Virus record (IMG/VR): IMGVR_UViG_3300009551_000021
Span: 1 to 50,972 of that record
DNA length: 50,972 nt
Reading direction: 5' to 3' (one strand)
Source: a virus
Of the stretch, positions 1 through 50,972 are shown one piece after another. The position numbers and the translations under genes are program-made. How positions within the stretch are numbered: position 1 is the first letter of the stretch; every line of letters begins with the position of its first letter. The notes beneath the pieces were generated by a model. That model worked only from the letters and a program-made list of their open reading frames with translations, made no database searches and had not been told where the DNA came from.

Positions 1-123
1 ATCATCATGGACCCCAAAGCCGGCGACTTAGGTCTTATGGTGTTCTGCTCGCGTGATATTTCTAACGTAGTAGCTAACGAAGGTCCGGCAAACCCAGGTT
101 CCCTCCGCATGTTTGATTGGGCG
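1..123. repeat. Terminal redundancy, left copy
   Basis: These 123 bases are identical to 50850-50972. The repeat lies inside a baseplate gene and keeps its reading frame across the junction. That is what a circular or circularly permuted molecule gives when assembled with a k-mer-sized overlap. It is probably not a physical terminal repeat. Confidence 0.97.
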
Positions 124-390
124 GACGGCGTGTTTACGATGAATGTCCCTTTAGGGGTTACGCCCACTCAAAGCATACGGTTTTCGGATACTGATGGTAT
201 CGTCATCACCTCTCCAACCAAGATCACTTTAACGGCCCCCGAAATAGACATTGGTCTGACGGGTACGGTTAACATCGGAGACGGTCACACAACCGTAGAC
301 AGTCGAGTATTCCTGCAGCATACGCATAGCCCCGGCACCTATAATGTCAGCGGCTCCCCCGTCGTGGACGACTCAGGGCAAGTTATATGA
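1..390 (+). CDS. Baseplate spike protein, Gp138-like (3' part, begins at 50580)
   Basis: This is the 3' part of a gene that begins at ATG 50580 and continues from 50849 into base 1 without losing frame. The joined protein is about 219 aa. Its first half has the Gp138 N-terminal (OB-fold-like) look, with a conserved segment reading HDQIFNCLYSRL then NAIIMDPKAGDLGLMVF. The second half is short beta repeats ending in a histidine-containing segment (QHTHSPGT), as in the central spikes of small contractile tails. It probably forms the trimeric membrane-piercing tip. Its neighbours are the hub (49687-50583) and a gp25/gpW-like wedge protein, whose start overlaps this stop by 4 nt. Confidence 0.85.
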   Translation: MIMDPKAGDLGLMVFCSRDISNVVANEGPANPGSLRMFDWADGVFTMNVPLGVTPTQSIRFSDTDGIVITSPTKITLTAPEIDIGLTGTVNIGDGHTTVDSRVFLQHTHSPGTYNVSGSPVVDDSGQVI

Positions 391-761
391 AGACCATTCT
401 ACTGGACGTTTCAACGTGGGACTACACTGTAGATGCGTCAGGCAATTGGGCTGTCACGGATGAGCCCTACGCGCTTGCCCAGGATGTCTCAAGCGCATGC
501 CGCCTCATCAAAGGGGAGCTTTGGTACGACACATCTCAGGGGATTCCGTATCTCAATTTGAACGGCAATACGGGTCAGATTTTGGGGAAAACGCCTCCGT
601 TATCGGTGGTGCAGGAGTATCTGGTACAATCGGCGTTAACCGTGCCGGGTGTAGTCTCGGCCGTAGCCGTGATAGAGTCTTTTGACCCGGCTACTCGCCA
701 CGTCGCCGGACAGGTCCAGTTCGTTGATTCAGACGGCAATACGGGCGCGGTTTCGTTATGA
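387..761 (+). CDS. Baseplate wedge protein, gp25/gpW-like
   Basis: A 124-aa protein whose start overlaps the spike stop (ATGA) and whose end overlaps the baseplate J start. The central part (residues 35-75: ACRLIKGELWYDTSQGIPY and following) matches the GPW/gp25 pattern, where a disordered leader precedes an alpha-beta domain that recruits sheath to the baseplate. The order spike, gp25-like, J-like, DUF2612 is the standard order in small Mu/P2-like baseplates. Family assignment rests on this motif, length and position. Confidence 0.82.
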   Translation: MKTILLDVSTWDYTVDASGNWAVTDEPYALAQDVSSACRLIKGELWYDTSQGIPYLNLNGNTGQILGKTPPLSVVQEYLVQSALTVPGVVSAVAVIESFDPATRHVAGQVQFVDSDGNTGAVSL

Positions 762-2245
762 GTGACACTTCAGTACCCCCGCTTCAATTCACGCCCACGG
801 GCCTTGTAAAGCCGCCACAGTCTGCCGTGCTCGCGGGGGTACAGACTGATATCAATGCCGCTTTTGGCAACCGTCTTAATTTCGGCACGCAGGCACAGCC
901 GGGCGGGGCTCCCCCGCAGATACAGCAAGCGGCCTCCTATGCCGCGATAATCTCGAATAATTATGACGTGTTCGCCGAGTTCGTGGACCAAGTAGACCCC
1001 GATAACTCGACGGGGTTCATGCAGGATGCTATTGGCCGAATCTATTTCTTAGACCGCGAACCCGGTACGCCCACGGCGGTGCAACTTGTTTGCGGAGGCG
1101 ATCTGGGGACGCCCATCCCCGCGGGTGCCCAAGCTCGGGACACGAGTGGCAACATTTATGTTTGCACGCAATCGGGCACCATACCGGTAGGGGGCTCGAT
1201 AACCCTATCGTTTGCCAATATCGTTGTTGGTCCTATTGCGTGTCCGGCCAACACCGTAACCGCGATTTATCAGTCTATTCCGGGTTGGGAGACGGTAAAC
1301 AATCCTCTTGACGGGGTACCCGGATCGAATGTTGAAACTCCCGCTGCTTTCGAGTTCCGTAGGCAAAATACTGTTGCAGCCAACGGTAACGGTTCCTTGC
1401 CCGCTATTTATGGCGCGGTGTTCAAAGTGCCGGGGGTCATTGATCTGTACGCTACGCAAAACGTTACAGACAACCCTATTACAGTAGGGTCAACTAACTA
1501 CACGTTAGTCGGGCACTCCCTTTATGTAGCCGTCGTGGGCGGTGCTGCGGCAGACATTGCTCAGGCTATCTGGACGAAAAAGAACGAAGGCTCCAACATG
1601 AACGGCAACACAACTGTTGTCGTCACCGATACGAGCGGATACAGTTTTCCGTTTCCCACCTATCCGATTACGTTCAATGTACCTACGGCTACGGCGTACA
1701 ACTTTATTGTCAACATCGTAAATAGTTCGGCTCTCCCTAGTACGATTGTCAGTGATGTGCAGGCAGCTATCACCCAACAATTCAATGGTGTTACAAATAC
1801 ACCCATTGGGAACGGCATCATTCCCGTTACCAGCGGTCAACGGGTTCGCATAGGGTCTCTGCTACTCGCCGCGGCGTTCTACGGCGCAGTTGCAACATGC
1901 GAAGGTCCAAGTGTGCCGGTACAGGTTCTATCGATTTTTCTGGGCTCTGCATTCACCGGTCAAGGCACACTCGTGGGCGGGACGGAAACTCTGACTGTTA
2001 CAACTGTAACAACCGGTTCCTTAAGCCCTGGCACGGTAATTACCGGAACGGACATACCGGCGGGCACCACTATCGTGAGACAGCTCACAGGTACGCCGGG
2101 GGGCGTAGGAACGTATCAGATGAGTGAAAATGCTACGGCTACCGTAGGCGCACCCGAGGCCATCGTAGGGGCCGGCGGCACAGCTCAGCAAATTGGTATT
2201 GACCAAGCCCCTGTGATAGGCAATATCGTGGTGAATCTGATCTAA
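758..2245 (+). CDS. Baseplate J-like wedge protein with an inserted IPAGTTI module
   Basis: A 495-aa protein resembling baseplate J family proteins (P2 gpJ, Mu gp47). The N-terminus (TPTGLVKPPQ, then a DINAAFG-type segment) and the GxxxETPAAFEFRR region near residue 190 are typical, as is the short closing strand at the C-terminus. It would form the wedge ring with the gp25-like and DUF2612 proteins. Residues about 399-469 look like an insertion just before the last strands: a Thr/Gly-rich beta module with TDIPAGTTI, then GTPGGVGTYQMS. The same module is found in the head decoration protein and the tail sheath. The start overlaps the upstream stop. Confidence 0.87.
   Translation: MSDTSVPPLQFTPTGLVKPPQSAVLAGVQTDINAAFGNRLNFGTQAQPGGAPPQIQQAASYAAIISNNYDVFAEFVDQVDPDNSTGFMQDAIGRIYFLDREPGTPTAVQLVCGGDLGTPIPAGAQARDTSGNIYVCTQSGTIPVGGSITLSFANIVVGPIACPANTVTAIYQSIPGWETVNNPLDGVPGSNVETPAAFEFRRQNTVAANGNGSLPAIYGAVFKVPGVIDLYATQNVTDNPITVGSTNYTLVGHSLYVAVVGGAAADIAQAIWTKKNEGSNMNGNTTVVVTDTSGYSFPFPTYPITFNVPTATAYNFIVNIVNSSALPSTIVSDVQAAITQQFNGVTNTPIGNGIIPVTSGQRVRIGSLLLAAAFYGAVATCEGPSVPVQVLSIFLGSAFTGQGTLVGGTETLTVTTVTTGSLSPGTVITGTDIPAGTTIVRQLTGTPGGVGTYQMSENATATVGAPEAIVGAGGTAQQIGIDQAPVIGNIVVNLI
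1952..2164 (+). repeat. IPAGTTI module, copy in baseplate J
   Basis: Codons for residues about 399-469 of the baseplate J-like protein. The module reads as beta strands, a GxVITGTDIPAGTTI core, then GTPGGVGTYQMSENATAT. It aligns by eye with residues 268-327 of the decoration protein, but the DNA has diverged, so it is an old or independently acquired domain rather than a recent duplication. Confidence 0.75.
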
Positions 2246-2249
2246 GCCT

Positions 2250-2951
2250 ATGTTGGATACCCGTAAAACCCTTTGCAGTCAGTACGCCAACAGTCCGACA
2301 CTGCTGCAGCTTATCGAAAACATGAACCAATACATGGACCCTCGGGTTAACATGATTGCGTTCTACAATTATGTATGGAATGTCAACACCGCTGTAGGAT
2401 TCGGGCTGGATATCTGGGGGCGTATCGTGGGGGTGTCTCGGACTGTTCCCATTCCCGGCTCAACGGGACGATTTGGTTTCGACAATTCAGATACGCCTCC
2501 TGATTGGCAAAACTTCGGTAGCATAGATGCTCCGGGAGTAGGAGGGCCATTCTTTGCCGGGGAATCCACCACGGGGGGATATACGCTAAACGATGATTCC
2601 TACCGTACGCTCATCCTGACCAAGGCTTTGGCCAATATTTCCGCTACGACAGCCCCGGCGCTGAATCAGCTAATACGGAATCTTTTCCCCGGTAGAGGTC
2701 GTGCGTTTACCCAGGACGGCGGGAAATCCAATTCGTCGGCCGGCGGCATGCGCATGTCCTACGTTTTTGAGTTTGCGTTGTCAAGCATCGAGTATGCTAT
2801 TCTTGCATTCAGTGGAGTGATTCCCCACCCCGCCGGGGTCCTCGTGGGCATATCGGTTGTTCCGCAAGGGATATATTTCGGATTCGAGGAACAAGGTTCC
2901 GCAGTCAAGCCGTTCAATGGCGGCGTGTTCTATTTACCCCCCGCGAGTTGA
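2250..2951 (+). CDS. Baseplate/tail protein, DUF2612 family
   Basis: A 233-aa protein with the DUF2612 pattern: an N-terminal helical part (residues 1-40, with YANSPTLLQLIENMNQY), then NVNTAVGFGLDIWGRIVGV near residue 50, and a FGFDN...FG segment. DUF2612 proteins occupy the P2 gpI position, linking the J wedge to tail fibres. Gene order (J-like before, fibres after) supports this. Start ATG 2250 lies 4 nt after the J stop. Confidence 0.8.
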   Translation: MLDTRKTLCSQYANSPTLLQLIENMNQYMDPRVNMIAFYNYVWNVNTAVGFGLDIWGRIVGVSRTVPIPGSTGRFGFDNSDTPPDWQNFGSIDAPGVGGPFFAGESTTGGYTLNDDSYRTLILTKALANISATTAPALNQLIRNLFPGRGRAFTQDGGKSNSSAGGMRMSYVFEFALSSIEYAILAFSGVIPHPAGVLVGISVVPQGIYFGFEEQGSAVKPFNGGVFYLPPAS

Positions 2952-2954
2952 TAC

Positions 2955-4307
2955 ATGGGCGCACCTATCCCGCAAGTATTGTTAGAAGCTATCGCAAACT
3001 CTGCCCCCGCGGGTACGAGTCCGGGCGATAAGACGGAGCCTATGCCGGATGCTCCGCCGGGGGCTAATTTTGCCTCGATTCAAGCGGGTTTTCCGGCCAA
3101 CACGATGCAAAGTGAAGTGGCAGGAGGTCTGCCGCCATTCGGTCAGGACATGAACGGGTTTCTGTTCCTGATTTCGTCCCATACGCTATATGTGGAGTGC
3201 GGACAGCTTTACCAGTTTGATTCGGCGTTGGCCTCGGCTATTGGCGGGTATCTTGCGGGGTCCATTCTTGGAATGGCCGATGGTACTGGCATTTGGATGT
3301 GTACGACCAATGGCAACACAAATAATCCGGATACCGGAGGTGCGGGTTGGATACCTTTGGCCTCATACGGCAAAACTACAAAGGCGGTAACGGGTGGCGT
3401 AGTAGCTCTGACAGCGAATGAGTCCAAATACAACGTTATCATCTTAACTGGGGTCTTGGTTTCTAACCTGTCTGTACAGTTACCTCAGAATACCCAGGAA
3501 TGGCTGATAGTAAACGCTACTACCGGAGCCTTTACTACCACCGTCTTGACCGCCGCTAGCGGCTCCGTGGGAGTACAGGTCCCTCAAGGCGGACTTGGGG
3601 CACCCACGGGGGTCTACAGTATCGGGGATGGGAATATCTATCCTACAGCTTCGCCTCTAGGGTTTACCATCAGTGTGGCCCCCACCCCCAGCACGGTAGT
3701 ACAGAGATCAAACCTGGGTTTTGTGCTGGCGACATTCTTTAACATGTCCGGCGGCGTGGATAACTCTCCGCCAGCTACAGTTATAACTAACAACGGGGAT
3801 GGCACATTACGTCAGAATACCCTCACCAATTTTGAAAGCTTTCTGTTACTTCAGGCCATGGGGGGTCAAGTAACTAACGGTCAAGTGCCTTATAGTGTTG
3901 TCCAACAGTGGGTCGCTACGTTCCTGAACAATGCGGCTTTGACGGGTACTCCTACGGCCCCTACAGCAGCATCGGGCGCCAGTAACACACAGATAGCCAA
4001 TACACAGTTTGTCAATCCAAGTTCTAACCTGACCGGAGCCGGCCCGTGGTGGCGTCAGAATCCTGATGGGTCAATCGTACAATGGGGTACGTTCAGCTAT
4101 ACCACACATACGGGGGCCCACCTTATCTCTTATGGTAGGTCATTTCCTGCCGCAATTCAGACTGTGGAATTTTCTGAAGAGGCGGCAACTATCGGTTGGG
4201 ATACCTGGATTGTGGCGGGGTCCAAAGGGTTGAACAGTTTTCAAATTAATGACGACGCTCCCGGTGCGAATGCAGTGACAATCAACTGGCGAGCTACAGG
4301 ACGATAA
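2955..4307 (+). CDS. Tail fibre protein 1
   Basis: A 450-aa fibre. The N-terminal 140 residues (FPANT..., GGLPPFGQDMNG, PDTGGAGW) form an attachment domain shared with the next gene, so both probably dock at the same baseplate site. The middle is Thr/Ala/Gly-rich. The last 90 residues (QNPDGSIVQWGTF, then FPAAIQTVEFSEE, ending INWRATGR) resemble the receptor-binding C-terminal domain of gp53-like tail fibres, which ends near WxAxG. No chaperone gene is recognisable. Confidence 0.8.
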   Translation: MGAPIPQVLLEAIANSAPAGTSPGDKTEPMPDAPPGANFASIQAGFPANTMQSEVAGGLPPFGQDMNGFLFLISSHTLYVECGQLYQFDSALASAIGGYLAGSILGMADGTGIWMCTTNGNTNNPDTGGAGWIPLASYGKTTKAVTGGVVALTANESKYNVIILTGVLVSNLSVQLPQNTQEWLIVNATTGAFTTTVLTAASGSVGVQVPQGGLGAPTGVYSIGDGNIYPTASPLGFTISVAPTPSTVVQRSNLGFVLATFFNMSGGVDNSPPATVITNNGDGTLRQNTLTNFESFLLLQAMGGQVTNGQVPYSVVQQWVATFLNNAALTGTPTAPTAASGASNTQIANTQFVNPSSNLTGAGPWWRQNPDGSIVQWGTFSYTTHTGAHLISYGRSFPAAIQTVEFSEEAATIGWDTWIVAGSKGLNSFQINDDAPGANAVTINWRATGR

Positions 4308-4311
4308 AGAC

Positions 4312-5049
4312 ATGTCAGGTCAACTCTTACCTCCGCGTCTTGTTGAGCCCTTCGCAAATTCGGCCCCCTCGTGCACGCAAGCTGCCCCGGTACCGGGCGG
4401 TAAAACTGCACCGTTTCCTGTGGCCTCTCAGATTCCGACGATAAATGGTGCGGCATCTTTGACGGATGGATTTGTGCCGCTCAACATGCAACCCTCGGGT
4501 GGCGTGCCCCCGTTCGGCATTGACATGAACGGTATACTATTCGTCATTAGCTCGTGGGCTGCTTATTTTGCCGCGGGCCAGTATCCGGTCTACGACGCCA
4601 CGCTACAGACTGCAATGGGCGGCTATGCGAAAGGCTCCCGGATTCAACAGGCTGCGAATCCGCTAGCGTTTTGGACCTCCGCCGTAGATGCCAACATGAC
4701 CGACCCAGACACCGGAGGTGCGGGTTGGATAAGCTCTACGCCGCTATATTCGTCCGCGGCTTTAACGGGGGTCAACAACGTTGTTCTACCCGGACCAAGC
4801 GACTATGTCATTGATGTAGACGCTACAGGTGGATCGATTACTTATACGGGATTCGTTGCGCAACGTGATGGGCAGAAAATCACTTTCCGTAAGTCGGACA
4901 GTTCGGCCAACGCGGTCAACTTCACGGGTTCGTCGGGTTCTAGTACGGCGGCAAATCGGATGCAAACGGTTTCCATAGGTCTACCAATTCAATACTCGAC
5001 CTTCACTATTCAATACAACTCGACTCTTGCTCGTTGGGTACAGATATGA
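4312..5049 (+). CDS. Tail fibre protein 2, paralogue of the preceding gene
   Basis: A 245-aa protein whose first 145 residues repeat the attachment domain of the preceding fibre (VPPFGIDMNG, ISSWAAYFAAGQ, DPDTGGAGW). The C-terminus is different and ends in a compact beta domain (SIGLPIQYSTFTIQYNS...ARWVQI) seen at fibre or tail-tip ends. The pair suggests two fibres on one attachment module, or a main fibre plus an accessory adhesin. The stop overlaps the next start (ATGA). Confidence 0.75.
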   Translation: MSGQLLPPRLVEPFANSAPSCTQAAPVPGGKTAPFPVASQIPTINGAASLTDGFVPLNMQPSGGVPPFGIDMNGILFVISSWAAYFAAGQYPVYDATLQTAMGGYAKGSRIQQAANPLAFWTSAVDANMTDPDTGGAGWISSTPLYSSAALTGVNNVVLPGPSDYVIDVDATGGSITYTGFVAQRDGQKITFRKSDSSANAVNFTGSSGSSTAANRMQTVSIGLPIQYSTFTIQYNSTLARWVQI

Positions 5050-7136
5050 AAAAACTACTTGCCCTTGTTTTATCGTTGTTTGCCACTGCTACTTCAGCTC
5101 AGGTATTCCAGTACTACGGACCCGCCAACGGCATTCAGAAAAACACGGGCTCTACCTATCAGGATACGGCTGCAGTCTCGGCGGACATAGCGGCCCTGTG
5201 GGTGGGCACAAACTGCGGTACATCTACCAACGTGCCATTGTTGAACGGCAATTGCGCAGTCCCGTCAACGGGTAGCGTCACCAGCGTGGGGTTTAGTGAT
5301 ACCTCCACAACTCCCATATACACTATCGGAAGTACTCCGGTGACTACTTCGGGGGTTATTACTCAGACATTAACTACTCAGTCGGCTAACACCGGATTCA
5401 TGGGACCTACTACGGGTGTTGCAGCCCAGCCGACCTTTCGAGCTTTAGTTTCTGCTGACATACCCCCGATTAACTTGGGCTCTACCGCGAATGGTGGCGT
5501 TTCCAGTTCCAGCATTTTACTCGGCACCAATGGCGGCACCAGTAATGGTTTTTTCAGTATTACTGGCCCTGCAACGTCGCTGAAAACTTTCACTTTCCCT
5601 AATGCGTCGGCAAATGTTCTCACGGACAATGCTCTTGTGACAGTGGCACAAGGCGGTACGGGGATAGGGTCTCTCACTAACCATGGGGTACTACTGGGGC
5701 AGGGAACAAGCGCAGTAACCGCAGTTGCGGCTATGGCTGCGGATACCTTGCTACAGGGGCAAGGAACTACGTCAAATCCCGCTGCAGTCAGTGTCAACAA
5801 TTGCGGTAGCTCAACTCAAGCGTTGTCGTACTCAACGTCTACCCACACTTTCGGATGCCAGACTATCAGCGCCGGTACGGGTACGGTAACGAGTATTACC
5901 GCCGGAACTGGCATAACTGCAAGCCCTAACCCGATTGTGTCAACTGGCACAGTGTCCGTTGACCAAGCATTTTCGCCCACGTGGTCTGGTACCCATACAT
6001 TCAGCAACGCGATTACGGTCAATGGTGCCGGTAGCTCCCTCAAGGGAGCTGTCACTATAGCGACTCCTACGAGTGGAGTGGCGCTTACCGTTGATGGATT
6101 TCAGAACTGGATAACGGCCGGGGCCAACTTTTCTATAACTCCTAACACTTCTTCCGGCTCCAACGGGGTTACTCTTGCTACAAGTTTCACTTCAGGCGGA
6201 AATGGTCCAATTATTCTTGCGCCGGGCGGCACTACTTCGCTCACAGATTCCGCCAATGGGAATGTGACTATTGCCGCACCTGCATCCGGGGTTGCGTTAT
6301 CCGCTTCAGGATTAGCCAATTCCAACGTAGCAACTTTCACTGCGTCCAGCACATCGGGGCAATCCAAAGGGCTTGGGATTGCGGCGGGCACCACTTCCGC
6401 CGACTACGCCCTACTGGTTACCAATCAGGCGGCTTCCGCTACCTATGCGGAAATATTCGGGGACGGTCACGGAACATTGGGGCCATCTGCGTCTCTTGGC
6501 CTGTCGTGGGCTACTACAGGTGATGTCACAATCGCCGCGCCTAGCAGTGGAACTGCATTTTCTGTTACCGGTGCCGCCAACACCAACACTGTAAATTTCC
6601 AAGCTTCATCTACGACCGGCCAGTCGTTGGGTCTGCAGAGTCTTGCGGGTACAAATTCTTCAGACTTTGCCTTTCGATTCTATAACTTCAACGGTACCAC
6701 GCAGGTACTGTTGGGGTTCGGAGACGGCGGGGTTATAGCGGGCAACCCCACGGGTGGGGACAAGGGCGTGGGCACCATCAACATGCAGGGGTGCTTCGTC
6801 AATGGGCTTACCTGTCTTACGACTTCTTCCGGAGCGGCCACGAAGATCGCATCAGGGGTCTTTACCACCAACACCCCCGGTACCATTAACCAGAATGGCG
6901 GCGGCATATCCAGCATTACGTTTAACTCTACGGGGAACGTAACAATCAACTTCACCGCAAGTTATTTTTCTACCTTCGCGGTTTGCACTGTGTCTACCGT
7001 GAACGGAGCGTCTCCGCCTTTGGTTGCTACAACTCCTGGAACTATCGGCGGTACGGGCAGCGTCAACGTGCTTGTGCGTGCCAGTGGCGGAACTGCCACT
7101 GACGGATCATTCTCCCTGATTTGCACGGGTACCTGA
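5046..7136 (+). CDS. Tail-fibre-like protein with a predicted signal peptide
   Basis: A 696-aa low-complexity Ser/Thr/Gly/Ala-rich protein with fibre motifs such as GFMGPTTGVAAQPTFRALV and TVAQGGTGIGSLTNHGVLLG. It contains repeated strands (GDVTIAAPSSG, GNVTIAAPASG) and a short beta domain at the C-terminus. I chose ATG 5046, which overlaps the previous stop as ATGA, over an in-frame TTG at 5034. From this ATG the protein opens with MKKLLALVLSLFATATSAQV, a near-ideal Sec signal peptide with an AxA-type cleavage site. Virion fibres do not normally carry one. It may be exported in infected cells, or the hydrophobic N-terminus may serve attachment. Confidence 0.75.
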   Translation: MKKLLALVLSLFATATSAQVFQYYGPANGIQKNTGSTYQDTAAVSADIAALWVGTNCGTSTNVPLLNGNCAVPSTGSVTSVGFSDTSTTPIYTIGSTPVTTSGVITQTLTTQSANTGFMGPTTGVAAQPTFRALVSADIPPINLGSTANGGVSSSSILLGTNGGTSNGFFSITGPATSLKTFTFPNASANVLTDNALVTVAQGGTGIGSLTNHGVLLGQGTSAVTAVAAMAADTLLQGQGTTSNPAAVSVNNCGSSTQALSYSTSTHTFGCQTISAGTGTVTSITAGTGITASPNPIVSTGTVSVDQAFSPTWSGTHTFSNAITVNGAGSSLKGAVTIATPTSGVALTVDGFQNWITAGANFSITPNTSSGSNGVTLATSFTSGGNGPIILAPGGTTSLTDSANGNVTIAAPASGVALSASGLANSNVATFTASSTSGQSKGLGIAAGTTSADYALLVTNQAASATYAEIFGDGHGTLGPSASLGLSWATTGDVTIAAPSSGTAFSVTGAANTNTVNFQASSTTGQSLGLQSLAGTNSSDFAFRFYNFNGTTQVLLGFGDGGVIAGNPTGGDKGVGTINMQGCFVNGLTCLTTSSGAATKIASGVFTTNTPGTINQNGGGISSITFNSTGNVTINFTASYFSTFAVCTVSTVNGASPPLVATTPGTIGGTGSVNVLVRASGGTATDGSFSLICTGT

Positions 7137-7183
7137 GACCTTGACATTCGTTCAGGCATAGTTCAAGTTGAAAGGGCGGTACT

Positions 7184-7447
7184 ATGGAATTGCTAGAATC
7201 GAGTTTTAACATGGGTCTTGATGAAACCAGTCGCGCCATTGGACGGTTGGAAGCTTCGCAGGAAGCAACGCAAAGTGATGTTGCTACGCTCAAAGAGCGT
7301 ACCGAACGAATGGATATAAAGCTGGATAAGCTACTGGCGCGTACCGACCGCATGAGTTTGAAGCTCAAACATTGGTTGATGCTCCTCGTGGGCGGTAGTA
7401 TCGGTGGTGGCGGGGTTGCTCACGCGCTGAAGAAGTTGCTCGAATGA
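7184..7447 (+). CDS. Small coiled-coil membrane protein, possible holin or XhlA-like protein
   Basis: An 87-aa protein. Residues 15-60 are a charged coiled coil (EASQEATQSDVATLKERTERM) and residues 63-80 form one hydrophobic segment (HWLMLLVGGSIGGGGVAHA). This matches the plan of XhlA-like proteins: an N-terminal coiled coil and one C-terminal membrane anchor. It lies immediately before the endolysin and overlaps its start (ATGA), so a lysis role is likely. It has its own GGGCGG-type ribosome site. Confidence 0.6.
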   Translation: MELLESSFNMGLDETSRAIGRLEASQEATQSDVATLKERTERMDIKLDKLLARTDRMSLKLKHWLMLLVGGSIGGGGVAHALKKLLE

Positions 7448-7977
7448 ACCGCGACCAAGCTATTGCGCTGATGATTCAACTCGAAGGGGGTTACGCGGAC
7501 GTAGCCGGCGATCCGGGTGGCCGTACTAAGTACGGAATCACGCAAACCACTTTAACCGAATTCCGCAGCACAGGGCATCCTGACTTTGCTACGTGGCCAA
7601 CTGATGTTAAGGACCTCACGCCCGCGCAAGCTGCGTTGATATATGGGGCCACCGACTGGGAACAGATTCACGGGGACGAACTTCCCAACACTCTTGCTCC
7701 GTTAGTGTTGAATTGCGCAGTTAATATGGGGGAACCTGAAGCTGTGCGATTGTTGCAAGAGTGTCTCGGCGTACCGATTGACGGAGTCATGGGGCCGCAT
7801 ACACTCGCCGCTGTTGATTCATGGCAGTCCCCCTACTTACCGACCCAAAGATTGGCCGAAGAGTTCGCCGCCCATGTGGGGGTGAAGTACGCTTCACTGT
7901 ATGCTCGGGAAGGGAAATTCGAACTCGGCTGGCTTCGGCGCTTGTTCCGGGTGTACACTCTGGCGGTTTCCTCATAA
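7444..7977 (+). CDS. Endolysin, glycoside hydrolase family 108 type
   Basis: A 177-aa lysozyme-like peptidoglycan hydrolase. The motif EGGYADVAGDPGGRTKYGIT near residues 14-33 is the GH108 signature, with Glu14 as the expected catalytic acid. The C-terminal half (GVPIDGVMGPHTLAA, then a helical end) is the peptidoglycan-binding domain usually paired with GH108. No signal peptide is visible, so it should need a holin for release. Length is normal for the family. Confidence 0.9.
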   Translation: MNRDQAIALMIQLEGGYADVAGDPGGRTKYGITQTTLTEFRSTGHPDFATWPTDVKDLTPAQAALIYGATDWEQIHGDELPNTLAPLVLNCAVNMGEPEAVRLLQECLGVPIDGVMGPHTLAAVDSWQSPYLPTQRLAEEFAAHVGVKYASLYAREGKFELGWLRRLFRVYTLAVSS

Positions 7978-7997
7978 AACCGCACTGGAGTAACACT

Positions 7998-8684
7998 ATG
8001 TTAAAAGCCGTCTTTGGCTCGTACCTTTCGCACCTCGCAGGGTACGTTATCTCGGCAGTTACGATCGTATCGACGCTATCCCCCGATACCTTTCCGCCGA
8101 AATATGCTTTTGTCACCGCTGTCGCCACAGCCATTGCAACCGCGTTTTCCCACGGGCGGGCTGTCCAGGGGAACGCCGGCAAGATCGTCGCTGCCGTTGC
8201 GGATGCCGTTACCGAATCGATTTCTCAGCTTCCGACATCAACGGCTTCGGGTTCTACCGTAGCCAAATCGATTGTCATGGGATTGCTGGCGCTACCGGTA
8301 CTGTTTGCGCTCCACGGATGTGCGTCCGTACAGTCTTGGCTCAGTTCTCCTACGGGGGCCGTCGTGGTTTCGGCCGGCGTGGAAGTCGCAGTAACAACCG
8401 CCGAATCGAAAGGAGTGAGTGCGGCTCAAATCAACAGCGTAGCCAAAGCTGTGCTTCAGGCGGATTCGGGAGCCAATGCTACGGTTGCCGCCCTTACTGC
8501 GGCGGTGAACGGCGCCGCAGTCAAAGCGGGGGTTCCACCTGGAGATATGGCCGCGTTTCAGATCCTCGAAACCGCATTCGACGCGTGGCTAGTGACCAAG
8601 TATGGGGACAATGCCACCGTGCAAAACATTCAGGCTGATGTAGCGGCGTTCTGCGCCGCAGTGATTGCGGATACCGGAGGTTAA
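7998..8684 (+). CDS. Holin-like / lipoprotein fusion protein
   Basis: A 228-aa protein starting at ATG 7998. Residues 5-25 and 35-52 are two hydrophobic segments, as in a small holin. After a linker, residues 95-110 form a second signal-like stretch, GLLALPVLFALHGCASVQSW, with a lipobox-like ALHGC. The rest is an Ala-rich helical domain (TTAESKGVSAAQINSVAKAVL). In many phages the second part would be a separate small lipoprotein, so this looks like an in-frame fusion. An internal ATG at 8277 could also give the lipoprotein alone, but it has no clear ribosome site. It follows the endolysin, so a holin or spanin-like role is inferred. Confidence 0.55.
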   Translation: MLKAVFGSYLSHLAGYVISAVTIVSTLSPDTFPPKYAFVTAVATAIATAFSHGRAVQGNAGKIVAAVADAVTESISQLPTSTASGSTVAKSIVMGLLALPVLFALHGCASVQSWLSSPTGAVVVSAGVEVAVTTAESKGVSAAQINSVAKAVLQADSGANATVAALTAAVNGAAVKAGVPPGDMAAFQILETAFDAWLVTKYGDNATVQNIQADVAAFCAAVIADTGG

Positions 8685-8687
8685 TTC

Positions 8688-9110
8688 GTGCGTATTCTGT
8701 TGGGCTTACTGGCGGCCCTGATTGCCAGTGTTTCGACTGCTCAGGCTGCAGCCCCTTCAGTTTCAGCCTCGCTCAACGTTGCTTGGACGGCCTCTACGAC
8801 GGGCTCAAATGGCACGATTCCCTTGACGGGAGCCAATGCCGTCACGAGCTACGAGGTATTCGCTAGCTCGACGCCCTTGACCGCAGTGCCGACCGGAACT
8901 CCACTGGCGACAGTGGCAGCGGGGGCGACTACCGCGACGGGTACCTTGACAGTAGCGTCGGGGTCTACGCTGTATGTTTACGTGGTGGCCTGTGATACCA
9001 CTGGGTGTTCGGGACTTTCCGCCGCAGCCACAAAAACGGTACCTTACCCCAATACCGTTCCCGACATTCCAACCAACGTCACGGTGACCCTTACCATCAC
9101 CACGGGGTAG
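8688..9110 (+). CDS. Exported small Ig/fibronectin III-like protein
   Basis: A 140-aa protein starting at GTG 8688, 3 nt after the previous stop. Residues 1-21 (MRILLGLLAALIASVSTAQAA) are a clear Sec signal peptide with an AQA cleavage site. The remainder is a single beta-sandwich-like domain (SLNVAWTAST..., VTSYEVFAS, TLYVYVVACDTTGCSG) resembling fibronectin type III, with one Cys pair. It may act in the periplasm or at the cell surface. Function unknown; its place in the lysis block suggests late expression. Confidence 0.65.
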   Translation: MRILLGLLAALIASVSTAQAAAPSVSASLNVAWTASTTGSNGTIPLTGANAVTSYEVFASSTPLTAVPTGTPLATVAAGATTATGTLTVASGSTLYVYVVACDTTGCSGLSAAATKTVPYPNTVPDIPTNVTVTLTITTG

Positions 9111-9114
9111 GTTC

Positions 9115-9723
9115 ATGTCGTATCAGCCACGCCGGGTTCATGTCGTCCATGGAATTCTAGATCCGGTAGGCAAAGCCGGCTTGCTGAAACTGGTTCCGTA
9201 CCTGCAGCAAGCCGGCTTCGATGTGCGTGTGCCCGATTACGGGCTCATTACCGCCGTCGAGACCCGCATAGCCAACCCTATCATTGTCCGCACCCTATGT
9301 CCCTATATCGAGCCGGGGGACCTCTATATCGGGCACAGCAACGGCTGCGCGATTGGGTACGACCTCATTCACGGGGAGGGGGTTCGGCTGGCCGGCGCGG
9401 TCTTCATCAATGGGGCACTGAGACGCGATATAGCGTTGCCTGAACCCACGTGGGCGGACGTGTACTTTAACGCCGGGGATGAGGCAACCGTTGCCGCAGT
9501 GACGACTGCAATGCTTGGGTTGAGCGATCCGGTATGGGGCGAGATGGGGCACGCCGGTTACTCGGGTTCTAACCCGCACATTACGAATATCGATTGCGGA
9601 CAACCGGCGGTTATCTCACTCCCGCGGGTGTCTGGTCATTCAGATATCTTTACGGCGGGTAAAGTTGAACGATGGGCCCCCTACATCGTTCAACGGATTT
9701 TGGACCGGATCAAGACTTCGTAA
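9115..9723 (+). CDS. Alpha/beta hydrolase (serine esterase-like)
   Basis: A 202-aa hydrolase. The nucleophile elbow is GHSNG (Ser75), an HG pair near residues 12-13 could form the oxyanion hole, Asp122 (NAGDEA) and His175 (SGHSDIF) are plausible triad partners. No signal peptide is seen, so it acts in the cytoplasm or after lysis. It is the last gene of the rightward late unit. The substrate cannot be read from sequence; an ester in the envelope or a host signal are both possible. Its 3' end overlaps the convergent gene at 9710 by 14 nt. Confidence 0.75.
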   Translation: MSYQPRRVHVVHGILDPVGKAGLLKLVPYLQQAGFDVRVPDYGLITAVETRIANPIIVRTLCPYIEPGDLYIGHSNGCAIGYDLIHGEGVRLAGAVFINGALRRDIALPEPTWADVYFNAGDEATVAAVTTAMLGLSDPVWGEMGHAGYSGSNPHITNIDCGQPAVISLPRVSGHSDIFTAGKVERWAPYIVQRILDRIKTS

Positions 9724-10063
9724 TTTGGCGAGGCGGTATCGGTTTCACAGCGTGTCTTGCAGACAGCTTTCTGAGCCACATGGCGGCGGCGCGGTCCTCA
9801 AGCTCGCCATGTCTGCGATACTTGGCGTCCAGCCAGAGCGCGCATTGCTCCGGTGTGATCGGGCCATCCTCACCACAGATATGCGGATCGGTGTCAGTCG
9901 CTTTCGTCTCGTCCGGCAAGCCATTCGCGCAGGCTATCGCATTATTGGCGACGCTCCACATCCAACGCACTAGGTCTTCCGGTGTCTCGATGTCGCTTTG
10001 GCCTGAGATAATCCGTTGGAGAGCTTCGCGATATACACGCTCTTTTGAGGTCCGGTCGCTCAT
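9710..10063 (-). CDS. Hypothetical protein
   Basis: A 117-aa, mostly helical, charged protein with no family I recognise. The N-terminal half (ERVYREALQRIISGQ, then TPEDLVRWMWSVANNAIA) is helical. It is the last gene of the leftward block and converges on the late operon, overlapping its last gene by 14 nt with no terminator between. Its start overlaps the stop of the gene upstream (ATGA), so it belongs to a tightly packed operon. Confidence 0.65.
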   Translation of the reverse strand: MSDRTSKERVYREALQRIISGQSDIETPEDLVRWMWSVANNAIACANGLPDETKATDTDPHICGEDGPITPEQCALWLDAKYRRHGELEDRAAAMWLRKLSARHAVKPIPPRQITKS

Positions 10064-10242
10064 CCAAATCTCCTTACCAAACTATCGACGAGCGGGTCAA
10101 CGTCGCCGTGGTTGGTCCTATAGTGATTGCAATCGCACCCTTCGCCGTCGCACGCTGCGAAATCGCCATTGCCGTCGTCATAGTGATCGTTCGCTGGATG
10201 GCCGCACTTACACGGCAGGAAGCAGCTCTGATCCTTGGTCAT
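10060..10242 (-). CDS. Small Cys/His-rich protein, putative zinc-binding
   Basis: A 60-aa protein. I chose ATG 10242, which overlaps the upstream stop as ATGA, over a longer frame beginning at 10308. It has a compact metal-site pattern, CKCGHPANDH, then CDGEGCDCNHY, suggesting one or two zinc sites. Function unknown; possibly a nucleic-acid or protein-binding ribbon. It lies in a chain of overlapping leftward genes. Confidence 0.6.
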   Translation of the reverse strand: MTKDQSCFLPCKCGHPANDHYDDGNGDFAACDGEGCDCNHYRTNHGDVDPLVDSLVRRFG

Positions 10243-10427
10243 GACGCTATCCTGCGTTCGTAAGCGTTCAGCCACTTCACCGCGGACACGATGTCCGCCT
10301 TCGACCAAGCTGGACGGGGATGGTCTGCGCCAGTTTGGGTGTCAAGAATCCCCCAATGCTCAGCGTCTATTCGCGCCTGATAGCGCCGCCCAAGAAACAC
10401 CAATTGATCTGGGTTGGATGGGTCCAT
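10239..10427 (-). CDS. Small hypothetical protein
   Basis: A 62-aa protein (FLGRRYQARIDAEHWGILD near the N-terminus, WLNAYERRIAS at the end). The aromatic pattern suggests a small alpha-beta fold. No family is recognised. It is 1 nt from the upstream gene and overlaps the downstream start by 4 nt, which supports it as a real operon member. Confidence 0.55.
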   Translation of the reverse strand: MDPSNPDQLVFLGRRYQARIDAEHWGILDTQTGADHPRPAWSKADIVSAVKWLNAYERRIAS

Positions 10428-10428
10428 G

Positions 10429-10857
10429 TCAGGCTCTTTTACGGGGGGTTCCCGCTTTGGTGAGGGTTGCTTGGAACTTCAACGCCTTGTCTTGCAGTAC
10501 TTTCAGCTCCGCATTCGAGGGAAATACGTGCAACATAGTATCGAAGCTAACGTTTAAACCGTAATCCCCGCTTACTAACGTCAACTGGGGTACGCCGTTG
10601 ACTTTATCACCATACATCAGCCTCGTTATAGTTCGGGGGTTATCGCGCCCGAATTTGTAAGTTTCCCCCACTTTGAACTCTGAGGCGGGTTTGGAAGTCA
10701 GCAAGGCGCGCAGGTATTCCAACGCAGCCTTACCCCGTGGGGTGAACTGCACTTTATTACCGCGGCATTTGAAGCAGGTAGTACCGAAGCGTTCGCAGTA
10801 GCTGTAGCTACCGGAACCTCCGCAACGTGTGCAAGGCTCAGTTTCGAAGATGCTCAC
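10429..10857 (-). CDS. Zinc-ribbon (DnaJ-like CxxCxG) hypothetical protein
   Basis: A 142-aa protein. Residues 9-33 contain CTRCGGSG and CFKCRG, a four-cysteine zinc site like one repeat of the DnaJ zinc-finger region. The C-terminal part (FKVGETYKFGRDNPRTITRL, then NVSFDTMLHVFPSN) reads as a beta-rich domain followed by a helix. Function unknown. The start overlaps the upstream stop (ATGA). Confidence 0.65.
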   Translation of the reverse strand: MSIFETEPCTRCGGSGSYSYCERFGTTCFKCRGNKVQFTPRGKAALEYLRALLTSKPASEFKVGETYKFGRDNPRTITRLMYGDKVNGVPQLTLVSGDYGLNVSFDTMLHVFPSNAELKVLQDKALKFQATLTKAGTPRKRA

Positions 10858-11069
10858 GACTGCACCGTCAGAACGTACCGGCCCTTAGCGTATCCGGCTT
10901 GAATGAGCCCGGCTTTAATGGCCCGATGTACAGGGCTATACCCTAGGGCGTTGTTTGTGCCCTTACGTGCCCCAATGTGCAAGTGCTCCGCTACACGGCG
11001 CATGCAGCAACCCTGATGCGACAGGACGTAGTTTACTGCAGCTTTCATCTGAGGGCCAATTCGTTTCAC
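10854..11069 (-). CDS. Small winged-helix-like protein
   Basis: About 71 aa from a GTG at 11069. A longer frame begins at ATG 11090, but the promoter at 11097-11125 would start transcription at about 11090, and a GGAG site sits 8 nt before the GTG, so the shorter start is preferred. The protein (MKAAVNYVLSHQGCCMRRVAEHLHI, then PVHRAIKAGLIQAGYAKGRYVL) has a helix-turn-helix plus wing pattern and may bind DNA. It is the first gene of the 11.1-9.7 kb operon. Confidence 0.6.
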   Translation of the reverse strand: MKRIGPQMKAAVNYVLSHQGCCMRRVAEHLHIGARKGTNNALGYSPVHRAIKAGLIQAGYAKGRYVLTVQS

Positions 11070-11096
11070 GTTCGCAGCTCCGTTAACCATGAGTCA

Positions 11097-11125
11097 ACTA
11101 TACTGACCAAGGCGTCAGTTTTCAA
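11097..11125 (-). promoter_or_regulatory. Leftward sigma70-like promoter with palindromic operator (site A)
   Basis: On the minus strand: TTGAAA, 17-nt spacer, TATAGT. The spacer holds CTGAC-GCCTTG-GTCAG (11103-11118). Upstream of the -35 lies the conserved AAACTGTGACGT block, which holds the stop codon of the 11129 gene. It would drive the operon from 11069 to 9710. Confidence 0.8.
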
Positions 11126-11128
11126 GAA

Positions 11129-11344
11129 TCACGTCACAGTTTGAATTTTTGCTACTTTTCCCCACGCTTCCGAAGCTGTGGCTCCGTATCCAAGAGAGGG
11201 ACTTATCTGGTCGTATTCTTCCTTCGAAGGCACCGTGGGGCGGATACCATCGAGAGTTACGCGGTACAGACGAGAGCCCGGCCACAGCTCGAAGCATTTA
11301 GCCTTAGGGTATTGGCGCAAGACAATCTGTTTAGCGTTCTTCAT
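11129..11344 (-). CDS. Small hypothetical protein
   Basis: A 71-aa protein with a YRVTLDGIRPTVPSKEEYD core and a C-terminal LGYGATASEAWGKVA segment, a pattern common in small phage proteins of unknown function. It sits alone between two copies of the repeated promoter/operator: one drives it, and its stop codon lies inside the conserved flank of the next. CGGAG precedes the ATG by 8 nt. Confidence 0.65.
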   Translation of the reverse strand: MKNAKQIVLRQYPKAKCFELWPGSRLYRVTLDGIRPTVPSKEEYDQISPSLGYGATASEAWGKVAKIQTVT

Positions 11345-11370
11345 GAAGGAACTCCGTAGACAGTGAAGCC

Positions 11371-11399
11371 AGTATACTGACGCTTTGGTCAGTTTTCAA
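11371..11399 (-). promoter_or_regulatory. Leftward sigma70-like promoter with palindromic operator (site B)
   Basis: On the minus strand: TTGAAA, 17-nt spacer, TATACT. The spacer holds CTGAC-CAAAGC-GTCAG (11377-11392). About 60 bp around it (11357-11417) match site D near 28501-28560 with roughly three mismatches. It drives the 71-aa gene starting at 11344. Confidence 0.85.
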
Positions 11400-11407
11400 G
11401 AACTACG

Positions 11408-11644
11408 TCACAGTTTATGGAATCGACGCCAAAAACAGCCACCGGCCTCGATGCAGCCCCATGGGCGAACGCAACGAACCTCAAAAGCTGAACCGCCACT
11501 AAGACCGTCACCGCAGACTAGGGTACAGGGTAGGCCGTTCTTGCGTTCCTCGATAAGCTGTTCCCGCTCACTCCCACTTCCCGTATCGGTGGGTTTCGTC
11601 TGCGCTAGGTGCTCGCACGGGCCAAGGTCTACCCCAATCGTCAA
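11408..11644 (-). CDS. Possible small Cys-rich ORF overlapping the polymerase 3' end
   Basis: The frame is open from inside the polymerase 3' end to a TGA at 11408 that lies in the conserved flank of promoter B, just as real gene ends do at other copies. There is no good ATG; TTG 11644 would give 78 aa. The C-terminal part has several Cys residues (PCTLVCGDG, VRCVRPWGC). The start is uncertain and the gene may not be real. Confidence 0.3.
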   Translation of the reverse strand: MTIGVDLGPCEHLAQTKPTDTGSGSEREQLIEERKNGLPCTLVCGDGLSGGSAFEVRCVRPWGCIEAGGCFWRRFHKL

Positions 11645-13931
11645 TTGCCCAGTCTTTTCGTCTATTGACGATAGACAGATACTCGTCTGTAGAGCCCTTG
11701 CCATTTTCGACCTCGGTGACGTTCTCATCGTGGGCATGATGTACGGGTAGGTAGATACCCGTTTTTTCCAACATGACTAGAGTGTCGGCTTGAAATTCCC
11801 GGTGTACCTTGGCAACGATGTTTTGCGTAGCAACGCCGCCGTAGAAATCCATTCGCACCCAGCCGGTTCTTCCTTTTTTGGCTTGTTGGGTGTTCCAACC
11901 AACATAGGTCAGAATCTTTTCCCACGGGCGCGCATACTCTCGGGTTGACTGCTCCAGACGAGGTTCGTGGTAGATTAGCGGGGCTCCGCCTCCAGGCGGC
12001 ATGCAATACAACACGTCGTTGTGTACCTGATAGCGTATTCCGCGATAGGGGTAGCATACGCCCGGATTCATTACGGCTTGCACTGCTGCACCTTCGAGCC
12101 CATAGTACTCCTGATACTCATTCGCTCTACGCCCGAATCTATCCCGACCGAATCGATTGCGGGTCTGTCCGCCCCACAGCTCGCAGATGTTGGGATTCTT
12201 AGCCCAGGTCATGAAAATGAGTTTCTTGACATCCTCGTCGGACCCTAGGATCCCTTCATCGTCAAACCTGCGCCAACCGCCTATGTAGGCTCCGAATCCA
12301 TTGGCTAGCGTGGGGATCTTGCCATAGAGTTGACGGTCAGGGTGATGTTTGCCATTGGCTTCCCGATAGTCAATATAGTATTGAACAGGCTTACCCGTAA
12401 GCTGAGAGGCGGTTTCCAGGTAGATTTGACCTCCACTGTGGAATACGTCGAGCTGCCACTTCTCTCCCGCCAGTGCTGCAGTAATCACAGCTTGAATAGC
12501 GTTATAGTCCGCAGTGATCAGACGACAGCCTGGACGGGCAATGATCATAGACCGTAGACAGTTAGCTATGACATCCAAAGCTTCCATGGGCTTGTTGTCT
12601 TTAGAATCCCATGGAGGACCTTGCGCGAATACCTGTTCTACGAATTCCAGATTACGACTGGCCAGGACGCTTAAGGCAAATTCAACTTGTTCCGGCTTGT
12701 TGAATTTACCCTTGTACAGGTTCATGACCTGAGGCCCTTGGCCCGCCCAGTGGTGGGTATGGTTTGCCGCAAACGCGAACATGTCCCGCAAACGGCCATC
12801 GGGGCAGGTTTGAAGGTACATTCCATTGAGCTTTTTTACACTACCAAAGCTTAGTGTGCGGCGTATCTCAAGCACACGCTTGACTGCAGTGGTGTGATTC
12901 TTGGTCAGTTCTTCTTCAACGGTATCCTCGTCTAACTCGTCTAGGTATACTCCCTGTGTCTTCAACCAATCCAGGGTTTTCTGTACTTTGTTGAAGGTAT
13001 CAACGTAACCGTTGGTTATCCGGGAAAGCTCAGCATTGTACTTGGTTGTGGCCTGTTCAATGATGGCTAGACAATTCTCCACGGATACGAGGTCGATTTG
13101 CATGCCCCTATGGTTAATCCGCTGGTCAACTAGCCAACGCTCAATCTCTAGTACTGGCATGTCCGGAATCTTGGAGCTTGCCTCAGATTCCGCCATGATG
13201 TCCTGAATATTGTAAGCGTCGAATTTGGCGAAGTCTTCAGGCGCGGTCTCGCGCGTCCAACACCGGCCCGCATCCTTTTTAGTAGGCTCTTTGGGGACGG
13301 TCAGTTTGTTGATGAGTCTTTTGCCTTCGGAGTCCTTTTGATTGGATAGCCGTAGAACTTGTCCAGTTTGTTCCAATTTCCGCGGGTAGCCGGCTACGGT
13401 AGACTTAGCCATGCAACAACGTTGTTGGTCCAAATATAACGGAGGCCAACCCAGTTTAGGGACGCAATATAGGTTCCATACACACGATTCAAAGAATACG
13501 TTCCACGCTTCGAGAAGACCGTCTATACAATCCAACGGCTGGCCGGGGCGGTAGCATTTAATCCAGTTAAAGAGGTCTACGGGATCGGGGAACCCCGGCC
13601 GCCAGATTCGTGCACCTTGACCGTTTTTCAGGTTATAGGCGAGCTGAGAGATACGAAACGTTGGATGCAGAACGTAGTTATACGTACCTACAACGGTAAG
13701 CCCATACTTACCTTTGCCTGCGTAGCGGAGCCCTTCGAGCGCTACTGTAGGCTCAACCCAAACCTGTTCAGTAAAAATTACGCCCTTGCGTTTGCGGGTG
13801 ACTTCTTTCCAGTAACCGGGAACATCAACCCATTGGTAGCCAGCTTCACTGTAGGTCTCAAAATCCCCTTCGGGCAGTATTGTTGTAACTCCGTGCATGA
13901 CGGAGAATTGCTGACCGACCGTAGCTAACAT
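11568..13931 (-). CDS. Family A DNA polymerase with 3'-5' exonuclease domain
   Basis: A 787-aa replicative polymerase. The exonuclease domain shows Exo I as DFET (Asp23, Glu25), an Exo II-like NVFFE and Exo III as YNIQD. Polymerase motif A is ADYNAIQAVITAALAGE, motif B is RQLYGKIPTLANGFGAYIGG, and motif C is HHAHDENV. The GK...GYxGG form of motif B is typical of phage family A enzymes distinct from bacterial Pol I; there is no 5'-nuclease domain. Motif A has Asn where Pol I has Ser, and motif C has Ala-His before Asp-Glu. ATG 13931 has GGGGG upstream; a later ATG at residue 12 is possible. It is transcribed with the SSB-like and DUF2800 genes. Confidence 0.92.
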   Translation of the reverse strand: MLATVGQQFSVMHGVTTILPEGDFETYSEAGYQWVDVPGYWKEVTRKRKGVIFTEQVWVEPTVALEGLRYAGKGKYGLTVVGTYNYVLHPTFRISQLAYNLKNGQGARIWRPGFPDPVDLFNWIKCYRPGQPLDCIDGLLEAWNVFFESCVWNLYCVPKLGWPPLYLDQQRCCMAKSTVAGYPRKLEQTGQVLRLSNQKDSEGKRLINKLTVPKEPTKKDAGRCWTRETAPEDFAKFDAYNIQDIMAESEASSKIPDMPVLEIERWLVDQRINHRGMQIDLVSVENCLAIIEQATTKYNAELSRITNGYVDTFNKVQKTLDWLKTQGVYLDELDEDTVEEELTKNHTTAVKRVLEIRRTLSFGSVKKLNGMYLQTCPDGRLRDMFAFAANHTHHWAGQGPQVMNLYKGKFNKPEQVEFALSVLASRNLEFVEQVFAQGPPWDSKDNKPMEALDVIANCLRSMIIARPGCRLITADYNAIQAVITAALAGEKWQLDVFHSGGQIYLETASQLTGKPVQYYIDYREANGKHHPDRQLYGKIPTLANGFGAYIGGWRRFDDEGILGSDEDVKKLIFMTWAKNPNICELWGGQTRNRFGRDRFGRRANEYQEYYGLEGAAVQAVMNPGVCYPYRGIRYQVHNDVLYCMPPGGGAPLIYHEPRLEQSTREYARPWEKILTYVGWNTQQAKKGRTGWVRMDFYGGVATQNIVAKVHREFQADTLVMLEKTGIYLPVHHAHDENVTEVENGKGSTDEYLSIVNRRKDWAIDDWGRPWPVRAPSADETHRYGKWE

Positions 13932-13950
13932 CTAACCCCCAAAGCTCTAA

Positions 13951-14013
13951 CCCGCGCGCCAGCCCCCTAGCTCATCCTGCCTTGACTCCGTTCATGAGGT
14001 CGAGGCGCGCGGG
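13951..14013 (-). terminator. GC-rich hairpin between SSB-like gene and polymerase
   Basis: A perfect 10-bp inverted repeat (CCCGCGCGCC / GGCGCGCGGG at 13951-13960 and 14004-14013) encloses a shorter CTCAT/ATGAG pair. It occupies the 100-nt gap between the SSB-like gene and the polymerase. There is no T-tract, so it may act as an attenuator or mRNA stabiliser. Confidence 0.5.
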
Positions 14014-14031
14014 CTCGAACTTGTCAGACGT

Positions 14032-14994
14032 TCAGATGATATACCCGTTGGCGCGCAAGGTCGCATCCGTCCATCCGGCCGCGATGAAAGCCGCGTACGA
14101 CTGCCCGGCCGCCTTGGGGGTCATTACAGGACCAATCGGAGCGGCCGGAAGCGGAGGAGGCGGGGCAACCCCTGGAGCCGGCGGTGCGCCCACGAAGGCG
14201 GCGGCGGGCGTAACGGGCACTTGCGGTACTTGCTGAGGGACCGGTGCGCTTGGCGGCGGAGGCGGCGCAGAGCCCGAAACAGGAGCATTCGGAGGGGGCG
14301 GTGCCGCTCCAGGCGCAGCGGGGGGCAACCCTGGAACCGGCGGAGGAGTACCGGCCGGTCGATTTCCTACGGGCGTCATACCCGCGGGCTGAGGGCCTTG
14401 GCCGAATCCGGCGGACTTGATGTCCGGACCACCGGTAATGGGGTCCCCGAGACCTTGCAGCGAAATGGCCATGTGGTTCAGGTAGATGCCAGGGGACTTG
14501 CCCGTATTGCCGACGACACTGATGAGTGCCTGTACGTAGTCTCCGCACTTCACGGCGCCTTTGTCGAGCAGATACGCAGATCCGTCAGCGTTGCAGAACT
14601 TGAAAGGAAAACCACTGTTGAGTGTGAACACCCAATGGCCAGGGTACCCTTCCTTGTCACACGGACGAACTTTGGCTTTGGCCGTCTTGACTGTGGAGTC
14701 TCCGTCCTGGACCTTCCAAGAGAAATCGGAACCGCTAGCCGCCTGAGGGTGGTCAGTGTGACCTTGAGCCCAGATAATGGCCCCTTCAGGAGTCTGAGCC
14801 CAGTGGGTTTCGCCGGGCTGCTTCGGGATGGCCAGACCGAGACGATAGGAAACTCCTGGCGAACCATCGTCATTGGGCTTTAACGGGTTTCCATCGAAAT
14901 CCTTGGTGCACGGATCATACAGACTGTTAGTGCCGCCGTCGGCTCCAGTCCAGATGATACGGCCAGTGCGGGTGCGAAACTGAGTTGCTTTCAT
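14032..14994 (-). CDS. Probable ssDNA-binding protein with proline-rich linker
   Basis: A 320-aa protein. Residues 1-185 are a globular domain (TRTGRIIWTGADGGTNSLYDPCTKDFDG..., GYPGHWVFTLNSGFPF, CGDYVQALISVVGNTGKSPGIYLNHMAISL) resembling phage DUF2815/gp2.5-type OB-fold ssDNA-binding proteins. Residues about 190-290 are a Pro/Ala-rich disordered linker. The C-terminal 24 residues (SYAAFIAAGWTDATLRANGY) form a short conserved-looking motif that could recruit partners in place of an acidic tail. It lies between a RecB-like nuclease and the polymerase. Role inferred from domain pattern and position. Confidence 0.7.
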   Translation of the reverse strand: MKATQFRTRTGRIIWTGADGGTNSLYDPCTKDFDGNPLKPNDDGSPGVSYRLGLAIPKQPGETHWAQTPEGAIIWAQGHTDHPQAASGSDFSWKVQDGDSTVKTAKAKVRPCDKEGYPGHWVFTLNSGFPFKFCNADGSAYLLDKGAVKCGDYVQALISVVGNTGKSPGIYLNHMAISLQGLGDPITGGPDIKSAGFGQGPQPAGMTPVGNRPAGTPPPVPGLPPAAPGAAPPPPNAPVSGSAPPPPPSAPVPQQVPQVPVTPAAAFVGAPPAPGVAPPPPLPAAPIGPVMTPKAAGQSYAAFIAAGWTDATLRANGYII

Positions 14995-16115
14995 TTGCGA
15001 TTGTCTCCAAATATTTTACGCATGCGGGTAGTGTCATCCGGTACCAGACGTAAAGCACCGGGAGGTCTGTGAGCATATTCGTTGAGAACACCCTCGTCAA
15101 CGCCCGCTTGCTTGCATTGTGTTGGTGTTTTAACGGCTTCGGGTTTACGCAAGTTGATTCCGAACAGGTCGCCCACGGCTGCAACTTGTTCGGGGGTAAC
15201 ATCGTCTTTCCATTTCCAACGTCCTTGTCCGGGTCGCAACCCCCAATGTGCAATTGGGAACCCTCCGCGCGCAAGGTTTGAGGCTTGCTCATATAGGCCG
15301 GTGTAGCGAGCTTCGAGAATCTTCAGTGCATCTTTCAGAATACGAAGCTCCGCGCCCACGGCCTCCCGCGGCATTTCGTGGACTTCGGCCCTGCCAGCAA
15401 AATCAACTATGTGAGCATCCGCAGTCTGAAGAGTTTTACATGCATGTCGGGCTTGACAGTCCATGCAATGCGGACCTACAAAAGTTGGCGGATTCGGGCC
15501 TAAAGCTAACTCAACCCTAGGGGCAATGCGTTCCGCGCAGATACGGTAGATAGTTTCTACCGTAGTCTCCCATTCTCTAACAGCCCCATGGGAGTAGTTA
15601 CGGGGTTGTACGATAACCAGCTTGACCGGAAAATCCAAAGGCAAGTTGAGTAATCGAGCAATGCCGGCCACGTAGGCTACGAGCTGGTAGTGCTCGAACA
15701 CCTCAACAAATCGGTGGCCGAATTTATAATCGATCGCTTTCAGCAACCGCAAATACACTTCCATGATGACCCGCCAGTAATCGGGTGTCCCAAAGCACTG
15801 GGGGATATCCGGAATACTAATTGGCTCCTCGTATCGGCCGCCGGGCTGGGCTTCATCCCGGTAGATGGCCGCCCCCTCTACCATGTCTTCATCAATCTCG
15901 ATGGGCTCAGGATACCCGTCCACAGTTACCTTACGCCCCACGGGCCACTGGTCTCCGAATCCTTGAGCGTGTTTCAGCGCCACGAGGTGCCCTACGGTAC
16001 CCTCTGCCTGCTCGTGGGTTGGGGACATAGGAACAACTTGCTCCTGTAATTGCAGACTACCTGGGCAAGCAACTGTCAGATTCAACTTGCTGGGCATCAC
16101 TCGTGCATGCGACAT
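14991..16115 (-). CDS. DUF2800 family, RecB/Cas4-like nuclease
   Basis: A 374-aa PD-(D/E)XK-type protein. The N-terminus (RVMPSKLNLTVACPGSLQLQE, EGTVGHLVALKH) resembles RecB-type phage nucleases. The core has IDYKFGHRFVEV (Asp and Lys of the active site) and LVIVQPRNY. Near residue 220, CMDCQARHACKTLQ gives three Cys that, with an N-terminal Cys, could bind an Fe-S cluster as in Cas4/AddB. Such proteins accompany SSB and polymerase genes in recombination-replication modules. The stop overlaps the SSB-like start (ATGA); a GAGG site precedes ATG 16115. Confidence 0.8.
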   Translation of the reverse strand: MSHARVMPSKLNLTVACPGSLQLQEQVVPMSPTHEQAEGTVGHLVALKHAQGFGDQWPVGRKVTVDGYPEPIEIDEDMVEGAAIYRDEAQPGGRYEEPISIPDIPQCFGTPDYWRVIMEVYLRLLKAIDYKFGHRFVEVFEHYQLVAYVAGIARLLNLPLDFPVKLVIVQPRNYSHGAVREWETTVETIYRICAERIAPRVELALGPNPPTFVGPHCMDCQARHACKTLQTADAHIVDFAGRAEVHEMPREAVGAELRILKDALKILEARYTGLYEQASNLARGGFPIAHWGLRPGQGRWKWKDDVTPEQVAAVGDLFGINLRKPEAVKTPTQCKQAGVDEGVLNEYAHRPPGALRLVPDDTTRMRKIFGDNRK

Positions 16116-16227
16116 GCTCTACCTCATTATCATAGTACCAACGAGCGCCCCAACTGGTTAGAACAATATACCCGCCGGGGCGCTCGAAAATTTGGATACC
16201 GGGGCTTTTCCAGTATCCGCCATCCAC
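16057..16227 (-). CDS. Small hypothetical protein
   Basis: A 56-aa frame from GTG 16227, overlapping the stop of the upstream gene (TAGTG), to TAG at 16057. It is protein-like (GYWKSPGIQIFERPGGYIVL, then SWGARWYYDNEVEHV) and rich in aromatic residues. It overlaps the DUF2800 start by 59 nt, long for this genome, so it could be incidental. It would otherwise fill the 111-nt gap between the two genes. Confidence 0.4.
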   Translation of the reverse strand: MDGGYWKSPGIQIFERPGGYIVLTSWGARWYYDNEVEHVACTSDAQQVESDSCLPR

Positions 16228-17324
16228 TACAGCACCCCTAACGCTGCAGCCTCCACAGACTGTTCGACCGCCGCAATGAGGTGAGACATGTTGTTCAGCG
16301 CCATCAGTGACGGAGCCCCGTTAAGCTGGCAGAGTTCTGAGACCTTGGACGGCGCCAGTTTCTGTTGCCGAATGTATTCGGTAATTTTGTCTATGAGCGC
16401 ACGGTATGGGCTTGTGCCCACAGCCCCAGCGGCGGGTGGAGGCGGAACGGGCACAGGTGCGGCAACTGGCGGTGAAGGCACCGCGGGAGCGGCGGCTCCA
16501 TTCGCGACCGGGGGCACAGGCACCGAATTGACAACGAGGGGGATTGCGCTTCCGTTGTCCAGGGGGAGTCGGTTGTCACTGGGTGCGACTGGGGGAAGGG
16601 GCACCGGCGATGCCACGGACGGCGCCGCTCCCGCCTTACGAGCTGCAGCAAGTTCGGCCGTTACAGCCTGAACGAGTCCAGGAGACTTCTCCTCGATTCC
16701 CTTGATGAGTTTCCATGTTAGATCCTTCTTTTTGTTCTTTCCTTTCTGATGAATGCGCGCGTCCCACGGCATTCCTGCCGAATCAAGTTCAATGGCTCCC
16801 GTCGGGGCTGTGGCAGCAGAGACAACATGAGGTGCAGCCACCGCAGTTTGAACAGGCGCCGGGGGTTGAGTCGACTGCGCCGCAGTATTCGCAGCGGGCG
16901 GGGGCGGCACGGTTCCCGCTGTTGGAAAATTTACGACGTTACTCGGACTGTCATCATCGTCGCTGTCGTTGGTCGGCGCGGCCGGCGGAGGCGGGGGCGG
17001 CACGCTAGACACAGGCGCCGATGCCGTGGGGACGGGCGGTATCGGAGAAGTATTCGCCACAGCCGAAGCAACGGGCGGCGGGGAAGGAACAGGTGCAAGG
17101 TTCTTGGCATTGGGGAAAAGTTCGGCGATAGTTGCGCCTTTGGCCAGTGTCGAGGCTTCATCTACTACGGTCATTTTCACGGAGGCGTTAGTTCCTTCGG
17201 GAACTGTGGTCTCCTCCCCCATGTCGCCGATAGCATGCAGGAGAAAGTAAGCTGCGGCGCGGACCATCTGAATCCGCTTAGGGTCCTCAGTTACGATATC
17301 TTCGTTGTCAATACTAAGATGCAT
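16227..17324 (-). CDS. Ala/Pro-rich phage protein, replication-module associated
   Basis: About 365 aa. The frame opens at 17384, but its first codons overlap a promoter; ATG 17324 has CCGGAG 6 nt upstream and is preferred. The N-terminal 80 residues (MHLSIDNEDIVTEDPKRIQMV...) are globular and are followed by long Pro/Ala linkers. A middle motif, SAGMPWDARIHQKGKNKKKD then LTWKLIKGIE, is a recurrent phage pattern (PWDxRIH...K...W...RG) of unknown function. The C-terminal helix bundle (SPYRALIDKITEYIRQQKL) may be an interaction domain. It is the first gene of the SSB/polymerase operon. Confidence 0.7.
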   Translation of the reverse strand: MHLSIDNEDIVTEDPKRIQMVRAAAYFLLHAIGDMGEETTVPEGTNASVKMTVVDEASTLAKGATIAELFPNAKNLAPVPSPPPVASAVANTSPIPPVPTASAPVSSVPPPPPPAAPTNDSDDDDSPSNVVNFPTAGTVPPPPAANTAAQSTQPPAPVQTAVAAPHVVSAATAPTGAIELDSAGMPWDARIHQKGKNKKKDLTWKLIKGIEEKSPGLVQAVTAELAAARKAGAAPSVASPVPLPPVAPSDNRLPLDNGSAIPLVVNSVPVPPVANGAAAPAVPSPPVAAPVPVPPPPAAGAVGTSPYRALIDKITEYIRQQKLAPSKVSELCQLNGAPSLMALNNMSHLIAAVEQSVEAAALGVL

Positions 17325-17355
17325 TGTGTACTCCGGTTGTGCTGATGAGGGGGCC

Positions 17356-17384
17356 ATATTGACCGTCGCGTCAGTTTCTGTCAA
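17356..17384 (-). promoter_or_regulatory. Leftward promoter with variant operator (site I)
   Basis: On the minus strand: TTGACA, 17-nt spacer, CAATAT. A related palindrome (CTGAC-GCGACG-GTCAA, 17359-17374) overlaps the spacer and -10. It sits between divergent genes, so a bound protein could affect both the leftward polymerase operon and the rightward helicase operon. Confidence 0.65.
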
Positions 17385-17413
17385 GGTTCACATCATTCGA
17401 AGCGGGGCGAGTA

Positions 17414-19153
17414 ATGCTACGGGATTTCCAGGCTGAGGCGCAGAACGGGATTTTCGCCGCATGGCAAGAACCCAATATATTCAACGTTGGGGTTAATCTA
17501 CCTACGGGGGGTGGCAAAACTGTCCTTATGGGGGACACTATCGTCAAGATGGATAGGCCAACGTGTGCCATTGCGCATAGGCAGGAACTCGTATCCCAGG
17601 TTTCGTTGGCACTGAACCGGGAAAATGTGTCTCACGATCTGATAGCCCCCAAGCCCATACGCCAGCAGATAATTCGTCTGCATCACGAAACCCACGGGTA
17701 TTCCCGGTACCGTCATAACTCTCCTGTCCGTGTGGCAGGAGTTGATTCCCTACGAGAGTCGGACAAGGATCGTTGGTTCAACCAAGTGGGGCTTACTATC
17801 ATAGACGAGGGACACCATGTTTTGCGGGATAATAAGTGGGGTAAGGCGTTTGCTCTCTTTCCTAATTCGCGCGGTTTGTTTCTGTCTGCTCATTTTCTGC
17901 GGGCTGACGGTCGTGGCCTTGGTCGTACCGCTAGCGGTCTTGTTGATAAGCTTATTCTTGGTCCTAGCGCTCGTGAGCTTATTTCTAGGGGCTTTTTGAC
18001 TGACTACGATATCTACTGTCCCGAGTCAGATGTCGATTTCTCTGATGTTCCGATAAGCCCTACTACGGGCGAATACATACAGCCTCAACTTCGTGCGGCC
18101 ACTCACGAATCACGGCACCTCGTAGGTGATGTCGTAAAAGAATATCTGCGTCTTGCGAATGGCAAGTTAGGAGTTACCTTTGCGGTCGATATTGAAGAAG
18201 CCAAAAAAATCGCAGCGGCGTACAACGCAGCGGGTGTGCCGGCTGAAATCATTACGGCCAAGACTCCGATTTCTGTTAGATCCCAATTCATGCGTCAATT
18301 TAAGGCTCGTGTTCTGTTACAACTTGTCTCCGTCGATTGCCTTGGCGAGGGAGTCGATGTACCCGCAATTGAAGTGGTGTCTCTTGCGAGGCGTACTGCG
18401 TCGTTCCAAGTCTACGCACAGCAGATTGGTCGCGCACTCCGCCCCATGCTTGAGGATGTCGCATTCAATGGCGCACCGGTATGGGAAGTCTGGAATACAT
18501 TGACCGATGCACAGCGCATGCATTTTATCGGTGTTTCCAAAAAACCCAAAGCGATCGTCATAGATCATGTGGGTAATACAAGCTACATGTCCCAACGACA
18601 TGGTCGCCCCTGTTCCCGACAAAACTATGAACTGGCAGATTTACCGCGTAAAGCCAGCGTGTACCGAGGGGATTCGCTCAAGACGTGCACCAACCCGGAC
18701 CCCCTATGTTTAAAAGCATACGAAAGGTTTCGCACGGAGTGTCCTTACTGCCATTACGTTCCCCCAGTTGTAAGTCGCATGTCCATGGAGCAGGTAGACG
18801 GAGACCTTACCTTATTAGATCCCGCTGTTCTGGACGCCATGCGACAGGATGTTGCTAAACTTGATGGACCCCCACCTCAGGTATTTGAGGGGGCTGTCGG
18901 GGGAGCTATTCTCAAAAACCACTACAATCGACAGCGGCACCAAGCTGAGTTACGTCGCGTGATGAATCTATGGGGCGGTTGGAGGTTATATCTGGGAGAG
19001 ACCTTGCGTGAAGGTCAGAAACGGTTTTACCTTACCTTCGGGATTGATGTGATGTCAGCTTGCGCTCTTGGGGCTTCCGAAGCTGACGCATTAATGGCTA
19101 GAGTGCAGGCGGATTTGACATCGAATAATGTTGTAGAGGCGCAGGCAGCATGA
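17414..19153 (+). CDS. SF2 DNA helicase
   Basis: A 579-aa superfamily 2 helicase. Walker A is PTGGGKT (residues 30-36), motif II is DEGHH, motif III is LSAHF in place of the usual SAT, and motif VI is QQIGRALRP. Near residue 430, CTNPDPLC, then ECPYC, form a probable zinc ribbon, as in phage replicative or recombination helicases of this type. It heads a rightward operon with a nuclease and the primase-helicase. The GGGGCGAG ribosome site is 3 nt before ATG. Confidence 0.88.
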   Translation: MLRDFQAEAQNGIFAAWQEPNIFNVGVNLPTGGGKTVLMGDTIVKMDRPTCAIAHRQELVSQVSLALNRENVSHDLIAPKPIRQQIIRLHHETHGYSRYRHNSPVRVAGVDSLRESDKDRWFNQVGLTIIDEGHHVLRDNKWGKAFALFPNSRGLFLSAHFLRADGRGLGRTASGLVDKLILGPSARELISRGFLTDYDIYCPESDVDFSDVPISPTTGEYIQPQLRAATHESRHLVGDVVKEYLRLANGKLGVTFAVDIEEAKKIAAAYNAAGVPAEIITAKTPISVRSQFMRQFKARVLLQLVSVDCLGEGVDVPAIEVVSLARRTASFQVYAQQIGRALRPMLEDVAFNGAPVWEVWNTLTDAQRMHFIGVSKKPKAIVIDHVGNTSYMSQRHGRPCSRQNYELADLPRKASVYRGDSLKTCTNPDPLCLKAYERFRTECPYCHYVPPVVSRMSMEQVDGDLTLLDPAVLDAMRQDVAKLDGPPPQVFEGAVGGAILKNHYNRQRHQAELRRVMNLWGGWRLYLGETLREGQKRFYLTFGIDVMSACALGASEADALMARVQADLTSNNVVEAQAA

Positions 19154-19299
19154 AACTACGGTGGATAGACCCCCTATACCCTTTGCGTAAACTCGCTCTT
19201 TTGTGGTTCGATTCTCCAGCTATCCCTATGCCCCTAAGTTGGGCACCTTGGGTGTTGGGTTTCGGTTTGAATAGCTGGCCTAAACAGGTTAAAAAATGA
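19150..19299 (+). CDS. Small hypothetical protein
   Basis: A 49-aa, Trp/Pro/Leu-rich peptide (LRWIDPLYPLRKLALLWFDS, then SWAPWVLGFGLNSW). It overlaps the helicase stop (ATGA) and the next start (ATGA), so translational coupling supports it. It may be membrane-associated. No family recognised. Confidence 0.55.
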   Translation: MKLRWIDPLYPLRKLALLWFDSPAIPMPLSWAPWVLGFGLNSWPKQVKK

Positions 19300-19514
19300 G
19301 TACCAAAGTTGAACAGGTGCTCAACCCCTACAGCGCGTGGAACGCCGCGCCTAATGCCGAACCTGTGTTTGTGCTACGCGCGGACGACTGGCGGTTTATG
19401 CTGCTATTCGCGGCCCTGTCTGCGGACAAGGGCGGACGATTGACGCCTACCGAACTGATGAAACACGCCGTTGAAATGAAAAAGTATAGCGACGAAAACG
19501 ATATCCCTTTTTAG
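19296..19514 (+). CDS. Small hypothetical protein, paralogous to the next gene
   Basis: A 72-aa protein with EPVFVLRADDWRFMLLFAAL near the middle and a charged C-terminal helix. The EPxFVLRAxD segment recurs in the gene at 19524, so the two are probably diverged duplicates. Function unknown. It overlaps the upstream gene by 4 nt. Confidence 0.6.
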   Translation: MSTKVEQVLNPYSAWNAAPNAEPVFVLRADDWRFMLLFAALSADKGGRLTPTELMKHAVEMKKYSDENDIPF

Positions 19515-19523
19515 GAGACTGAC

Positions 19524-19781
19524 ATGTTGAAACGCGATGAATTGAAAGACCCTGACTCCTGTCTCAACAAAGCGGATGAGACGGAACCGTTGTTCGTGCT
19601 GCGTGCCAACGATGAAAACGCCCCGGCTGCAGTTGCCGCATGGGCCAGGGATTACATCGTGTCCAAGGGTGGCTGGGGCGCCATGACCCCCGAACAGCAT
19701 GCCAAATATGCGGAGGCCATGGATGTTGCAAGCAACATGCGTATCTGGAAAATGCAACAATACAAGAGGTCAGTACGGTGA
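19524..19781 (+). CDS. Small hypothetical protein, paralogous to the previous gene
   Basis: An 85-aa protein with EPLFVLRANDENAPAAVAAW, matching the previous gene, and a helical C-terminus (TPEQHAKYAEAMDVASNMR). The AGGAG at 19514-19518 gives a strong ribosome site. Tandem copies of this small fold may have different targets; no function can be assigned. Confidence 0.6.
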   Translation: MLKRDELKDPDSCLNKADETEPLFVLRANDENAPAAVAAWARDYIVSKGGWGAMTPEQHAKYAEAMDVASNMRIWKMQQYKRSVR

Positions 19782-19927
19782 CGCCACTCCAATGCAAAAT
19801 CGACTCAACGTGGCGTGTCTATATATTGTTACTCAACGCTCGTAACCCGTGGGATCAGTACCCATGGTATGCTTACGGATTGAGTAATACTGTTGACATG
19901 TTGATTCTGTTGGGGCAAGTACCATGA
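19778..19927 (+). CDS. Small hypothetical protein
   Basis: A 49-aa peptide from GTG 19778 (GTGA overlap with the upstream stop) to TGA 19927 (ATGA overlap with the nuclease start). It has hydrophobic and aromatic stretches (WRVYILLLNARNPWDQYPWY, then NTVDMLILLGQ). Overlaps on both sides support translation. Function unknown. Confidence 0.5.
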   Translation: MTPLQCKIDSTWRVYILLLNARNPWDQYPWYAYGLSNTVDMLILLGQVP

Positions 19928-20433
19928 CCTTCTTTGAGTGGCTCGTGAAGTGGAACATACCCCCGCAGGCGTTGAAAGAGCTTGCAGACTCCTGCGTATA
20001 CCTGGGGCCTCCGGAGGAGAATCAAGCCCCGGAAGAAACTGTACAACGCGAACTCCGATTGGAAGCGGCTCGACTGGGCAAATATCTCTTCCGAAACAAT
20101 CGCGGTGCAGGCAAAATTGAAGGGGAGAGCCGCTTCATCCGTTGGGGTCTTGCCAACGATTCAAAGAAGGTGGGGGATACCGTCAAATCCGCTGACCTCA
20201 TCGGACTCGAAACGGTGTTTGTTACTGTGGACATGGTGCTCGACGCCATCAACCAAGGTCTACCCGGATATAAGGTCGGACGCTTTCTGTCGGTTGAGGC
20301 CAAACGCGCCAATTGGAAATGGAGCGGCACACTTGAAGAGGTAGCTCAACTCAAATGGGCAACGTTTGTCAATGATGCCGGGGGCCGGGCAATCATCACC
20401 AACCGTACGGGTATTCTTGAGACGTTGACCTAA
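19924..20433 (+). CDS. VRR-NUC domain nuclease
   Basis: A 169-aa protein. The VRR-NUC pattern is clear in residues 35-160: EETVQRELRLEAARLGKYLFRNN, GAGKIEGESRFIRWGLANDS, SADLIGLE, VGRFLSVEAKRANWKW (Glu-x-Lys of the active site) and Q-K-W-A...GGRAII. VRR-NUC enzymes are PD-(D/E)XK Holliday-junction or flap nucleases; phage forms usually lie in replication modules, as here. Residues 1-35 are an extra helical extension. Confidence 0.88.
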   Translation: MTFFEWLVKWNIPPQALKELADSCVYLGPPEENQAPEETVQRELRLEAARLGKYLFRNNRGAGKIEGESRFIRWGLANDSKKVGDTVKSADLIGLETVFVTVDMVLDAINQGLPGYKVGRFLSVEAKRANWKWSGTLEEVAQLKWATFVNDAGGRAIITNRTGILETLT

Positions 20434-20461
20434 TCGTCAGTCCGCAGTAAGGTAAATGACC

Positions 20462-20752
20462 ATGATTCTGAAAGACACAATTTTGAACGCAGCAGTGACC
20501 ATCGCCCGCAATTATGGGCTTCGAAGTCTCACACGCCAGACTGTTGCTACAGCTTCAGCCTGCGCCGTGGGTACCGTCAATTATCACTACGAGACCATGG
20601 ACCTGTTACGCGATGCCGTCGTTGACTACGCAGTAGAGCATGAAGTGATTGAAGTTCTGGCGCAGGCTCGCGCCGAACGACATCCGCGTTTGAAGGGGAG
20701 GCTCACCGCTGCGCTGAAAGAACGCGTGGCTGCGCACATTGCCGGAAAGTAA
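20462..20752 (+). CDS. TetR-like HTH regulator, short
   Basis: A 96-aa protein; ATG 20462 lies 9 nt from AAGG and is preferred to an ATG at 20456. The N-terminal 50 residues (ILNAAVTIARNYGLRSLTRQ, then TVATASACAVGTVNYHY) match the TetR-family helix-turn-helix, ending in the usual VNYHY segment. The ligand-binding domain is missing: only about 45 residues follow, against about 140 in normal TetR proteins. It is a candidate regulator of the repeated operator, which is not demonstrated. Confidence 0.75.
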   Translation: MILKDTILNAAVTIARNYGLRSLTRQTVATASACAVGTVNYHYETMDLLRDAVVDYAVEHEVIEVLAQARAERHPRLKGRLTAALKERVAAHIAGK

Positions 20753-20789
20753 AAAGAGGCCCGACGAGCCGCACAGCAACGGCGGGCCT
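20751..20789 (-). terminator. Rho-independent terminator oriented leftward
   Basis: The inverted repeat AGGCCCG / CGGGCCT (20757-20763, 20783-20789) is followed, on the minus strand, by CTCTTTTT. On the plus strand there is no T-tract. A leftward terminator here has no leftward gene in front of it for over 2.5 kb, so it may stop antisense transcription coming from the accessory block. Confidence 0.6.
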
Positions 20790-20827
20790 AAGTTCGACAC
20801 GCACTGACGTACCCGAGTCTAACCTAG

Positions 20828-23290
20828 ATGAATTTGGTTGACCAGCTTGGCCATCTACGGCGTTTTATTCTCTATCGTCTGGAGACTCGGCCAGACGGTA
20901 AACTGGACAAGATCCCCACGAATCCGGCCACTGGCGAGAACTCCAACGCTCAGGATTCCTCGACCTGGATGACCGGCCCGGAAGCGACCCTATGGGCACA
21001 GCAGTGGGGGCCAAATTACGGACCAGGATTTATTCTGTGCAGCGAGCCAGTAATCGAAGACCGCCGGTTATTCTGCCTGGACCTCGACTCCTGCCGTGAG
21101 GCCAACGGGGGATGGCAACCCCACGTGGTGAACTTTCTCGGCCGATTCCCCTCCGCGTATGCCGAGACATCCATCGGGGGTCGAGGTTTACATATTTTCG
21201 GAACGTATAAGGGCGCGCTTATACACAGTACCCGTAATAAGTCATATCGAGCGGAACTCTATACCCAGGCTCGATTCATCGCATGCGGCGTGGACGGTCG
21301 GGGGGAGTGTCTCGCGGATTGCACGAAGTTCATCGGCGCCTTTGCCGCGGAATTTTTTCCTGAGCATCCTGAGCCTGACCATGGCGTCGAATGGACGACG
21401 GCCCCTGTGGCTGCATGGCACGGCCCTACCGACGATGAGCAATTAATCGCTAAGGCAATCCGGTCTGTGAGCCCGAGGGCGGTCTTTGGCGGCGGCGCTG
21501 CGTTTGGCGACCTTTGGCGCGCGGTTCCCGAGGTGCTGTCCCGAGTCTTCCCACCTCAGAGCAACGCATCCCCGTGGGATCGTAGTGCCGCGGACCAAGC
21601 CCTGGCGAATCATCTGGCATTCTGGACGGGCAATGACTGCGAACGGATGCTGGGCCTCATGCGGAAGTCCGGGCTCGTCCGTGACAAATGGGACCGGCCA
21701 GACTATCTCAAGCGCACCATCCTGGATTCTTGCGGAACTCAGCACGAATGGTATGCTGAGAAAACACCCCTCGTGGATAGTGCCGTTGCAGCGGCCGAGT
21801 CTGCAAACTCACCCGAGGGGTATTCAATCCCCGCTCCGCCTTCGATTCCTCCTCCGCCTACAATTCCGCCGCCACCAACGGGCACGATTACTGTTGAACT
21901 CGGGCTACCTGAGCCTACTGACGGTACGTTAAAACCGGGTGAGCTACCGCCCGTAGGTGTGTTGGTCAATACGTTTATGATGAAGCAGATTTTCGAAGGG
22001 CACTGTTATGTGCAGGATATCCACGCCATACAGTTACCCGACGGAACTACCACGACTAAGGAACGGTTCGACGCAACATTCGGCGGACCTCAATACGCGA
22101 TAGACATGCAAGGCAAAGCCACGAAGAGCGCGTGGGACGCCTACGTACTGTCAGAAATAACCCGCTTCCCGCGTGTTGAGACTCAATATTTCAAGCCGGG
22201 AGAGCCCACGAATCATATTCGAGTGCGCGAAGGCAGACGGGAAATCAACATCTACCGGGATATGAACGTGCGGCGAGTTGCAGGCGATCCCACGCCATTC
22301 GTGGATTTACTGCAAAGGATGTTACCCTCAGGAAGCGATGCTCAAATCCTGACGTGTTATCTCGCAGCGTGTTGCCAGCATATCGGGCGCAAGTTCACAT
22401 GGTGGCCGTTTGTCCAGGGCACCAAAGGCAACGGCAAAACGACTATCGGTAAGGTGATGGAGTATTGTCTATCCTATCGCTACACCCACTGGGCGAAAGC
22501 GGATCAGTTAGGCGAGAAATTCAACGAGCATTTGATTGGAAAACTGTTGTTGATTATAGACGAGATGTATAACGATGATAGGAGGGAGTTCGAAGAGATT
22601 CTAAAGCAGCTCGTCACTGCGGAACGTCTTGAGATACGCCCTATGTACGGCCCTAAGAGTATGAAAGATGTTATTTTCAACGGGCTGTTATTCTCCAATC
22701 ATCAGAACGGCGTACGCATTGACCTTGACGAGCGTCGCTATGCTGCGTTTTTCTGCGCCCAACAATCCAAGGCTGACAAAATACGGGACGGTCTGACCAA
22801 GCCCTATTTTATCTGGCTTAACGACTGGCTGTGGAAACAGGACGGCGCCGCAATCGTATACAACTACCTCATGGACTACGCTATACCTGACGAGCTGAAT
22901 CCAGCGGTAGGATGTATCGAAGCTCCCATTACCTCAAGCACCGAATTTGCTGCGACAGCGAGTCTTGGCGGGATCGAGCAAGAGCTTATGGAAGCCATAA
23001 AGCAACAGCACGAGGGATTCCGCAACGGTTGGATATCATCTCAATCGGTGGATTTTCTCCTGGCCCGTGTGGGGAAGGAAAAGACTATCCCAAGGAATGC
23101 GCGCAAGGGGCTTGTAATGTCGTTGGGGTACATTCCCCACCCGAGTTTAGGTACCGATGGAATGCTTGACATCCCCTTGCAGGACGGCACGCGGCCCCGT
23201 CTGTACGTTTTGAAAAACCACCCTTGGGCCGTAGGGTATCTGACCCACGGGCAGGTTAGAGACGGTTTCCTGGAGGCGCAAAAGAAATGA
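20828..23290 (+). CDS. Primase-helicase (PrimPol-like N-terminus, SF3-type helicase)
   Basis: An 820-aa two-part replication protein. Residues 1-220 resemble phage bifunctional primase/polymerase domains (RFILYRLETRPDGKLDKIP, FCLDLDSC, ETSIGGRGLHIFG, ARFIACG). A Pro-rich linker lies near residues 335-350 (PPPPTIPPPP). The C-terminal part is a DUF5906/SF3-like ATPase with Walker A GTKGNGKTT (about residue 535), Walker B LLLIIDEMYND (about 575) and the sensor segment LLFSNHQNGVRIDLDERRY. It probably loads at the origin, unwinds and primes DNA for the family A polymerase. Confidence 0.9.
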   Translation: MNLVDQLGHLRRFILYRLETRPDGKLDKIPTNPATGENSNAQDSSTWMTGPEATLWAQQWGPNYGPGFILCSEPVIEDRRLFCLDLDSCREANGGWQPHVVNFLGRFPSAYAETSIGGRGLHIFGTYKGALIHSTRNKSYRAELYTQARFIACGVDGRGECLADCTKFIGAFAAEFFPEHPEPDHGVEWTTAPVAAWHGPTDDEQLIAKAIRSVSPRAVFGGGAAFGDLWRAVPEVLSRVFPPQSNASPWDRSAADQALANHLAFWTGNDCERMLGLMRKSGLVRDKWDRPDYLKRTILDSCGTQHEWYAEKTPLVDSAVAAAESANSPEGYSIPAPPSIPPPPTIPPPPTGTITVELGLPEPTDGTLKPGELPPVGVLVNTFMMKQIFEGHCYVQDIHAIQLPDGTTTTKERFDATFGGPQYAIDMQGKATKSAWDAYVLSEITRFPRVETQYFKPGEPTNHIRVREGRREINIYRDMNVRRVAGDPTPFVDLLQRMLPSGSDAQILTCYLAACCQHIGRKFTWWPFVQGTKGNGKTTIGKVMEYCLSYRYTHWAKADQLGEKFNEHLIGKLLLIIDEMYNDDRREFEEILKQLVTAERLEIRPMYGPKSMKDVIFNGLLFSNHQNGVRIDLDERRYAAFFCAQQSKADKIRDGLTKPYFIWLNDWLWKQDGAAIVYNYLMDYAIPDELNPAVGCIEAPITSSTEFAATASLGGIEQELMEAIKQQHEGFRNGWISSQSVDFLLARVGKEKTIPRNARKGLVMSLGYIPHPSLGTDGMLDIPLQDGTRPRLYVLKNHPWAVGYLTHGQVRDGFLEAQKK

Positions 23291-23469
23291 GAGCCAAGAT
23301 ATACGAGAAGACCGCGAACGCCGGGCTCAACGACTTGTTACGGCCGGAAGACGCGAGACGGTTACGCGCGCAAGCGTGGCGCCACGTACGGCGGATAAAC
23401 CCCCGAGTTGCACGGGAGATGCATTCGAAAATGCGAGCACGCGAAGCCCTCCCGGCGGCCTCAGAGTAA
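23287..23469 (+). CDS. Small basic hypothetical protein
   Basis: A 60-aa, Arg/Ala-rich helical protein (RPEDARRLRAQAWRHVRRIN). It overlaps the primase-helicase stop by 4 nt, which supports translation. Its last codons form one arm of the 22-bp inverted repeat that follows. It could bind nucleic acid; no family recognised. Confidence 0.55.
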   Translation: MRAKIYEKTANAGLNDLLRPEDARRLRAQAWRHVRRINPRVAREMHSKMRAREALPAASE

Positions 23470-23533
23470 CCTTCGTGCAGTCGGGGGTTGACACTTCACG
23501 AGAGCCAGAATTCTGAGGCCGCCGGGAGGGCTT
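23444..23533. terminator. Large inverted repeat between convergent operons
   Basis: A perfect 22-bp inverted repeat (23444-23465 and 23512-23533, core GCCCTCCCGGCGGCC) separated by 46 nt. It lies between the rightward replication operon and the leftward accessory block and includes the last codons of the gene at 23287 and one base of the 23533 stop. On the plus strand it is followed by only three Ts. It probably acts as a two-way transcription barrier. Confidence 0.65.
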
Positions 23534-23721
23534 TACTCGTCGCCTTCCTTCGGAAGCTGATTGAATCCGATGAATGGGGCAACGCACATCGAGACCAGCA
23601 CCGACACGCAAAGGACAATGACGATATGGGCTATTACGTACATGCCCCTGGAGTATCTACCCGAACTGACGACTGCGTCAAGAGGCTTGTTTCTTGAAGA
23701 TCCAGTCCGCCGGTAAGACAT
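23533..23721 (-). CDS. Small single-span membrane protein
   Basis: A 62-aa protein with one strong membrane segment (YVIAHIVIVLCVSVLVSMCV, residues 28-47) and a basic N-terminus, so probably N-in. An internal ATG at residue 27 would give a 36-aa form. It overlaps the upstream gene by 44 nt. Function unknown; it is the last gene of the leftward accessory block. Confidence 0.5.
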   Translation of the reverse strand: MSYRRTGSSRNKPLDAVVSSGRYSRGMYVIAHIVIVLCVSVLVSMCVAPFIGFNQLPKEGDE

Positions 23722-23860
23722 ACCCTCGGGTATCGACCCGACCTACAACGCCGCCGGGGCAAGCGGTGAATTTCTCCAGCCATTCTGCGAGACGGGCTGC
23801 GCGCTCTTGGTGTGTGCTTGTGTCCATGGGTGCTACTTTAGATGAAGTGACCTCAGTCAT
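23678..23860 (-). CDS. Small hypothetical protein
   Basis: A 60-aa protein (HQERAARLAEWLEKFTACPG, then GYVLPADWIFKKQAS). The first ATG at 23860 falls inside a perfect 14-bp palindrome; an internal ATG (Met12, near 23827) would keep the palindrome as a leader operator. The start is therefore uncertain. No family recognised. Confidence 0.5.
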   Translation of the reverse strand: MTEVTSSKVAPMDTSTHQERAARLAEWLEKFTACPGGVVGRVDTRGYVLPADWIFKKQAS

Positions 23861-23876
23861 CCATGACTGAGGTCAC
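23847..23876. promoter_or_regulatory. Perfect 14-bp palindrome at a gene start
   Basis: GTGACCTCAGTCAT, 2 nt, ATGACTGAGGTCAC. On the minus strand it is preceded by AAAACTGTGAC, the same block that precedes the -35 of the repeated promoters. It spans the first codons of the 23678-23860 frame. It could be an operator or an RNA hairpin that hides the start codon. Confidence 0.6.
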
Positions 23877-23883
23877 AGTTTTA

Positions 23884-24138
23884 CTACGCGACCGGCTGTC
23901 TCCAGATCCATGCCATACCGGCTTCCAGACAATCAATCTCAGCCTGCGTCGAGTCCAACGCCGCCTGGATGTACCGGGAATCCAGATTCCGGAAACGCTC
24001 CAGCTCATTTTCCAGTATCAGCAGACTGGCGCGAGCTGCGCGTAACAGACAGCCTCTCTGTTCCGTGCTTAGCCTATCGGGCTCCGTTATCGTAAACAAC
24101 GGCGGAGTCGGAGGCTTGGGAGGTGTCGGGTCTGGCAT
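23884..24138 (-). CDS. Hypothetical helical protein
   Basis: An 84-aa protein: a Pro-rich start (PDPTPPKPPTPP), then one long helix (EQRGCLLRAARASLLILENE, AALDSTQAEIDCLEAGMAWI). AGGGGG precedes the ATG. The gene lies 2 nt after the 24141 stop and is probably co-transcribed with it. No function assigned. Confidence 0.55.
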   Translation of the reverse strand: MPDPTPPKPPTPPLFTITEPDRLSTEQRGCLLRAARASLLILENELERFRNLDSRYIQAALDSTQAEIDCLEAGMAWIWRQPVA

Positions 24139-24140
24139 GG

Positions 24141-24857
24141 CTAGGTCCCCCTATGCAGTTGCGGGATTCCCACGCGGGTACGCTGCACCACGCGTTCGGG
24201 CGGGGGCCTGGAGCTGGCGGCGGGTTCCTCTTCTTCCTCCCCATTGGCAAGACTGTCGAGGACTTTCTGCAGCTCATCCATGATGGCCTCGATATCCTCC
24301 TGCGCCGCCTGGGGGTCGGTCTTGGCTTTACGCCCGATGGCGCGCAGCAGAGAGCCTGTCGCGCGCTGTATCTGTCGCTCCACTCGATCAGCGGGCTCTG
24401 GAGGCGCGATAGCCGCCCGCAGTCCGGTCTTCGTGGTAGTGGCGGGATCGAGAGTGCGCAAATCCCCTCCGCCCTTCACGAACGCTGCCAGCGTGCTCAT
24501 CGATGTTCTGGCAAATGCCGATCGGCTGTTGCGTTCCAGGCTGCGCCGCCGTTGCTCCGTTGAGTCCAATGAGGAATCGTGGGCGACATCCTCGGTAGTT
24601 ACCCCGCGCAACACGGCGGCATAAAACGTACTGTGAACCGCAGACAGCACAGAAAGCTGAGCTTCCATGTCCGGTTTAGGACCTCGGCGAGGCCGTCCGA
24701 GTTGCGCCTGAACCGCTACGAGTATCACCCGCAGGTAGGTTCCGTCAATGCTGGCGACGGTTACGGCGTTGGCATAGCGCTCGTGGGCTAGCGTCTCAAC
24801 GTCGTCCTCGGTCGCGACCCAGTGCCCCTTGGTCAGTTTAGCGGTAATTGTAGTCAT
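24141..24857 (-). CDS. Hypothetical protein with acidic C-terminal linker
   Basis: A 238-aa, largely helical protein. Residues 75-100 (EAQLSVLSAVHSTFYAAVL) and 180-210 (AQEDIEAIMDELQKVLDSLA) are helices, followed by NGEEEEEPAASSRPPPE and a basic end. The N-terminus (ITAKLTKGHWVATEDDVETL) is a small beta-alpha unit. GGGAG precedes ATG 24857, and promoter variant F lies just upstream. No family recognised. Confidence 0.6.
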   Translation of the reverse strand: MTTITAKLTKGHWVATEDDVETLAHERYANAVTVASIDGTYLRVILVAVQAQLGRPRRGPKPDMEAQLSVLSAVHSTFYAAVLRGVTTEDVAHDSSLDSTEQRRRSLERNSRSAFARTSMSTLAAFVKGGGDLRTLDPATTTKTGLRAAIAPPEPADRVERQIQRATGSLLRAIGRKAKTDPQAAQEDIEAIMDELQKVLDSLANGEEEEEPAASSRPPPERVVQRTRVGIPQLHRGT

Positions 24858-24873
24858 GTTTGCAATCTCCCAT

Positions 24874-24902
24874 GTTGTACTGACGTAAGTGTCAGTATCC
24901 AG
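24874..24902 (-). promoter_or_regulatory. Leftward promoter/operator variant (site F)
   Basis: Minus strand: CTGGAT, 17 nt, TACAAC, with CTGAC-ACTTAC-GTCAG (24880-24895) in the spacer. Both hexamers are weaker than in sites A-E. It lies directly before the 24141-24857 gene. Confidence 0.55.
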
Positions 24903-24979
24903 GATATTGCAACACGCGTGCCAACTTGAAAAACCGCTAAAACTGATACCTAACTACGGCCAAGCAACAGCTCATGCTG

Positions 24980-25003
24980 AAAAAACTGACGCTTTGGTCA
25001 GTT
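24980..25003 (-). terminator. Terminator made from an operator palindrome (site G)
   Basis: On the minus strand AACTGAC-CAAAGC-GTCAGTT is followed directly by a run of Ts (six in all counting the last stem bases), 5 nt after the stop codon of the HNH gene. It has the operator core but no promoter hexamers, so it may end HNH transcription and may still bind the operator protein. Confidence 0.55.
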
Positions 25004-25008
25004 CCATT

Positions 25009-25410
25009 TTACAAAGACAGCTCTAATTGATACGGGTTCCATTTACCCGATTTGCTGGCGTTCTGCGCACGGGTGATAACACGGAGGTTCCACGGGACGG
25101 TAAGCCCGCACACGTCAGGGTGGTTCAGGGGGATGATATGGTCTACGACGTGTTCAACGCCTGTCGCAAGCGTTAGGAATCGGGCGTACTCATGGAGACG
25201 TTTGAGGTGATTACGGCTAACCCACGAGGGGGTAGCCAGGATCGCCTGACGTATATAGGTGCGTCGTTTGTGAACGCGAAGCCAGTCAGGTTCAACCCCT
25301 TGAATCAGCCAGGGCCGAAGCGAGGGGTTGTAGTATTTGGCAACACTCAAGACGGGAGTACAAGTAACGGGGGTCCGGAGGGGTAACCCGCCGTACGTTC
25401 GTTGAGCCAT
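25009..25410 (-). CDS. HNH endonuclease
   Basis: A 133-aa HNH nuclease. The motif VEHVVDHIIPLNHPDVCG (Asp-His), then VPWNLRVITRAQNASKS (Asn-Leu, Asn), matches free-standing phage HNH enzymes. It may be a homing nuclease or a genomic nicking enzyme; being far from the terminase genes, a packaging role is less likely. It overlaps the upstream gene by 64 nt at the 5' end, so a later start is possible. Confidence 0.82.
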   Translation of the reverse strand: MAQRTYGGLPLRTPVTCTPVLSVAKYYNPSLRPWLIQGVEPDWLRVHKRRTYIRQAILATPSWVSRNHLKRLHEYARFLTLATGVEHVVDHIIPLNHPDVCGLTVPWNLRVITRAQNASKSGKWNPYQLELSL

Positions 25411-25808
25411 TCTATCAGGTGTATGGCGTCAACTTCCTCATAGGTACTACGATGTTCTTGATCCGGCACGAATGAGAAGTCGAGCCCGTGACCAAATCCA
25501 AATATTCTGTCGTCACTCGTATCACGTATGTAGTGATGTCCCGCGAACTTGGCTATCGCGTAGCGTTTGCTGTCTGATGTCAGCTTCAGATTCTGTTCAC
25601 TCCACCAAAATTCTACGCAGGAGGTGGAAGGGAGGCGTTTATCAGTGAGTCGTATCATTACTAGCCCCACGTTTTCGGCGTACGCCGCAGATTCCGTGTG
25701 TTTGATAGGAATGATTTCCGCCTGCATCCCGGAAGATACGCCCCACCCTGCCGCGGCATGGGGGACGCTGGTAATGGTAACTTTATCCCCTGGTTTGAAT
25801 TTACTCAT
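25347..25808 (-). CDS. Hypothetical protein with SH3/KOW-like N-terminus
   Basis: A 153-aa protein. ATG 25808 overlaps the upstream stop (ATGA) and is preferred to GTG 25817. The N-terminus (SKFKPGDKVTITSVP...) reads as an SH3-like barrel that could bind protein or RNA. The rest (HYIRDTSDDRIFGFGHGLDF, DAIHLIEWLNERTAG) is unassigned. A leftward accessory gene of unknown role. Confidence 0.6.
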   Translation of the reverse strand: MSKFKPGDKVTITSVPHAAAGWGVSSGMQAEIIPIKHTESAAYAENVGLVMIRLTDKRLPSTSCVEFWWSEQNLKLTSDSKRYAIAKFAGHHYIRDTSDDRIFGFGHGLDFSFVPDQEHRSTYEEVDAIHLIEWLNERTAGYPSGPPLLVLPS

Positions 25809-26335
25809 AGTGCGCACCCATGTTGCCTGTTATTGTAGACCGCAATTCCTGAGAAAGTCAGAGATGCAGCGTGCCAAACGATTCGGGCAGTGTACCAACC
25901 GCCTCCGCGGTGCCTCGCTACTTCATCGTCCAGCCATGAGGTGACCATGGTGTGTACGGTAGCCAGAGCTATGTTAGTCAGCAGTACGCGTCGGGCACTG
26001 GGGTATTCTCCGCCGTAGATTCTCACGGCTACCGGGTCTGTTTCACGGTCGCAAGAGTGATAGACTGTGGGGCTGCGATCCCTGGCGATGTGCATGGTCT
26101 GCATCGTGTCCACCGCGTCCAATACCAGCCAAGCACCCTCAGCCATGTTGCTGTTGTATTGTTCGTTTTGGGGCTGAAACGGTATGGGCAGCATCGCACA
26201 GCCTTGGAGGGAATACCACAACAAAATAACCATTCCCCAAAACGCTATACGAAACGGCCAGCGGGCAAGACGTACGAACGAACTAAGAGACGCGCCAATA
26301 ACCGCAGCAAGAATAATTGTGAGAAACAGTTTCAT
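25805..26335 (-). CDS. Membrane protein with lipobox-like motif
   Basis: About 176 aa from ATG 26335; the frame extends to 26389, but ATG 26335 is 2 nt from the upstream stop and begins a typical membrane segment (KLFLTIILAAVIGASLSSF). A second segment (IAFWGMVILLWYSLQGCA) ends in LQGC, a possible lipobox after two spans. The soluble part has HSCDRETDPVAVRIYGGEYPS and a C-terminal helical region. Function unknown; perhaps superinfection exclusion. Confidence 0.5.
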   Translation of the reverse strand: MKLFLTIILAAVIGASLSSFVRLARWPFRIAFWGMVILLWYSLQGCAMLPIPFQPQNEQYNSNMAEGAWLVLDAVDTMQTMHIARDRSPTVYHSCDRETDPVAVRIYGGEYPSARRVLLTNIALATVHTMVTSWLDDEVARHRGGGWYTARIVWHAASLTFSGIAVYNNRQHGCAL

Positions 26336-26337
26336 AG

Positions 26338-26481
26338 TCAGCCTTCCACATAGCCTAAAATAACGGCCAACATCGCAATCAGTGCCCAAGGGAAAAACGG
26401 AATTTTCTTGCCGGTGTTGTGTTGACCTGTGCCAAACCCTAAAAGTAGGCTACCATACGCGATGAGCATCTTGTGCAACAT
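26338..26481 (-). CDS. Small two-span membrane protein
   Basis: A 47-aa protein with AGGAGGG before ATG 26481. It has two hydrophobic stretches (KMLIAYGSLLLGFGTG and PWALIAMLAVILGYVEG) around a basic turn (TGKK). It sits between two leftward genes with spacers of 2 nt on each side, so it is almost certainly translated. No family recognised. Confidence 0.6.
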   Translation of the reverse strand: MLHKMLIAYGSLLLGFGTGQHNTGKKIPFFPWALIAMLAVILGYVEG

Positions 26482-26483
26482 AC

Positions 26484-26696
26484 TCAACCCTCCTGTGGAA
26501 CCGCAGCCTTTTCCATGGCTACAACGAATTTAGCCCATGACTCGTTGCGCTTGTCGTCACAAACACCGGCTGTCCAGAAACCGTTTGTTTCTCCTACGGT
26601 GATGGCGCACATCTCGGTCACAAAGGTCAATACCGCTAGAAGCGTAGGATCTTTGTTACCCCGCACTATAGCGGCTTGGATTTCCTCCGGGCTCAT
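26484..26696 (-). CDS. Small hypothetical protein
   Basis: A 70-aa protein (MSPEEIQAAIVRGNKDPTLL, then NESWAKFVVAMEKAAV). The EEIQAAIVRG start is helical. It overlaps the upstream gene by 4 nt and is 2 nt from the next. No function assigned. Confidence 0.55.
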   Translation of the reverse strand: MSPEEIQAAIVRGNKDPTLLAVLTFVTEMCAITVGETNGFWTAGVCDDKRNESWAKFVVAMEKAAVPQEG

Positions 26697-26878
26697 TTGC
26701 GCACCAACGTCAACCGGGGGGCTTTTGGGGGTGGCGCCTCGTACACTTCGCTGATGAGCGCGGCTTCGACATAAGCCCGCACTCGTTGTGTGCGCTCCAG
26801 CTTACGCAGAAACGCAGACTTCGGAGTCAATCGTTTCTGAATCTCTGGGTCCGCGTATCCATGACGAAATCGTTTCAT
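26693..26878 (-). CDS. Small basic hypothetical protein
   Basis: A 61-aa, basic protein (MKRFRHGYADPEIQKRLTPK, then ERTQRVRAYVEAALI) with a Pro-rich tail. AAGGTGAT precedes the ATG. It could bind nucleic acid. It is the first gene of a run of four overlapping or adjacent small genes that continues leftward. Confidence 0.55.
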   Translation of the reverse strand: MKRFRHGYADPEIQKRLTPKSAFLRKLERTQRVRAYVEAALISEVYEAPPPKAPRLTLVRK

Positions 26879-26902
26879 ACATCACCTTGTGTAGCGTTCA
26901 AG

Positions 26903-26932
26903 GGTGCGGCACTCGTGGGATGAGCCCGCACC
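26903..26932. repeat. Intergenic hairpin
   Basis: The inverted repeat GGTGCGG / CCGCACC (26903-26909, 26926-26932) fills the gap between the 26941 stop and the 26878 start. No T-tract follows on either strand. It may lower read-through or stabilise mRNA ends. Confidence 0.4.
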
Positions 26933-26940
26933 ATTCAATG

Positions 26941-27183
26941 CTACTTGATTACTGAGACTCCGGGCTCCCCTAGCGTAACACTCCCATGCACGTTAGGAAA
27001 CGACCATCGGTTGGGTTCTACCTGTACAGGGATCGTTTTAGGACCACCCCCTTGAACAACTGTAATGGAATCCACGAGACGGTAGACGTATGTGATGCCA
27101 CCCACGGTGCGGAACAAGCGAAGCTGACTCAACGAATACCGAATGGGCCGGGATCGGGGCGGCTCCCGGTAGAAGTCATCCAT
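26941..27183 (-). CDS. Small hypothetical protein
   Basis: An 80-aa, beta-rich protein (SQLRLFRTVGGITYVYRLVD, SITVVQGGGPKTIPVQVEP). A GGAGG site lies in the overlapping upstream gene. No family recognised. It belongs to a compact leftward chain with the 27176 and 27361 genes. Confidence 0.55.
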   Translation of the reverse strand: MDDFYREPPRSRPIRYSLSQLRLFRTVGGITYVYRLVDSITVVQGGGPKTIPVQVEPNRWSFPNVHGSVTLGEPGVSVIK

Positions 27184-27355
27184 TGGCTTTTACCTCCTGT
27201 ATCTCAATCCGGTCACCTACGGAGAGAACCCATTTTTCCGCATGCATGACAGCCAAGACTTCACGGGCGCAGTCTTCGGGGTTCTTGGCTCGAAACTCCA
27301 CACGGTCAAGTTCGGCCCCGTGGGAACCAATCATCACCAGATTTAACGTTTTCAC
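27176..27355 (-). CDS. Small hypothetical protein
   Basis: A 59-aa alpha-beta protein from GTG 27355 (GGAGG 9 nt upstream) to TGA at 27176, overlapping the next start by 8 nt. It reads KTLNLVMIGSHGAELDRVEF, then AKNPEDCAREVLAVMHAE and VLSVGDRIEIQEV, a plausible small fold resembling other phage proteins with a DxVxFxAxNPEDA core. Function unknown. Confidence 0.6.
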   Translation of the reverse strand: MKTLNLVMIGSHGAELDRVEFRAKNPEDCAREVLAVMHAEKWVLSVGDRIEIQEVKANG

Positions 27356-27360
27356 GTGCG

Positions 27361-27738
27361 CTAACCTCCAATAAACAGACAGTGATTGTTGAATACTATT
27401 CTAGCGTACACCATGGTTCGGACCTGTTTGGGGTACGCCGTAGCCAGGAACTTCAACGCTACTTTTTTGGATACCTCCACGTTGCCCTTGATTTCTAACC
27501 CGCGTGTGGTGCCGGCGGGTGCACCTTCCTGATTGATACTACGGGCGAACCAGCCGGCCCAGATATACATCCTACGTCCTAGAGAGCATTTTACCAGTCT
27601 CTCCAGTTCAGGCATGGCCACCTCGAACTCACGCAACGGGTCTGAAGTGATCATTTCCCCCTCGATGGGCTCGCGCGGTATTTCGCGCCCTACCGGAACA
27701 AGGGAGTTCCCGAAACGTCTCACGGCAACAGGCTCCAC
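27361..27738 (-). CDS. Hypothetical protein; start uncertain, open frame extends to about 27929
   Basis: A 125-aa frame from GTG 27738 (REFEVAMPELERLVKCSLGRRMYIWAGW...). The same frame stays open another 190 nt upstream without ATG, GTG or TTG. That extension would encode CPNEHSYRCGVCRPCR, a convincing zinc-ribbon pattern, then YDRLRIQIRAPRGYHAHKLE, which leads smoothly into the annotated part. Either the true start is non-standard, or a frameshift (sequencing or programmed) joins ATG 27848 or ATG 27934 to this frame. Function unknown. Confidence 0.55.
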   Translation of the reverse strand: MEPVAVRRFGNSLVPVGREIPREPIEGEMITSDPLREFEVAMPELERLVKCSLGRRMYIWAGWFARSINQEGAPAGTTRGLEIKGNVEVSKKVALKFLATAYPKQVRTMVYARIVFNNHCLFIGG

Positions 27739-27848
27739 TTCGAGCTTGTGCGCATGATATCCACGCGGTGCGCGAATCTGAATCCGGAGACGGTCGTATT
27801 CCGGAACGCGGCACGGACGGCAAACACCACAGCGGTACGAATGTTCAT
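27720..27848 (-). CDS. Possible 42-aa leader ORF
   Basis: Starts at ATG 27848 with a strong AGGAG 9 nt upstream and ends 18 nt inside the next gene. The peptide (MNIRTAVVFAVRAAFRNTTV) is not clearly protein-like. The good ribosome site more likely serves the zinc-ribbon frame that overlaps it by a shift, or the peptide couples translation to 27738. Confidence 0.35.
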   Translation of the reverse strand: MNIRTAVVFAVRAAFRNTTVSGFRFAHRVDIMRTSSKWSLLP

Positions 27849-27942
27849 TTGGGCAATCTCCTATCGGTCTTGACGGGTACGCCAGCCCACGGGTCAGGGC
27901 GGCCTGGCGTTTGGTTGTAGGGGTCGCAGTTCATGGAGAGGA

Positions 27943-27971
27943 AGTATACTGACGCTTTGGTCAGATTTCCA
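27943..27971 (-). promoter_or_regulatory. Leftward sigma70-like promoter with palindromic operator (site C)
   Basis: Minus strand: TGGAAA, 17 nt, TATACT, with CTGAC-CAAAGC-GTCAG (27949-27964) in the spacer. The stop of the upstream gene (27980) lies in the conserved flank. It would drive the 27.8-26.9 kb cassette. Confidence 0.8.
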
Positions 27972-27979
27972 GAACTACT

Positions 27980-28489
27980 TCACAATCCCGGTACATCGAG
28001 CGCACCGGGGATACGCAGCCCGTACTGTTTGCGATCGAGTTTCAGGTTATTGTAAACATGAAACTCCGCAGCTTTCGCAGTACGGGAGCGGAAAGTTCTA
28101 ACCGTCTGGTCGGTTGCGCGATCAAAGACCTCGTAGAGCGGCCAAAGGTCTTCGCTTTCCATGTTTGCATCGTTGGCACGCTTCGCTTCGGCAGCGGCCC
28201 GCATGAGGTCTTCGTTGGCCGTCTGATTCACCGCCATAACGACTTCCCTGGTAACCAAAATGTCATGCCCCAGGCTTTTGCAGCGAGCTATGAAGCTGTT
28301 GGCAGCTCTCTCAGCGCGGGCCTCGCTGGTAGCGAAACCGGTCTTCCACATGATTGAACCTTTATGGCAGGTGGAGCGATTCCGGCTAGCCTCAGCACGC
28401 ACCAGCCACGCGTGGGTGTACTGGGCGTCACTGGTGCGTTCCTGGCAGAGGCCGGTCGAGAAGTTCGCGGTAAACTTGGACTTGCCCAT
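27980..28489 (-). CDS. Hypothetical protein, single-gene cassette
   Basis: A 169-aa basic protein (SEARAERAANSFIARCKSLG, DILVTREVVMAVNQ, RTFRSRTAKAAEFHVYNNLK). AGGAGATCC precedes ATG 28489. It has its own promoter/operator (site D), and its stop codon falls in the flank of site C, so gene plus promoter look like one transferable unit. No family recognised. Confidence 0.65.
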   Translation of the reverse strand: MGKSKFTANFSTGLCQERTSDAQYTHAWLVRAEASRNRSTCHKGSIMWKTGFATSEARAERAANSFIARCKSLGHDILVTREVVMAVNQTANEDLMRAAAEAKRANDANMESEDLWPLYEVFDRATDQTVRTFRSRTAKAAEFHVYNNLKLDRKQYGLRIPGALDVPGL

Positions 28490-28514
28490 GTGGATCTCCT
28501 TAGACAGTGAAGCC

Positions 28515-28543
28515 AGTATACTGACGCCTTGGTCAGTTTTCCA
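28515..28543 (-). promoter_or_regulatory. Leftward sigma70-like promoter with palindromic operator (site D)
   Basis: Minus strand: TGGAAA, 17 nt, TATACT, with CTGAC-CAAGGC-GTCAG (28521-28536) in the spacer. About 60 bp match site B almost exactly, 17 kb away. Confidence 0.85.
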
Positions 28544-28546
28544 GAA

Positions 28547-29083
28547 CTACTTCACAGTTTCAGGCTTGAGATACGGTCTTGGCCAATACCGCACGGTTTC
28601 AGGCAGAGCGTAGGGCCTCAGCGCATCCGATATGCGGTTGGCGGCGTTCCAGCACGCCCGGCTGACCGATTGGAAAGTGCCGGAGCAGACCGCGTAGTAG
28701 GCATCCTCCGCTTCCTCACGCGTACGGATAATGAGACGCGAAGAGGAACGCTGGGCGACCACATGCACGTGGGATTCCTTAGGCCGGTTTCGCGATCGAA
28801 TGAGCAGCTCGTCTTCGTATGAGCCGCGTTCACACTCGATCAGCTCTTTCAACACCGCAGCCCGTACGTTGAGAACGATGCATGCGCCATTCGCAGCATT
28901 GATTCTGTCACAGTACGCCTGGGCACGCTCCAACGTGGGATGGGGTTTATGGGCCTTCCAATTGAGTATGTGCCACATTGACGGATCTACAGTACTGCAA
29001 CGGCAGATTTCGTAGCCCATGTCCTGCCAGGGACCGCTAGGAATTTTCCTGGGAAAGAGAGTATCCGGTTTCAGAAATGTCAT
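28547..29083 (-). CDS. Hypothetical protein
   Basis: A 178-aa protein of mixed alpha-beta character (GYEICRCSTVDPSMWHILNW, ERAQAYCDRINAANGACIVL, EEAEDAYYAVCSGTFQSVS). GAGG precedes ATG 29083. Its last codons (ACT GTG AAG TAG) form part of the conserved block upstream of promoter D. No function assigned. Confidence 0.6.
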   Translation of the reverse strand: MTFLKPDTLFPRKIPSGPWQDMGYEICRCSTVDPSMWHILNWKAHKPHPTLERAQAYCDRINAANGACIVLNVRAAVLKELIECERGSYEDELLIRSRNRPKESHVHVVAQRSSSRLIIRTREEAEDAYYAVCSGTFQSVSRACWNAANRISDALRPYALPETVRYWPRPYLKPETVK

Positions 29084-29091
29084 GTTGCACC

Positions 29092-29514
29092 TCAGTCTGT
29101 GTTGCGGGAATCTTCAGCCGAAGCCCATCTTCCAATTTCTTCTATCTCTTGCATTGCGGCTTCAAGCTCCACCCTGGCGTTAAAATCCATCTCGCCCATA
29201 TTCTTGCGTATGAATTCGAAGATACAGTGCTGCAGATAGACACGTAGCGCTACACGTTGCGCCTTGGAAAAGTGAGCCGCCGTCCAGAGATGGCTATTTG
29301 AGAACGGCATAAGCCGGCTCGTCCAAGGATTGATCCTGGGCCGGTACAGGCTTTTAAGACACGCTGAGCAGCCACCGGTTGTAACGTAGCGAGGGGCCAA
29401 ATGACCGTGCTTACAAGGCTTGCCTGTATAGAACATAATGTAGCCGGTATCCGCAGCTTGCCGCCTTGAGATAACTACGGGCTCGCCTTCTACCGTTTTC
29501 AAAGTATGCCGCAT
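29092..29514 (-). CDS. Zinc-ribbon protein, HNH-associated type
   Basis: A 140-aa protein. Residues 30-55 (YTGKPCKHGHLAPRYVTTGG, then CSACLK) form the zinc ribbon often found at the N-terminus of phage HNH or endonuclease VII proteins, but no HNH catalytic motif follows. The C-terminal half is helical. AGGAGG lies about 11 nt before ATG 29514. It may be a degenerate or regulatory relative of those nucleases. Confidence 0.6.
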   Translation of the reverse strand: MRHTLKTVEGEPVVISRRQAADTGYIMFYTGKPCKHGHLAPRYVTTGGCSACLKSLYRPRINPWTSRLMPFSNSHLWTAAHFSKAQRVALRVYLQHCIFEFIRKNMGEMDFNARVELEAAMQEIEEIGRWASAEDSRNTD

Positions 29515-29518
29515 GGGG

Positions 29519-29627
29519 TCTCCCCCTCCTTACCCTATTAAATGTATATTAAGTATGCCCCACCCCGATCATCTTAACAACCCTTATATACTAATTTCGC
29601 ATTTAATAGTGTTAAAAGAGGGGGAGA
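29519..29627. repeat. 109-bp AT-rich dyad between divergent operons
   Basis: Outer arms TCTCCCCCTC / GAGGGGGAGA (29519-29528, 29618-29627) and inner arms CTATTAAATG / CATTTAATAG (29535-29544, 29600-29609) surround an AT-rich centre with TATATTAAG and CTTATATACT. It separates the leftward accessory block from the rightward late operon. Minus-strand hexamers TTGTTA-N17-CATACT are present. It is a candidate origin or two-way control region. Confidence 0.6.
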
Positions 29628-29644
29628 GCACCCCCTACCCATTT

Positions 29645-29678
29645 GCAGCTTGCAAGTTCCAAGTTGCACGCAGCTTGC
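29645..29678. repeat. Short direct and inverted repeats upstream of terminase
   Basis: GCAGCTTGC occurs at 29645-29653 and 29670-29678, flanking the dyad TGCAAGTTCCAAGTTGCA. Iteron-like repeats directly before the small terminase gene could be a packaging (pac) or replication-protein site. Confidence 0.45.
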
Positions 29679-29704
29679 GGTGTCGTGGGCGAGCTTAAGC
29701 GTCG

Positions 29705-29734
29705 TTGACCCCCATCACGCTTTTAAGATATTGT
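29705..29734 (+). promoter_or_regulatory. Possible rightward late promoter
   Basis: TTGACC, 18 nt, TATTGT (a 17-nt spacer gives ATATTG). It is the best promoter match before the terminase gene. Just downstream, GTAAGT-GCAG-ACTTAC (29758-29773) forms a short hairpin in the leader, with a second ACTTAC near the ribosome site. Confidence 0.4.
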
Positions 29735-29792
29735 GTATTAGAACTTTATTAGCAACCGTAAGTGCAGACTTACTGTTAGCGAGGACTTACCG

Positions 29793-30698
29793 ATGTCGAG
29801 ACCGAGGAAAAAAATACCGCGTGTGCCCCAGCCGGGCGATACACCGTTAATTCCCGTGGGAACTACCGCAAGTATTCCGCGGGGCAATCCTACGTTGCAG
29901 GAGTTGCAAAAGCCTCTTACTGAACAAGAGGAAACGTTCGCACGCTTGTTTACGCTTTACGGTAATGCAACACGTGCGTATATCGAAGCTGCGCAGTACG
30001 AGGGGCCGCGGCACATAGCGCGTGCCCAGGCGTGGGGATTGACTAACAAACCTCACATACGTGCGCGTATTCGTGAGTATGAATCCACCGCTGCGGCAGC
30101 AACAGTCATTGACTACGCGGCTATCCTGGAGCATGACAGAGCCATCGTTGAGGGGTACAAACACGCGGATCAGGTTACGCAGTACTTACATCAGTGTTGC
30201 AGATACTGCTACGGCAAGGAGCATCGATATCAGTGGATTGACTTCGAGGAGTACTTGGGCGCGCTCGGGAAGACAGAAGATCTGAACGTGCGCAGAGCGG
30301 AGTTTGGTCAACGGTCGTTACCCATGCCCAGTGATGCGGGAGGTTACGGCTACGATTCCAACGCGGAGCCTAACTTGTTCTGCCCACGTTGTGAGGGGCG
30401 GGGTCATCAAGTTGCAGTGATCGCCGATACAACCAAACTTGAAGGGCCAGCCAGGGCGATTGTCAAGGGGATCAAGGTAACATCCACTGGCACCGAGGTG
30501 CTGTTTCACGACATCGATAAGGCCAAGGAGCGGCTCTTACGTGCCGGGGGCTACTTTGGGGACGATGCTGCCAGCGTGGCTCGTGGAGCGGCGGCAGGGG
30601 CGGCGGCGGGGGCCGCTGCGGCTACGGTGGCGGCAGCGCAGCGGGCTAAGGATATGACGTTGGACGAGGCGCAGCGTCTGTATCAAGAGCTTGCCTGA
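29793..30698 (+). CDS. Terminase small subunit
   Basis: A 301-aa TerS. Residues 38-95 (LTEQEETFARLFTLYGNATRAY, then NKPHIRARIREYE) are the N-terminal DNA-binding helices typical of this family. The middle has a zinc-site insertion (HQCCRYCYGKEHRYQW, later CPRCEGRGH). The tail includes KAKERLLRAGGYFG and an Ala/Gly-rich stretch. TerS chooses the packaging site; the repeats at 29645-29678 are possible targets. The large subunit follows after an intervening leftward gene. Confidence 0.85.
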   Translation: MSRPRKKIPRVPQPGDTPLIPVGTTASIPRGNPTLQELQKPLTEQEETFARLFTLYGNATRAYIEAAQYEGPRHIARAQAWGLTNKPHIRARIREYESTAAAATVIDYAAILEHDRAIVEGYKHADQVTQYLHQCCRYCYGKEHRYQWIDFEEYLGALGKTEDLNVRRAEFGQRSLPMPSDAGGYGYDSNAEPNLFCPRCEGRGHQVAVIADTTKLEGPARAIVKGIKVTSTGTEVLFHDIDKAKERLLRAGGYFGDDAASVARGAAAGAAAGAAAATVAAAQRAKDMTLDEAQRLYQELA

Positions 30699-30729
30699 GA
30701 CATGCTGCGCCTAAACGCACAAATTGAGC

Positions 30730-30767
30730 CCGCAGCAGCACAAGGCGCAATGCTCGGGCTGCTGCGG
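30730..30767 (+). terminator. Hairpin after the small terminase gene
   Basis: CCGCAGCAGC / GCTGCTGCGG (30730-30739, 30758-30767), with an alternative AGCCCG / CGGGCT pairing. No T-tract. It lies between the convergent TerS and the 30774 gene and may separate them or attenuate late transcription. Confidence 0.45.
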
Positions 30768-30773
30768 AATAGT

Positions 30774-30998
30774 TCATGTCTTCGGCGCCTCTTTGGCGTC
30801 TTCGTAGGCCAGGATTTCAAGCCCGAACTGAGTCAGCTCGTAGGTCTTCCCATCGATGGTCCGCTGGATGAGGCCGCGTTTCCACAGCCAAGCCCGATGT
30901 GCTCCGCGGACCAAAAGCGCGTTGCCGTCTCGTATGTCGCGCAAGGCTTTGATGGAGGCGGCCTTGTAGGTGTGCGCGGTGACTTTTCGGATTTCCAT
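30774..30998 (-). CDS. Small winged-helix-like protein inside the packaging module
   Basis: A 74-aa protein. Residues 1-60 (AASIKALRDIRDGNALLVRG, WLWKRGLIQRTIDGKTYELT, then QFGLEIL) show the helix-helix-wing order of small winged-helix proteins. It is the only leftward gene within the late region. Its own operator/promoter (site E) lies just upstream, so it might be autoregulated, and it is a good candidate for the operator-binding protein. That is inference. Confidence 0.65.
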   Translation of the reverse strand: MEIRKVTAHTYKAASIKALRDIRDGNALLVRGAHRAWLWKRGLIQRTIDGKTYELTQFGLEILAYEDAKEAPKT

Positions 30999-31025
30999 CT
31001 TGCGTACCTCGTTGCGAATGGGACC

Positions 31026-31054
31026 AGTGTACTGACCAAAGCGTCAGTTTTCAA
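31026..31054 (-). promoter_or_regulatory. Leftward sigma70-like promoter with palindromic operator (site E)
   Basis: Minus strand: TTGAAA, 17 nt, TACACT, with CTGAC-GCTTTG-GTCAG (31032-31047) in the spacer. Its centre is the reverse complement of that in sites B and C while the flanks keep the same direction. The large terminase gene starts 22 nt beyond the -35, on the other strand. Confidence 0.82.
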
Positions 31055-31075
31055 GAACTACGTCACAGTTTAGCT

Positions 31076-32833
31076 ATGAATGCAGTACGCGACATAATCG
31101 ATGCTACCGAAGTCAAGGCTGCTTTTGACTACCTTAGCCCGGATTACACCTCTATCTGGCAAGCTCGAATAGTCAAGCTGGCCAAGCTGCGCAATCCGGA
31201 GCCTGACCCCATTACTCACGTGACAGGCCCGGAGTACTTGCAAGCTCTGCGCTTGTATTACCCCACGCACAAGGCGGACTTCATACAGGACTGGGGCGTA
31301 ACGGTTGACCCCCGTAATGTTGGAAGCTCCCGGCCCATCCTCATGCCGTTCGTGTTGTTCCCCAAGCAACGCGACTTCGTTGCCTTCGTAGATGAAGGGC
31401 TCGTGATGAGCCAACATGGTTCGGGAGACGGCATCCTGGTCAAGTCCCGAGACTGTGGCGCCTCCTGGCTAGCCATGGCGTATGCGGTTACGTTGTGTTT
31501 GTTCTACCGTAACATGACTGTTGGCTTCGGTAGCGCCAAGGAGGATAAAGTAGACCGATCCGGCGACCCCAACTGTCTATTCTACAAAGGCCGCCAGTTC
31601 CTCCGCTACCTGCCACGTGAATTCCGCGGATCGTGGGATCACAAGAAACATACCGCGCACATGCGTATCGAGCTACCGGATACAGAAGGCGCGATTACGG
31701 GAGAGGCAGGGGACAACATGGGGGTTGGTGGCCGTGCAGCGTTATATTTCGTTGATGAGGCTGCGCTTGTAGAACGCCCGAAGCTTGTAGACGCAGCGTT
31801 GTCCAACGTAACACGCTGCCGTATAGAGATGTCCAGCGTACGCGGTATCGACAACGTGTTCGCCCAGCGAGCTCGTGGGGGAAAGATTCGGAGATTCGAC
31901 TTCCACTATAGCTACGACCCGCGCAAGGTGAACCTCAGCGGTAAGACGCAAGTTATAAAACATGTCAGCAAGAAGGGCGTAGTCAGTGACGTAGAAGTGA
32001 AGCCGGGTGATAAGTACCCCGATTTCAAGGAATTCTATGAAGCCATGGATGTTGCCATACGCAATCAGGAGATGGAGTGCGACTTCTTGGCCTCTATCAG
32101 CGGTGGCGTCATAGAAGCCGCCTGGATACAGGCAGCTATTGGGGCGGCACAGAAGTTAGGCATTATCCCCACGGGGGATCGTTGCGCCAGCTTTGACGTT
32201 GCGGACCTTGGTAGCGACATGAACTCGGTTACGATCCGTCACGGCGTAGAGTGTTTGCATGCCGAGGAATGGTCGGGTTCTAACATAAACCCCATGATTT
32301 CCATACGCTACGCGTTTGATATCTGCGACCGGTACAACACTAAACGCCTGAAGTATGACGCTTCGGGTATGGGCGGTACTTGGCATGAGTACTTTGCTCT
32401 TGTAAACGCGGAGCGGGCTGCAAGAGGCAAGCATGAGATACAGGTGGAGAAATTCCAAGGAGGGGCCACGGTCATGGACCCCGAAAGCATTGCTCCTGGT
32501 ACGGATCGCACTAACCTGGATTACTTTGAGAATCTCAAAGCCCAGTGTTGGATGGCGTTACGTATGCGGTTCATGGAGACCTATAAGGCGATCGCAGGGG
32601 AGGAGTTCGATCCGGAGGGAATTATCTCGATTTCGTCCGATATCCAGATCCGTGATAAGCTGATTTCTGAGCTTGCTCAGCCCACGCGTAAGTGGAGCAA
32701 GAACGGCAAGCTGATGATAGACAAGACACCGGACGGGGTTGCAAGCCCCAACAACGCGGATTCGGTCATGATGAATTTTGGTTACAGCCGGCCGCCTTTG
32801 GAATTCTCAGACGAATTATTGGAGCTTTTATGA
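31076..32833 (+). CDS. Terminase large subunit
   Basis: A 585-aa packaging motor. The ATPase part has KSRDCGASW (Walker A-like, about residue 123) and AALYFVDEAAL (Walker B, Glu catalytic). The C-terminal nuclease shows SFDVADLGSD, with further acidic residues near the end. Length is normal. No clear ribosome site precedes ATG 31076, which lies right after the conserved block of promoter E, so translation may depend on that leader. Confidence 0.92.
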   Translation: MNAVRDIIDATEVKAAFDYLSPDYTSIWQARIVKLAKLRNPEPDPITHVTGPEYLQALRLYYPTHKADFIQDWGVTVDPRNVGSSRPILMPFVLFPKQRDFVAFVDEGLVMSQHGSGDGILVKSRDCGASWLAMAYAVTLCLFYRNMTVGFGSAKEDKVDRSGDPNCLFYKGRQFLRYLPREFRGSWDHKKHTAHMRIELPDTEGAITGEAGDNMGVGGRAALYFVDEAALVERPKLVDAALSNVTRCRIEMSSVRGIDNVFAQRARGGKIRRFDFHYSYDPRKVNLSGKTQVIKHVSKKGVVSDVEVKPGDKYPDFKEFYEAMDVAIRNQEMECDFLASISGGVIEAAWIQAAIGAAQKLGIIPTGDRCASFDVADLGSDMNSVTIRHGVECLHAEEWSGSNINPMISIRYAFDICDRYNTKRLKYDASGMGGTWHEYFALVNAERAARGKHEIQVEKFQGGATVMDPESIAPGTDRTNLDYFENLKAQCWMALRMRFMETYKAIAGEEFDPEGIISISSDIQIRDKLISELAQPTRKWSKNGKLMIDKTPDGVASPNNADSVMMNFGYSRPPLEFSDELLELL

Positions 32834-33084
32834 CCGCCCGCAAACTTGAAGATATGTGCACCTTGGAGAAATTCTGGGAGCTGTTTCTAGCCGCATGCCC
32901 ACCTCCCACGGAAATGCCTCCCGAAGTCGTTGCATCCTATCGCGGGTTTTATGCGGCGGGTCTCGGTTGTGCGGTTACGTTGTTGAAACGTCTGGAGGAG
33001 GAACCCACGGAGCGTAGGGCCGCCATCCTTGCTCAGTTAGAGAAACAATGTATTGAGGCTACGGGAGCATTGCTGAATGGTTAA
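32830..33084 (+). CDS. Small hypothetical protein between terminase and portal
   Basis: An 84-aa helical protein from ATG 32830, overlapping the terminase stop (ATGA); a longer frame starts inside the terminase gene and is rejected. It reads LEDMCTLEKFWELFLAACPP, then GFYAAGLGCAVTLLKRLEEE. Its stop overlaps the portal start by 8 nt. A small packaging or neck accessory protein is possible. Confidence 0.65.
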   Translation: MTARKLEDMCTLEKFWELFLAACPPPTEMPPEVVASYRGFYAAGLGCAVTLLKRLEEEPTERRAAILAQLEKQCIEATGALLNG

Positions 33085-34675
33085 TTTTTTCACACGCGTG
33101 CGTAATGCATGGCGTGTACTCTGGGGCCGCCCTACTGCTGTTACTGAACCCGTAAAGCCTGAACCGGCCACGGGCTTATCCTGGGTTCGGGCCATCGTGG
33201 GCAAGGATGATACGGGCTTCGACCCGTTGCCCGGCGGAACCCGACAGGAATACCGATTGCCCGAGGACCTCCCTGGAGTACGGCCGGCAAAGATGCCATC
33301 GAAGGGCGACGGGCACAACGGTACGGTCACCTTGGCCATGGATGGAGGCTACGAGGAGCATCTTGCAACAGATTCATCCCCCGACCCTTCCTCATGGGGG
33401 TTCGGTGGCTCCGGTGCGATTGGACCAGGACTCGCATTCCTGGGGTTCCCGTACCTCGCCGAATTACAGCAGATAACAGAGTATCGTACGCCATGCGAAT
33501 CGCTGGCTACGGAGATGACTCGACGCTGGGGCAAGCTCAAGAATGCGGGTAAAAAGGATCTAACTGAGAAGATCAAGGAAATAACCCAGTGCTTGGATGA
33601 TATGAAAGTCAGGGAGCACTTTCGCTGGGCTGCGTATATGACGGAATCGTTTGGCCGTTCTCACTTGTACGTATCCGTCAAAAACCAGGATGACGACCGT
33701 AACAGACAGCTTCCTTTGACGGAAATAAGCAAGGGGTCGCTGTTAGGTTTTCGCACCATCGAGCCATATTGGGTGACGCCATATTCTTGGAACGCAACAC
33801 ACCCTGAACGGCCGGATTTCTACAAGCCCAGTTCGTGGTTTGTTTTAGGCCGCAAGACGCATTCAAGTCGTCTGTTGACTTTCATTTTCCGTGAGGTGCC
33901 CGACCTTCTGAAGCCCGCCTACAGTTTCGGCGGTATTGCCTTGACGCAACTCTCAATGCCTTACGTCAATCGTTGGTTGCGTACGGCCAAGAGTGTCAAC
34001 GACCTTATCAACATCTTCTCGATTGTTACGCTGTCCACGGACCTTGCGACTATGTTGCAAGCACCGGTTGACGGTAAGGGGAGTTTGATGACTCGCCTTA
34101 AGGCGTTTACTCAGACACGGGACAATCGCGGTGTCATGGCCATTAACAAGAGCACTGAAGAACTCTCAATGCAGAATGTGCCCTTGGGTTCGTTGGATAA
34201 GTTGCAAGCTCAGGCCCAGGAGCACATGGCAACGCCCGCGCGTATGTCGCTGTTGAAATTCTTTGGCATCACCCCCAGCGGTCTCAATGCAACGGCTGAG
34301 CCGGAAATCAATGCGCAGAACGATTACGTACATTCCATGCAAGAGCACGGTTTCAACGTCCACATGCGATTCGTCCTCGATAGAGTGCAAGAGCATCTCT
34401 ACGGCGTGATAGAGCAAGACCTCCTGTGGGAATGGCTGAACCTGTATGAGCCCAACGGTAAAGAGAAAGCGGAGATACGTAAGGCTGATGCGGATCGGGA
34501 TGCCGTGTACATCGAGAAAGGTGTTATAGACCCCAACGAGGTGCGGAATCGTCTGCGCATGGACCCTGAGAGCGGCTACGACGGCCTCGAAGGAGATGCC
34601 CCCGGCCCGCAAGAGATGGAGCCTATGCCGGGGGAGGAAGAGGAAGTTGACACTGAGGAAGGACCACCTAAGTGA
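33077..34675 (+). CDS. Portal protein, DUF1073 family
   Basis: A 532-aa portal. DUF1073 features include ITEYRTPCESLATEMTRRWG near residue 135, the wing and stem region, and LKFFGITPSGLNATAEPEI near residue 395. The C-terminus is acidic (PGEEEEVDTEEGPPK). The portal forms the head vertex ring through which terminase pumps DNA. Position between the terminase and the head-morphogenesis gene is standard. Confidence 0.9.
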   Translation: MVNFFTRVRNAWRVLWGRPTAVTEPVKPEPATGLSWVRAIVGKDDTGFDPLPGGTRQEYRLPEDLPGVRPAKMPSKGDGHNGTVTLAMDGGYEEHLATDSSPDPSSWGFGGSGAIGPGLAFLGFPYLAELQQITEYRTPCESLATEMTRRWGKLKNAGKKDLTEKIKEITQCLDDMKVREHFRWAAYMTESFGRSHLYVSVKNQDDDRNRQLPLTEISKGSLLGFRTIEPYWVTPYSWNATHPERPDFYKPSSWFVLGRKTHSSRLLTFIFREVPDLLKPAYSFGGIALTQLSMPYVNRWLRTAKSVNDLINIFSIVTLSTDLATMLQAPVDGKGSLMTRLKAFTQTRDNRGVMAINKSTEELSMQNVPLGSLDKLQAQAQEHMATPARMSLLKFFGITPSGLNATAEPEINAQNDYVHSMQEHGFNVHMRFVLDRVQEHLYGVIEQDLLWEWLNLYEPNGKEKAEIRKADADRDAVYIEKGVIDPNEVRNRLRMDPESGYDGLEGDAPGPQEMEPMPGEEEEVDTEEGPPK

Positions 34676-35010
34676 CCCCCACGTTTCAAACACGGTTCGG
34701 GGCCAAGCGTGGCAATTGCATGCAAGCTGCAACGGCCTCGTTTCTGGATGTGCCTATAGACACCGTGCCGGACTTCGGCCAGCGTGGCGGTTGGGACGCC
34801 ATGCGTGAGTTTTTCCGAGACTATGGTTACGTCCTGGAGGAACGCAAGGTAGATTTTGAGCCCCCAGGCTACTACTTTGTGGTAGGCGTAAGTACGCAGC
34901 TCCATGAGCACATAGTCGTTTATCAGATGGGCCGGCTTGTCCACGATCCGAATCCGCAAGGTCGAGGCTTGATTATGCGTCGATTCGTGCTTTGGCCGCG
35001 ACCCAGTTGA
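34672..35010 (+). CDS. Papain-like cysteine peptidase-fold protein
   Basis: A 112-aa protein from GTG 34672 (overlapping the portal stop). GNCMQAATASFLDVPIDTVP gives Cys16 after an Asn; HEHIVVYQMGRLVHDPNPQG gives His80 and Asp92 in the order expected of a Cys-His-Asp papain-like triad. Similar short proteins occur near portals of other phages without known role. It could process a virion protein, act as a deamidase or bind a host target. Its stop codon lies inside operator variant H. Confidence 0.6.
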   Translation: MTPTFQTRFGAKRGNCMQAATASFLDVPIDTVPDFGQRGGWDAMREFFRDYGYVLEERKVDFEPPGYYFVVGVSTQLHEHIVVYQMGRLVHDPNPQGRGLIMRRFVLWPRPS

Positions 35011-35035
35011 CGCCTTGGTCAGTTTCGCGTAGCGT
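35007..35035 (+). promoter_or_regulatory. Operator variant with possible rightward promoter (site H)
   Basis: TTGACGCCTTGGTCAG (35007-35022) has the operator core with one changed outer base. Here the leftward promoter hexamers are missing, but rightward TTGACG-N17-TAGCGT overlaps it. It lies in the 158-nt gap before the 35169 gene, which otherwise shows only weak hairpins. Confidence 0.45.
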
Positions 35036-35168
35036 TTGCAGTGAGCCTTGGCTACCTAGCACCTCGTGGATTGCTCACGGGGCAGGTAAGAAAGTGCCAA
35101 CCCGGACACGGTAACCGGGCGCGAGATCCGCATGACCAAAATGCAGTTTCCGCAACGGAGGGGTAAAG

Positions 35169-35666
35169 GTGCAAGGTCCAGATATCGCAGCAGTGAGCCT
35201 GGAAAAAGCAAGCGTAATGTTTCTCGAAAAGCCTTGGACGTACGCGGGGCTGTCGGTTCAAGGCGTATCGCCGTACCGACTAACTCCGATCGCAAATCCC
35301 GAAATATCGTTGACCCCCGAGTTTCGCGCACAGCTCGCACGAAAAAATCTCGTAAGGCTGCTCATAGAGCCCAGAACTGTTATTGCTCTGGTTGGCCATG
35401 GTCTGCAGCCGGTGGCCCTCACCGTAAGGGCTCACGTGCGAGCAATGCTTACTATGGGCGGACTGGTGCGGATGGTTGCGAATATGCAAAACCGCGCTAC
35501 ATCGATCCCGAAACCGGCGCACCGTTCTGAGGTCGAAGTAGAGTTCGATGAGCATGCGCAGACCTCGACCAACGAGGAACACGTCGCACGTGTTCGGGCG
35601 GATATGGCGCGCGGCCTTGAATACATGGGGGTAAAGCTACCCGCTGATACCGAGGTCGAGCTATGA
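35169..35666 (+). CDS. Hypothetical protein in the head module
   Basis: A 165-aa protein from GTG 35169, supported by GGAGGGG 6 nt upstream. It reads YRLTPIANPEISLTPEFRAQ, LARKNLVRLLIEPRT and, at the end, EEHVARVRADMARGLEYMG. An overlapping frame (35132-35530) is Arg/Ser-rich and lacks a good ribosome site, so this frame is preferred. Its stop overlaps the next start. Function unknown. Confidence 0.55.
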   Translation: MQGPDIAAVSLEKASVMFLEKPWTYAGLSVQGVSPYRLTPIANPEISLTPEFRAQLARKNLVRLLIEPRTVIALVGHGLQPVALTVRAHVRAMLTMGGLVRMVANMQNRATSIPKPAHRSEVEVEFDEHAQTSTNEEHVARVRADMARGLEYMGVKLPADTEVEL

Positions 35667-35842
35667 CCCTGTTTGAAAAAGAGTTGCGCGAGATTATGAC
35701 GACGCCGATAGTGTTCGTAGCACCGCCACACCCGACTGTAGCTACGGGGTATTGGCTGGACCGCTACGCACACATGCGTTATCTGAAACGAGAGCCGTTC
35801 GAGTCTGACGACCATTTGCGGGAACGGGTGTTAGGTGCCTAA
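35663..35842 (+). CDS. Small hypothetical protein
   Basis: A 59-aa protein from ATG 35663 (ATGA overlap) to TAA 35842, overlapping the next start by 8 nt. It reads TLFEKELREIMTTPIVFVAP, then GYWLDRYAHMRYLKRE. Overlap on both sides supports it. No family recognised. Confidence 0.55.
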   Translation: MTLFEKELREIMTTPIVFVAPPHPTVATGYWLDRYAHMRYLKREPFESDDHLRERVLGA

Positions 35843-36662
35843 ACTCCGCAACACTAGCCGCAAGCGCAAGATTCTGCCCGCTATTCACCCTAACGCGGGG
35901 GTGACCGACTGGTACGCGGGTGTGTTGAAAGGCATGCTCAACGAAGCGTTTACCGATGCGGTCATGATGTTGACTGCAGCTCTCCCCAAGCCATTACCCG
36001 TGGGGATTGCTACGGATGCGCCCAGCAATGTTACCAAAGTTGACCGGGCGCTAAAGAAATGGGGGGACAAATGGCAAAGGAAATTCGACAAGCTCTCAAA
36101 GGACGTATCGAAGCAGTTTGCAAAACGTTCTTTGGGCAGCACCGATGTGGCAATGAAAGCAGCGCTAAAAGCGGCGGGCTTTACAGTCTCCTTCAAACCC
36201 ACGAGGAAAAGCCTCGAAAGCTACAAGCTCGTAGTAGCCGACAACGTAGGGCTCATACGTAACCTGCAACAGAATCTCTATAACAAGATTCAACAGGACA
36301 CGTGGGCTAGCGTACGGGCTGGCGGAGACATGGCCGCGTTAAGTGAGAAGTTACATGTGTCTTACGGTATTGAAGCTAACAGGGCTGCTCTTATTGCTCG
36401 TGATCAAAATATTAAAGCTAAAGCGACGATTGAATCGGCGCGTCGTCAAGAGTTAGGACTCAAGCACGCCATCTGGCAGCATTCCAGTGCGGGAAAAAAA
36501 CCTAGGCCAGTGCATGTTGCATGGGGCCGCGAAGCTAAGGTATTTGAAGTTGACAAGGGGCTGTTTGACCCGGATGAGGGGCAATGGGTGCTACCCGGCA
36601 CCCTCATCAACTGCCGTTGTACAAGTCGCGTTATAATTCCGGGGTTTGACGACTACGAATAG
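35835..36662 (+). CDS. Head morphogenesis protein, Mu gpF-like
   Basis: A 275-aa minor head protein from GTG 35835. The Mu F-like domain lies in residues 150-265: RAALIARDQNIKAKATIESA, then WQHSSAGKKPRPVHVAWGRE and LPGTLINCRCTSRVIIP, where the N-CRC motif is characteristic. The N-terminal half is helical. These proteins associate with the portal during head assembly. A hairpin follows the stop codon directly. Confidence 0.87.
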   Translation: MPKLRNTSRKRKILPAIHPNAGVTDWYAGVLKGMLNEAFTDAVMMLTAALPKPLPVGIATDAPSNVTKVDRALKKWGDKWQRKFDKLSKDVSKQFAKRSLGSTDVAMKAALKAAGFTVSFKPTRKSLESYKLVVADNVGLIRNLQQNLYNKIQQDTWASVRAGGDMAALSEKLHVSYGIEANRAALIARDQNIKAKATIESARRQELGLKHAIWQHSSAGKKPRPVHVAWGREAKVFEVDKGLFDPDEGQWVLPGTLINCRCTSRVIIPGFDDYE

Positions 36663-36680
36663 TTCCTACGGGAACTAACG
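36660..36680 (+). repeat. UACG-tetraloop hairpin repeat, copy 1
   Basis: The 21-base string from the stop TAG through AACG is identical at 46361-46381. AGTTCC-TACG-GGAACT forms a 6-bp hairpin closed by a UNCG-class tetraloop. It starts at the stop codon itself. Likely an mRNA stability or processing element. Confidence 0.7.
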
Positions 36681-36688
36681 GAGCTAAC

Positions 36689-36904
36689 ATGACCGTAGAA
36701 AAAAGATTAGCGGATGAAATCAACAAGGCGCTTAATGAAGCGCATGCGCCGGACACTCAAACTCGTGAACAGAAACTGGAACGCGCTATGCAAGGTATTG
36801 CCTCCTGCGCAACCCAGTGCCCTTGCTGCGAGATGCACCGTCAGGTAGCGGAACGCGCCCTCGGTTACAAAGTGGAGATTGTGACCGACAAGCTGGACAT
36901 TTGA
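36689..36904 (+). CDS. Small hypothetical protein with CxxC
   Basis: A 71-aa helical protein (KRLADEINKALNEAHAPDTQ) with CATQCPCCEMH near residue 45, a possible metal site or redox pair. GGAGC precedes the ATG. It lies between the Mu F-like protein and the prohead protease. No family recognised. Confidence 0.6.
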   Translation: MTVEKRLADEINKALNEAHAPDTQTREQKLERAMQGIASCATQCPCCEMHRQVAERALGYKVEIVTDKLDI

Positions 36905-36937
36905 CCTATTCTGTGGTGAGCCCCTATACTTCGGGGC

Positions 36938-37729
36938 ATGCCCCTAAGCTCCGGAAAATCCAAAGCCGCGTTTTCACATAACGTTGAAGTCGAGATGAGC
37001 GCAGGCAAGCCTCAAAAGCAGGCTGTTGCCATTGCATACTCGACGCAACGTAGTGCGTCAGATGACCTTACGGCCGCGCGAGCTGAGCTGAAAGAGGCCA
37101 TGGCGTCGGGGCGTAAAGAGGCGGAGCATCAGAAGAAAGCCGAAGGTGAACTTGCGGGGGACGCCCGTCCTCGGCTTGCCATGGATCGCGCGCCCACAAT
37201 GCGCACGAAAGACATCAACGGCTGGCTACATGTCAAGGATTGCCGTATTTCCAAGGCCAACGTTTGCCCCTACGTTGGCCGTGAAATTCCGAACTCAGAA
37301 AAGCTCGGGCTTGATCCGGATAAAGTTTACTACCTCTACCGGGATGCCGCAGCTCTCGAAGCTTCGGCGGCCTCGTTTGAGCGCGCGCCTTTGATGCTGG
37401 AGCACCTTGGCGTTACTGCGCAATCTGCACAGAATCCTGACATCAAGCGTAAGATTATCGGCGCGATTTCCAACGTGCGTTGGATGGCCCCTTACCTGGT
37501 AGCCGACCTCACCGTGTGGGATGGCGAGGGAATCGAGGCTATCGAATCCGAACGCCAACAAGAGCTTTCGCCGGGGTATCACTACCGGCCGGAAATGTCT
37601 CCAGGGTCCATGCATGGCAACCCTTACGACGGGCGCATGCTGGAGATAGTTGCAAATCATTTGTGTATCGTAGACACTGGTCGTACTGGACCTGATGTTA
37701 TGGTTAACGATAAGGCACCCTCAGCATGA
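36938..37729 (+). CDS. DUF2213 protein, probable prohead protease
   Basis: A 263-aa protein. Residues 1-40 (SSGKSKAAFSHNVEVEMSAG, KPQKQAVAIAYS) are a common phage leader motif. The DUF2213 domain follows (ICR-like KANVCPYVGREIP, FERAPLMLEHLGVTA, LSPGYHYRPEM, VANHLCIVDTGRTGPDVMV). DUF2213 proteins sit where prohead proteases do and probably mature the capsid with the next gene as scaffold. A hairpin (GCCCC / GGGGC) overlaps the region just before ATG 36938. Confidence 0.82.
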   Translation: MPLSSGKSKAAFSHNVEVEMSAGKPQKQAVAIAYSTQRSASDDLTAARAELKEAMASGRKEAEHQKKAEGELAGDARPRLAMDRAPTMRTKDINGWLHVKDCRISKANVCPYVGREIPNSEKLGLDPDKVYYLYRDAAALEASAASFERAPLMLEHLGVTAQSAQNPDIKRKIIGAISNVRWMAPYLVADLTVWDGEGIEAIESERQQELSPGYHYRPEMSPGSMHGNPYDGRMLEIVANHLCIVDTGRTGPDVMVNDKAPSA

Positions 37730-38481
37730 AACTTGCACAAGTTATCGCGTTGGCCGCCGCCGGTGGATTTCTGGCAACGGACAAGAAACCCGAAGACTTG
37801 ACGGCCTTCCTTTTGGCCGAAGACAAAAAGGCCAAGGATACCAAAGGCGCGTACGACCGGGCTCGCGACGAGGCCGAGGAAGCCGAGGACGCCATGGGCG
37901 AAGCCTGCGATTCCAAGGCGGAAGCCATGGATGCAGAGGAAGAGGAAGCCGACAAGACCAAGGGCGAGGACAAGGCGGCGAAGGATCGTAAAGCCGCCCG
38001 CGACGCCCGCAAATCGGCTCGTGATTCCCGCAAGAGCGCCCGCGATTCCCGCAAGAGCGCCCGCGATAAGCGCGCGAAGGACGCTGCGAATCTGGACCCC
38101 GAGGGGACCAATGATAACAGTCTCGCCGAGGCGGAGACTGGCACGCCGGCCAAGACGGGCAAGAGTGAGCCCGGTGGCATGGACTCGGCAACGGTGTCCA
38201 AGATGATTTCCGACGCGGTCGCGGCTCGTGACGCGCTGCATACCGCCGCCCGCGAAGTTGAGCCCATCGTGGGCGTGCGCGCTTTCGACAGCGCGGACAA
38301 CGCGTACAAAGTCGCGCTCGAAACCCTTGGGGTAGATATCGCGGGGGTGCCGTCGTCCGCGTATCGGGCGCTGCTGACTCTTGCGAAAGACCGGCATCAG
38401 ACCGCGCCGCCAAGCTTTGCACTCGATCAGAGTGCGTCGGCTGAGATTGCGACGCGTATCCCCCACCTCAACCGTCTGTAA
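37726..38481 (+). CDS. Scaffold-like coiled-coil protein
   Basis: A 251-aa, highly charged protein with coiled coil (ARDEAEEAEDAMGEACDSKA) and a tandem repeat of the seven-residue unit ARDSRKS near residue 100. The C-terminal 90 residues (MDSATVSKMISDAVAARDAL, VGVRAFDSADNAYKVALETL) are conserved-looking and in related phages are often fused to the DUF2213 protease. Here the two overlap by 4 nt. A scaffold that the protease then cleaves is the likely role. Confidence 0.75.
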   Translation: MKLAQVIALAAAGGFLATDKKPEDLTAFLLAEDKKAKDTKGAYDRARDEAEEAEDAMGEACDSKAEAMDAEEEEADKTKGEDKAAKDRKAARDARKSARDSRKSARDSRKSARDKRAKDAANLDPEGTNDNSLAEAETGTPAKTGKSEPGGMDSATVSKMISDAVAARDALHTAAREVEPIVGVRAFDSADNAYKVALETLGVDIAGVPSSAYRALLTLAKDRHQTAPPSFALDQSASAEIATRIPHLNRL

Positions 38482-38508
38482 TTTTCCTACCTCCAGGAAC
38501 CAACGAAT

Positions 38509-39708
38509 ATGGGTTTTCAGACAACGATTAACGATTATCAGGCACCTGGAGTTCCGGGGGATTTCGCCTCGCTGAACCCGTTTTCATCGGTGCTTGCGGG
38601 TAACAATGCCCTTGTGGCCCCGGCCGGCGGTCTCATCGTCGGTAATTTTTTCTGGGTTGGTCCGGCGGGCCAGACCTCGCAGTCATTCGTTGCGGGATGG
38701 CAGATTGCCTTCCTCGGTCGCAACATGCAGGCTCTGATCACTCAGTTCCTTGAAGAGGCGACCATGGTCGTCCCACAGGGATTCATGGTGACGGGCTTCA
38801 ACGGCGGCGACTTCTTTGCGAATTTCCCGGCTGGCGCCGCTGTCGGCGATTACGTATTCGCGGACCCGAATGAGGGTACGCCGGTTGCGAATACCACCAA
38901 CAGCGCGCCTACGCTGGGCACCGCTACGGCCTCGGCCGGTTTCAGCGGCACGGCAACGCTCGTGAATGGCTCGCCCACGATTAACGTGACGGCGGTCACT
39001 CACGGTATCATCAGTGTCGGCGATCTGATTGCGGATTCGACCACCGGTGCGAATATTCCGGCGGGCACTACCATTATCGCCCAGGTCGATGGAACGGCCG
39101 GTGGTATTGGTCACTACACCATGAGCGCCAATGCTGGCGGTGCGGGCGTTGGGGATACGGTCACCACGACCTCGTCCAACATGCTGGTCACTGCGGTTGC
39201 CTCGGGTGCGCTCAACATTGGCGACAAGTTCTCTGGCACCGCGGTTTCGGCTGGTACGGAAATTATCGCCCAGGCCACTCCGTTCTCAGGTGTCGCAAGC
39301 ACCACCAATGCGAGCGCGAATCTGACCATTACGTCGGTTCCGGCTGGAGTCGATCTGTTGCGCAAGGGTGCGACAATCACGGGCTCGGGTATCCCCGCGG
39401 GTACCACCATCTCGTCTCAAACGAGCGGTACGCCGGGCGGCGCGGGCGTGTACGTAATGAGCGCCAATGCTACGGCGACAGCGGCCGGTGTTCCGGTTAC
39501 CACGACCGATACTCTCAGCGGCACAGGTCTATACTCGTTCACGCCGGGTCCGCAGACTTTCGGTGCCGCGGCGGTTCCGGAGACCATCACGGTTGCGGGT
39601 ACGGCCCAGGCTACCGGCTTCCGAGTTCGCGGTACCTACGCCGCCCCGCAAGGTGCCGCCGTTGCGCCGAATGGCGTGTGGAAAATCAGCGCGCCGGTTG
39701 GCGGCTAA
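38509..39708 (+). CDS. Head decoration/cement-like protein with IPAGTTI modules
   Basis: A 399-aa protein directly before the major capsid gene. Residues 1-140 (NDYQAPGVPGDFASLNPFSS, GGLIVGNFFWVGPAG) and about 330-399 look like a capsid cement protein. Between them are inserted beta modules: residues 145-211 (NIPAGTTIIAQ, GHYTMSANA), a degenerate unit at 224-262, and 268-327 (GSGIPAGTTISSQ, GVYVMSANATAT). The same module is in the sheath and baseplate J. Extra domains on the capsid surface could bind glycans, like Ig-like domains of other phages. Confidence 0.75.
   Translation: MGFQTTINDYQAPGVPGDFASLNPFSSVLAGNNALVAPAGGLIVGNFFWVGPAGQTSQSFVAGWQIAFLGRNMQALITQFLEEATMVVPQGFMVTGFNGGDFFANFPAGAAVGDYVFADPNEGTPVANTTNSAPTLGTATASAGFSGTATLVNGSPTINVTAVTHGIISVGDLIADSTTGANIPAGTTIIAQVDGTAGGIGHYTMSANAGGAGVGDTVTTTSSNMLVTAVASGALNIGDKFSGTAVSAGTEIIAQATPFSGVASTTNASANLTITSVPAGVDLLRKGATITGSGIPAGTTISSQTSGTPGGAGVYVMSANATATAAGVPVTTTDTLSGTGLYSFTPGPQTFGAAAVPETITVAGTAQATGFRVRGTYAAPQGAAVAPNGVWKISAPVGG
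38941..39489 (+). repeat. IPAGTTI modules, copies in the decoration protein
   Basis: Two full copies and one degenerate copy of the module within residues 145-327. Full copies share (N/G)IPAGTTI, then GTxGGxGxYxMSANA. Spacing between the two IPAGTTI cores is about 112 residues. Confidence 0.75.
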
Positions 39709-39739
39709 CGGCTAACCCCGAGGCTTACACGAGACCACC

Positions 39740-40780
39740 ATGACAGTTAAACGAATTGCAGTTGACACCGCGAAGCTCGAACGTAGCTACGGAATCGTAT
39801 TCATGGGTCGCGATTCTCGCGCGCCCATGTTCTACGACAGCCCGGAGCGGCTTGCGTTTGACGCGCAGCCCGGCCTCGTGACCACGGCAAACGCCGGCAT
39901 CTTGTCGCTGTTCACGACTTACGTGGAGCCCGAGGTTATCGAAATTCTGGTACGCCCGACCAAGGCGGCGGAGCTTTACGGCGAGACCAAAAAGGGCACG
40001 TGGGTTTCGGACACTATCGCCTTCATTCAGGCGGAGCGTACTGGCGAGGTCACGAGCTACGGTGACTTCAGCAACGACGGGATGTCAGACGCCAACATTG
40101 ATTTCCCGCAGCGCCAGAGCTACCACTATCAGACCAACACCCGCTGGGGCGAACGCGAGATTGCGCGTGCTGCTGAAGCCAAGGTGGATCTGGCGAACTG
40201 GAAACAGCGTTCGTCCGCTTTGGCCATCGAGAAGTATCAGAATTACGCTTACCTGTACGGTATTGCGGGTCTGCAGAATTACGGTGGCACGAATGACCCG
40301 TTTCTCCCTGCGCCGATTGCCCCCACGCTGAATTGGTATGCGCAGACCGATCCGACCGCGATCTTCGGCGACTTGCTGCGTCTTGTGCAACAGGCTATCG
40401 CACAGGGCAACGGACTGGTTTCGACCAACACCAAGTTCCGCCTCGGTATCAGCCCCGGCAACGAGTCGAACTTCTCGAAGACGAACCAGTTCAACTACAA
40501 CGTCAATGACCAGATCAAGAAGAATTTCCCGAATCTGACCATCGTGACGGTGCCCGAGTTCGCAATCAACGGCGGCGGCGCCGTGGTGGGCGGCACCGAG
40601 TTTGTGCAGCTCATTGCCGAGATTCCCGAAGGCGGAAAGACGGTTGAGGCGGCGTTCACCGAAAAAATGCGCGCCCATGCGATGGTCGTCAAAGCGTCAT
40701 CCTGGGAACAGAAGAAGTCGGCCGGCACGTGGGGCGTGGTGTTCTACCGCCCGGTGCTCGTAGCCGCAATGCTCGGATAG
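39740..40780 (+). CDS. Major capsid protein, DUF2184/HK97-fold type
   Basis: A 346-aa capsid protein. Typical segments are GILSLFTTYVEPEVIEILVRP (residues 53-74), KKGTWVSDTIAFIQAERTGE and the C-terminal VVFYRPVLVAAMLG. Length and pattern match DUF2184 capsid proteins with the HK97 fold. It lies after protease, scaffold and decoration genes. Strong expression is expected; a stable hairpin follows within the next gene. Confidence 0.87.
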   Translation: MTVKRIAVDTAKLERSYGIVFMGRDSRAPMFYDSPERLAFDAQPGLVTTANAGILSLFTTYVEPEVIEILVRPTKAAELYGETKKGTWVSDTIAFIQAERTGEVTSYGDFSNDGMSDANIDFPQRQSYHYQTNTRWGEREIARAAEAKVDLANWKQRSSALAIEKYQNYAYLYGIAGLQNYGGTNDPFLPAPIAPTLNWYAQTDPTAIFGDLLRLVQQAIAQGNGLVSTNTKFRLGISPGNESNFSKTNQFNYNVNDQIKKNFPNLTIVTVPEFAINGGGAVVGGTEFVQLIAEIPEGGKTVEAAFTEKMRAHAMVVKASSWEQKKSAGTWGVVFYRPVLVAAMLG

Positions 40781-40787
40781 AGTAGTC

Positions 40788-41348
40788 ATGCGCGCCTCGG
40801 GCGCAGTGTACGAAGGGGCGTTTGCTTCGAGGGTATTAGCTCAAAACCTCGAAACACTCGCCCCTTTCGCGTCTTCGCTGTCCGGCGCGGGCTCGTGGCG
40901 CGCTCCTCCTGGGGGGTTGTTACAGGGCCGTTTTGGTTTCGGCGACTACTCGACTGGCTTGGTGTACAACGCAGCCCCTGCCGGCCCCTACGAACTCGGG
41001 ATTGTCGTCCCCCTTGAATCCACAAACAACGCCAACGGTAATGTCGTCGGCGGCCCCGCGCGTTTCGGAGGCCCGTTAGCTCGATGGACGTGGGAGACCT
41101 GGGATAAGACCGCGAAAGCATGGCGGTTACGTCAGGGTCTTATGACTACGCTGATGCCCAACGGTAACTTTTACCTCAGATTTGCTGGCGGAGCGAATTA
41201 CGGGGATACTGTTTACGCGTCACTGATTGACGGGACGGCTATCTCGGGATCGGGCGTTGCGAATACCGTAGCGACCGCATTTAAAATATGCGCCCCTGGT
41301 GCCCCTGGTCAATTGGTTGTTGTTTCGTCATCCGCAAAATTTACATGA
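40788..41348 (+). CDS. Putative structural protein after the capsid gene
   Basis: A 186-aa protein (GSWRAPPGGLLQGRFGFGDY, GNVVGGPARFGGPLARWTWE, YLRFAGGANYGDTVYASLID). The beta/Gly-rich character suggests a virion component. ATG 40788 has a weak ribosome site, and the first 25 codons lie in a strong hairpin, which would lower its yield relative to the capsid protein. No family recognised. Confidence 0.6.
   Translation: MRASGAVYEGAFASRVLAQNLETLAPFASSLSGAGSWRAPPGGLLQGRFGFGDYSTGLVYNAAPAGPYELGIVVPLESTNNANGNVVGGPARFGGPLARWTWETWDKTAKAWRLRQGLMTTLMPNGNFYLRFAGGANYGDTVYASLIDGTAISGSGVANTVATAFKICAPGAPGQLVVVSSSAKFT
40811..40869 (+). terminator. Two-stem hairpin just after the capsid gene
   Basis: AAGGGGCG / CGCCCCTT (40813-40820, 40859-40866) encloses TTCGAGG / CCTCGAA (40826-40832, 40847-40853). 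Only a short T run follows. It lies inside the 40788 coding frame, so it may be a partial terminator or mRNA-protecting structure that raises capsid expression relative to later genes. Confidence 0.55.
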
Positions 41349-41356
41349 GGTGAGCT

Positions 41357-41830
41357 ATGGAAACCGTATCGGTTGGTTGCAGACTTCCCAATGGCATCCG
41401 GTTGGAAGTCGGGTTCAGCGTCAGCGAGAAAGGCAATGGGGGAGCCCCGTTCGCCATGGTACGCAAGAGCGAAAACTACCAGTCTTTTCTGATCAAAGGT
41501 ACGAATCAACATTTGATCGTGCGTGATCAGACGCGCAAACCGATTGCGGTATTGCCCAATCAGGCGAATCGTGAGCCCTATGTCAATTCGGTGCCCAAAG
41601 ATTTTTGGGACCGTTGGGTTAAGGACAACTCAGACAAAAACGGCAAGCCCACTTCGTGGCACCTCACGAGCGGTAACTTGTTTGTCATTCCAAAGAATGA
41701 CGCGAGCACCCTAAAAGCCGCGGTAGTGGATGCGAAAGCAACATCGGCCCCCATTTTCGAGCCATTGGACCCCAGTAAGACAATGAAGCTGGAGAACAAT
41801 GCCATTAGCCGGCGGGAAGAAGAAGAGTAA
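41357..41830 (+). CDS. Small head-tail region protein, paralogue of 42339
   Basis: A 157-aa protein. It shares with the gene at 42339 a start like V-x-C-x-LP-x-G, an NYQS segment, and a VPxxFWxxWxxxN segment (VPKDFWDRWVKDN), so the two are diverged copies flanking the connector gene. The C-terminus is charged and ends in REEEE. GAGGTGAGC precedes the ATG. Role unknown; connector or completion accessory. Confidence 0.65.
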   Translation: METVSVGCRLPNGIRLEVGFSVSEKGNGGAPFAMVRKSENYQSFLIKGTNQHLIVRDQTRKPIAVLPNQANREPYVNSVPKDFWDRWVKDNSDKNGKPTSWHLTSGNLFVIPKNDASTLKAAVVDAKATSAPIFEPLDPSKTMKLENNAISRREEEE

Positions 41831-41835
41831 CCGCC

Positions 41836-42342
41836 GTGCCCGTCGTCCCCTGTCCTTCGCCGTGCCCCCCGCCAGTACGCGGGGTAGTGCAGTTCAGTGC
41901 AACCGAGTTCAACGCCCTGTATCCCGAGTTTTCGGGGTTATCTTCGACGGTGCAGCAGAACTCATTCAACGATGCAACGTTTGATCTGAACAACACGTGC
42001 GGGTCAATCGTATGTGATGCCAATCAACGTATGGCGTGGTTGTATACACTGACCGCTCACCATCTGTTGCTAGACCGGGGTACAAACGACGGAGCGGGCA
42101 ACGTTACGCCCGCACAGGGGATTGTAGGGCGCATTGACTCCGCTGCAGAAGGTTCGGTGAGCGTTAGTGCGTCCTACAACAACGAAGTGACTCAATCCGA
42201 AGCGTATTTTATACAAACGAAGTACGGCGCCAAGTTCTGGCAACAGACCGCGCAGTATCGGACCGCGTTTTATGTTGGGCCGCCTTCTTGTGGTCCGAAC
42301 GGCCCTGGCTTTCCGTGGCAAGATAGTTTCCTGGAGGAGTGA
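41836..42342 (+). CDS. Head-tail connector, DUF4054 family
   Basis: A 168-aa protein from GTG 41836. The N-terminus (PVVPCPSPCPPPVRGVVQFS) is Pro/Cys-rich. The DUF4054 pattern follows: FNALYPEFSGLSSTVQQNSF, MAWLYTLTAHHLLLDRG, GRIDSAAEGSVSVSASYNNE, YFIQTKYGAKFWQQTAQYRT. These proteins form the adaptor ring under the portal, like HK97 gp6. Confidence 0.82.
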   Translation: MPVVPCPSPCPPPVRGVVQFSATEFNALYPEFSGLSSTVQQNSFNDATFDLNNTCGSIVCDANQRMAWLYTLTAHHLLLDRGTNDGAGNVTPAQGIVGRIDSAAEGSVSVSASYNNEVTQSEAYFIQTKYGAKFWQQTAQYRTAFYVGPPSCGPNGPGFPWQDSFLEE

Positions 42343-42617
42343 AAGTGGCTGACAAATTTGTAAAAGTCTACTGCTCCCTTCCTCACGGACCCGTATTGGA
42401 ATTGAACTCTCCTGTTCCGGGAAAACCTGCCTCCGACAATTATCAGAGTGTTGAGCTGGTAGGGGTGTTGAAAGCTGGCCCTTCAGCGAAAACTCTTCCC
42501 TCTCGTAAAGGGGAGAAGTTTGGGCTCACTCTTGTGCCCGCTGAGTTTTGGGAAAAGTGGCTCGCGAAAAACAAGACCCTTCGGCTCGTCATTGACAAGT
42601 CGATAGTTGTAGCCTAG
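42339..42617 (+). CDS. Small head-tail region protein, paralogue of 41357
   Basis: A 92-aa protein from GTG 42339 (GTGA overlap with the upstream stop). VYCSLPHGPVLELN, then DNYQSVELVG and VPAEFWEKWLAKN match the gene at 41357 position by position, but the charged tail is absent. Probably the same fold, used at another site of the neck. Function unknown. Confidence 0.65.
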   Translation: MKVADKFVKVYCSLPHGPVLELNSPVPGKPASDNYQSVELVGVLKAGPSAKTLPSRKGEKFGLTLVPAEFWEKWLAKNKTLRLVIDKSIVVA

Positions 42618-42621
42618 AGAT

Positions 42622-43194
42622 ATGGCAACGACATCGTTCAGCCGAAGCGAAGTTAAGGGCGGAGCCAAGTTACAGAAGTATCTGTTTAACGTAGCCCAAA
42701 AGCTTGGCACTGGCGGCACAGTCCGCGTGGGGTTTCTCGAAGGTGCGACATACCCAGCACAAGATAGAACAGCGAGATTACGCGCGGGCGTGGCGCGTCT
42801 TAATGCTGTTGGACCTGTTAAGCCTGGAACTCGTGCTTTCGTCGGGCCACCTAAGCCGTCTACTAAGGCGCCGCTACCGGTAGCGACCGTAGCGTTTTGG
42901 AATAACTTCGGAACGAAAACTGCTCCCGCTCGTCCGTTTTTCTCGAACATGATTGCGGAGGATTCGCCCACGTGGGGGAGGCGGCTCGCGTCAGTGGCTA
43001 AAGCGACAAACTACGATACGAAATTGACTCTTGCTCGTATGGGTGAGGGTATCCAGGGGCAGCTTGTACGCCGCATTGTAGAGTGGCCGGCGGATAATGC
43101 TCCGTTGACTATTGCTATCAAGGGGTTTAACAAGGGGTTGATTGATCAAGGTATCATGCAACATTCGGTAGGTTATCAGGTGGTAGGTAAATGA
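42622..43194 (+). CDS. Neck / tail-completion protein
   Basis: A 190-aa protein with VRVGFLEGATYP near residue 35 and VATVAFWNNFGTKTAPARPF, FSNMIAE near residue 90. The xxxFGTxxxPARPFF segment is the signature of neck or minor tail proteins of the HK97 gp10-like group. The C-terminus (LVRRIVEWPADNAPLTIAIK) also fits. It probably seals the head-tail joint. Confidence 0.75.
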   Translation: MATTSFSRSEVKGGAKLQKYLFNVAQKLGTGGTVRVGFLEGATYPAQDRTARLRAGVARLNAVGPVKPGTRAFVGPPKPSTKAPLPVATVAFWNNFGTKTAPARPFFSNMIAEDSPTWGRRLASVAKATNYDTKLTLARMGEGIQGQLVRRIVEWPADNAPLTIAIKGFNKGLIDQGIMQHSVGYQVVGK

Positions 43195-43628
43195 CCATCG
43201 GTAACTTACATGGTCTCGTGCGTGGTGCGATAAATTCGGTAAACCCCGATGTTGCCGGGCAATGGCTTGTTTCAACAGGCAACACGGTTGACGACGCAGG
43301 TAAGCAAACGCCGAGTTATGCGACTGCGGTTCCGGTGAAATTACAGATTCAGGCTATTCGCGGTTCGGATCTGAAGAAATACGCGTTTCTCCAAGCGCAG
43401 GGAGTATTTCGCGCGGTCTATATGTTTGGGGCTCCGGATGCCATCAATAGGTTAGTGCAGAAAGGTGCGGACCTTCTGACTTTTCCACAGTACCCTACTG
43501 GTCCGGTTTGTACATGGTTGGTATCGGCTGTTGATGAGCCCTGGACTTCGGCTAACGGTAACTTGTCATGGACGCGTTTGGTTGTAACCTTACAGCTTGA
43601 CCCCAATAATCCGGTAGCGCAACAGTGA
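43191..43628 (+). CDS. Putative neck protein
   Basis: A 145-aa protein (HGLVRGAINSVNPDVAGQWL, LKKYAFLQAQGVFRAVYMFG, CTWLVSAVDEPW) overlapping both neighbours by 4 nt. Its place between the tail-completion and tail-terminator genes suggests a head-closure or neck protein. Family not certain. Confidence 0.65.
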   Translation: MTIGNLHGLVRGAINSVNPDVAGQWLVSTGNTVDDAGKQTPSYATAVPVKLQIQAIRGSDLKKYAFLQAQGVFRAVYMFGAPDAINRLVQKGADLLTFPQYPTGPVCTWLVSAVDEPWTSANGNLSWTRLVVTLQLDPNNPVAQQ

Positions 43629-44161
43629 GTTACGTTCCTAGTATTGTTGAGCGGCAGATTTACGTTGTGGTCAAAGCGTTTCTTGTGACTTTGACGGGGC
43701 TCGACCCTGCGCTAATTCTGCAAGGTTTGCCAAATCGTGCCGCTATGCCTGCGGCTTCTCCTGGCTTTGTGACAATGCAGCTCACATCAGGTAGCCGGCT
43801 GAACTACAATATTGATACTTGGGACCAGACTAATCCCGCCCCCACGGGAATCCAATCCGAGACTCATTGGAAAGAAAAAATTCAGATTGACTTTTACGGT
43901 TCCGAATCTGGCGATTGGTCTCGGGTCTTCGCGGGTCTGTGGAAAGATGAGACCGCTTGTCTCGCGCTTAAGCCCGTCTGTGATCCGTTGTACGCCCATG
44001 ACCCCATGCTTGCGCCGCTGGACGACAGCGAGCAACAGTATGAGGCTAGATGGACAGTCGAGGCATTTTTACAATACAATCCGGTTACGACCGTTCCCAT
44101 GCAATTTGCGGATACGCTGTCTGTGACTCTCACAAACGTTGACGAGGCTTTTCCCCCATGA
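43625..44161 (+). CDS. Tail terminator-like protein (LIC_12616 family type)
   Basis: A 178-aa protein from GTG 43625. VERQIYVVVKAFLVTLTGLD, TETHWKEKIQIDFYG-like and YEARWTVEAFLQYNPVTTVP segments match a phage family that lies directly before DUF3383 sheath genes. Probably the ring that caps tube and sheath at the neck. The stop overlaps the sheath start by 4 nt. Confidence 0.75.
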   Translation: MSYVPSIVERQIYVVVKAFLVTLTGLDPALILQGLPNRAAMPAASPGFVTMQLTSGSRLNYNIDTWDQTNPAPTGIQSETHWKEKIQIDFYGSESGDWSRVFAGLWKDETACLALKPVCDPLYAHDPMLAPLDDSEQQYEARWTVEAFLQYNPVTTVPMQFADTLSVTLTNVDEAFPP

Positions 44162-45918
44162 CCTCCATCCCCATGAGTCAGCTTATCGGATCAGACCCCA
44201 GCGTATTAGGCGCAGGGGGCAATCCGCTGTCACCCAACGGCGTTTTCCTGACCAACGATCCGTCCATCCCAATTGGCTCGGCTCAGGGGTATACGAGTCT
44301 TTTGGCCGTCCAGAACTGGTTTGGGGTGAGTTCGCCCGAAGCTATTCTTGCGGGGGTGTATTTCAGCGGGTTCATTGGATCAGACGCGCTACCCGGTACC
44401 GTCTATTTTTACCAGTACAACGCCAATGCCGTCTCGGCGTATCTGCGCAGTGGCTCTCTGGCGGCCCTGACCCTTACCGCCCTTCAGGCACTCACCGGCA
44501 CAGTCATTGTCTCGATTGACGGGCGACAGGTCACTTCGGCGGCCATCAATCTCTCAAGCGCAACGAGCTTCAGCAACGCGGCGACATTGATCCAGACCGG
44601 TTTGCAAACCACCGGCAACGTCTGGTCCGGCACTCTGACCGTCACGAATACGTCGACAACGGTTACGATCGATACCACGACTGCAGGACAGCTTCACATC
44701 GGGGATGTCCTGGTAGGTACGGATATCCCCGTGGGTGCGACGATCGTGTCGTTCGGGACGTACACGGCGGGCACCGGTACCGGCACAGTTGTCATCAGCG
44801 CAGCGGCGACGGGCGCGGCGGGTCCTGAAGCGGGCACGGTCACCTTACTGCCAACGGTGACGTACGATACCCTTCGTGCGGCGTTCGTGGTCGAGTCCCC
44901 CACGACGGGCGCTACGAGTTCTGTAGGCTTTGCCTCGGGCACGCTGTCCCCCGATATCTTCCTTACCCAGGCGACGGGGGCGGTGCAGTCCATCGGCGCC
45001 GCTGCGGCGACGCCAGCCGGCGCCATGAACGGGGTCGTAGCCTCGACCCAAAACTGGGTTTCGTTCACCCATGTGTTCAGTGTGTCTACGGCTACTGCAC
45101 TGGCGTTCGCTCTTTGGACTTCGCAAACTTCGCCGGCTGGTCAGGAGCGGTTTTTGTACGTTCAGTGGGACGCGGATACCGCCGACGACACCTCGAATCC
45201 GTCGAATGGTCTCTCATTCGGGGCGATGCTCAACGCGGCCGGGTATAGCGGCACCATGCCGAACTATGACCTGACGAGTGGCCAAAAAGCCGCTTTCGTC
45301 ATGGGCGCTATCGCCTCTCTCGATACGAACGCGACTGGGGGGCGTATTACGCTGGCGTATAAAGGCCAAGCGGGGCTTAAGCCTGATGTGACCGACGCAC
45401 AGACTGCGGCGAATCTTGCGGGCGCTCCGTACGGTTCGGGCGGTAACTTCTACAACTTCTATGGCTCTTTTGCTACGGCAAATCAGGCTTTTCAGTTCCT
45501 ACAGCCGGGCAGCATGCCGGGGCCGTGGAAGTGGGTTGACGCGTACGTCAATCAGATCCTCATGAACCAGGATTTCCAGCTCGCATTGGCGATATTGGAA
45601 ACTCAGGTTAAAAGCATACCGTACAACACGGCGGGTCTTACGCTGTTGCGCTCGACGCTACTCACGCCCATTACGAAGTATCTCAACTTCGGGGCGATTC
45701 AGCCGAATGTCCCTTTGTCGGCTTCGCAGGCTGCACAGGTCAACGCAGCGGCCGGCGTAAAGATTGACGGTATCCTATCCACCGTGGGCTGGTATCTGCA
45801 GATTCTACAGGCGTCGGCCCAGGTACGCGGTTTGCGCGGATCTCCCCCGATGAAATTTTGGTACACCGACGGCGGCTCGATACAGTCGCTGTTGCTTGCG
45901 ACTATCGACGTACAGTAA
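44158..45918 (+). CDS. Tail sheath protein, DUF3383 family, with an IPAGTTI-like module
   Basis: A 586-aa contractile sheath protein. N-terminal (NGVFLTNDPSIPIGSAQGYT, YFSGFIGSDALPGTVYFYQY) and C-terminal parts (KSIPYNTAGLTLLRSTLLTP, NPPMKFWYTDGG-like end) fit DUF3383. Residues about 157-228 are a Thr-rich insertion (GQLHIGDVLVGTDIPVGATI, then GTGTVVISAAATGAAG) related to modules in the decoration protein and baseplate J. In sheaths such an insertion would lie on the outer surface. The next gene is the tail tube. Confidence 0.88.
   Translation: MTSIPMSQLIGSDPSVLGAGGNPLSPNGVFLTNDPSIPIGSAQGYTSLLAVQNWFGVSSPEAILAGVYFSGFIGSDALPGTVYFYQYNANAVSAYLRSGSLAALTLTALQALTGTVIVSIDGRQVTSAAINLSSATSFSNAATLIQTGLQTTGNVWSGTLTVTNTSTTVTIDTTTAGQLHIGDVLVGTDIPVGATIVSFGTYTAGTGTGTVVISAAATGAAGPEAGTVTLLPTVTYDTLRAAFVVESPTTGATSSVGFASGTLSPDIFLTQATGAVQSIGAAAATPAGAMNGVVASTQNWVSFTHVFSVSTATALAFALWTSQTSPAGQERFLYVQWDADTADDTSNPSNGLSFGAMLNAAGYSGTMPNYDLTSGQKAAFVMGAIASLDTNATGGRITLAYKGQAGLKPDVTDAQTAANLAGAPYGSGGNFYNFYGSFATANQAFQFLQPGSMPGPWKWVDAYVNQILMNQDFQLALAILETQVKSIPYNTAGLTLLRSTLLTPITKYLNFGAIQPNVPLSASQAAQVNAAAGVKIDGILSTVGWYLQILQASAQVRGLRGSPPMKFWYTDGGSIQSLLLATIDVQ
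44626..44841 (+). repeat. IPAGTTI-like module, copy in the sheath
   Basis: Codons for residues about 157-228. The core reads GTDIPVGATIVSFG, and the closing strand GTGTVVISAAATG replaces GxYxMSANATA. It is the most diverged of the copies. Confidence 0.65.
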
Positions 45919-45931
45919 AGGCACAAACATC

Positions 45932-46363
45932 ATGGGAACAATTACCTCCGCCAACGCAAGCATCGTATTGTCTATCCCGTCAGTGTTTGCGGTAGACCAG
46001 ATCCTCTCGGGCTTTGCGGCAGACGATGCATTTTCGCAGCAAGCGTTCAAGATGACTGAGCAACGCATGGGGGTTGACGGCAAGTTGTCTGCGGGCTATA
46101 CGCCGAGTCCGAAGCCCTTCGGCATCACCTTTCAACCCGACAGCCCTTCAATTCTTGTATTCGACGCGTGGGGCCTCGCCCACATCGCAGCCCGAGAAGC
46201 GCTTGAAGCGTCAATGATCATTACCTTGCCCAGCGTCGGGAAGGCGTTCAATTTCAGCGTCGGTTGGTTGGATGATTTCAAGGCATTGCCCGATGGAAAG
46301 AAGGTGTTGGAACCGCAGTCCTACACTATCATTTGGCAAGACATAACTCCGATCCCCCTCTAG
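45932..46363 (+). CDS. Tail tube protein, DUF3277 family
   Basis: A 143-aa protein from ATG 45932; an upstream in-frame start (45896) overlaps the sheath and is rejected. It shows the DUF3277 pattern: a start with ANASIVLSIPSVFAVDQILSG, QRMGVDGKLSAGYTP and LQPDSPSILVFD-like strands, which form the inner tube under DUF3383 sheaths. A hairpin repeat begins at its stop codon. Confidence 0.85.
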   Translation: MGTITSANASIVLSIPSVFAVDQILSGFAADDAFSQQAFKMTEQRMGVDGKLSAGYTPSPKPFGITFQPDSPSILVFDAWGLAHIAAREALEASMIITLPSVGKAFNFSVGWLDDFKALPDGKKVLEPQSYTIIWQDITPIPL

Positions 46364-46381
46364 TTCCTACGGGAACTAACG
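46361..46381 (+). repeat. UACG-tetraloop hairpin repeat, copy 2
   Basis: Identical to 36660-36680, again beginning at a TAG stop codon, here that of the tail tube gene. A 6-bp stem (AGTTCC / GGAACT) closed by TACG. Confidence 0.7.
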
Positions 46382-46401
46382 CACTGACACAATGAAAAAT
46401 C

Positions 46402-46920
46402 ATGGCACGAAAAACAGAACGATTGACTATTACGACCGAGGGACGGGATAAGGGAAAGACCTTTATTCTAACGGAGATGCCTTGCGACCAAGGGGAGCGG
46501 TGGGCGCTTCGAGCGCTCTTGGCGCTTACCAATACGGGCGCGGCAATCCCCGAGGAAGCTCTTGGTGCCGGTATGGCGGGCCTCGCCGCCGTGGGAATTC
46601 AAGCCCTTGGCATGCTTGATGCCGTACAGGTGCAGCCGTTGCTCGATGAGCTTTGGCCGGCATGCGTACGCATTGTGCCACCAAATGTGAAGCTTATGCC
46701 CCAGGAGATTTTACCCGGCGTAAACTCTCAGATTGAAGAGGTTAAAACTCGACTGGAGATTTACCGGGCGCTGTTCATACTTCACACGGGTTTTTCCTTG
46801 CCCGCCGAACTCCCGACATCGGCTACACCGGAATCGGCGGGCAAAATCGAGGAAGGCTGGATTTCATCAATGTCCCGCGCATTGTTGGGGCTCTTGTCGC
46901 GAATCGGCTTGCAACGCTAG
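46402..46920 (+). CDS. Tail assembly chaperone, first frame
   Basis: A 172-aa protein (TITTEGRDKGKTFILTEMPC, RWALRALLALTNTG, GMAGLAAVGIQALGMLDAVQ). This pattern lies between tube and tape measure in this phage group and corresponds to the gpG-type chaperone. A second frame begins inside its 3' end. It should coat the tape measure during tail assembly. ATG 46402 lies 11 nt after an ATGAAAAATC stretch; an alternative start is possible. Confidence 0.78.
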   Translation: MARKTERLTITTEGRDKGKTFILTEMPCDQGERWALRALLALTNTGAAIPEEALGAGMAGLAAVGIQALGMLDAVQVQPLLDELWPACVRIVPPNVKLMPQEILPGVNSQIEEVKTRLEIYRALFILHTGFSLPAELPTSATPESAGKIEEGWISSMSRALLGLLSRIGLQR

Positions 46921-47024
46921 TAGAGCTACAAACGGTTTTGGGTGTCGAGGATGCTTATAACCTGTTAGAAGTTTTGTCTGTCGAGAATTACAACAGAGCC
47001 AAAGTCAAATGCCCTCTACCATAA
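46857..47024 (+). CDS. Tail assembly chaperone, second (-1) frame extension
   Basis: An open -1 frame inside and beyond the chaperone gene reads LDFINVPRIVGALVANRLAT, LVELQTVLGVEDAYNLLEVL, SVENYNRAKV. This is a recurrent phage protein (…PRIVGALVA.RLATL.E.QTV.G..D.Y.LLEVL…) normally just before the tape measure. It lacks ATG, GTG or TTG, so it is probably made by -1 frameshifting as a G-T type fusion. No classic slippery heptamer is seen; CTG 46857 as a start is the alternative. It overlaps the tape measure by 16 nt. Confidence 0.65.
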   Translation: MDFINVPRIVGALVANRLATLVELQTVLGVEDAYNLLEVLSVENYNRAKVKCPLP

Positions 47025-48661
47025 TTGACGCCCTTGTAGTAACGCTCGGCCTCGATGCTCGCGGCTTCAAGAATGGGGTTCGTAAAACTCAAACTGACTT
47101 AAGCGAAAGCACCAAGAAGTGGACGGATGAGTCCAAGAAAAACGTTAGTGGCCTGACTGACGCCTTGGGTGAAGTAGCGCGTAGCGCTGCGTTAATGGTT
47201 TTAGGATTCGAAGGTGTCAAAGGGGCTATCGGTTATTTTGCGGGCCTCAATGCCAGCACTGCCAATTTAGGCCGATTTTCAGTAAATTTAGGTGAGTCGG
47301 CCCATGAGGTCGGAACCTGGAGTTCCGCGGTTGAGTTAGCCGGCGGGTCGGCTCAAGATGCGGAGAAAGACCTTCAGGCGCTATCGGGTTCCCTTACCGC
47401 GTTGAAGTCTACAGGAGAGGTTTCATCCCTCCTGATGCTGTTTCAGCGGATGGGGGTTGCGATTTACGATGCTCAGGGCCACACCCGTAAGCTTACGGAT
47501 CTGTACAAGGACCTCGGGGATAAATTACGTCAGTACAACCGTGCCGACGCTTTTAACCTAGCGCAACAAGCGGGTTTGAGCGCGTCAACATTCAATCTCA
47601 TACGTTCGGAAGCTAACGAGCGGGATCGTATATTACGCACCGCGGAGGCCAACAACTCCGTTACTGATGAGGCCGTAAAGAAAGCCGAAGATTTGCAGGA
47701 GCAATGGCGCACTATCGGGCAAACGATTAAGGGTGTAGCGCTAGGGCTGCTAGGCGATATAACCCCCGCAATCAAACTTGTATTTGATTGGGTACAGAAG
47801 ATCTTTACGGGTGTGAAGAATACCGGATTTTTGCAAGGGGTATTCACCGCGTTAGGGGGCGCCATTCGGGTTGTAGTGGACCTTGTGCGTTTGGCGTGGT
47901 CGGGACTATCCCAGCTTTTCAACTTGTTGGCGGATACTAAGCTCGGCAAACTCCTTACCCGCCTTTGGGGTTTTGCGAAAGGATACGGTAAAGAATTTGT
48001 TGAGCAAGCTGACCGTATGGCGGATGAGTACGCACCGGAGAAAAAGGCAGCAGCACAGCCTACGGTGGCGGTAAAGCCTAAAACGACTGCCGACTATAGA
48101 GCGAAAATCGCCGAAACCGAAAAGGCGTTGGGCATCCCCACGGGGGTGTTGGATAAGCTCGCGCGTACGGAATCTAACTACGACCCCAACGCGCGTAACA
48201 AACGTACGGGAGCCGCGGGTATCGTACAGTTGCTTCCGAAATATTTTCCGAACGCAGGAAAAGACGCGTTCGCGGATATCGATACTGGCGGCAAGTATCT
48301 CTTGCAACTCTATAAACAATTCGGATCGTGGGAACTAGCTGCTGCGGCCTACAACACCGGTCCGGGCAGCTTAAAAAAAGTCCTGGCGGGGGCGAAAGCC
48401 TTACCACGGGAAACCAAAAATTACGTGGGCTCTATTTTTGGCCCCAATAATAACGCGCTTGCGGCGGCTCAATTTGCTACAGCTAACGCGGGAGCTGTAG
48501 GGGCTTCCGGAGCGGGAAATACTTCCACAACTACAATTGATATTGACACGATCAATGTCAATGCTCCGAATGCACGTAATGCGGCGGATATCGCGGCGGA
48601 ATTTCCTGGTGCCTTGAAGCGCAAGGGTATTGTAGCGCAAGCTGACTCGGGGATGAGCTGA
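47009..48661 (+). CDS. Tape measure protein with lytic transglycosylase domain
   Basis: A 550-aa tape measure, short for the class, implying a short tail. Residues 1-240 are helical tail-length region (GFKNGVRKTQTDLSESTKKW...). Membrane-like segments lie near residues 240-310 (IKGVALGLLGDITPAIKLVF, GGAIRVVVDLVRLAW). Residues 370-480 form an SLT lysozyme-like domain: LARTESNYDPNARN (catalytic Glu), TGAAGIVQLLP, and AAAAYNTGPGSLKKVL. That domain would open the cell wall during DNA entry. Confidence 0.9.
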   Translation: MPSTIIDALVVTLGLDARGFKNGVRKTQTDLSESTKKWTDESKKNVSGLTDALGEVARSAALMVLGFEGVKGAIGYFAGLNASTANLGRFSVNLGESAHEVGTWSSAVELAGGSAQDAEKDLQALSGSLTALKSTGEVSSLLMLFQRMGVAIYDAQGHTRKLTDLYKDLGDKLRQYNRADAFNLAQQAGLSASTFNLIRSEANERDRILRTAEANNSVTDEAVKKAEDLQEQWRTIGQTIKGVALGLLGDITPAIKLVFDWVQKIFTGVKNTGFLQGVFTALGGAIRVVVDLVRLAWSGLSQLFNLLADTKLGKLLTRLWGFAKGYGKEFVEQADRMADEYAPEKKAAAQPTVAVKPKTTADYRAKIAETEKALGIPTGVLDKLARTESNYDPNARNKRTGAAGIVQLLPKYFPNAGKDAFADIDTGGKYLLQLYKQFGSWELAAAAYNTGPGSLKKVLAGAKALPRETKNYVGSIFGPNNNALAAAQFATANAGAVGASGAGNTSTTTIDIDTINVNAPNARNAADIAAEFPGALKRKGIVAQADSGMS

Positions 48662-48662
48662 C

Positions 48663-49346
48663 ATGTCTTCTGCTTTTATTCCGCTGCCTCCGTTTCCGAA
48701 TGTGCCTTTTTTACCGGGGGTTCCGCAACTTGTACGGTCAGCGCTGTTTCAGCCGGCTAATACTATTACCTTGGGGTCTCAAGCTCAGCGAGGTTTATGG
48801 GCGTCGTCTCAGATAGTCTCCGTATGGGGGATCTTCGACAGTAATGGAAATGAAGTTGTTGTACCGGATAACATCTACGCTTTCAATGACCGACAGGAAT
48901 GGCGGGTATCGGACTATCCAGTAGAAGATGGGGGATTTGGCAGTTACAACAAAGTGATTGTCCCCTTCGAGAACATGGTACGTCTGACTAAAGGTGGTTC
49001 GCTATCTGAACGCACCGCGTTTCTGAAGTCTATCGATACGATCGCTCCATTGACTACTTTGTATCAGCTTCGTACACCGGAGAAAACGTATCTGAATGTC
49101 AACGTCCTACGCGTGGACCTAACACGTCGGAGTTCCGAGGGGGCGTACTTTCTCGAAGTAGATATAACCTTTCGTAATGTCAGGCAGCAGAACCCTCAGT
49201 ATTCTTCAACGGCGGCTAACACTGTAAAGGCCCAGAATCCCGCTGCGCTGCCTGCGATAAACCGGGGCACGGTACAACCGTCTTCGATCCTATCTGCTCA
49301 GACTGCAGCGCAGGCTACAACGGCTTTGTTAAAGGCGCCTTTCTAA
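48663..49346 (+). CDS. Baseplate protein (hub-proximal)
   Basis: A 227-aa protein (VWGIFDSNGNEVVVPDNIYA, WRVSDYPVEDGGFGSYNKVI, LRTPEKTYLNVNVLRVDLTR). The YPVExGGFxSYNKV segment is typical of a protein found after the tape measure in this phage group, likely the LysM-less hub or Dit-like ring. Start ATG 48663 overlaps the previous stop by 1 nt. The C-terminus is Ala/Gln-rich. Confidence 0.72.
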   Translation: MSSAFIPLPPFPNVPFLPGVPQLVRSALFQPANTITLGSQAQRGLWASSQIVSVWGIFDSNGNEVVVPDNIYAFNDRQEWRVSDYPVEDGGFGSYNKVIVPFENMVRLTKGGSLSERTAFLKSIDTIAPLTTLYQLRTPEKTYLNVNVLRVDLTRRSSEGAYFLEVDITFRNVRQQNPQYSSTAANTVKAQNPAALPAINRGTVQPSSILSAQTAAQATTALLKAPF

Positions 49347-49690
49347 TGCAGGTTATACCTCTCAGTGCCGTAGCCTCTCAGACCTTGCAATTTGTTGCGG
49401 GTGGTCAGAATTGTCAAATGTCGGTGTACACCAACGACGGATTTGACTACAACGACCCGTCATTGAGCACGGAACAGAAATATATAGCTATAGATTTTGC
49501 GTATAACGGCATACCGGTGACCAATACGCAGAATTGTCTGATTCTAACACGACTGCTAAAAAACCGTCAGTACTTAGGGTTTGTCGGCGATTTTATGTTC
49601 GTAGATACCCAAGGATCGGACGAGCCTCAATACGCCGGTCTTGGGACTCGATGGCTTCTATTGTATTTAGAAGCTTCGGATTTAGCATGA
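49346..49690 (+). CDS. Baseplate plug protein (DUF6983-like)
   Basis: A 114-aa protein: QVIPLSAVASQTLQFVAGGQ, IDFAYNGIPVTNTQNCLI, QYLGFVGDFMFVDTQGSDEP, YAGLGTRWLLLYLEASDL. The YxGFxGxxxFVDTxGxxxPxYxGLG pattern is the baseplate plug family of small contractile phages. It probably sits at the tube-hub junction. Overlaps on both sides by 1-4 nt. Confidence 0.75.
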   Translation: MQVIPLSAVASQTLQFVAGGQNCQMSVYTNDGFDYNDPSLSTEQKYIAIDFAYNGIPVTNTQNCLILTRLLKNRQYLGFVGDFMFVDTQGSDEPQYAGLGTRWLLLYLEASDLA

Positions 49691-50583
49691 CTACGTTTAC
49701 CGTCAAGGACCTCCGTTTCACATTCACGTTATCCAACAACGCGGTGTTTCGGTACCCTGATAACTCAAACGTATTACAGGTTCACGGTTTGCGTGATTCA
49801 GCGATACTCAAGGGAGGCGGCCTACCCGCATTCCCCGAAGCTGAGCTGACTGTATATGGGTTAAGTCAGTCGGATATGAACGCCCTGACCTCTTTGGCGT
49901 TTCAGCCTTTAGCCATGCAACGTAACTCGGTGCTCGTTGAGGCAGATAATGGGGATGGTCAAGGGTTCTCCGCCGTTTTTGCGGGGCAGATTATTACCAG
50001 CGGGCCAGACTATAGTCATCTTCCGAATGTGCCGTTGAAGGTTCACGCCCGCATTCTGGGCTTTGAATCTTTAAACCCCGCCACGCCCACGAGTTACACG
50101 GGACCTACAAGTGTTGTAAACCTCGTCAGGGCCATTGCAGCAAAAGCCGGCTACGTAGTAGAAGACAATGGGGTAACCGCAATCCTCAATAACCCCTATT
50201 TCCCTGGTACTCTTGTTGATCAATTACGCGCGGTGAAACAGGCATCCGGCATACAGATGTTTGTTGAAAACAATGTCATTGCCATATGCCCACCGGGAGT
50301 GCCCCGTAATCAGCAGCCATTTACGCTGAGCCCTACATCGGGCCTCGTGGGATACCCTAGACTAGACTTTCAGCGGGGTTTTGTATGGGCTAAAGCTATT
50401 TATAACCCGGCATTCCGTTTCGGGGGTCCGATTAAAATAGAAAACAGTACGGTACCGCTGGCTAATGGGTCTTGGGTTATAGGGACGGTTACTCACTCGT
50501 TGGAGGCCCAGACCTACAATGGTCAATGGTTCTCCGATATGCTGCTGTATCCGCCTTCACTTGGGGTCCCCCCGCTATCATGA
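49687..50583 (+). CDS. Baseplate hub protein (gp27/gpD-like)
   Basis: A 298-aa protein from ATG 49687 (ATGA overlap); a longer frame from 49534 is rejected. Segments LRFTFTLSNNAVFRYPDNSN, PLKVHARILGFESLNP, RAIAAKAGYVVEDNG and QMFVENNVIAICPPG match hub proteins with tandem tube-like domains in phages of this type. It connects the tube to the spike encoded next, whose start overlaps its stop. Confidence 0.8.
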   Translation: MTTFTVKDLRFTFTLSNNAVFRYPDNSNVLQVHGLRDSAILKGGGLPAFPEAELTVYGLSQSDMNALTSLAFQPLAMQRNSVLVEADNGDGQGFSAVFAGQIITSGPDYSHLPNVPLKVHARILGFESLNPATPTSYTGPTSVVNLVRAIAAKAGYVVEDNGVTAILNNPYFPGTLVDQLRAVKQASGIQMFVENNVIAICPPGVPRNQQPFTLSPTSGLVGYPRLDFQRGFVWAKAIYNPAFRFGGPIKIENSTVPLANGSWVIGTVTHSLEAQTYNGQWFSDMLLYPPSLGVPPLS

Positions 50584-50972
50584 CTAGTGAAGTTTACGGC
50601 CAACAAGGCGTAGCAACAACTGACGATGATTTCAATACATTGTCGTTTGTTTTTTGGCTGCTCATGCAGAAAGTGCAGACCGCAACTCTGGTGCGAGTAG
50701 TCTCTTGTACCAATAACGGGGGCTTAAGCCCCGTGGGAAGGGTTACAGTTCAGCCTTGTGTTAATCAGATAACAGGAAACCGTGTTGGGGTTCCTCACGA
50801 TCAAATTTTTAATTGCCTGTATTCGAGATTGTCGGGCGGTTCCAACGCAATCATCATGGACCCCAAAGCCGGCGACTTAGGTCTTATGGTGTTCTGCTCG
50901 CGTGATATTTCTAACGTAGTAGCTAACGAAGGTCCGGCAAACCCAGGTTCCCTCCGCATGTTTGATTGGGCG
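50580..50972 (+). CDS. Baseplate spike protein, Gp138-like (5' part, continues at base 1)
   Basis: The 5' part of the gene that ends at 390 on the other side of the junction. From ATG 50580 it encodes TSEVYGQQGVATTDDDFNTL, then a predicted OB-like domain (ATLVRVVSCTNNGGLSPVGR, VTVQPCVNQITGNRVG, HDQIFNCLYSRL). Codons beyond 50849 repeat those at 1-123. See the entry at 1-390 for the whole protein. Confidence 0.85.
   Translation, partial: MTSEVYGQQGVATTDDDFNTLSFVFWLLMQKVQTATLVRVVSCTNNGGLSPVGRVTVQPCVNQITGNRVGVPHDQIFNCLYSRLSGGSNAIIMDPKAGDLGLMVFCSRDISNVVANEGPANPGSLRMFDWA
50850..50972. repeat. Terminal redundancy, right copy
   Basis: Identical to bases 1-123. Removing it gives a closed circle of 50,849 bp. 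Confidence 0.97.

Follow-up and report, generated by a model that had tools for sequence, protein, structure and literature searches.

Genes in the window and its relatives

The window was the whole 50,972-nt stretch of virus record IMGVR_UViG_3300009551_000021. It carried genes of a contractile-tail phage (baseplate J, terminase and a family-A DNA polymerase), together with replication-type genes for a gp2.5-like ssDNA-binding protein, a DUF2800 exonuclease, a helicase and an NrS-1-type primase. Close relatives were collected through searches with the polymerase, primase and helicase. The more distant relatives were named phages. The window had no DNA-level similarity to named phages. No relative of the primase was found among species-representative bacterial and archaeal genomes, which is consistent with a virulent life style. 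No lysogeny genes were recognised among the window proteins scanned, and a Pfam scan of 20 of them gave no match to HTH_3 (lambda-type repressor).

Palindromic sites in the window

The palindrome TGAC-N6-GTCA occurred 12 times in the window against 0.71 expected, and no shuffle reached 12. Its 16-mer form, CTGAC-N6-GTCAG, had seven exact copies; the reversed-pattern control had none. Of all 3,840 pairings of a 4-mer palindrome with a spacing, TGAC with a 6-bp gap ranked first in the window, and the enrichment was restricted to the 6-bp spacing. A motif search over this and related genomes had been proposed in an earlier sequence-only reading of this DNA; in the relatives listed below, too, the palindrome was enriched and the 6-bp gap was specific.

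Five sites, A to E, were re-read in the sequence and had, on the minus strand, the hexamers and the exact 17-nt gap described for them before. The -35 hexamer was TTGAAA at A, B and E and TGGAAA at C and D; the -10 hexamer was TATAGT at A, TATACT at B, C and D, and TACACT at E. The 17-nt spacer consisted of (A/T)CTGAC-N6-GTCAG. By sequence geometry, these sites are predicted to be promoters in which, as had been proposed, a palindrome for protein binding lies between -35 and -10. The conserved block reached beyond the earlier description: each of the five sites also had TGTGA, 21 nt upstream of its palindrome.

Promoter/operator A (11097-11138, minus strand) comprised TGTGA (11138-11134), TTGAAA (11125-11120), the palindrome (11103-11118) and TATAGT (11102-11097), and headed the genes at 10854 and 10429. 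Promoter/operator B (11371-11412, minus) had TGTGA, TTGAAA, the palindrome at 11377-11392 and TATACT; it headed the gene at 11129-11344, with a Shine-Dalgarno sequence (SD) and an ATG 26 nt past the -10. At promoter/operator C (27943-27984, minus; TGTGA, TGGAAA, palindrome 27949-27964, TATACT), the ATG of a 29-aa ORF lay 8 nt past the -10 and was followed by the leftward cassette 25009-27848. This cassette ended in a gene for an HNH/endonuclease VII-like protein (25009-25410, minus). Promoter/operator D (28515-28556, minus; TGTGA, TGGAAA, palindrome 28521-28536, TATACT) headed gene 27980-28489. Promoter/operator E (31026-31067, minus; TGTGA, TTGAAA, palindrome 31032-31047, TACACT) preceded gene 30774-30998, which by itself makes up a leftward cassette lying between terS and terL. 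At the same place a plus-strand ORF (30702-31073) overlapped 30774-30998 on the opposite strand; the plus ORF looks spurious; its minus-strand counterpart has an SD as well as promoter E.

Sites F and I kept the core with poor hexamers, as claimed earlier. Operator F (24880-24895, no strand assigned) lay upstream of leftward gene 24141-24857. The earlier list of sites A to E, F and I stands but was incomplete, having missed those at 24986, 20425, 23666, 35007 and 45536. The first of these (24986-25001, no strand assigned) was a perfect 16-mer, likewise upstream of gene 24141-24857 and 106 bp from F; the distance was 108 bp in relative G001 and 106 bp in G002. Such spacings are close to ten helical turns, so DNA looping between the two is possible. 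Operator 23666 (23666-23681, minus) read TTGAC-N6-GTCA with the -10 GATACT; it lay behind the primase gene and was kept there in G001 and G002. About 8 nt past this -10 was the ATG of a small membrane-type ORF of 36 aa (23533-23681, minus). Operator 35007 (35007-35022, no strand assigned) read TTGAC-N6-GTCA with a weak -10, TAGCGT, and is probably a rightward promoter toward 35169-35666. Site 45536 (45536-45551, no strand assigned) was an exact core within the long ORF 44158-45918 and may be a chance match.

The sites had been described as a leftward family. This holds for A to E but not for all: operator 20425 (20425-20439, plus; TTGAC-N6-GTCA) faced the rightward gene of a TetR-like protein, and operator I (17359-17374, no strand assigned; TTGAC-N6-GTCAG) lay in the divergent gap between gene 16227-17384 (minus) and the helicase gene 17414-19153 (plus). 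The TetR-like gene (20456-20752, plus; 96-98 aa, with a second ATG at 20462) encodes the regulator proposed below. Operator 20425, immediately upstream, is a candidate autoregulatory site, and its TTGAC may double as a -35.

Conservation and promoter geometry

The 6-bp-specific enrichment was found in the window, in genomes G001-G004, G006, G008 and G009, and in phages JD001 (a Jedunavirus), MSW-3, CP-T1, AAM22, PEAT2 and Scuro; genomes G016 and G017 were likewise enriched. Operator counts were 10 in G001, 9 in G003, 24 in G008, 29 in G009, 14 in JD001, 12 in MSW-3, 9 in CP-T1, 13 in AAM22 and 17 in PEAT2. With genes called by a simple longest-ORF rule and figures summed over 13 motif-positive genomes, 76 of 162 exact sites were intergenic (about 7% expected), compared with 11 of 167 for the half-sites placed at wrong spacings.

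The -10 was offset from the palindrome by +1 in the window's clade and mostly by +8 or +9 in other clades, and these peaks were absent from wrong-spacing controls. In the window's clade the palindrome therefore fills the spacer, whereas in other clades the left half-site TTGAC would itself be the -35. The spacer position claimed for the palindrome thus applies to the window's clade and a few others, and not elsewhere. In both layouts a bound protein would occupy the place of RNA polymerase. Loss of the palindrome in relatives that keep the hexamers had been named as evidence against the promoter/operator reading; the opposite was found, the palindrome being conserved while the -35 hexamer drifts. 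The sigma-70 features (a fixed -10 offset, a -35 17 nt upstream and a predicted start about 7 nt downstream) were all present, judged on sequence geometry alone. Most spacer-type promoters had a start codon with an SD 25-36 nt past the -10. In five promoters an ATG lay 7-8 nt past the -10 (exactly 7 nt at G001 3353, G003 52135, G016 17202 and G017 39529; 8 nt at window site C), which fits the predicted position of the transcription start.

The chance that the sites are non-regulatory, being recently copied promoter cassettes or chance palindromes, is close to negligible. Copying within the window would fit the approximately 45 bp common to A, B, D and E. Against it, the core is retained and its flanks differ between phages that share no more than 35-70% protein identity, the promoter offset and the intergenic enrichment are specific to the 6-bp spacing, and an operator inside the exonuclease gene (see below) is kept by synonymous codons.

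Candidate regulator

Three proteins had been put forward as regulators, of which the TetR-like one held up, its gene being present in 41 of 42 related loci, mostly near helicase/nuclease and primase genes. Neither of the other two, the 74-aa protein (30774) and the winged-helix-like one (10854), had a homologue in any of 41 related loci, and both were rejected for that reason. We identify the TetR-like protein (20456-20752) as the regulator with good confidence.

A profile built from 18 relatives matched TetR-family PDB chains (E 4e-10), and a TetR-type fold was predicted (model pLDDT 93.5). The matches listed by Foldseek against the PDB were TetR-family proteins, including EilR bound to DNA; their E-values reached only about 0.007, since the protein is short. 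Pfam TetR_N matched the single sequence weakly (E 0.012, below the cut-off). The TetR-type N-terminal helix-turn-helix was thus recognised by profile and by structure search. The C-terminal ligand-binding/dimerisation domain (about 150 aa) is absent, and the 98-aa protein ends with two short helices (65-73 and 85-97), through which dimerisation is assumed. For this reason we do not class it as a canonical TetR but call it a minimal TetR-type DNA-binding protein. The lambda-type helix-turn-helix of CI/Cro was not found in it. The protein matched PHROG 8723, annotated as of unknown function, and its family comprised 93 phage records, many of them Klebsiella phages.

In 15 of 19 genomes, 80 nt or less separated an exact site from the start of the TetR-like gene, against 0.40 expected; like the other co-occurrence counts, this one is uncorrected for shared ancestry among the phages. 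Several other genomes had TTGAC-N6-GGCA near this start. A palindromic operator at the gene's own promoter, as in the TetR family, is accordingly present. Genome G017, with 26 sites, had none within 120 nt of its TetR-like gene.

The regulator could be separated from its neighbours by phages that have one without the other. Genome G012 had the replication genes and no TetR-like gene; it had one site and no operator enrichment. Phage PhiPLPE had the TetR-like gene and no detectable homologue of the polymerase, helicase, nuclease, exonuclease, ssb or primase; it had four TTGAC-N6-GGCA sites, three at reverse cassettes and one near terS. A strict 30-base IUPAC pattern of sites A to E was too strict and had no match in viral contigs, and a looser TTGAC-type DNA pattern returned 120 loci, mostly unrelated. 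The blind search by promoter DNA yielded two operator-rich genomes, G016 (11 sites) and G017, both of which encode the TetR-like protein, and five other long records with 1-4 sites each and no TetR-like protein. It is very unlikely that the binder is some other protein shared by these phages (the helicase, the nuclease, the primase or a small protein lacking annotation): such genes are also core to most operator-positive phages, but PhiPLPE has its sites without detectable homologues of them, and of all PhiPLPE proteins the TetR-like one alone had a homologue in each of the 14 operator-positive phages tested.

VP16C, CKB-S1, R9Y1, AeroV and OsaM carried the TetR-like gene without operator enrichment, so the specificity must have changed in those phages. 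No replacement palindrome stood out in VP16C or CKB-S1.

Proposed targets

The earlier proposal of five to seven leftward cassettes under one switch was too narrow, since the TetR-like gene and the divergent replication operons are covered as well. An exact or variant site was found at the TetR-like gene in 22 of 34 cases, and in the divergent replication gap, upstream of the 16227 homologue, in 14 of the 26 relatives scored. For ssb the count was 13 of 21, the site often lying within the terminal part of the exonuclease gene. By table count, an operator headed 20 of 27 multi-gene cassettes opposing the late strand in seven named phages, the arrangement that A to E also have in the window.

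Where an operator is embedded in the exonuclease gene, the codons ATT/GTT GAC nnn nnn GTC are retained; this was seen in CP-T1, MSW-3, Scuro, SppYZU01 and a number of metagenomic phages. The codons used are frequently non-preferred, so selection on the DNA itself is probable. The window's exonuclease gene has no exact embedded site (GTT replaces GTC). DUF2800 exonuclease genes with an embedded operator/promoter were seen in CP-T1, MSW-3, Scuro, SppYZU01, G004, G006, G010 and G013.

The TGTGA element

Of 24 spacer-type promoters (from the window, G001, G002, G003, L091, L105 and G017), 23 had TGTGA at a distance of 21-23 nt on the upstream side of the palindrome, against a background of 0.4%. 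It formed TGTGA-N6-TC placed near -41.5, with a right half that was mostly incomplete, usually TC alone; two G017 promoters had TGTGA-N6-TCACT. The -35 was weak in most TGTGA promoters, and G016 and L092, which lack TGTGA, had TTGCAA or similar. Genome-wide enrichment of GTGA-N6-TCAC was weak, and TGTGA stood out solely by its placement. Class II CRP-dependent promoters have TGTGA-N6-TCACA centred at -41.5. The promoters here resemble them in TGTGA-N6-TC at about -41.5 and in the weak -35, and differ in that the right half-site is incomplete in most of them. The element suggests that in the window's clade a CRP-type activator, probably the host's, helps to start the same promoters; that it is CRP itself is only a hypothesis.

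CRP/FNR sites consist of 5-bp half-sites with N6, a geometry that CTGAC-N6-GTCAG shares, and the adjoining TGTGA looks CRP-like. It is nevertheless improbable that a host factor of this kind binds the palindrome and that the TetR-like gene is a merely linked early gene. The operator-positive named phages have hosts as different as Klebsiella, Vibrio, Edwardsiella, Pantoea, Pectobacterium and Acinetobacter, yet the presence of the site follows that of the phage gene, as seen in PhiPLPE, which has no detectable replication module, and among the genomes from the blind search.

Proposed mechanism

We consider it likely that the phage's own minimal TetR-like protein uses the palindrome as its operator and acts as a Cro-like, genome-wide, self-limiting repressor of early genes in a virulent phage. 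Direct binding, repression and early timing are inferred, and repression rather than activation is favoured by site position and protein family. At the start of infection no repressor would be present, and host RNA polymerase would fire the scattered cassettes, the divergent replication operons and the TetR-like gene. The accumulating protein would bind TGAC-N6-GTCA as a dimer and cover the spacer or the -35, shutting the early promoters and its own gene, and the late genes would then be left to be read.

The same protein might bind the same sites and mainly activate, or do both, in a shift from early to middle expression. Some TetR-family proteins, such as LuxR/HapR, both activate and repress, and in the window's clade weak -35 hexamers such as TAGGAA and TAGCAT hint that these promoters need assistance. 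We regard this as unlikely, because a palindrome in a standard 17-nt spacer or over the -35 favours occlusion, the conserved TGTGA is a better candidate for an activator's site, and a site at the protein's own gene is typical of autorepression.

Combining repression by the TetR-like protein with the TGTGA element gives a more tentative picture, which we put forward with reservation: a two-input early promoter in widespread virulent phages, at which a host CRP-type activator would act at -41.5 and a ligand-free phage TetR in the spacer would terminate expression, with a control copy at each inverted cassette and, in relatives, one inside the exonuclease gene. If so, the CRP-type input would tie early expression to the metabolic state of the host.

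Relation to known systems

The operators of phage 434 are 14 bp long, with 4-bp half-sites and N6. Lambda Cro and the 434 system have in common with the present proposal a small early-expressed repressor and operators inside promoters; they differ in the helix-turn-helix family and in having a tripartite operator, whereas the sites here are dispersed and single. Among other small phage regulators, T7 Gp5.7 is reported to shut early promoters that depend on host RNA polymerase (PMC5569994), and Aca proteins are reported to repress anti-CRISPR operons (PMC9410906). Gp5.7 is winged-HTH-like, while the window's regulator is TetR-like, and Aca proteins control acr operons, while here many scattered operons share one specific palindrome.

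The 'tetR' genes of PhiPLPE, CP-T1 and 138 were described by Comeau et al. 2012 as co-opted bacterial regulators (PMC3391216), in a paper whose main text uses none of the terms promoter, palindrome or motif. These genes and PHROG 8723 belong to the same protein family as the window's gene. No published operator or promoter family tied to these TetR genes was found in the open-access literature. The analysis proposes a function and a DNA target for a family catalogued either without a known function (PHROG 8723) or under the name 'TetR' with no explanation. One operator motif would then predict the early regulon, flag cassettes among the late genes as early, and make early shut-off directly testable in virulent phages that have no CI-type repressor.

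The TetR-family regulators EilR, AmvR, RcdA and EbrR (PDB) share the TetR-type helix-turn-helix and the palindromic operator at their own promoter. The phage protein differs in being 98 aa long without a ligand-binding/dimerisation domain, in its proposed genome-wide regulon, where TetR-family regulators control one adjacent operon, and in having two-HTH versions in relatives. These double-length versions, of about 165 aa, were encoded at L008:9455-9961, L009:9458-9961 and 38065-38565 of L052 (SppYZU01), and carry a second HTH-like domain before the TetR-type one, possibly as a built-in tandem DNA-binding protein. In relative L027 a putative tRNA-like sequence (5100-5183) lay directly upstream of the TetR-like gene.
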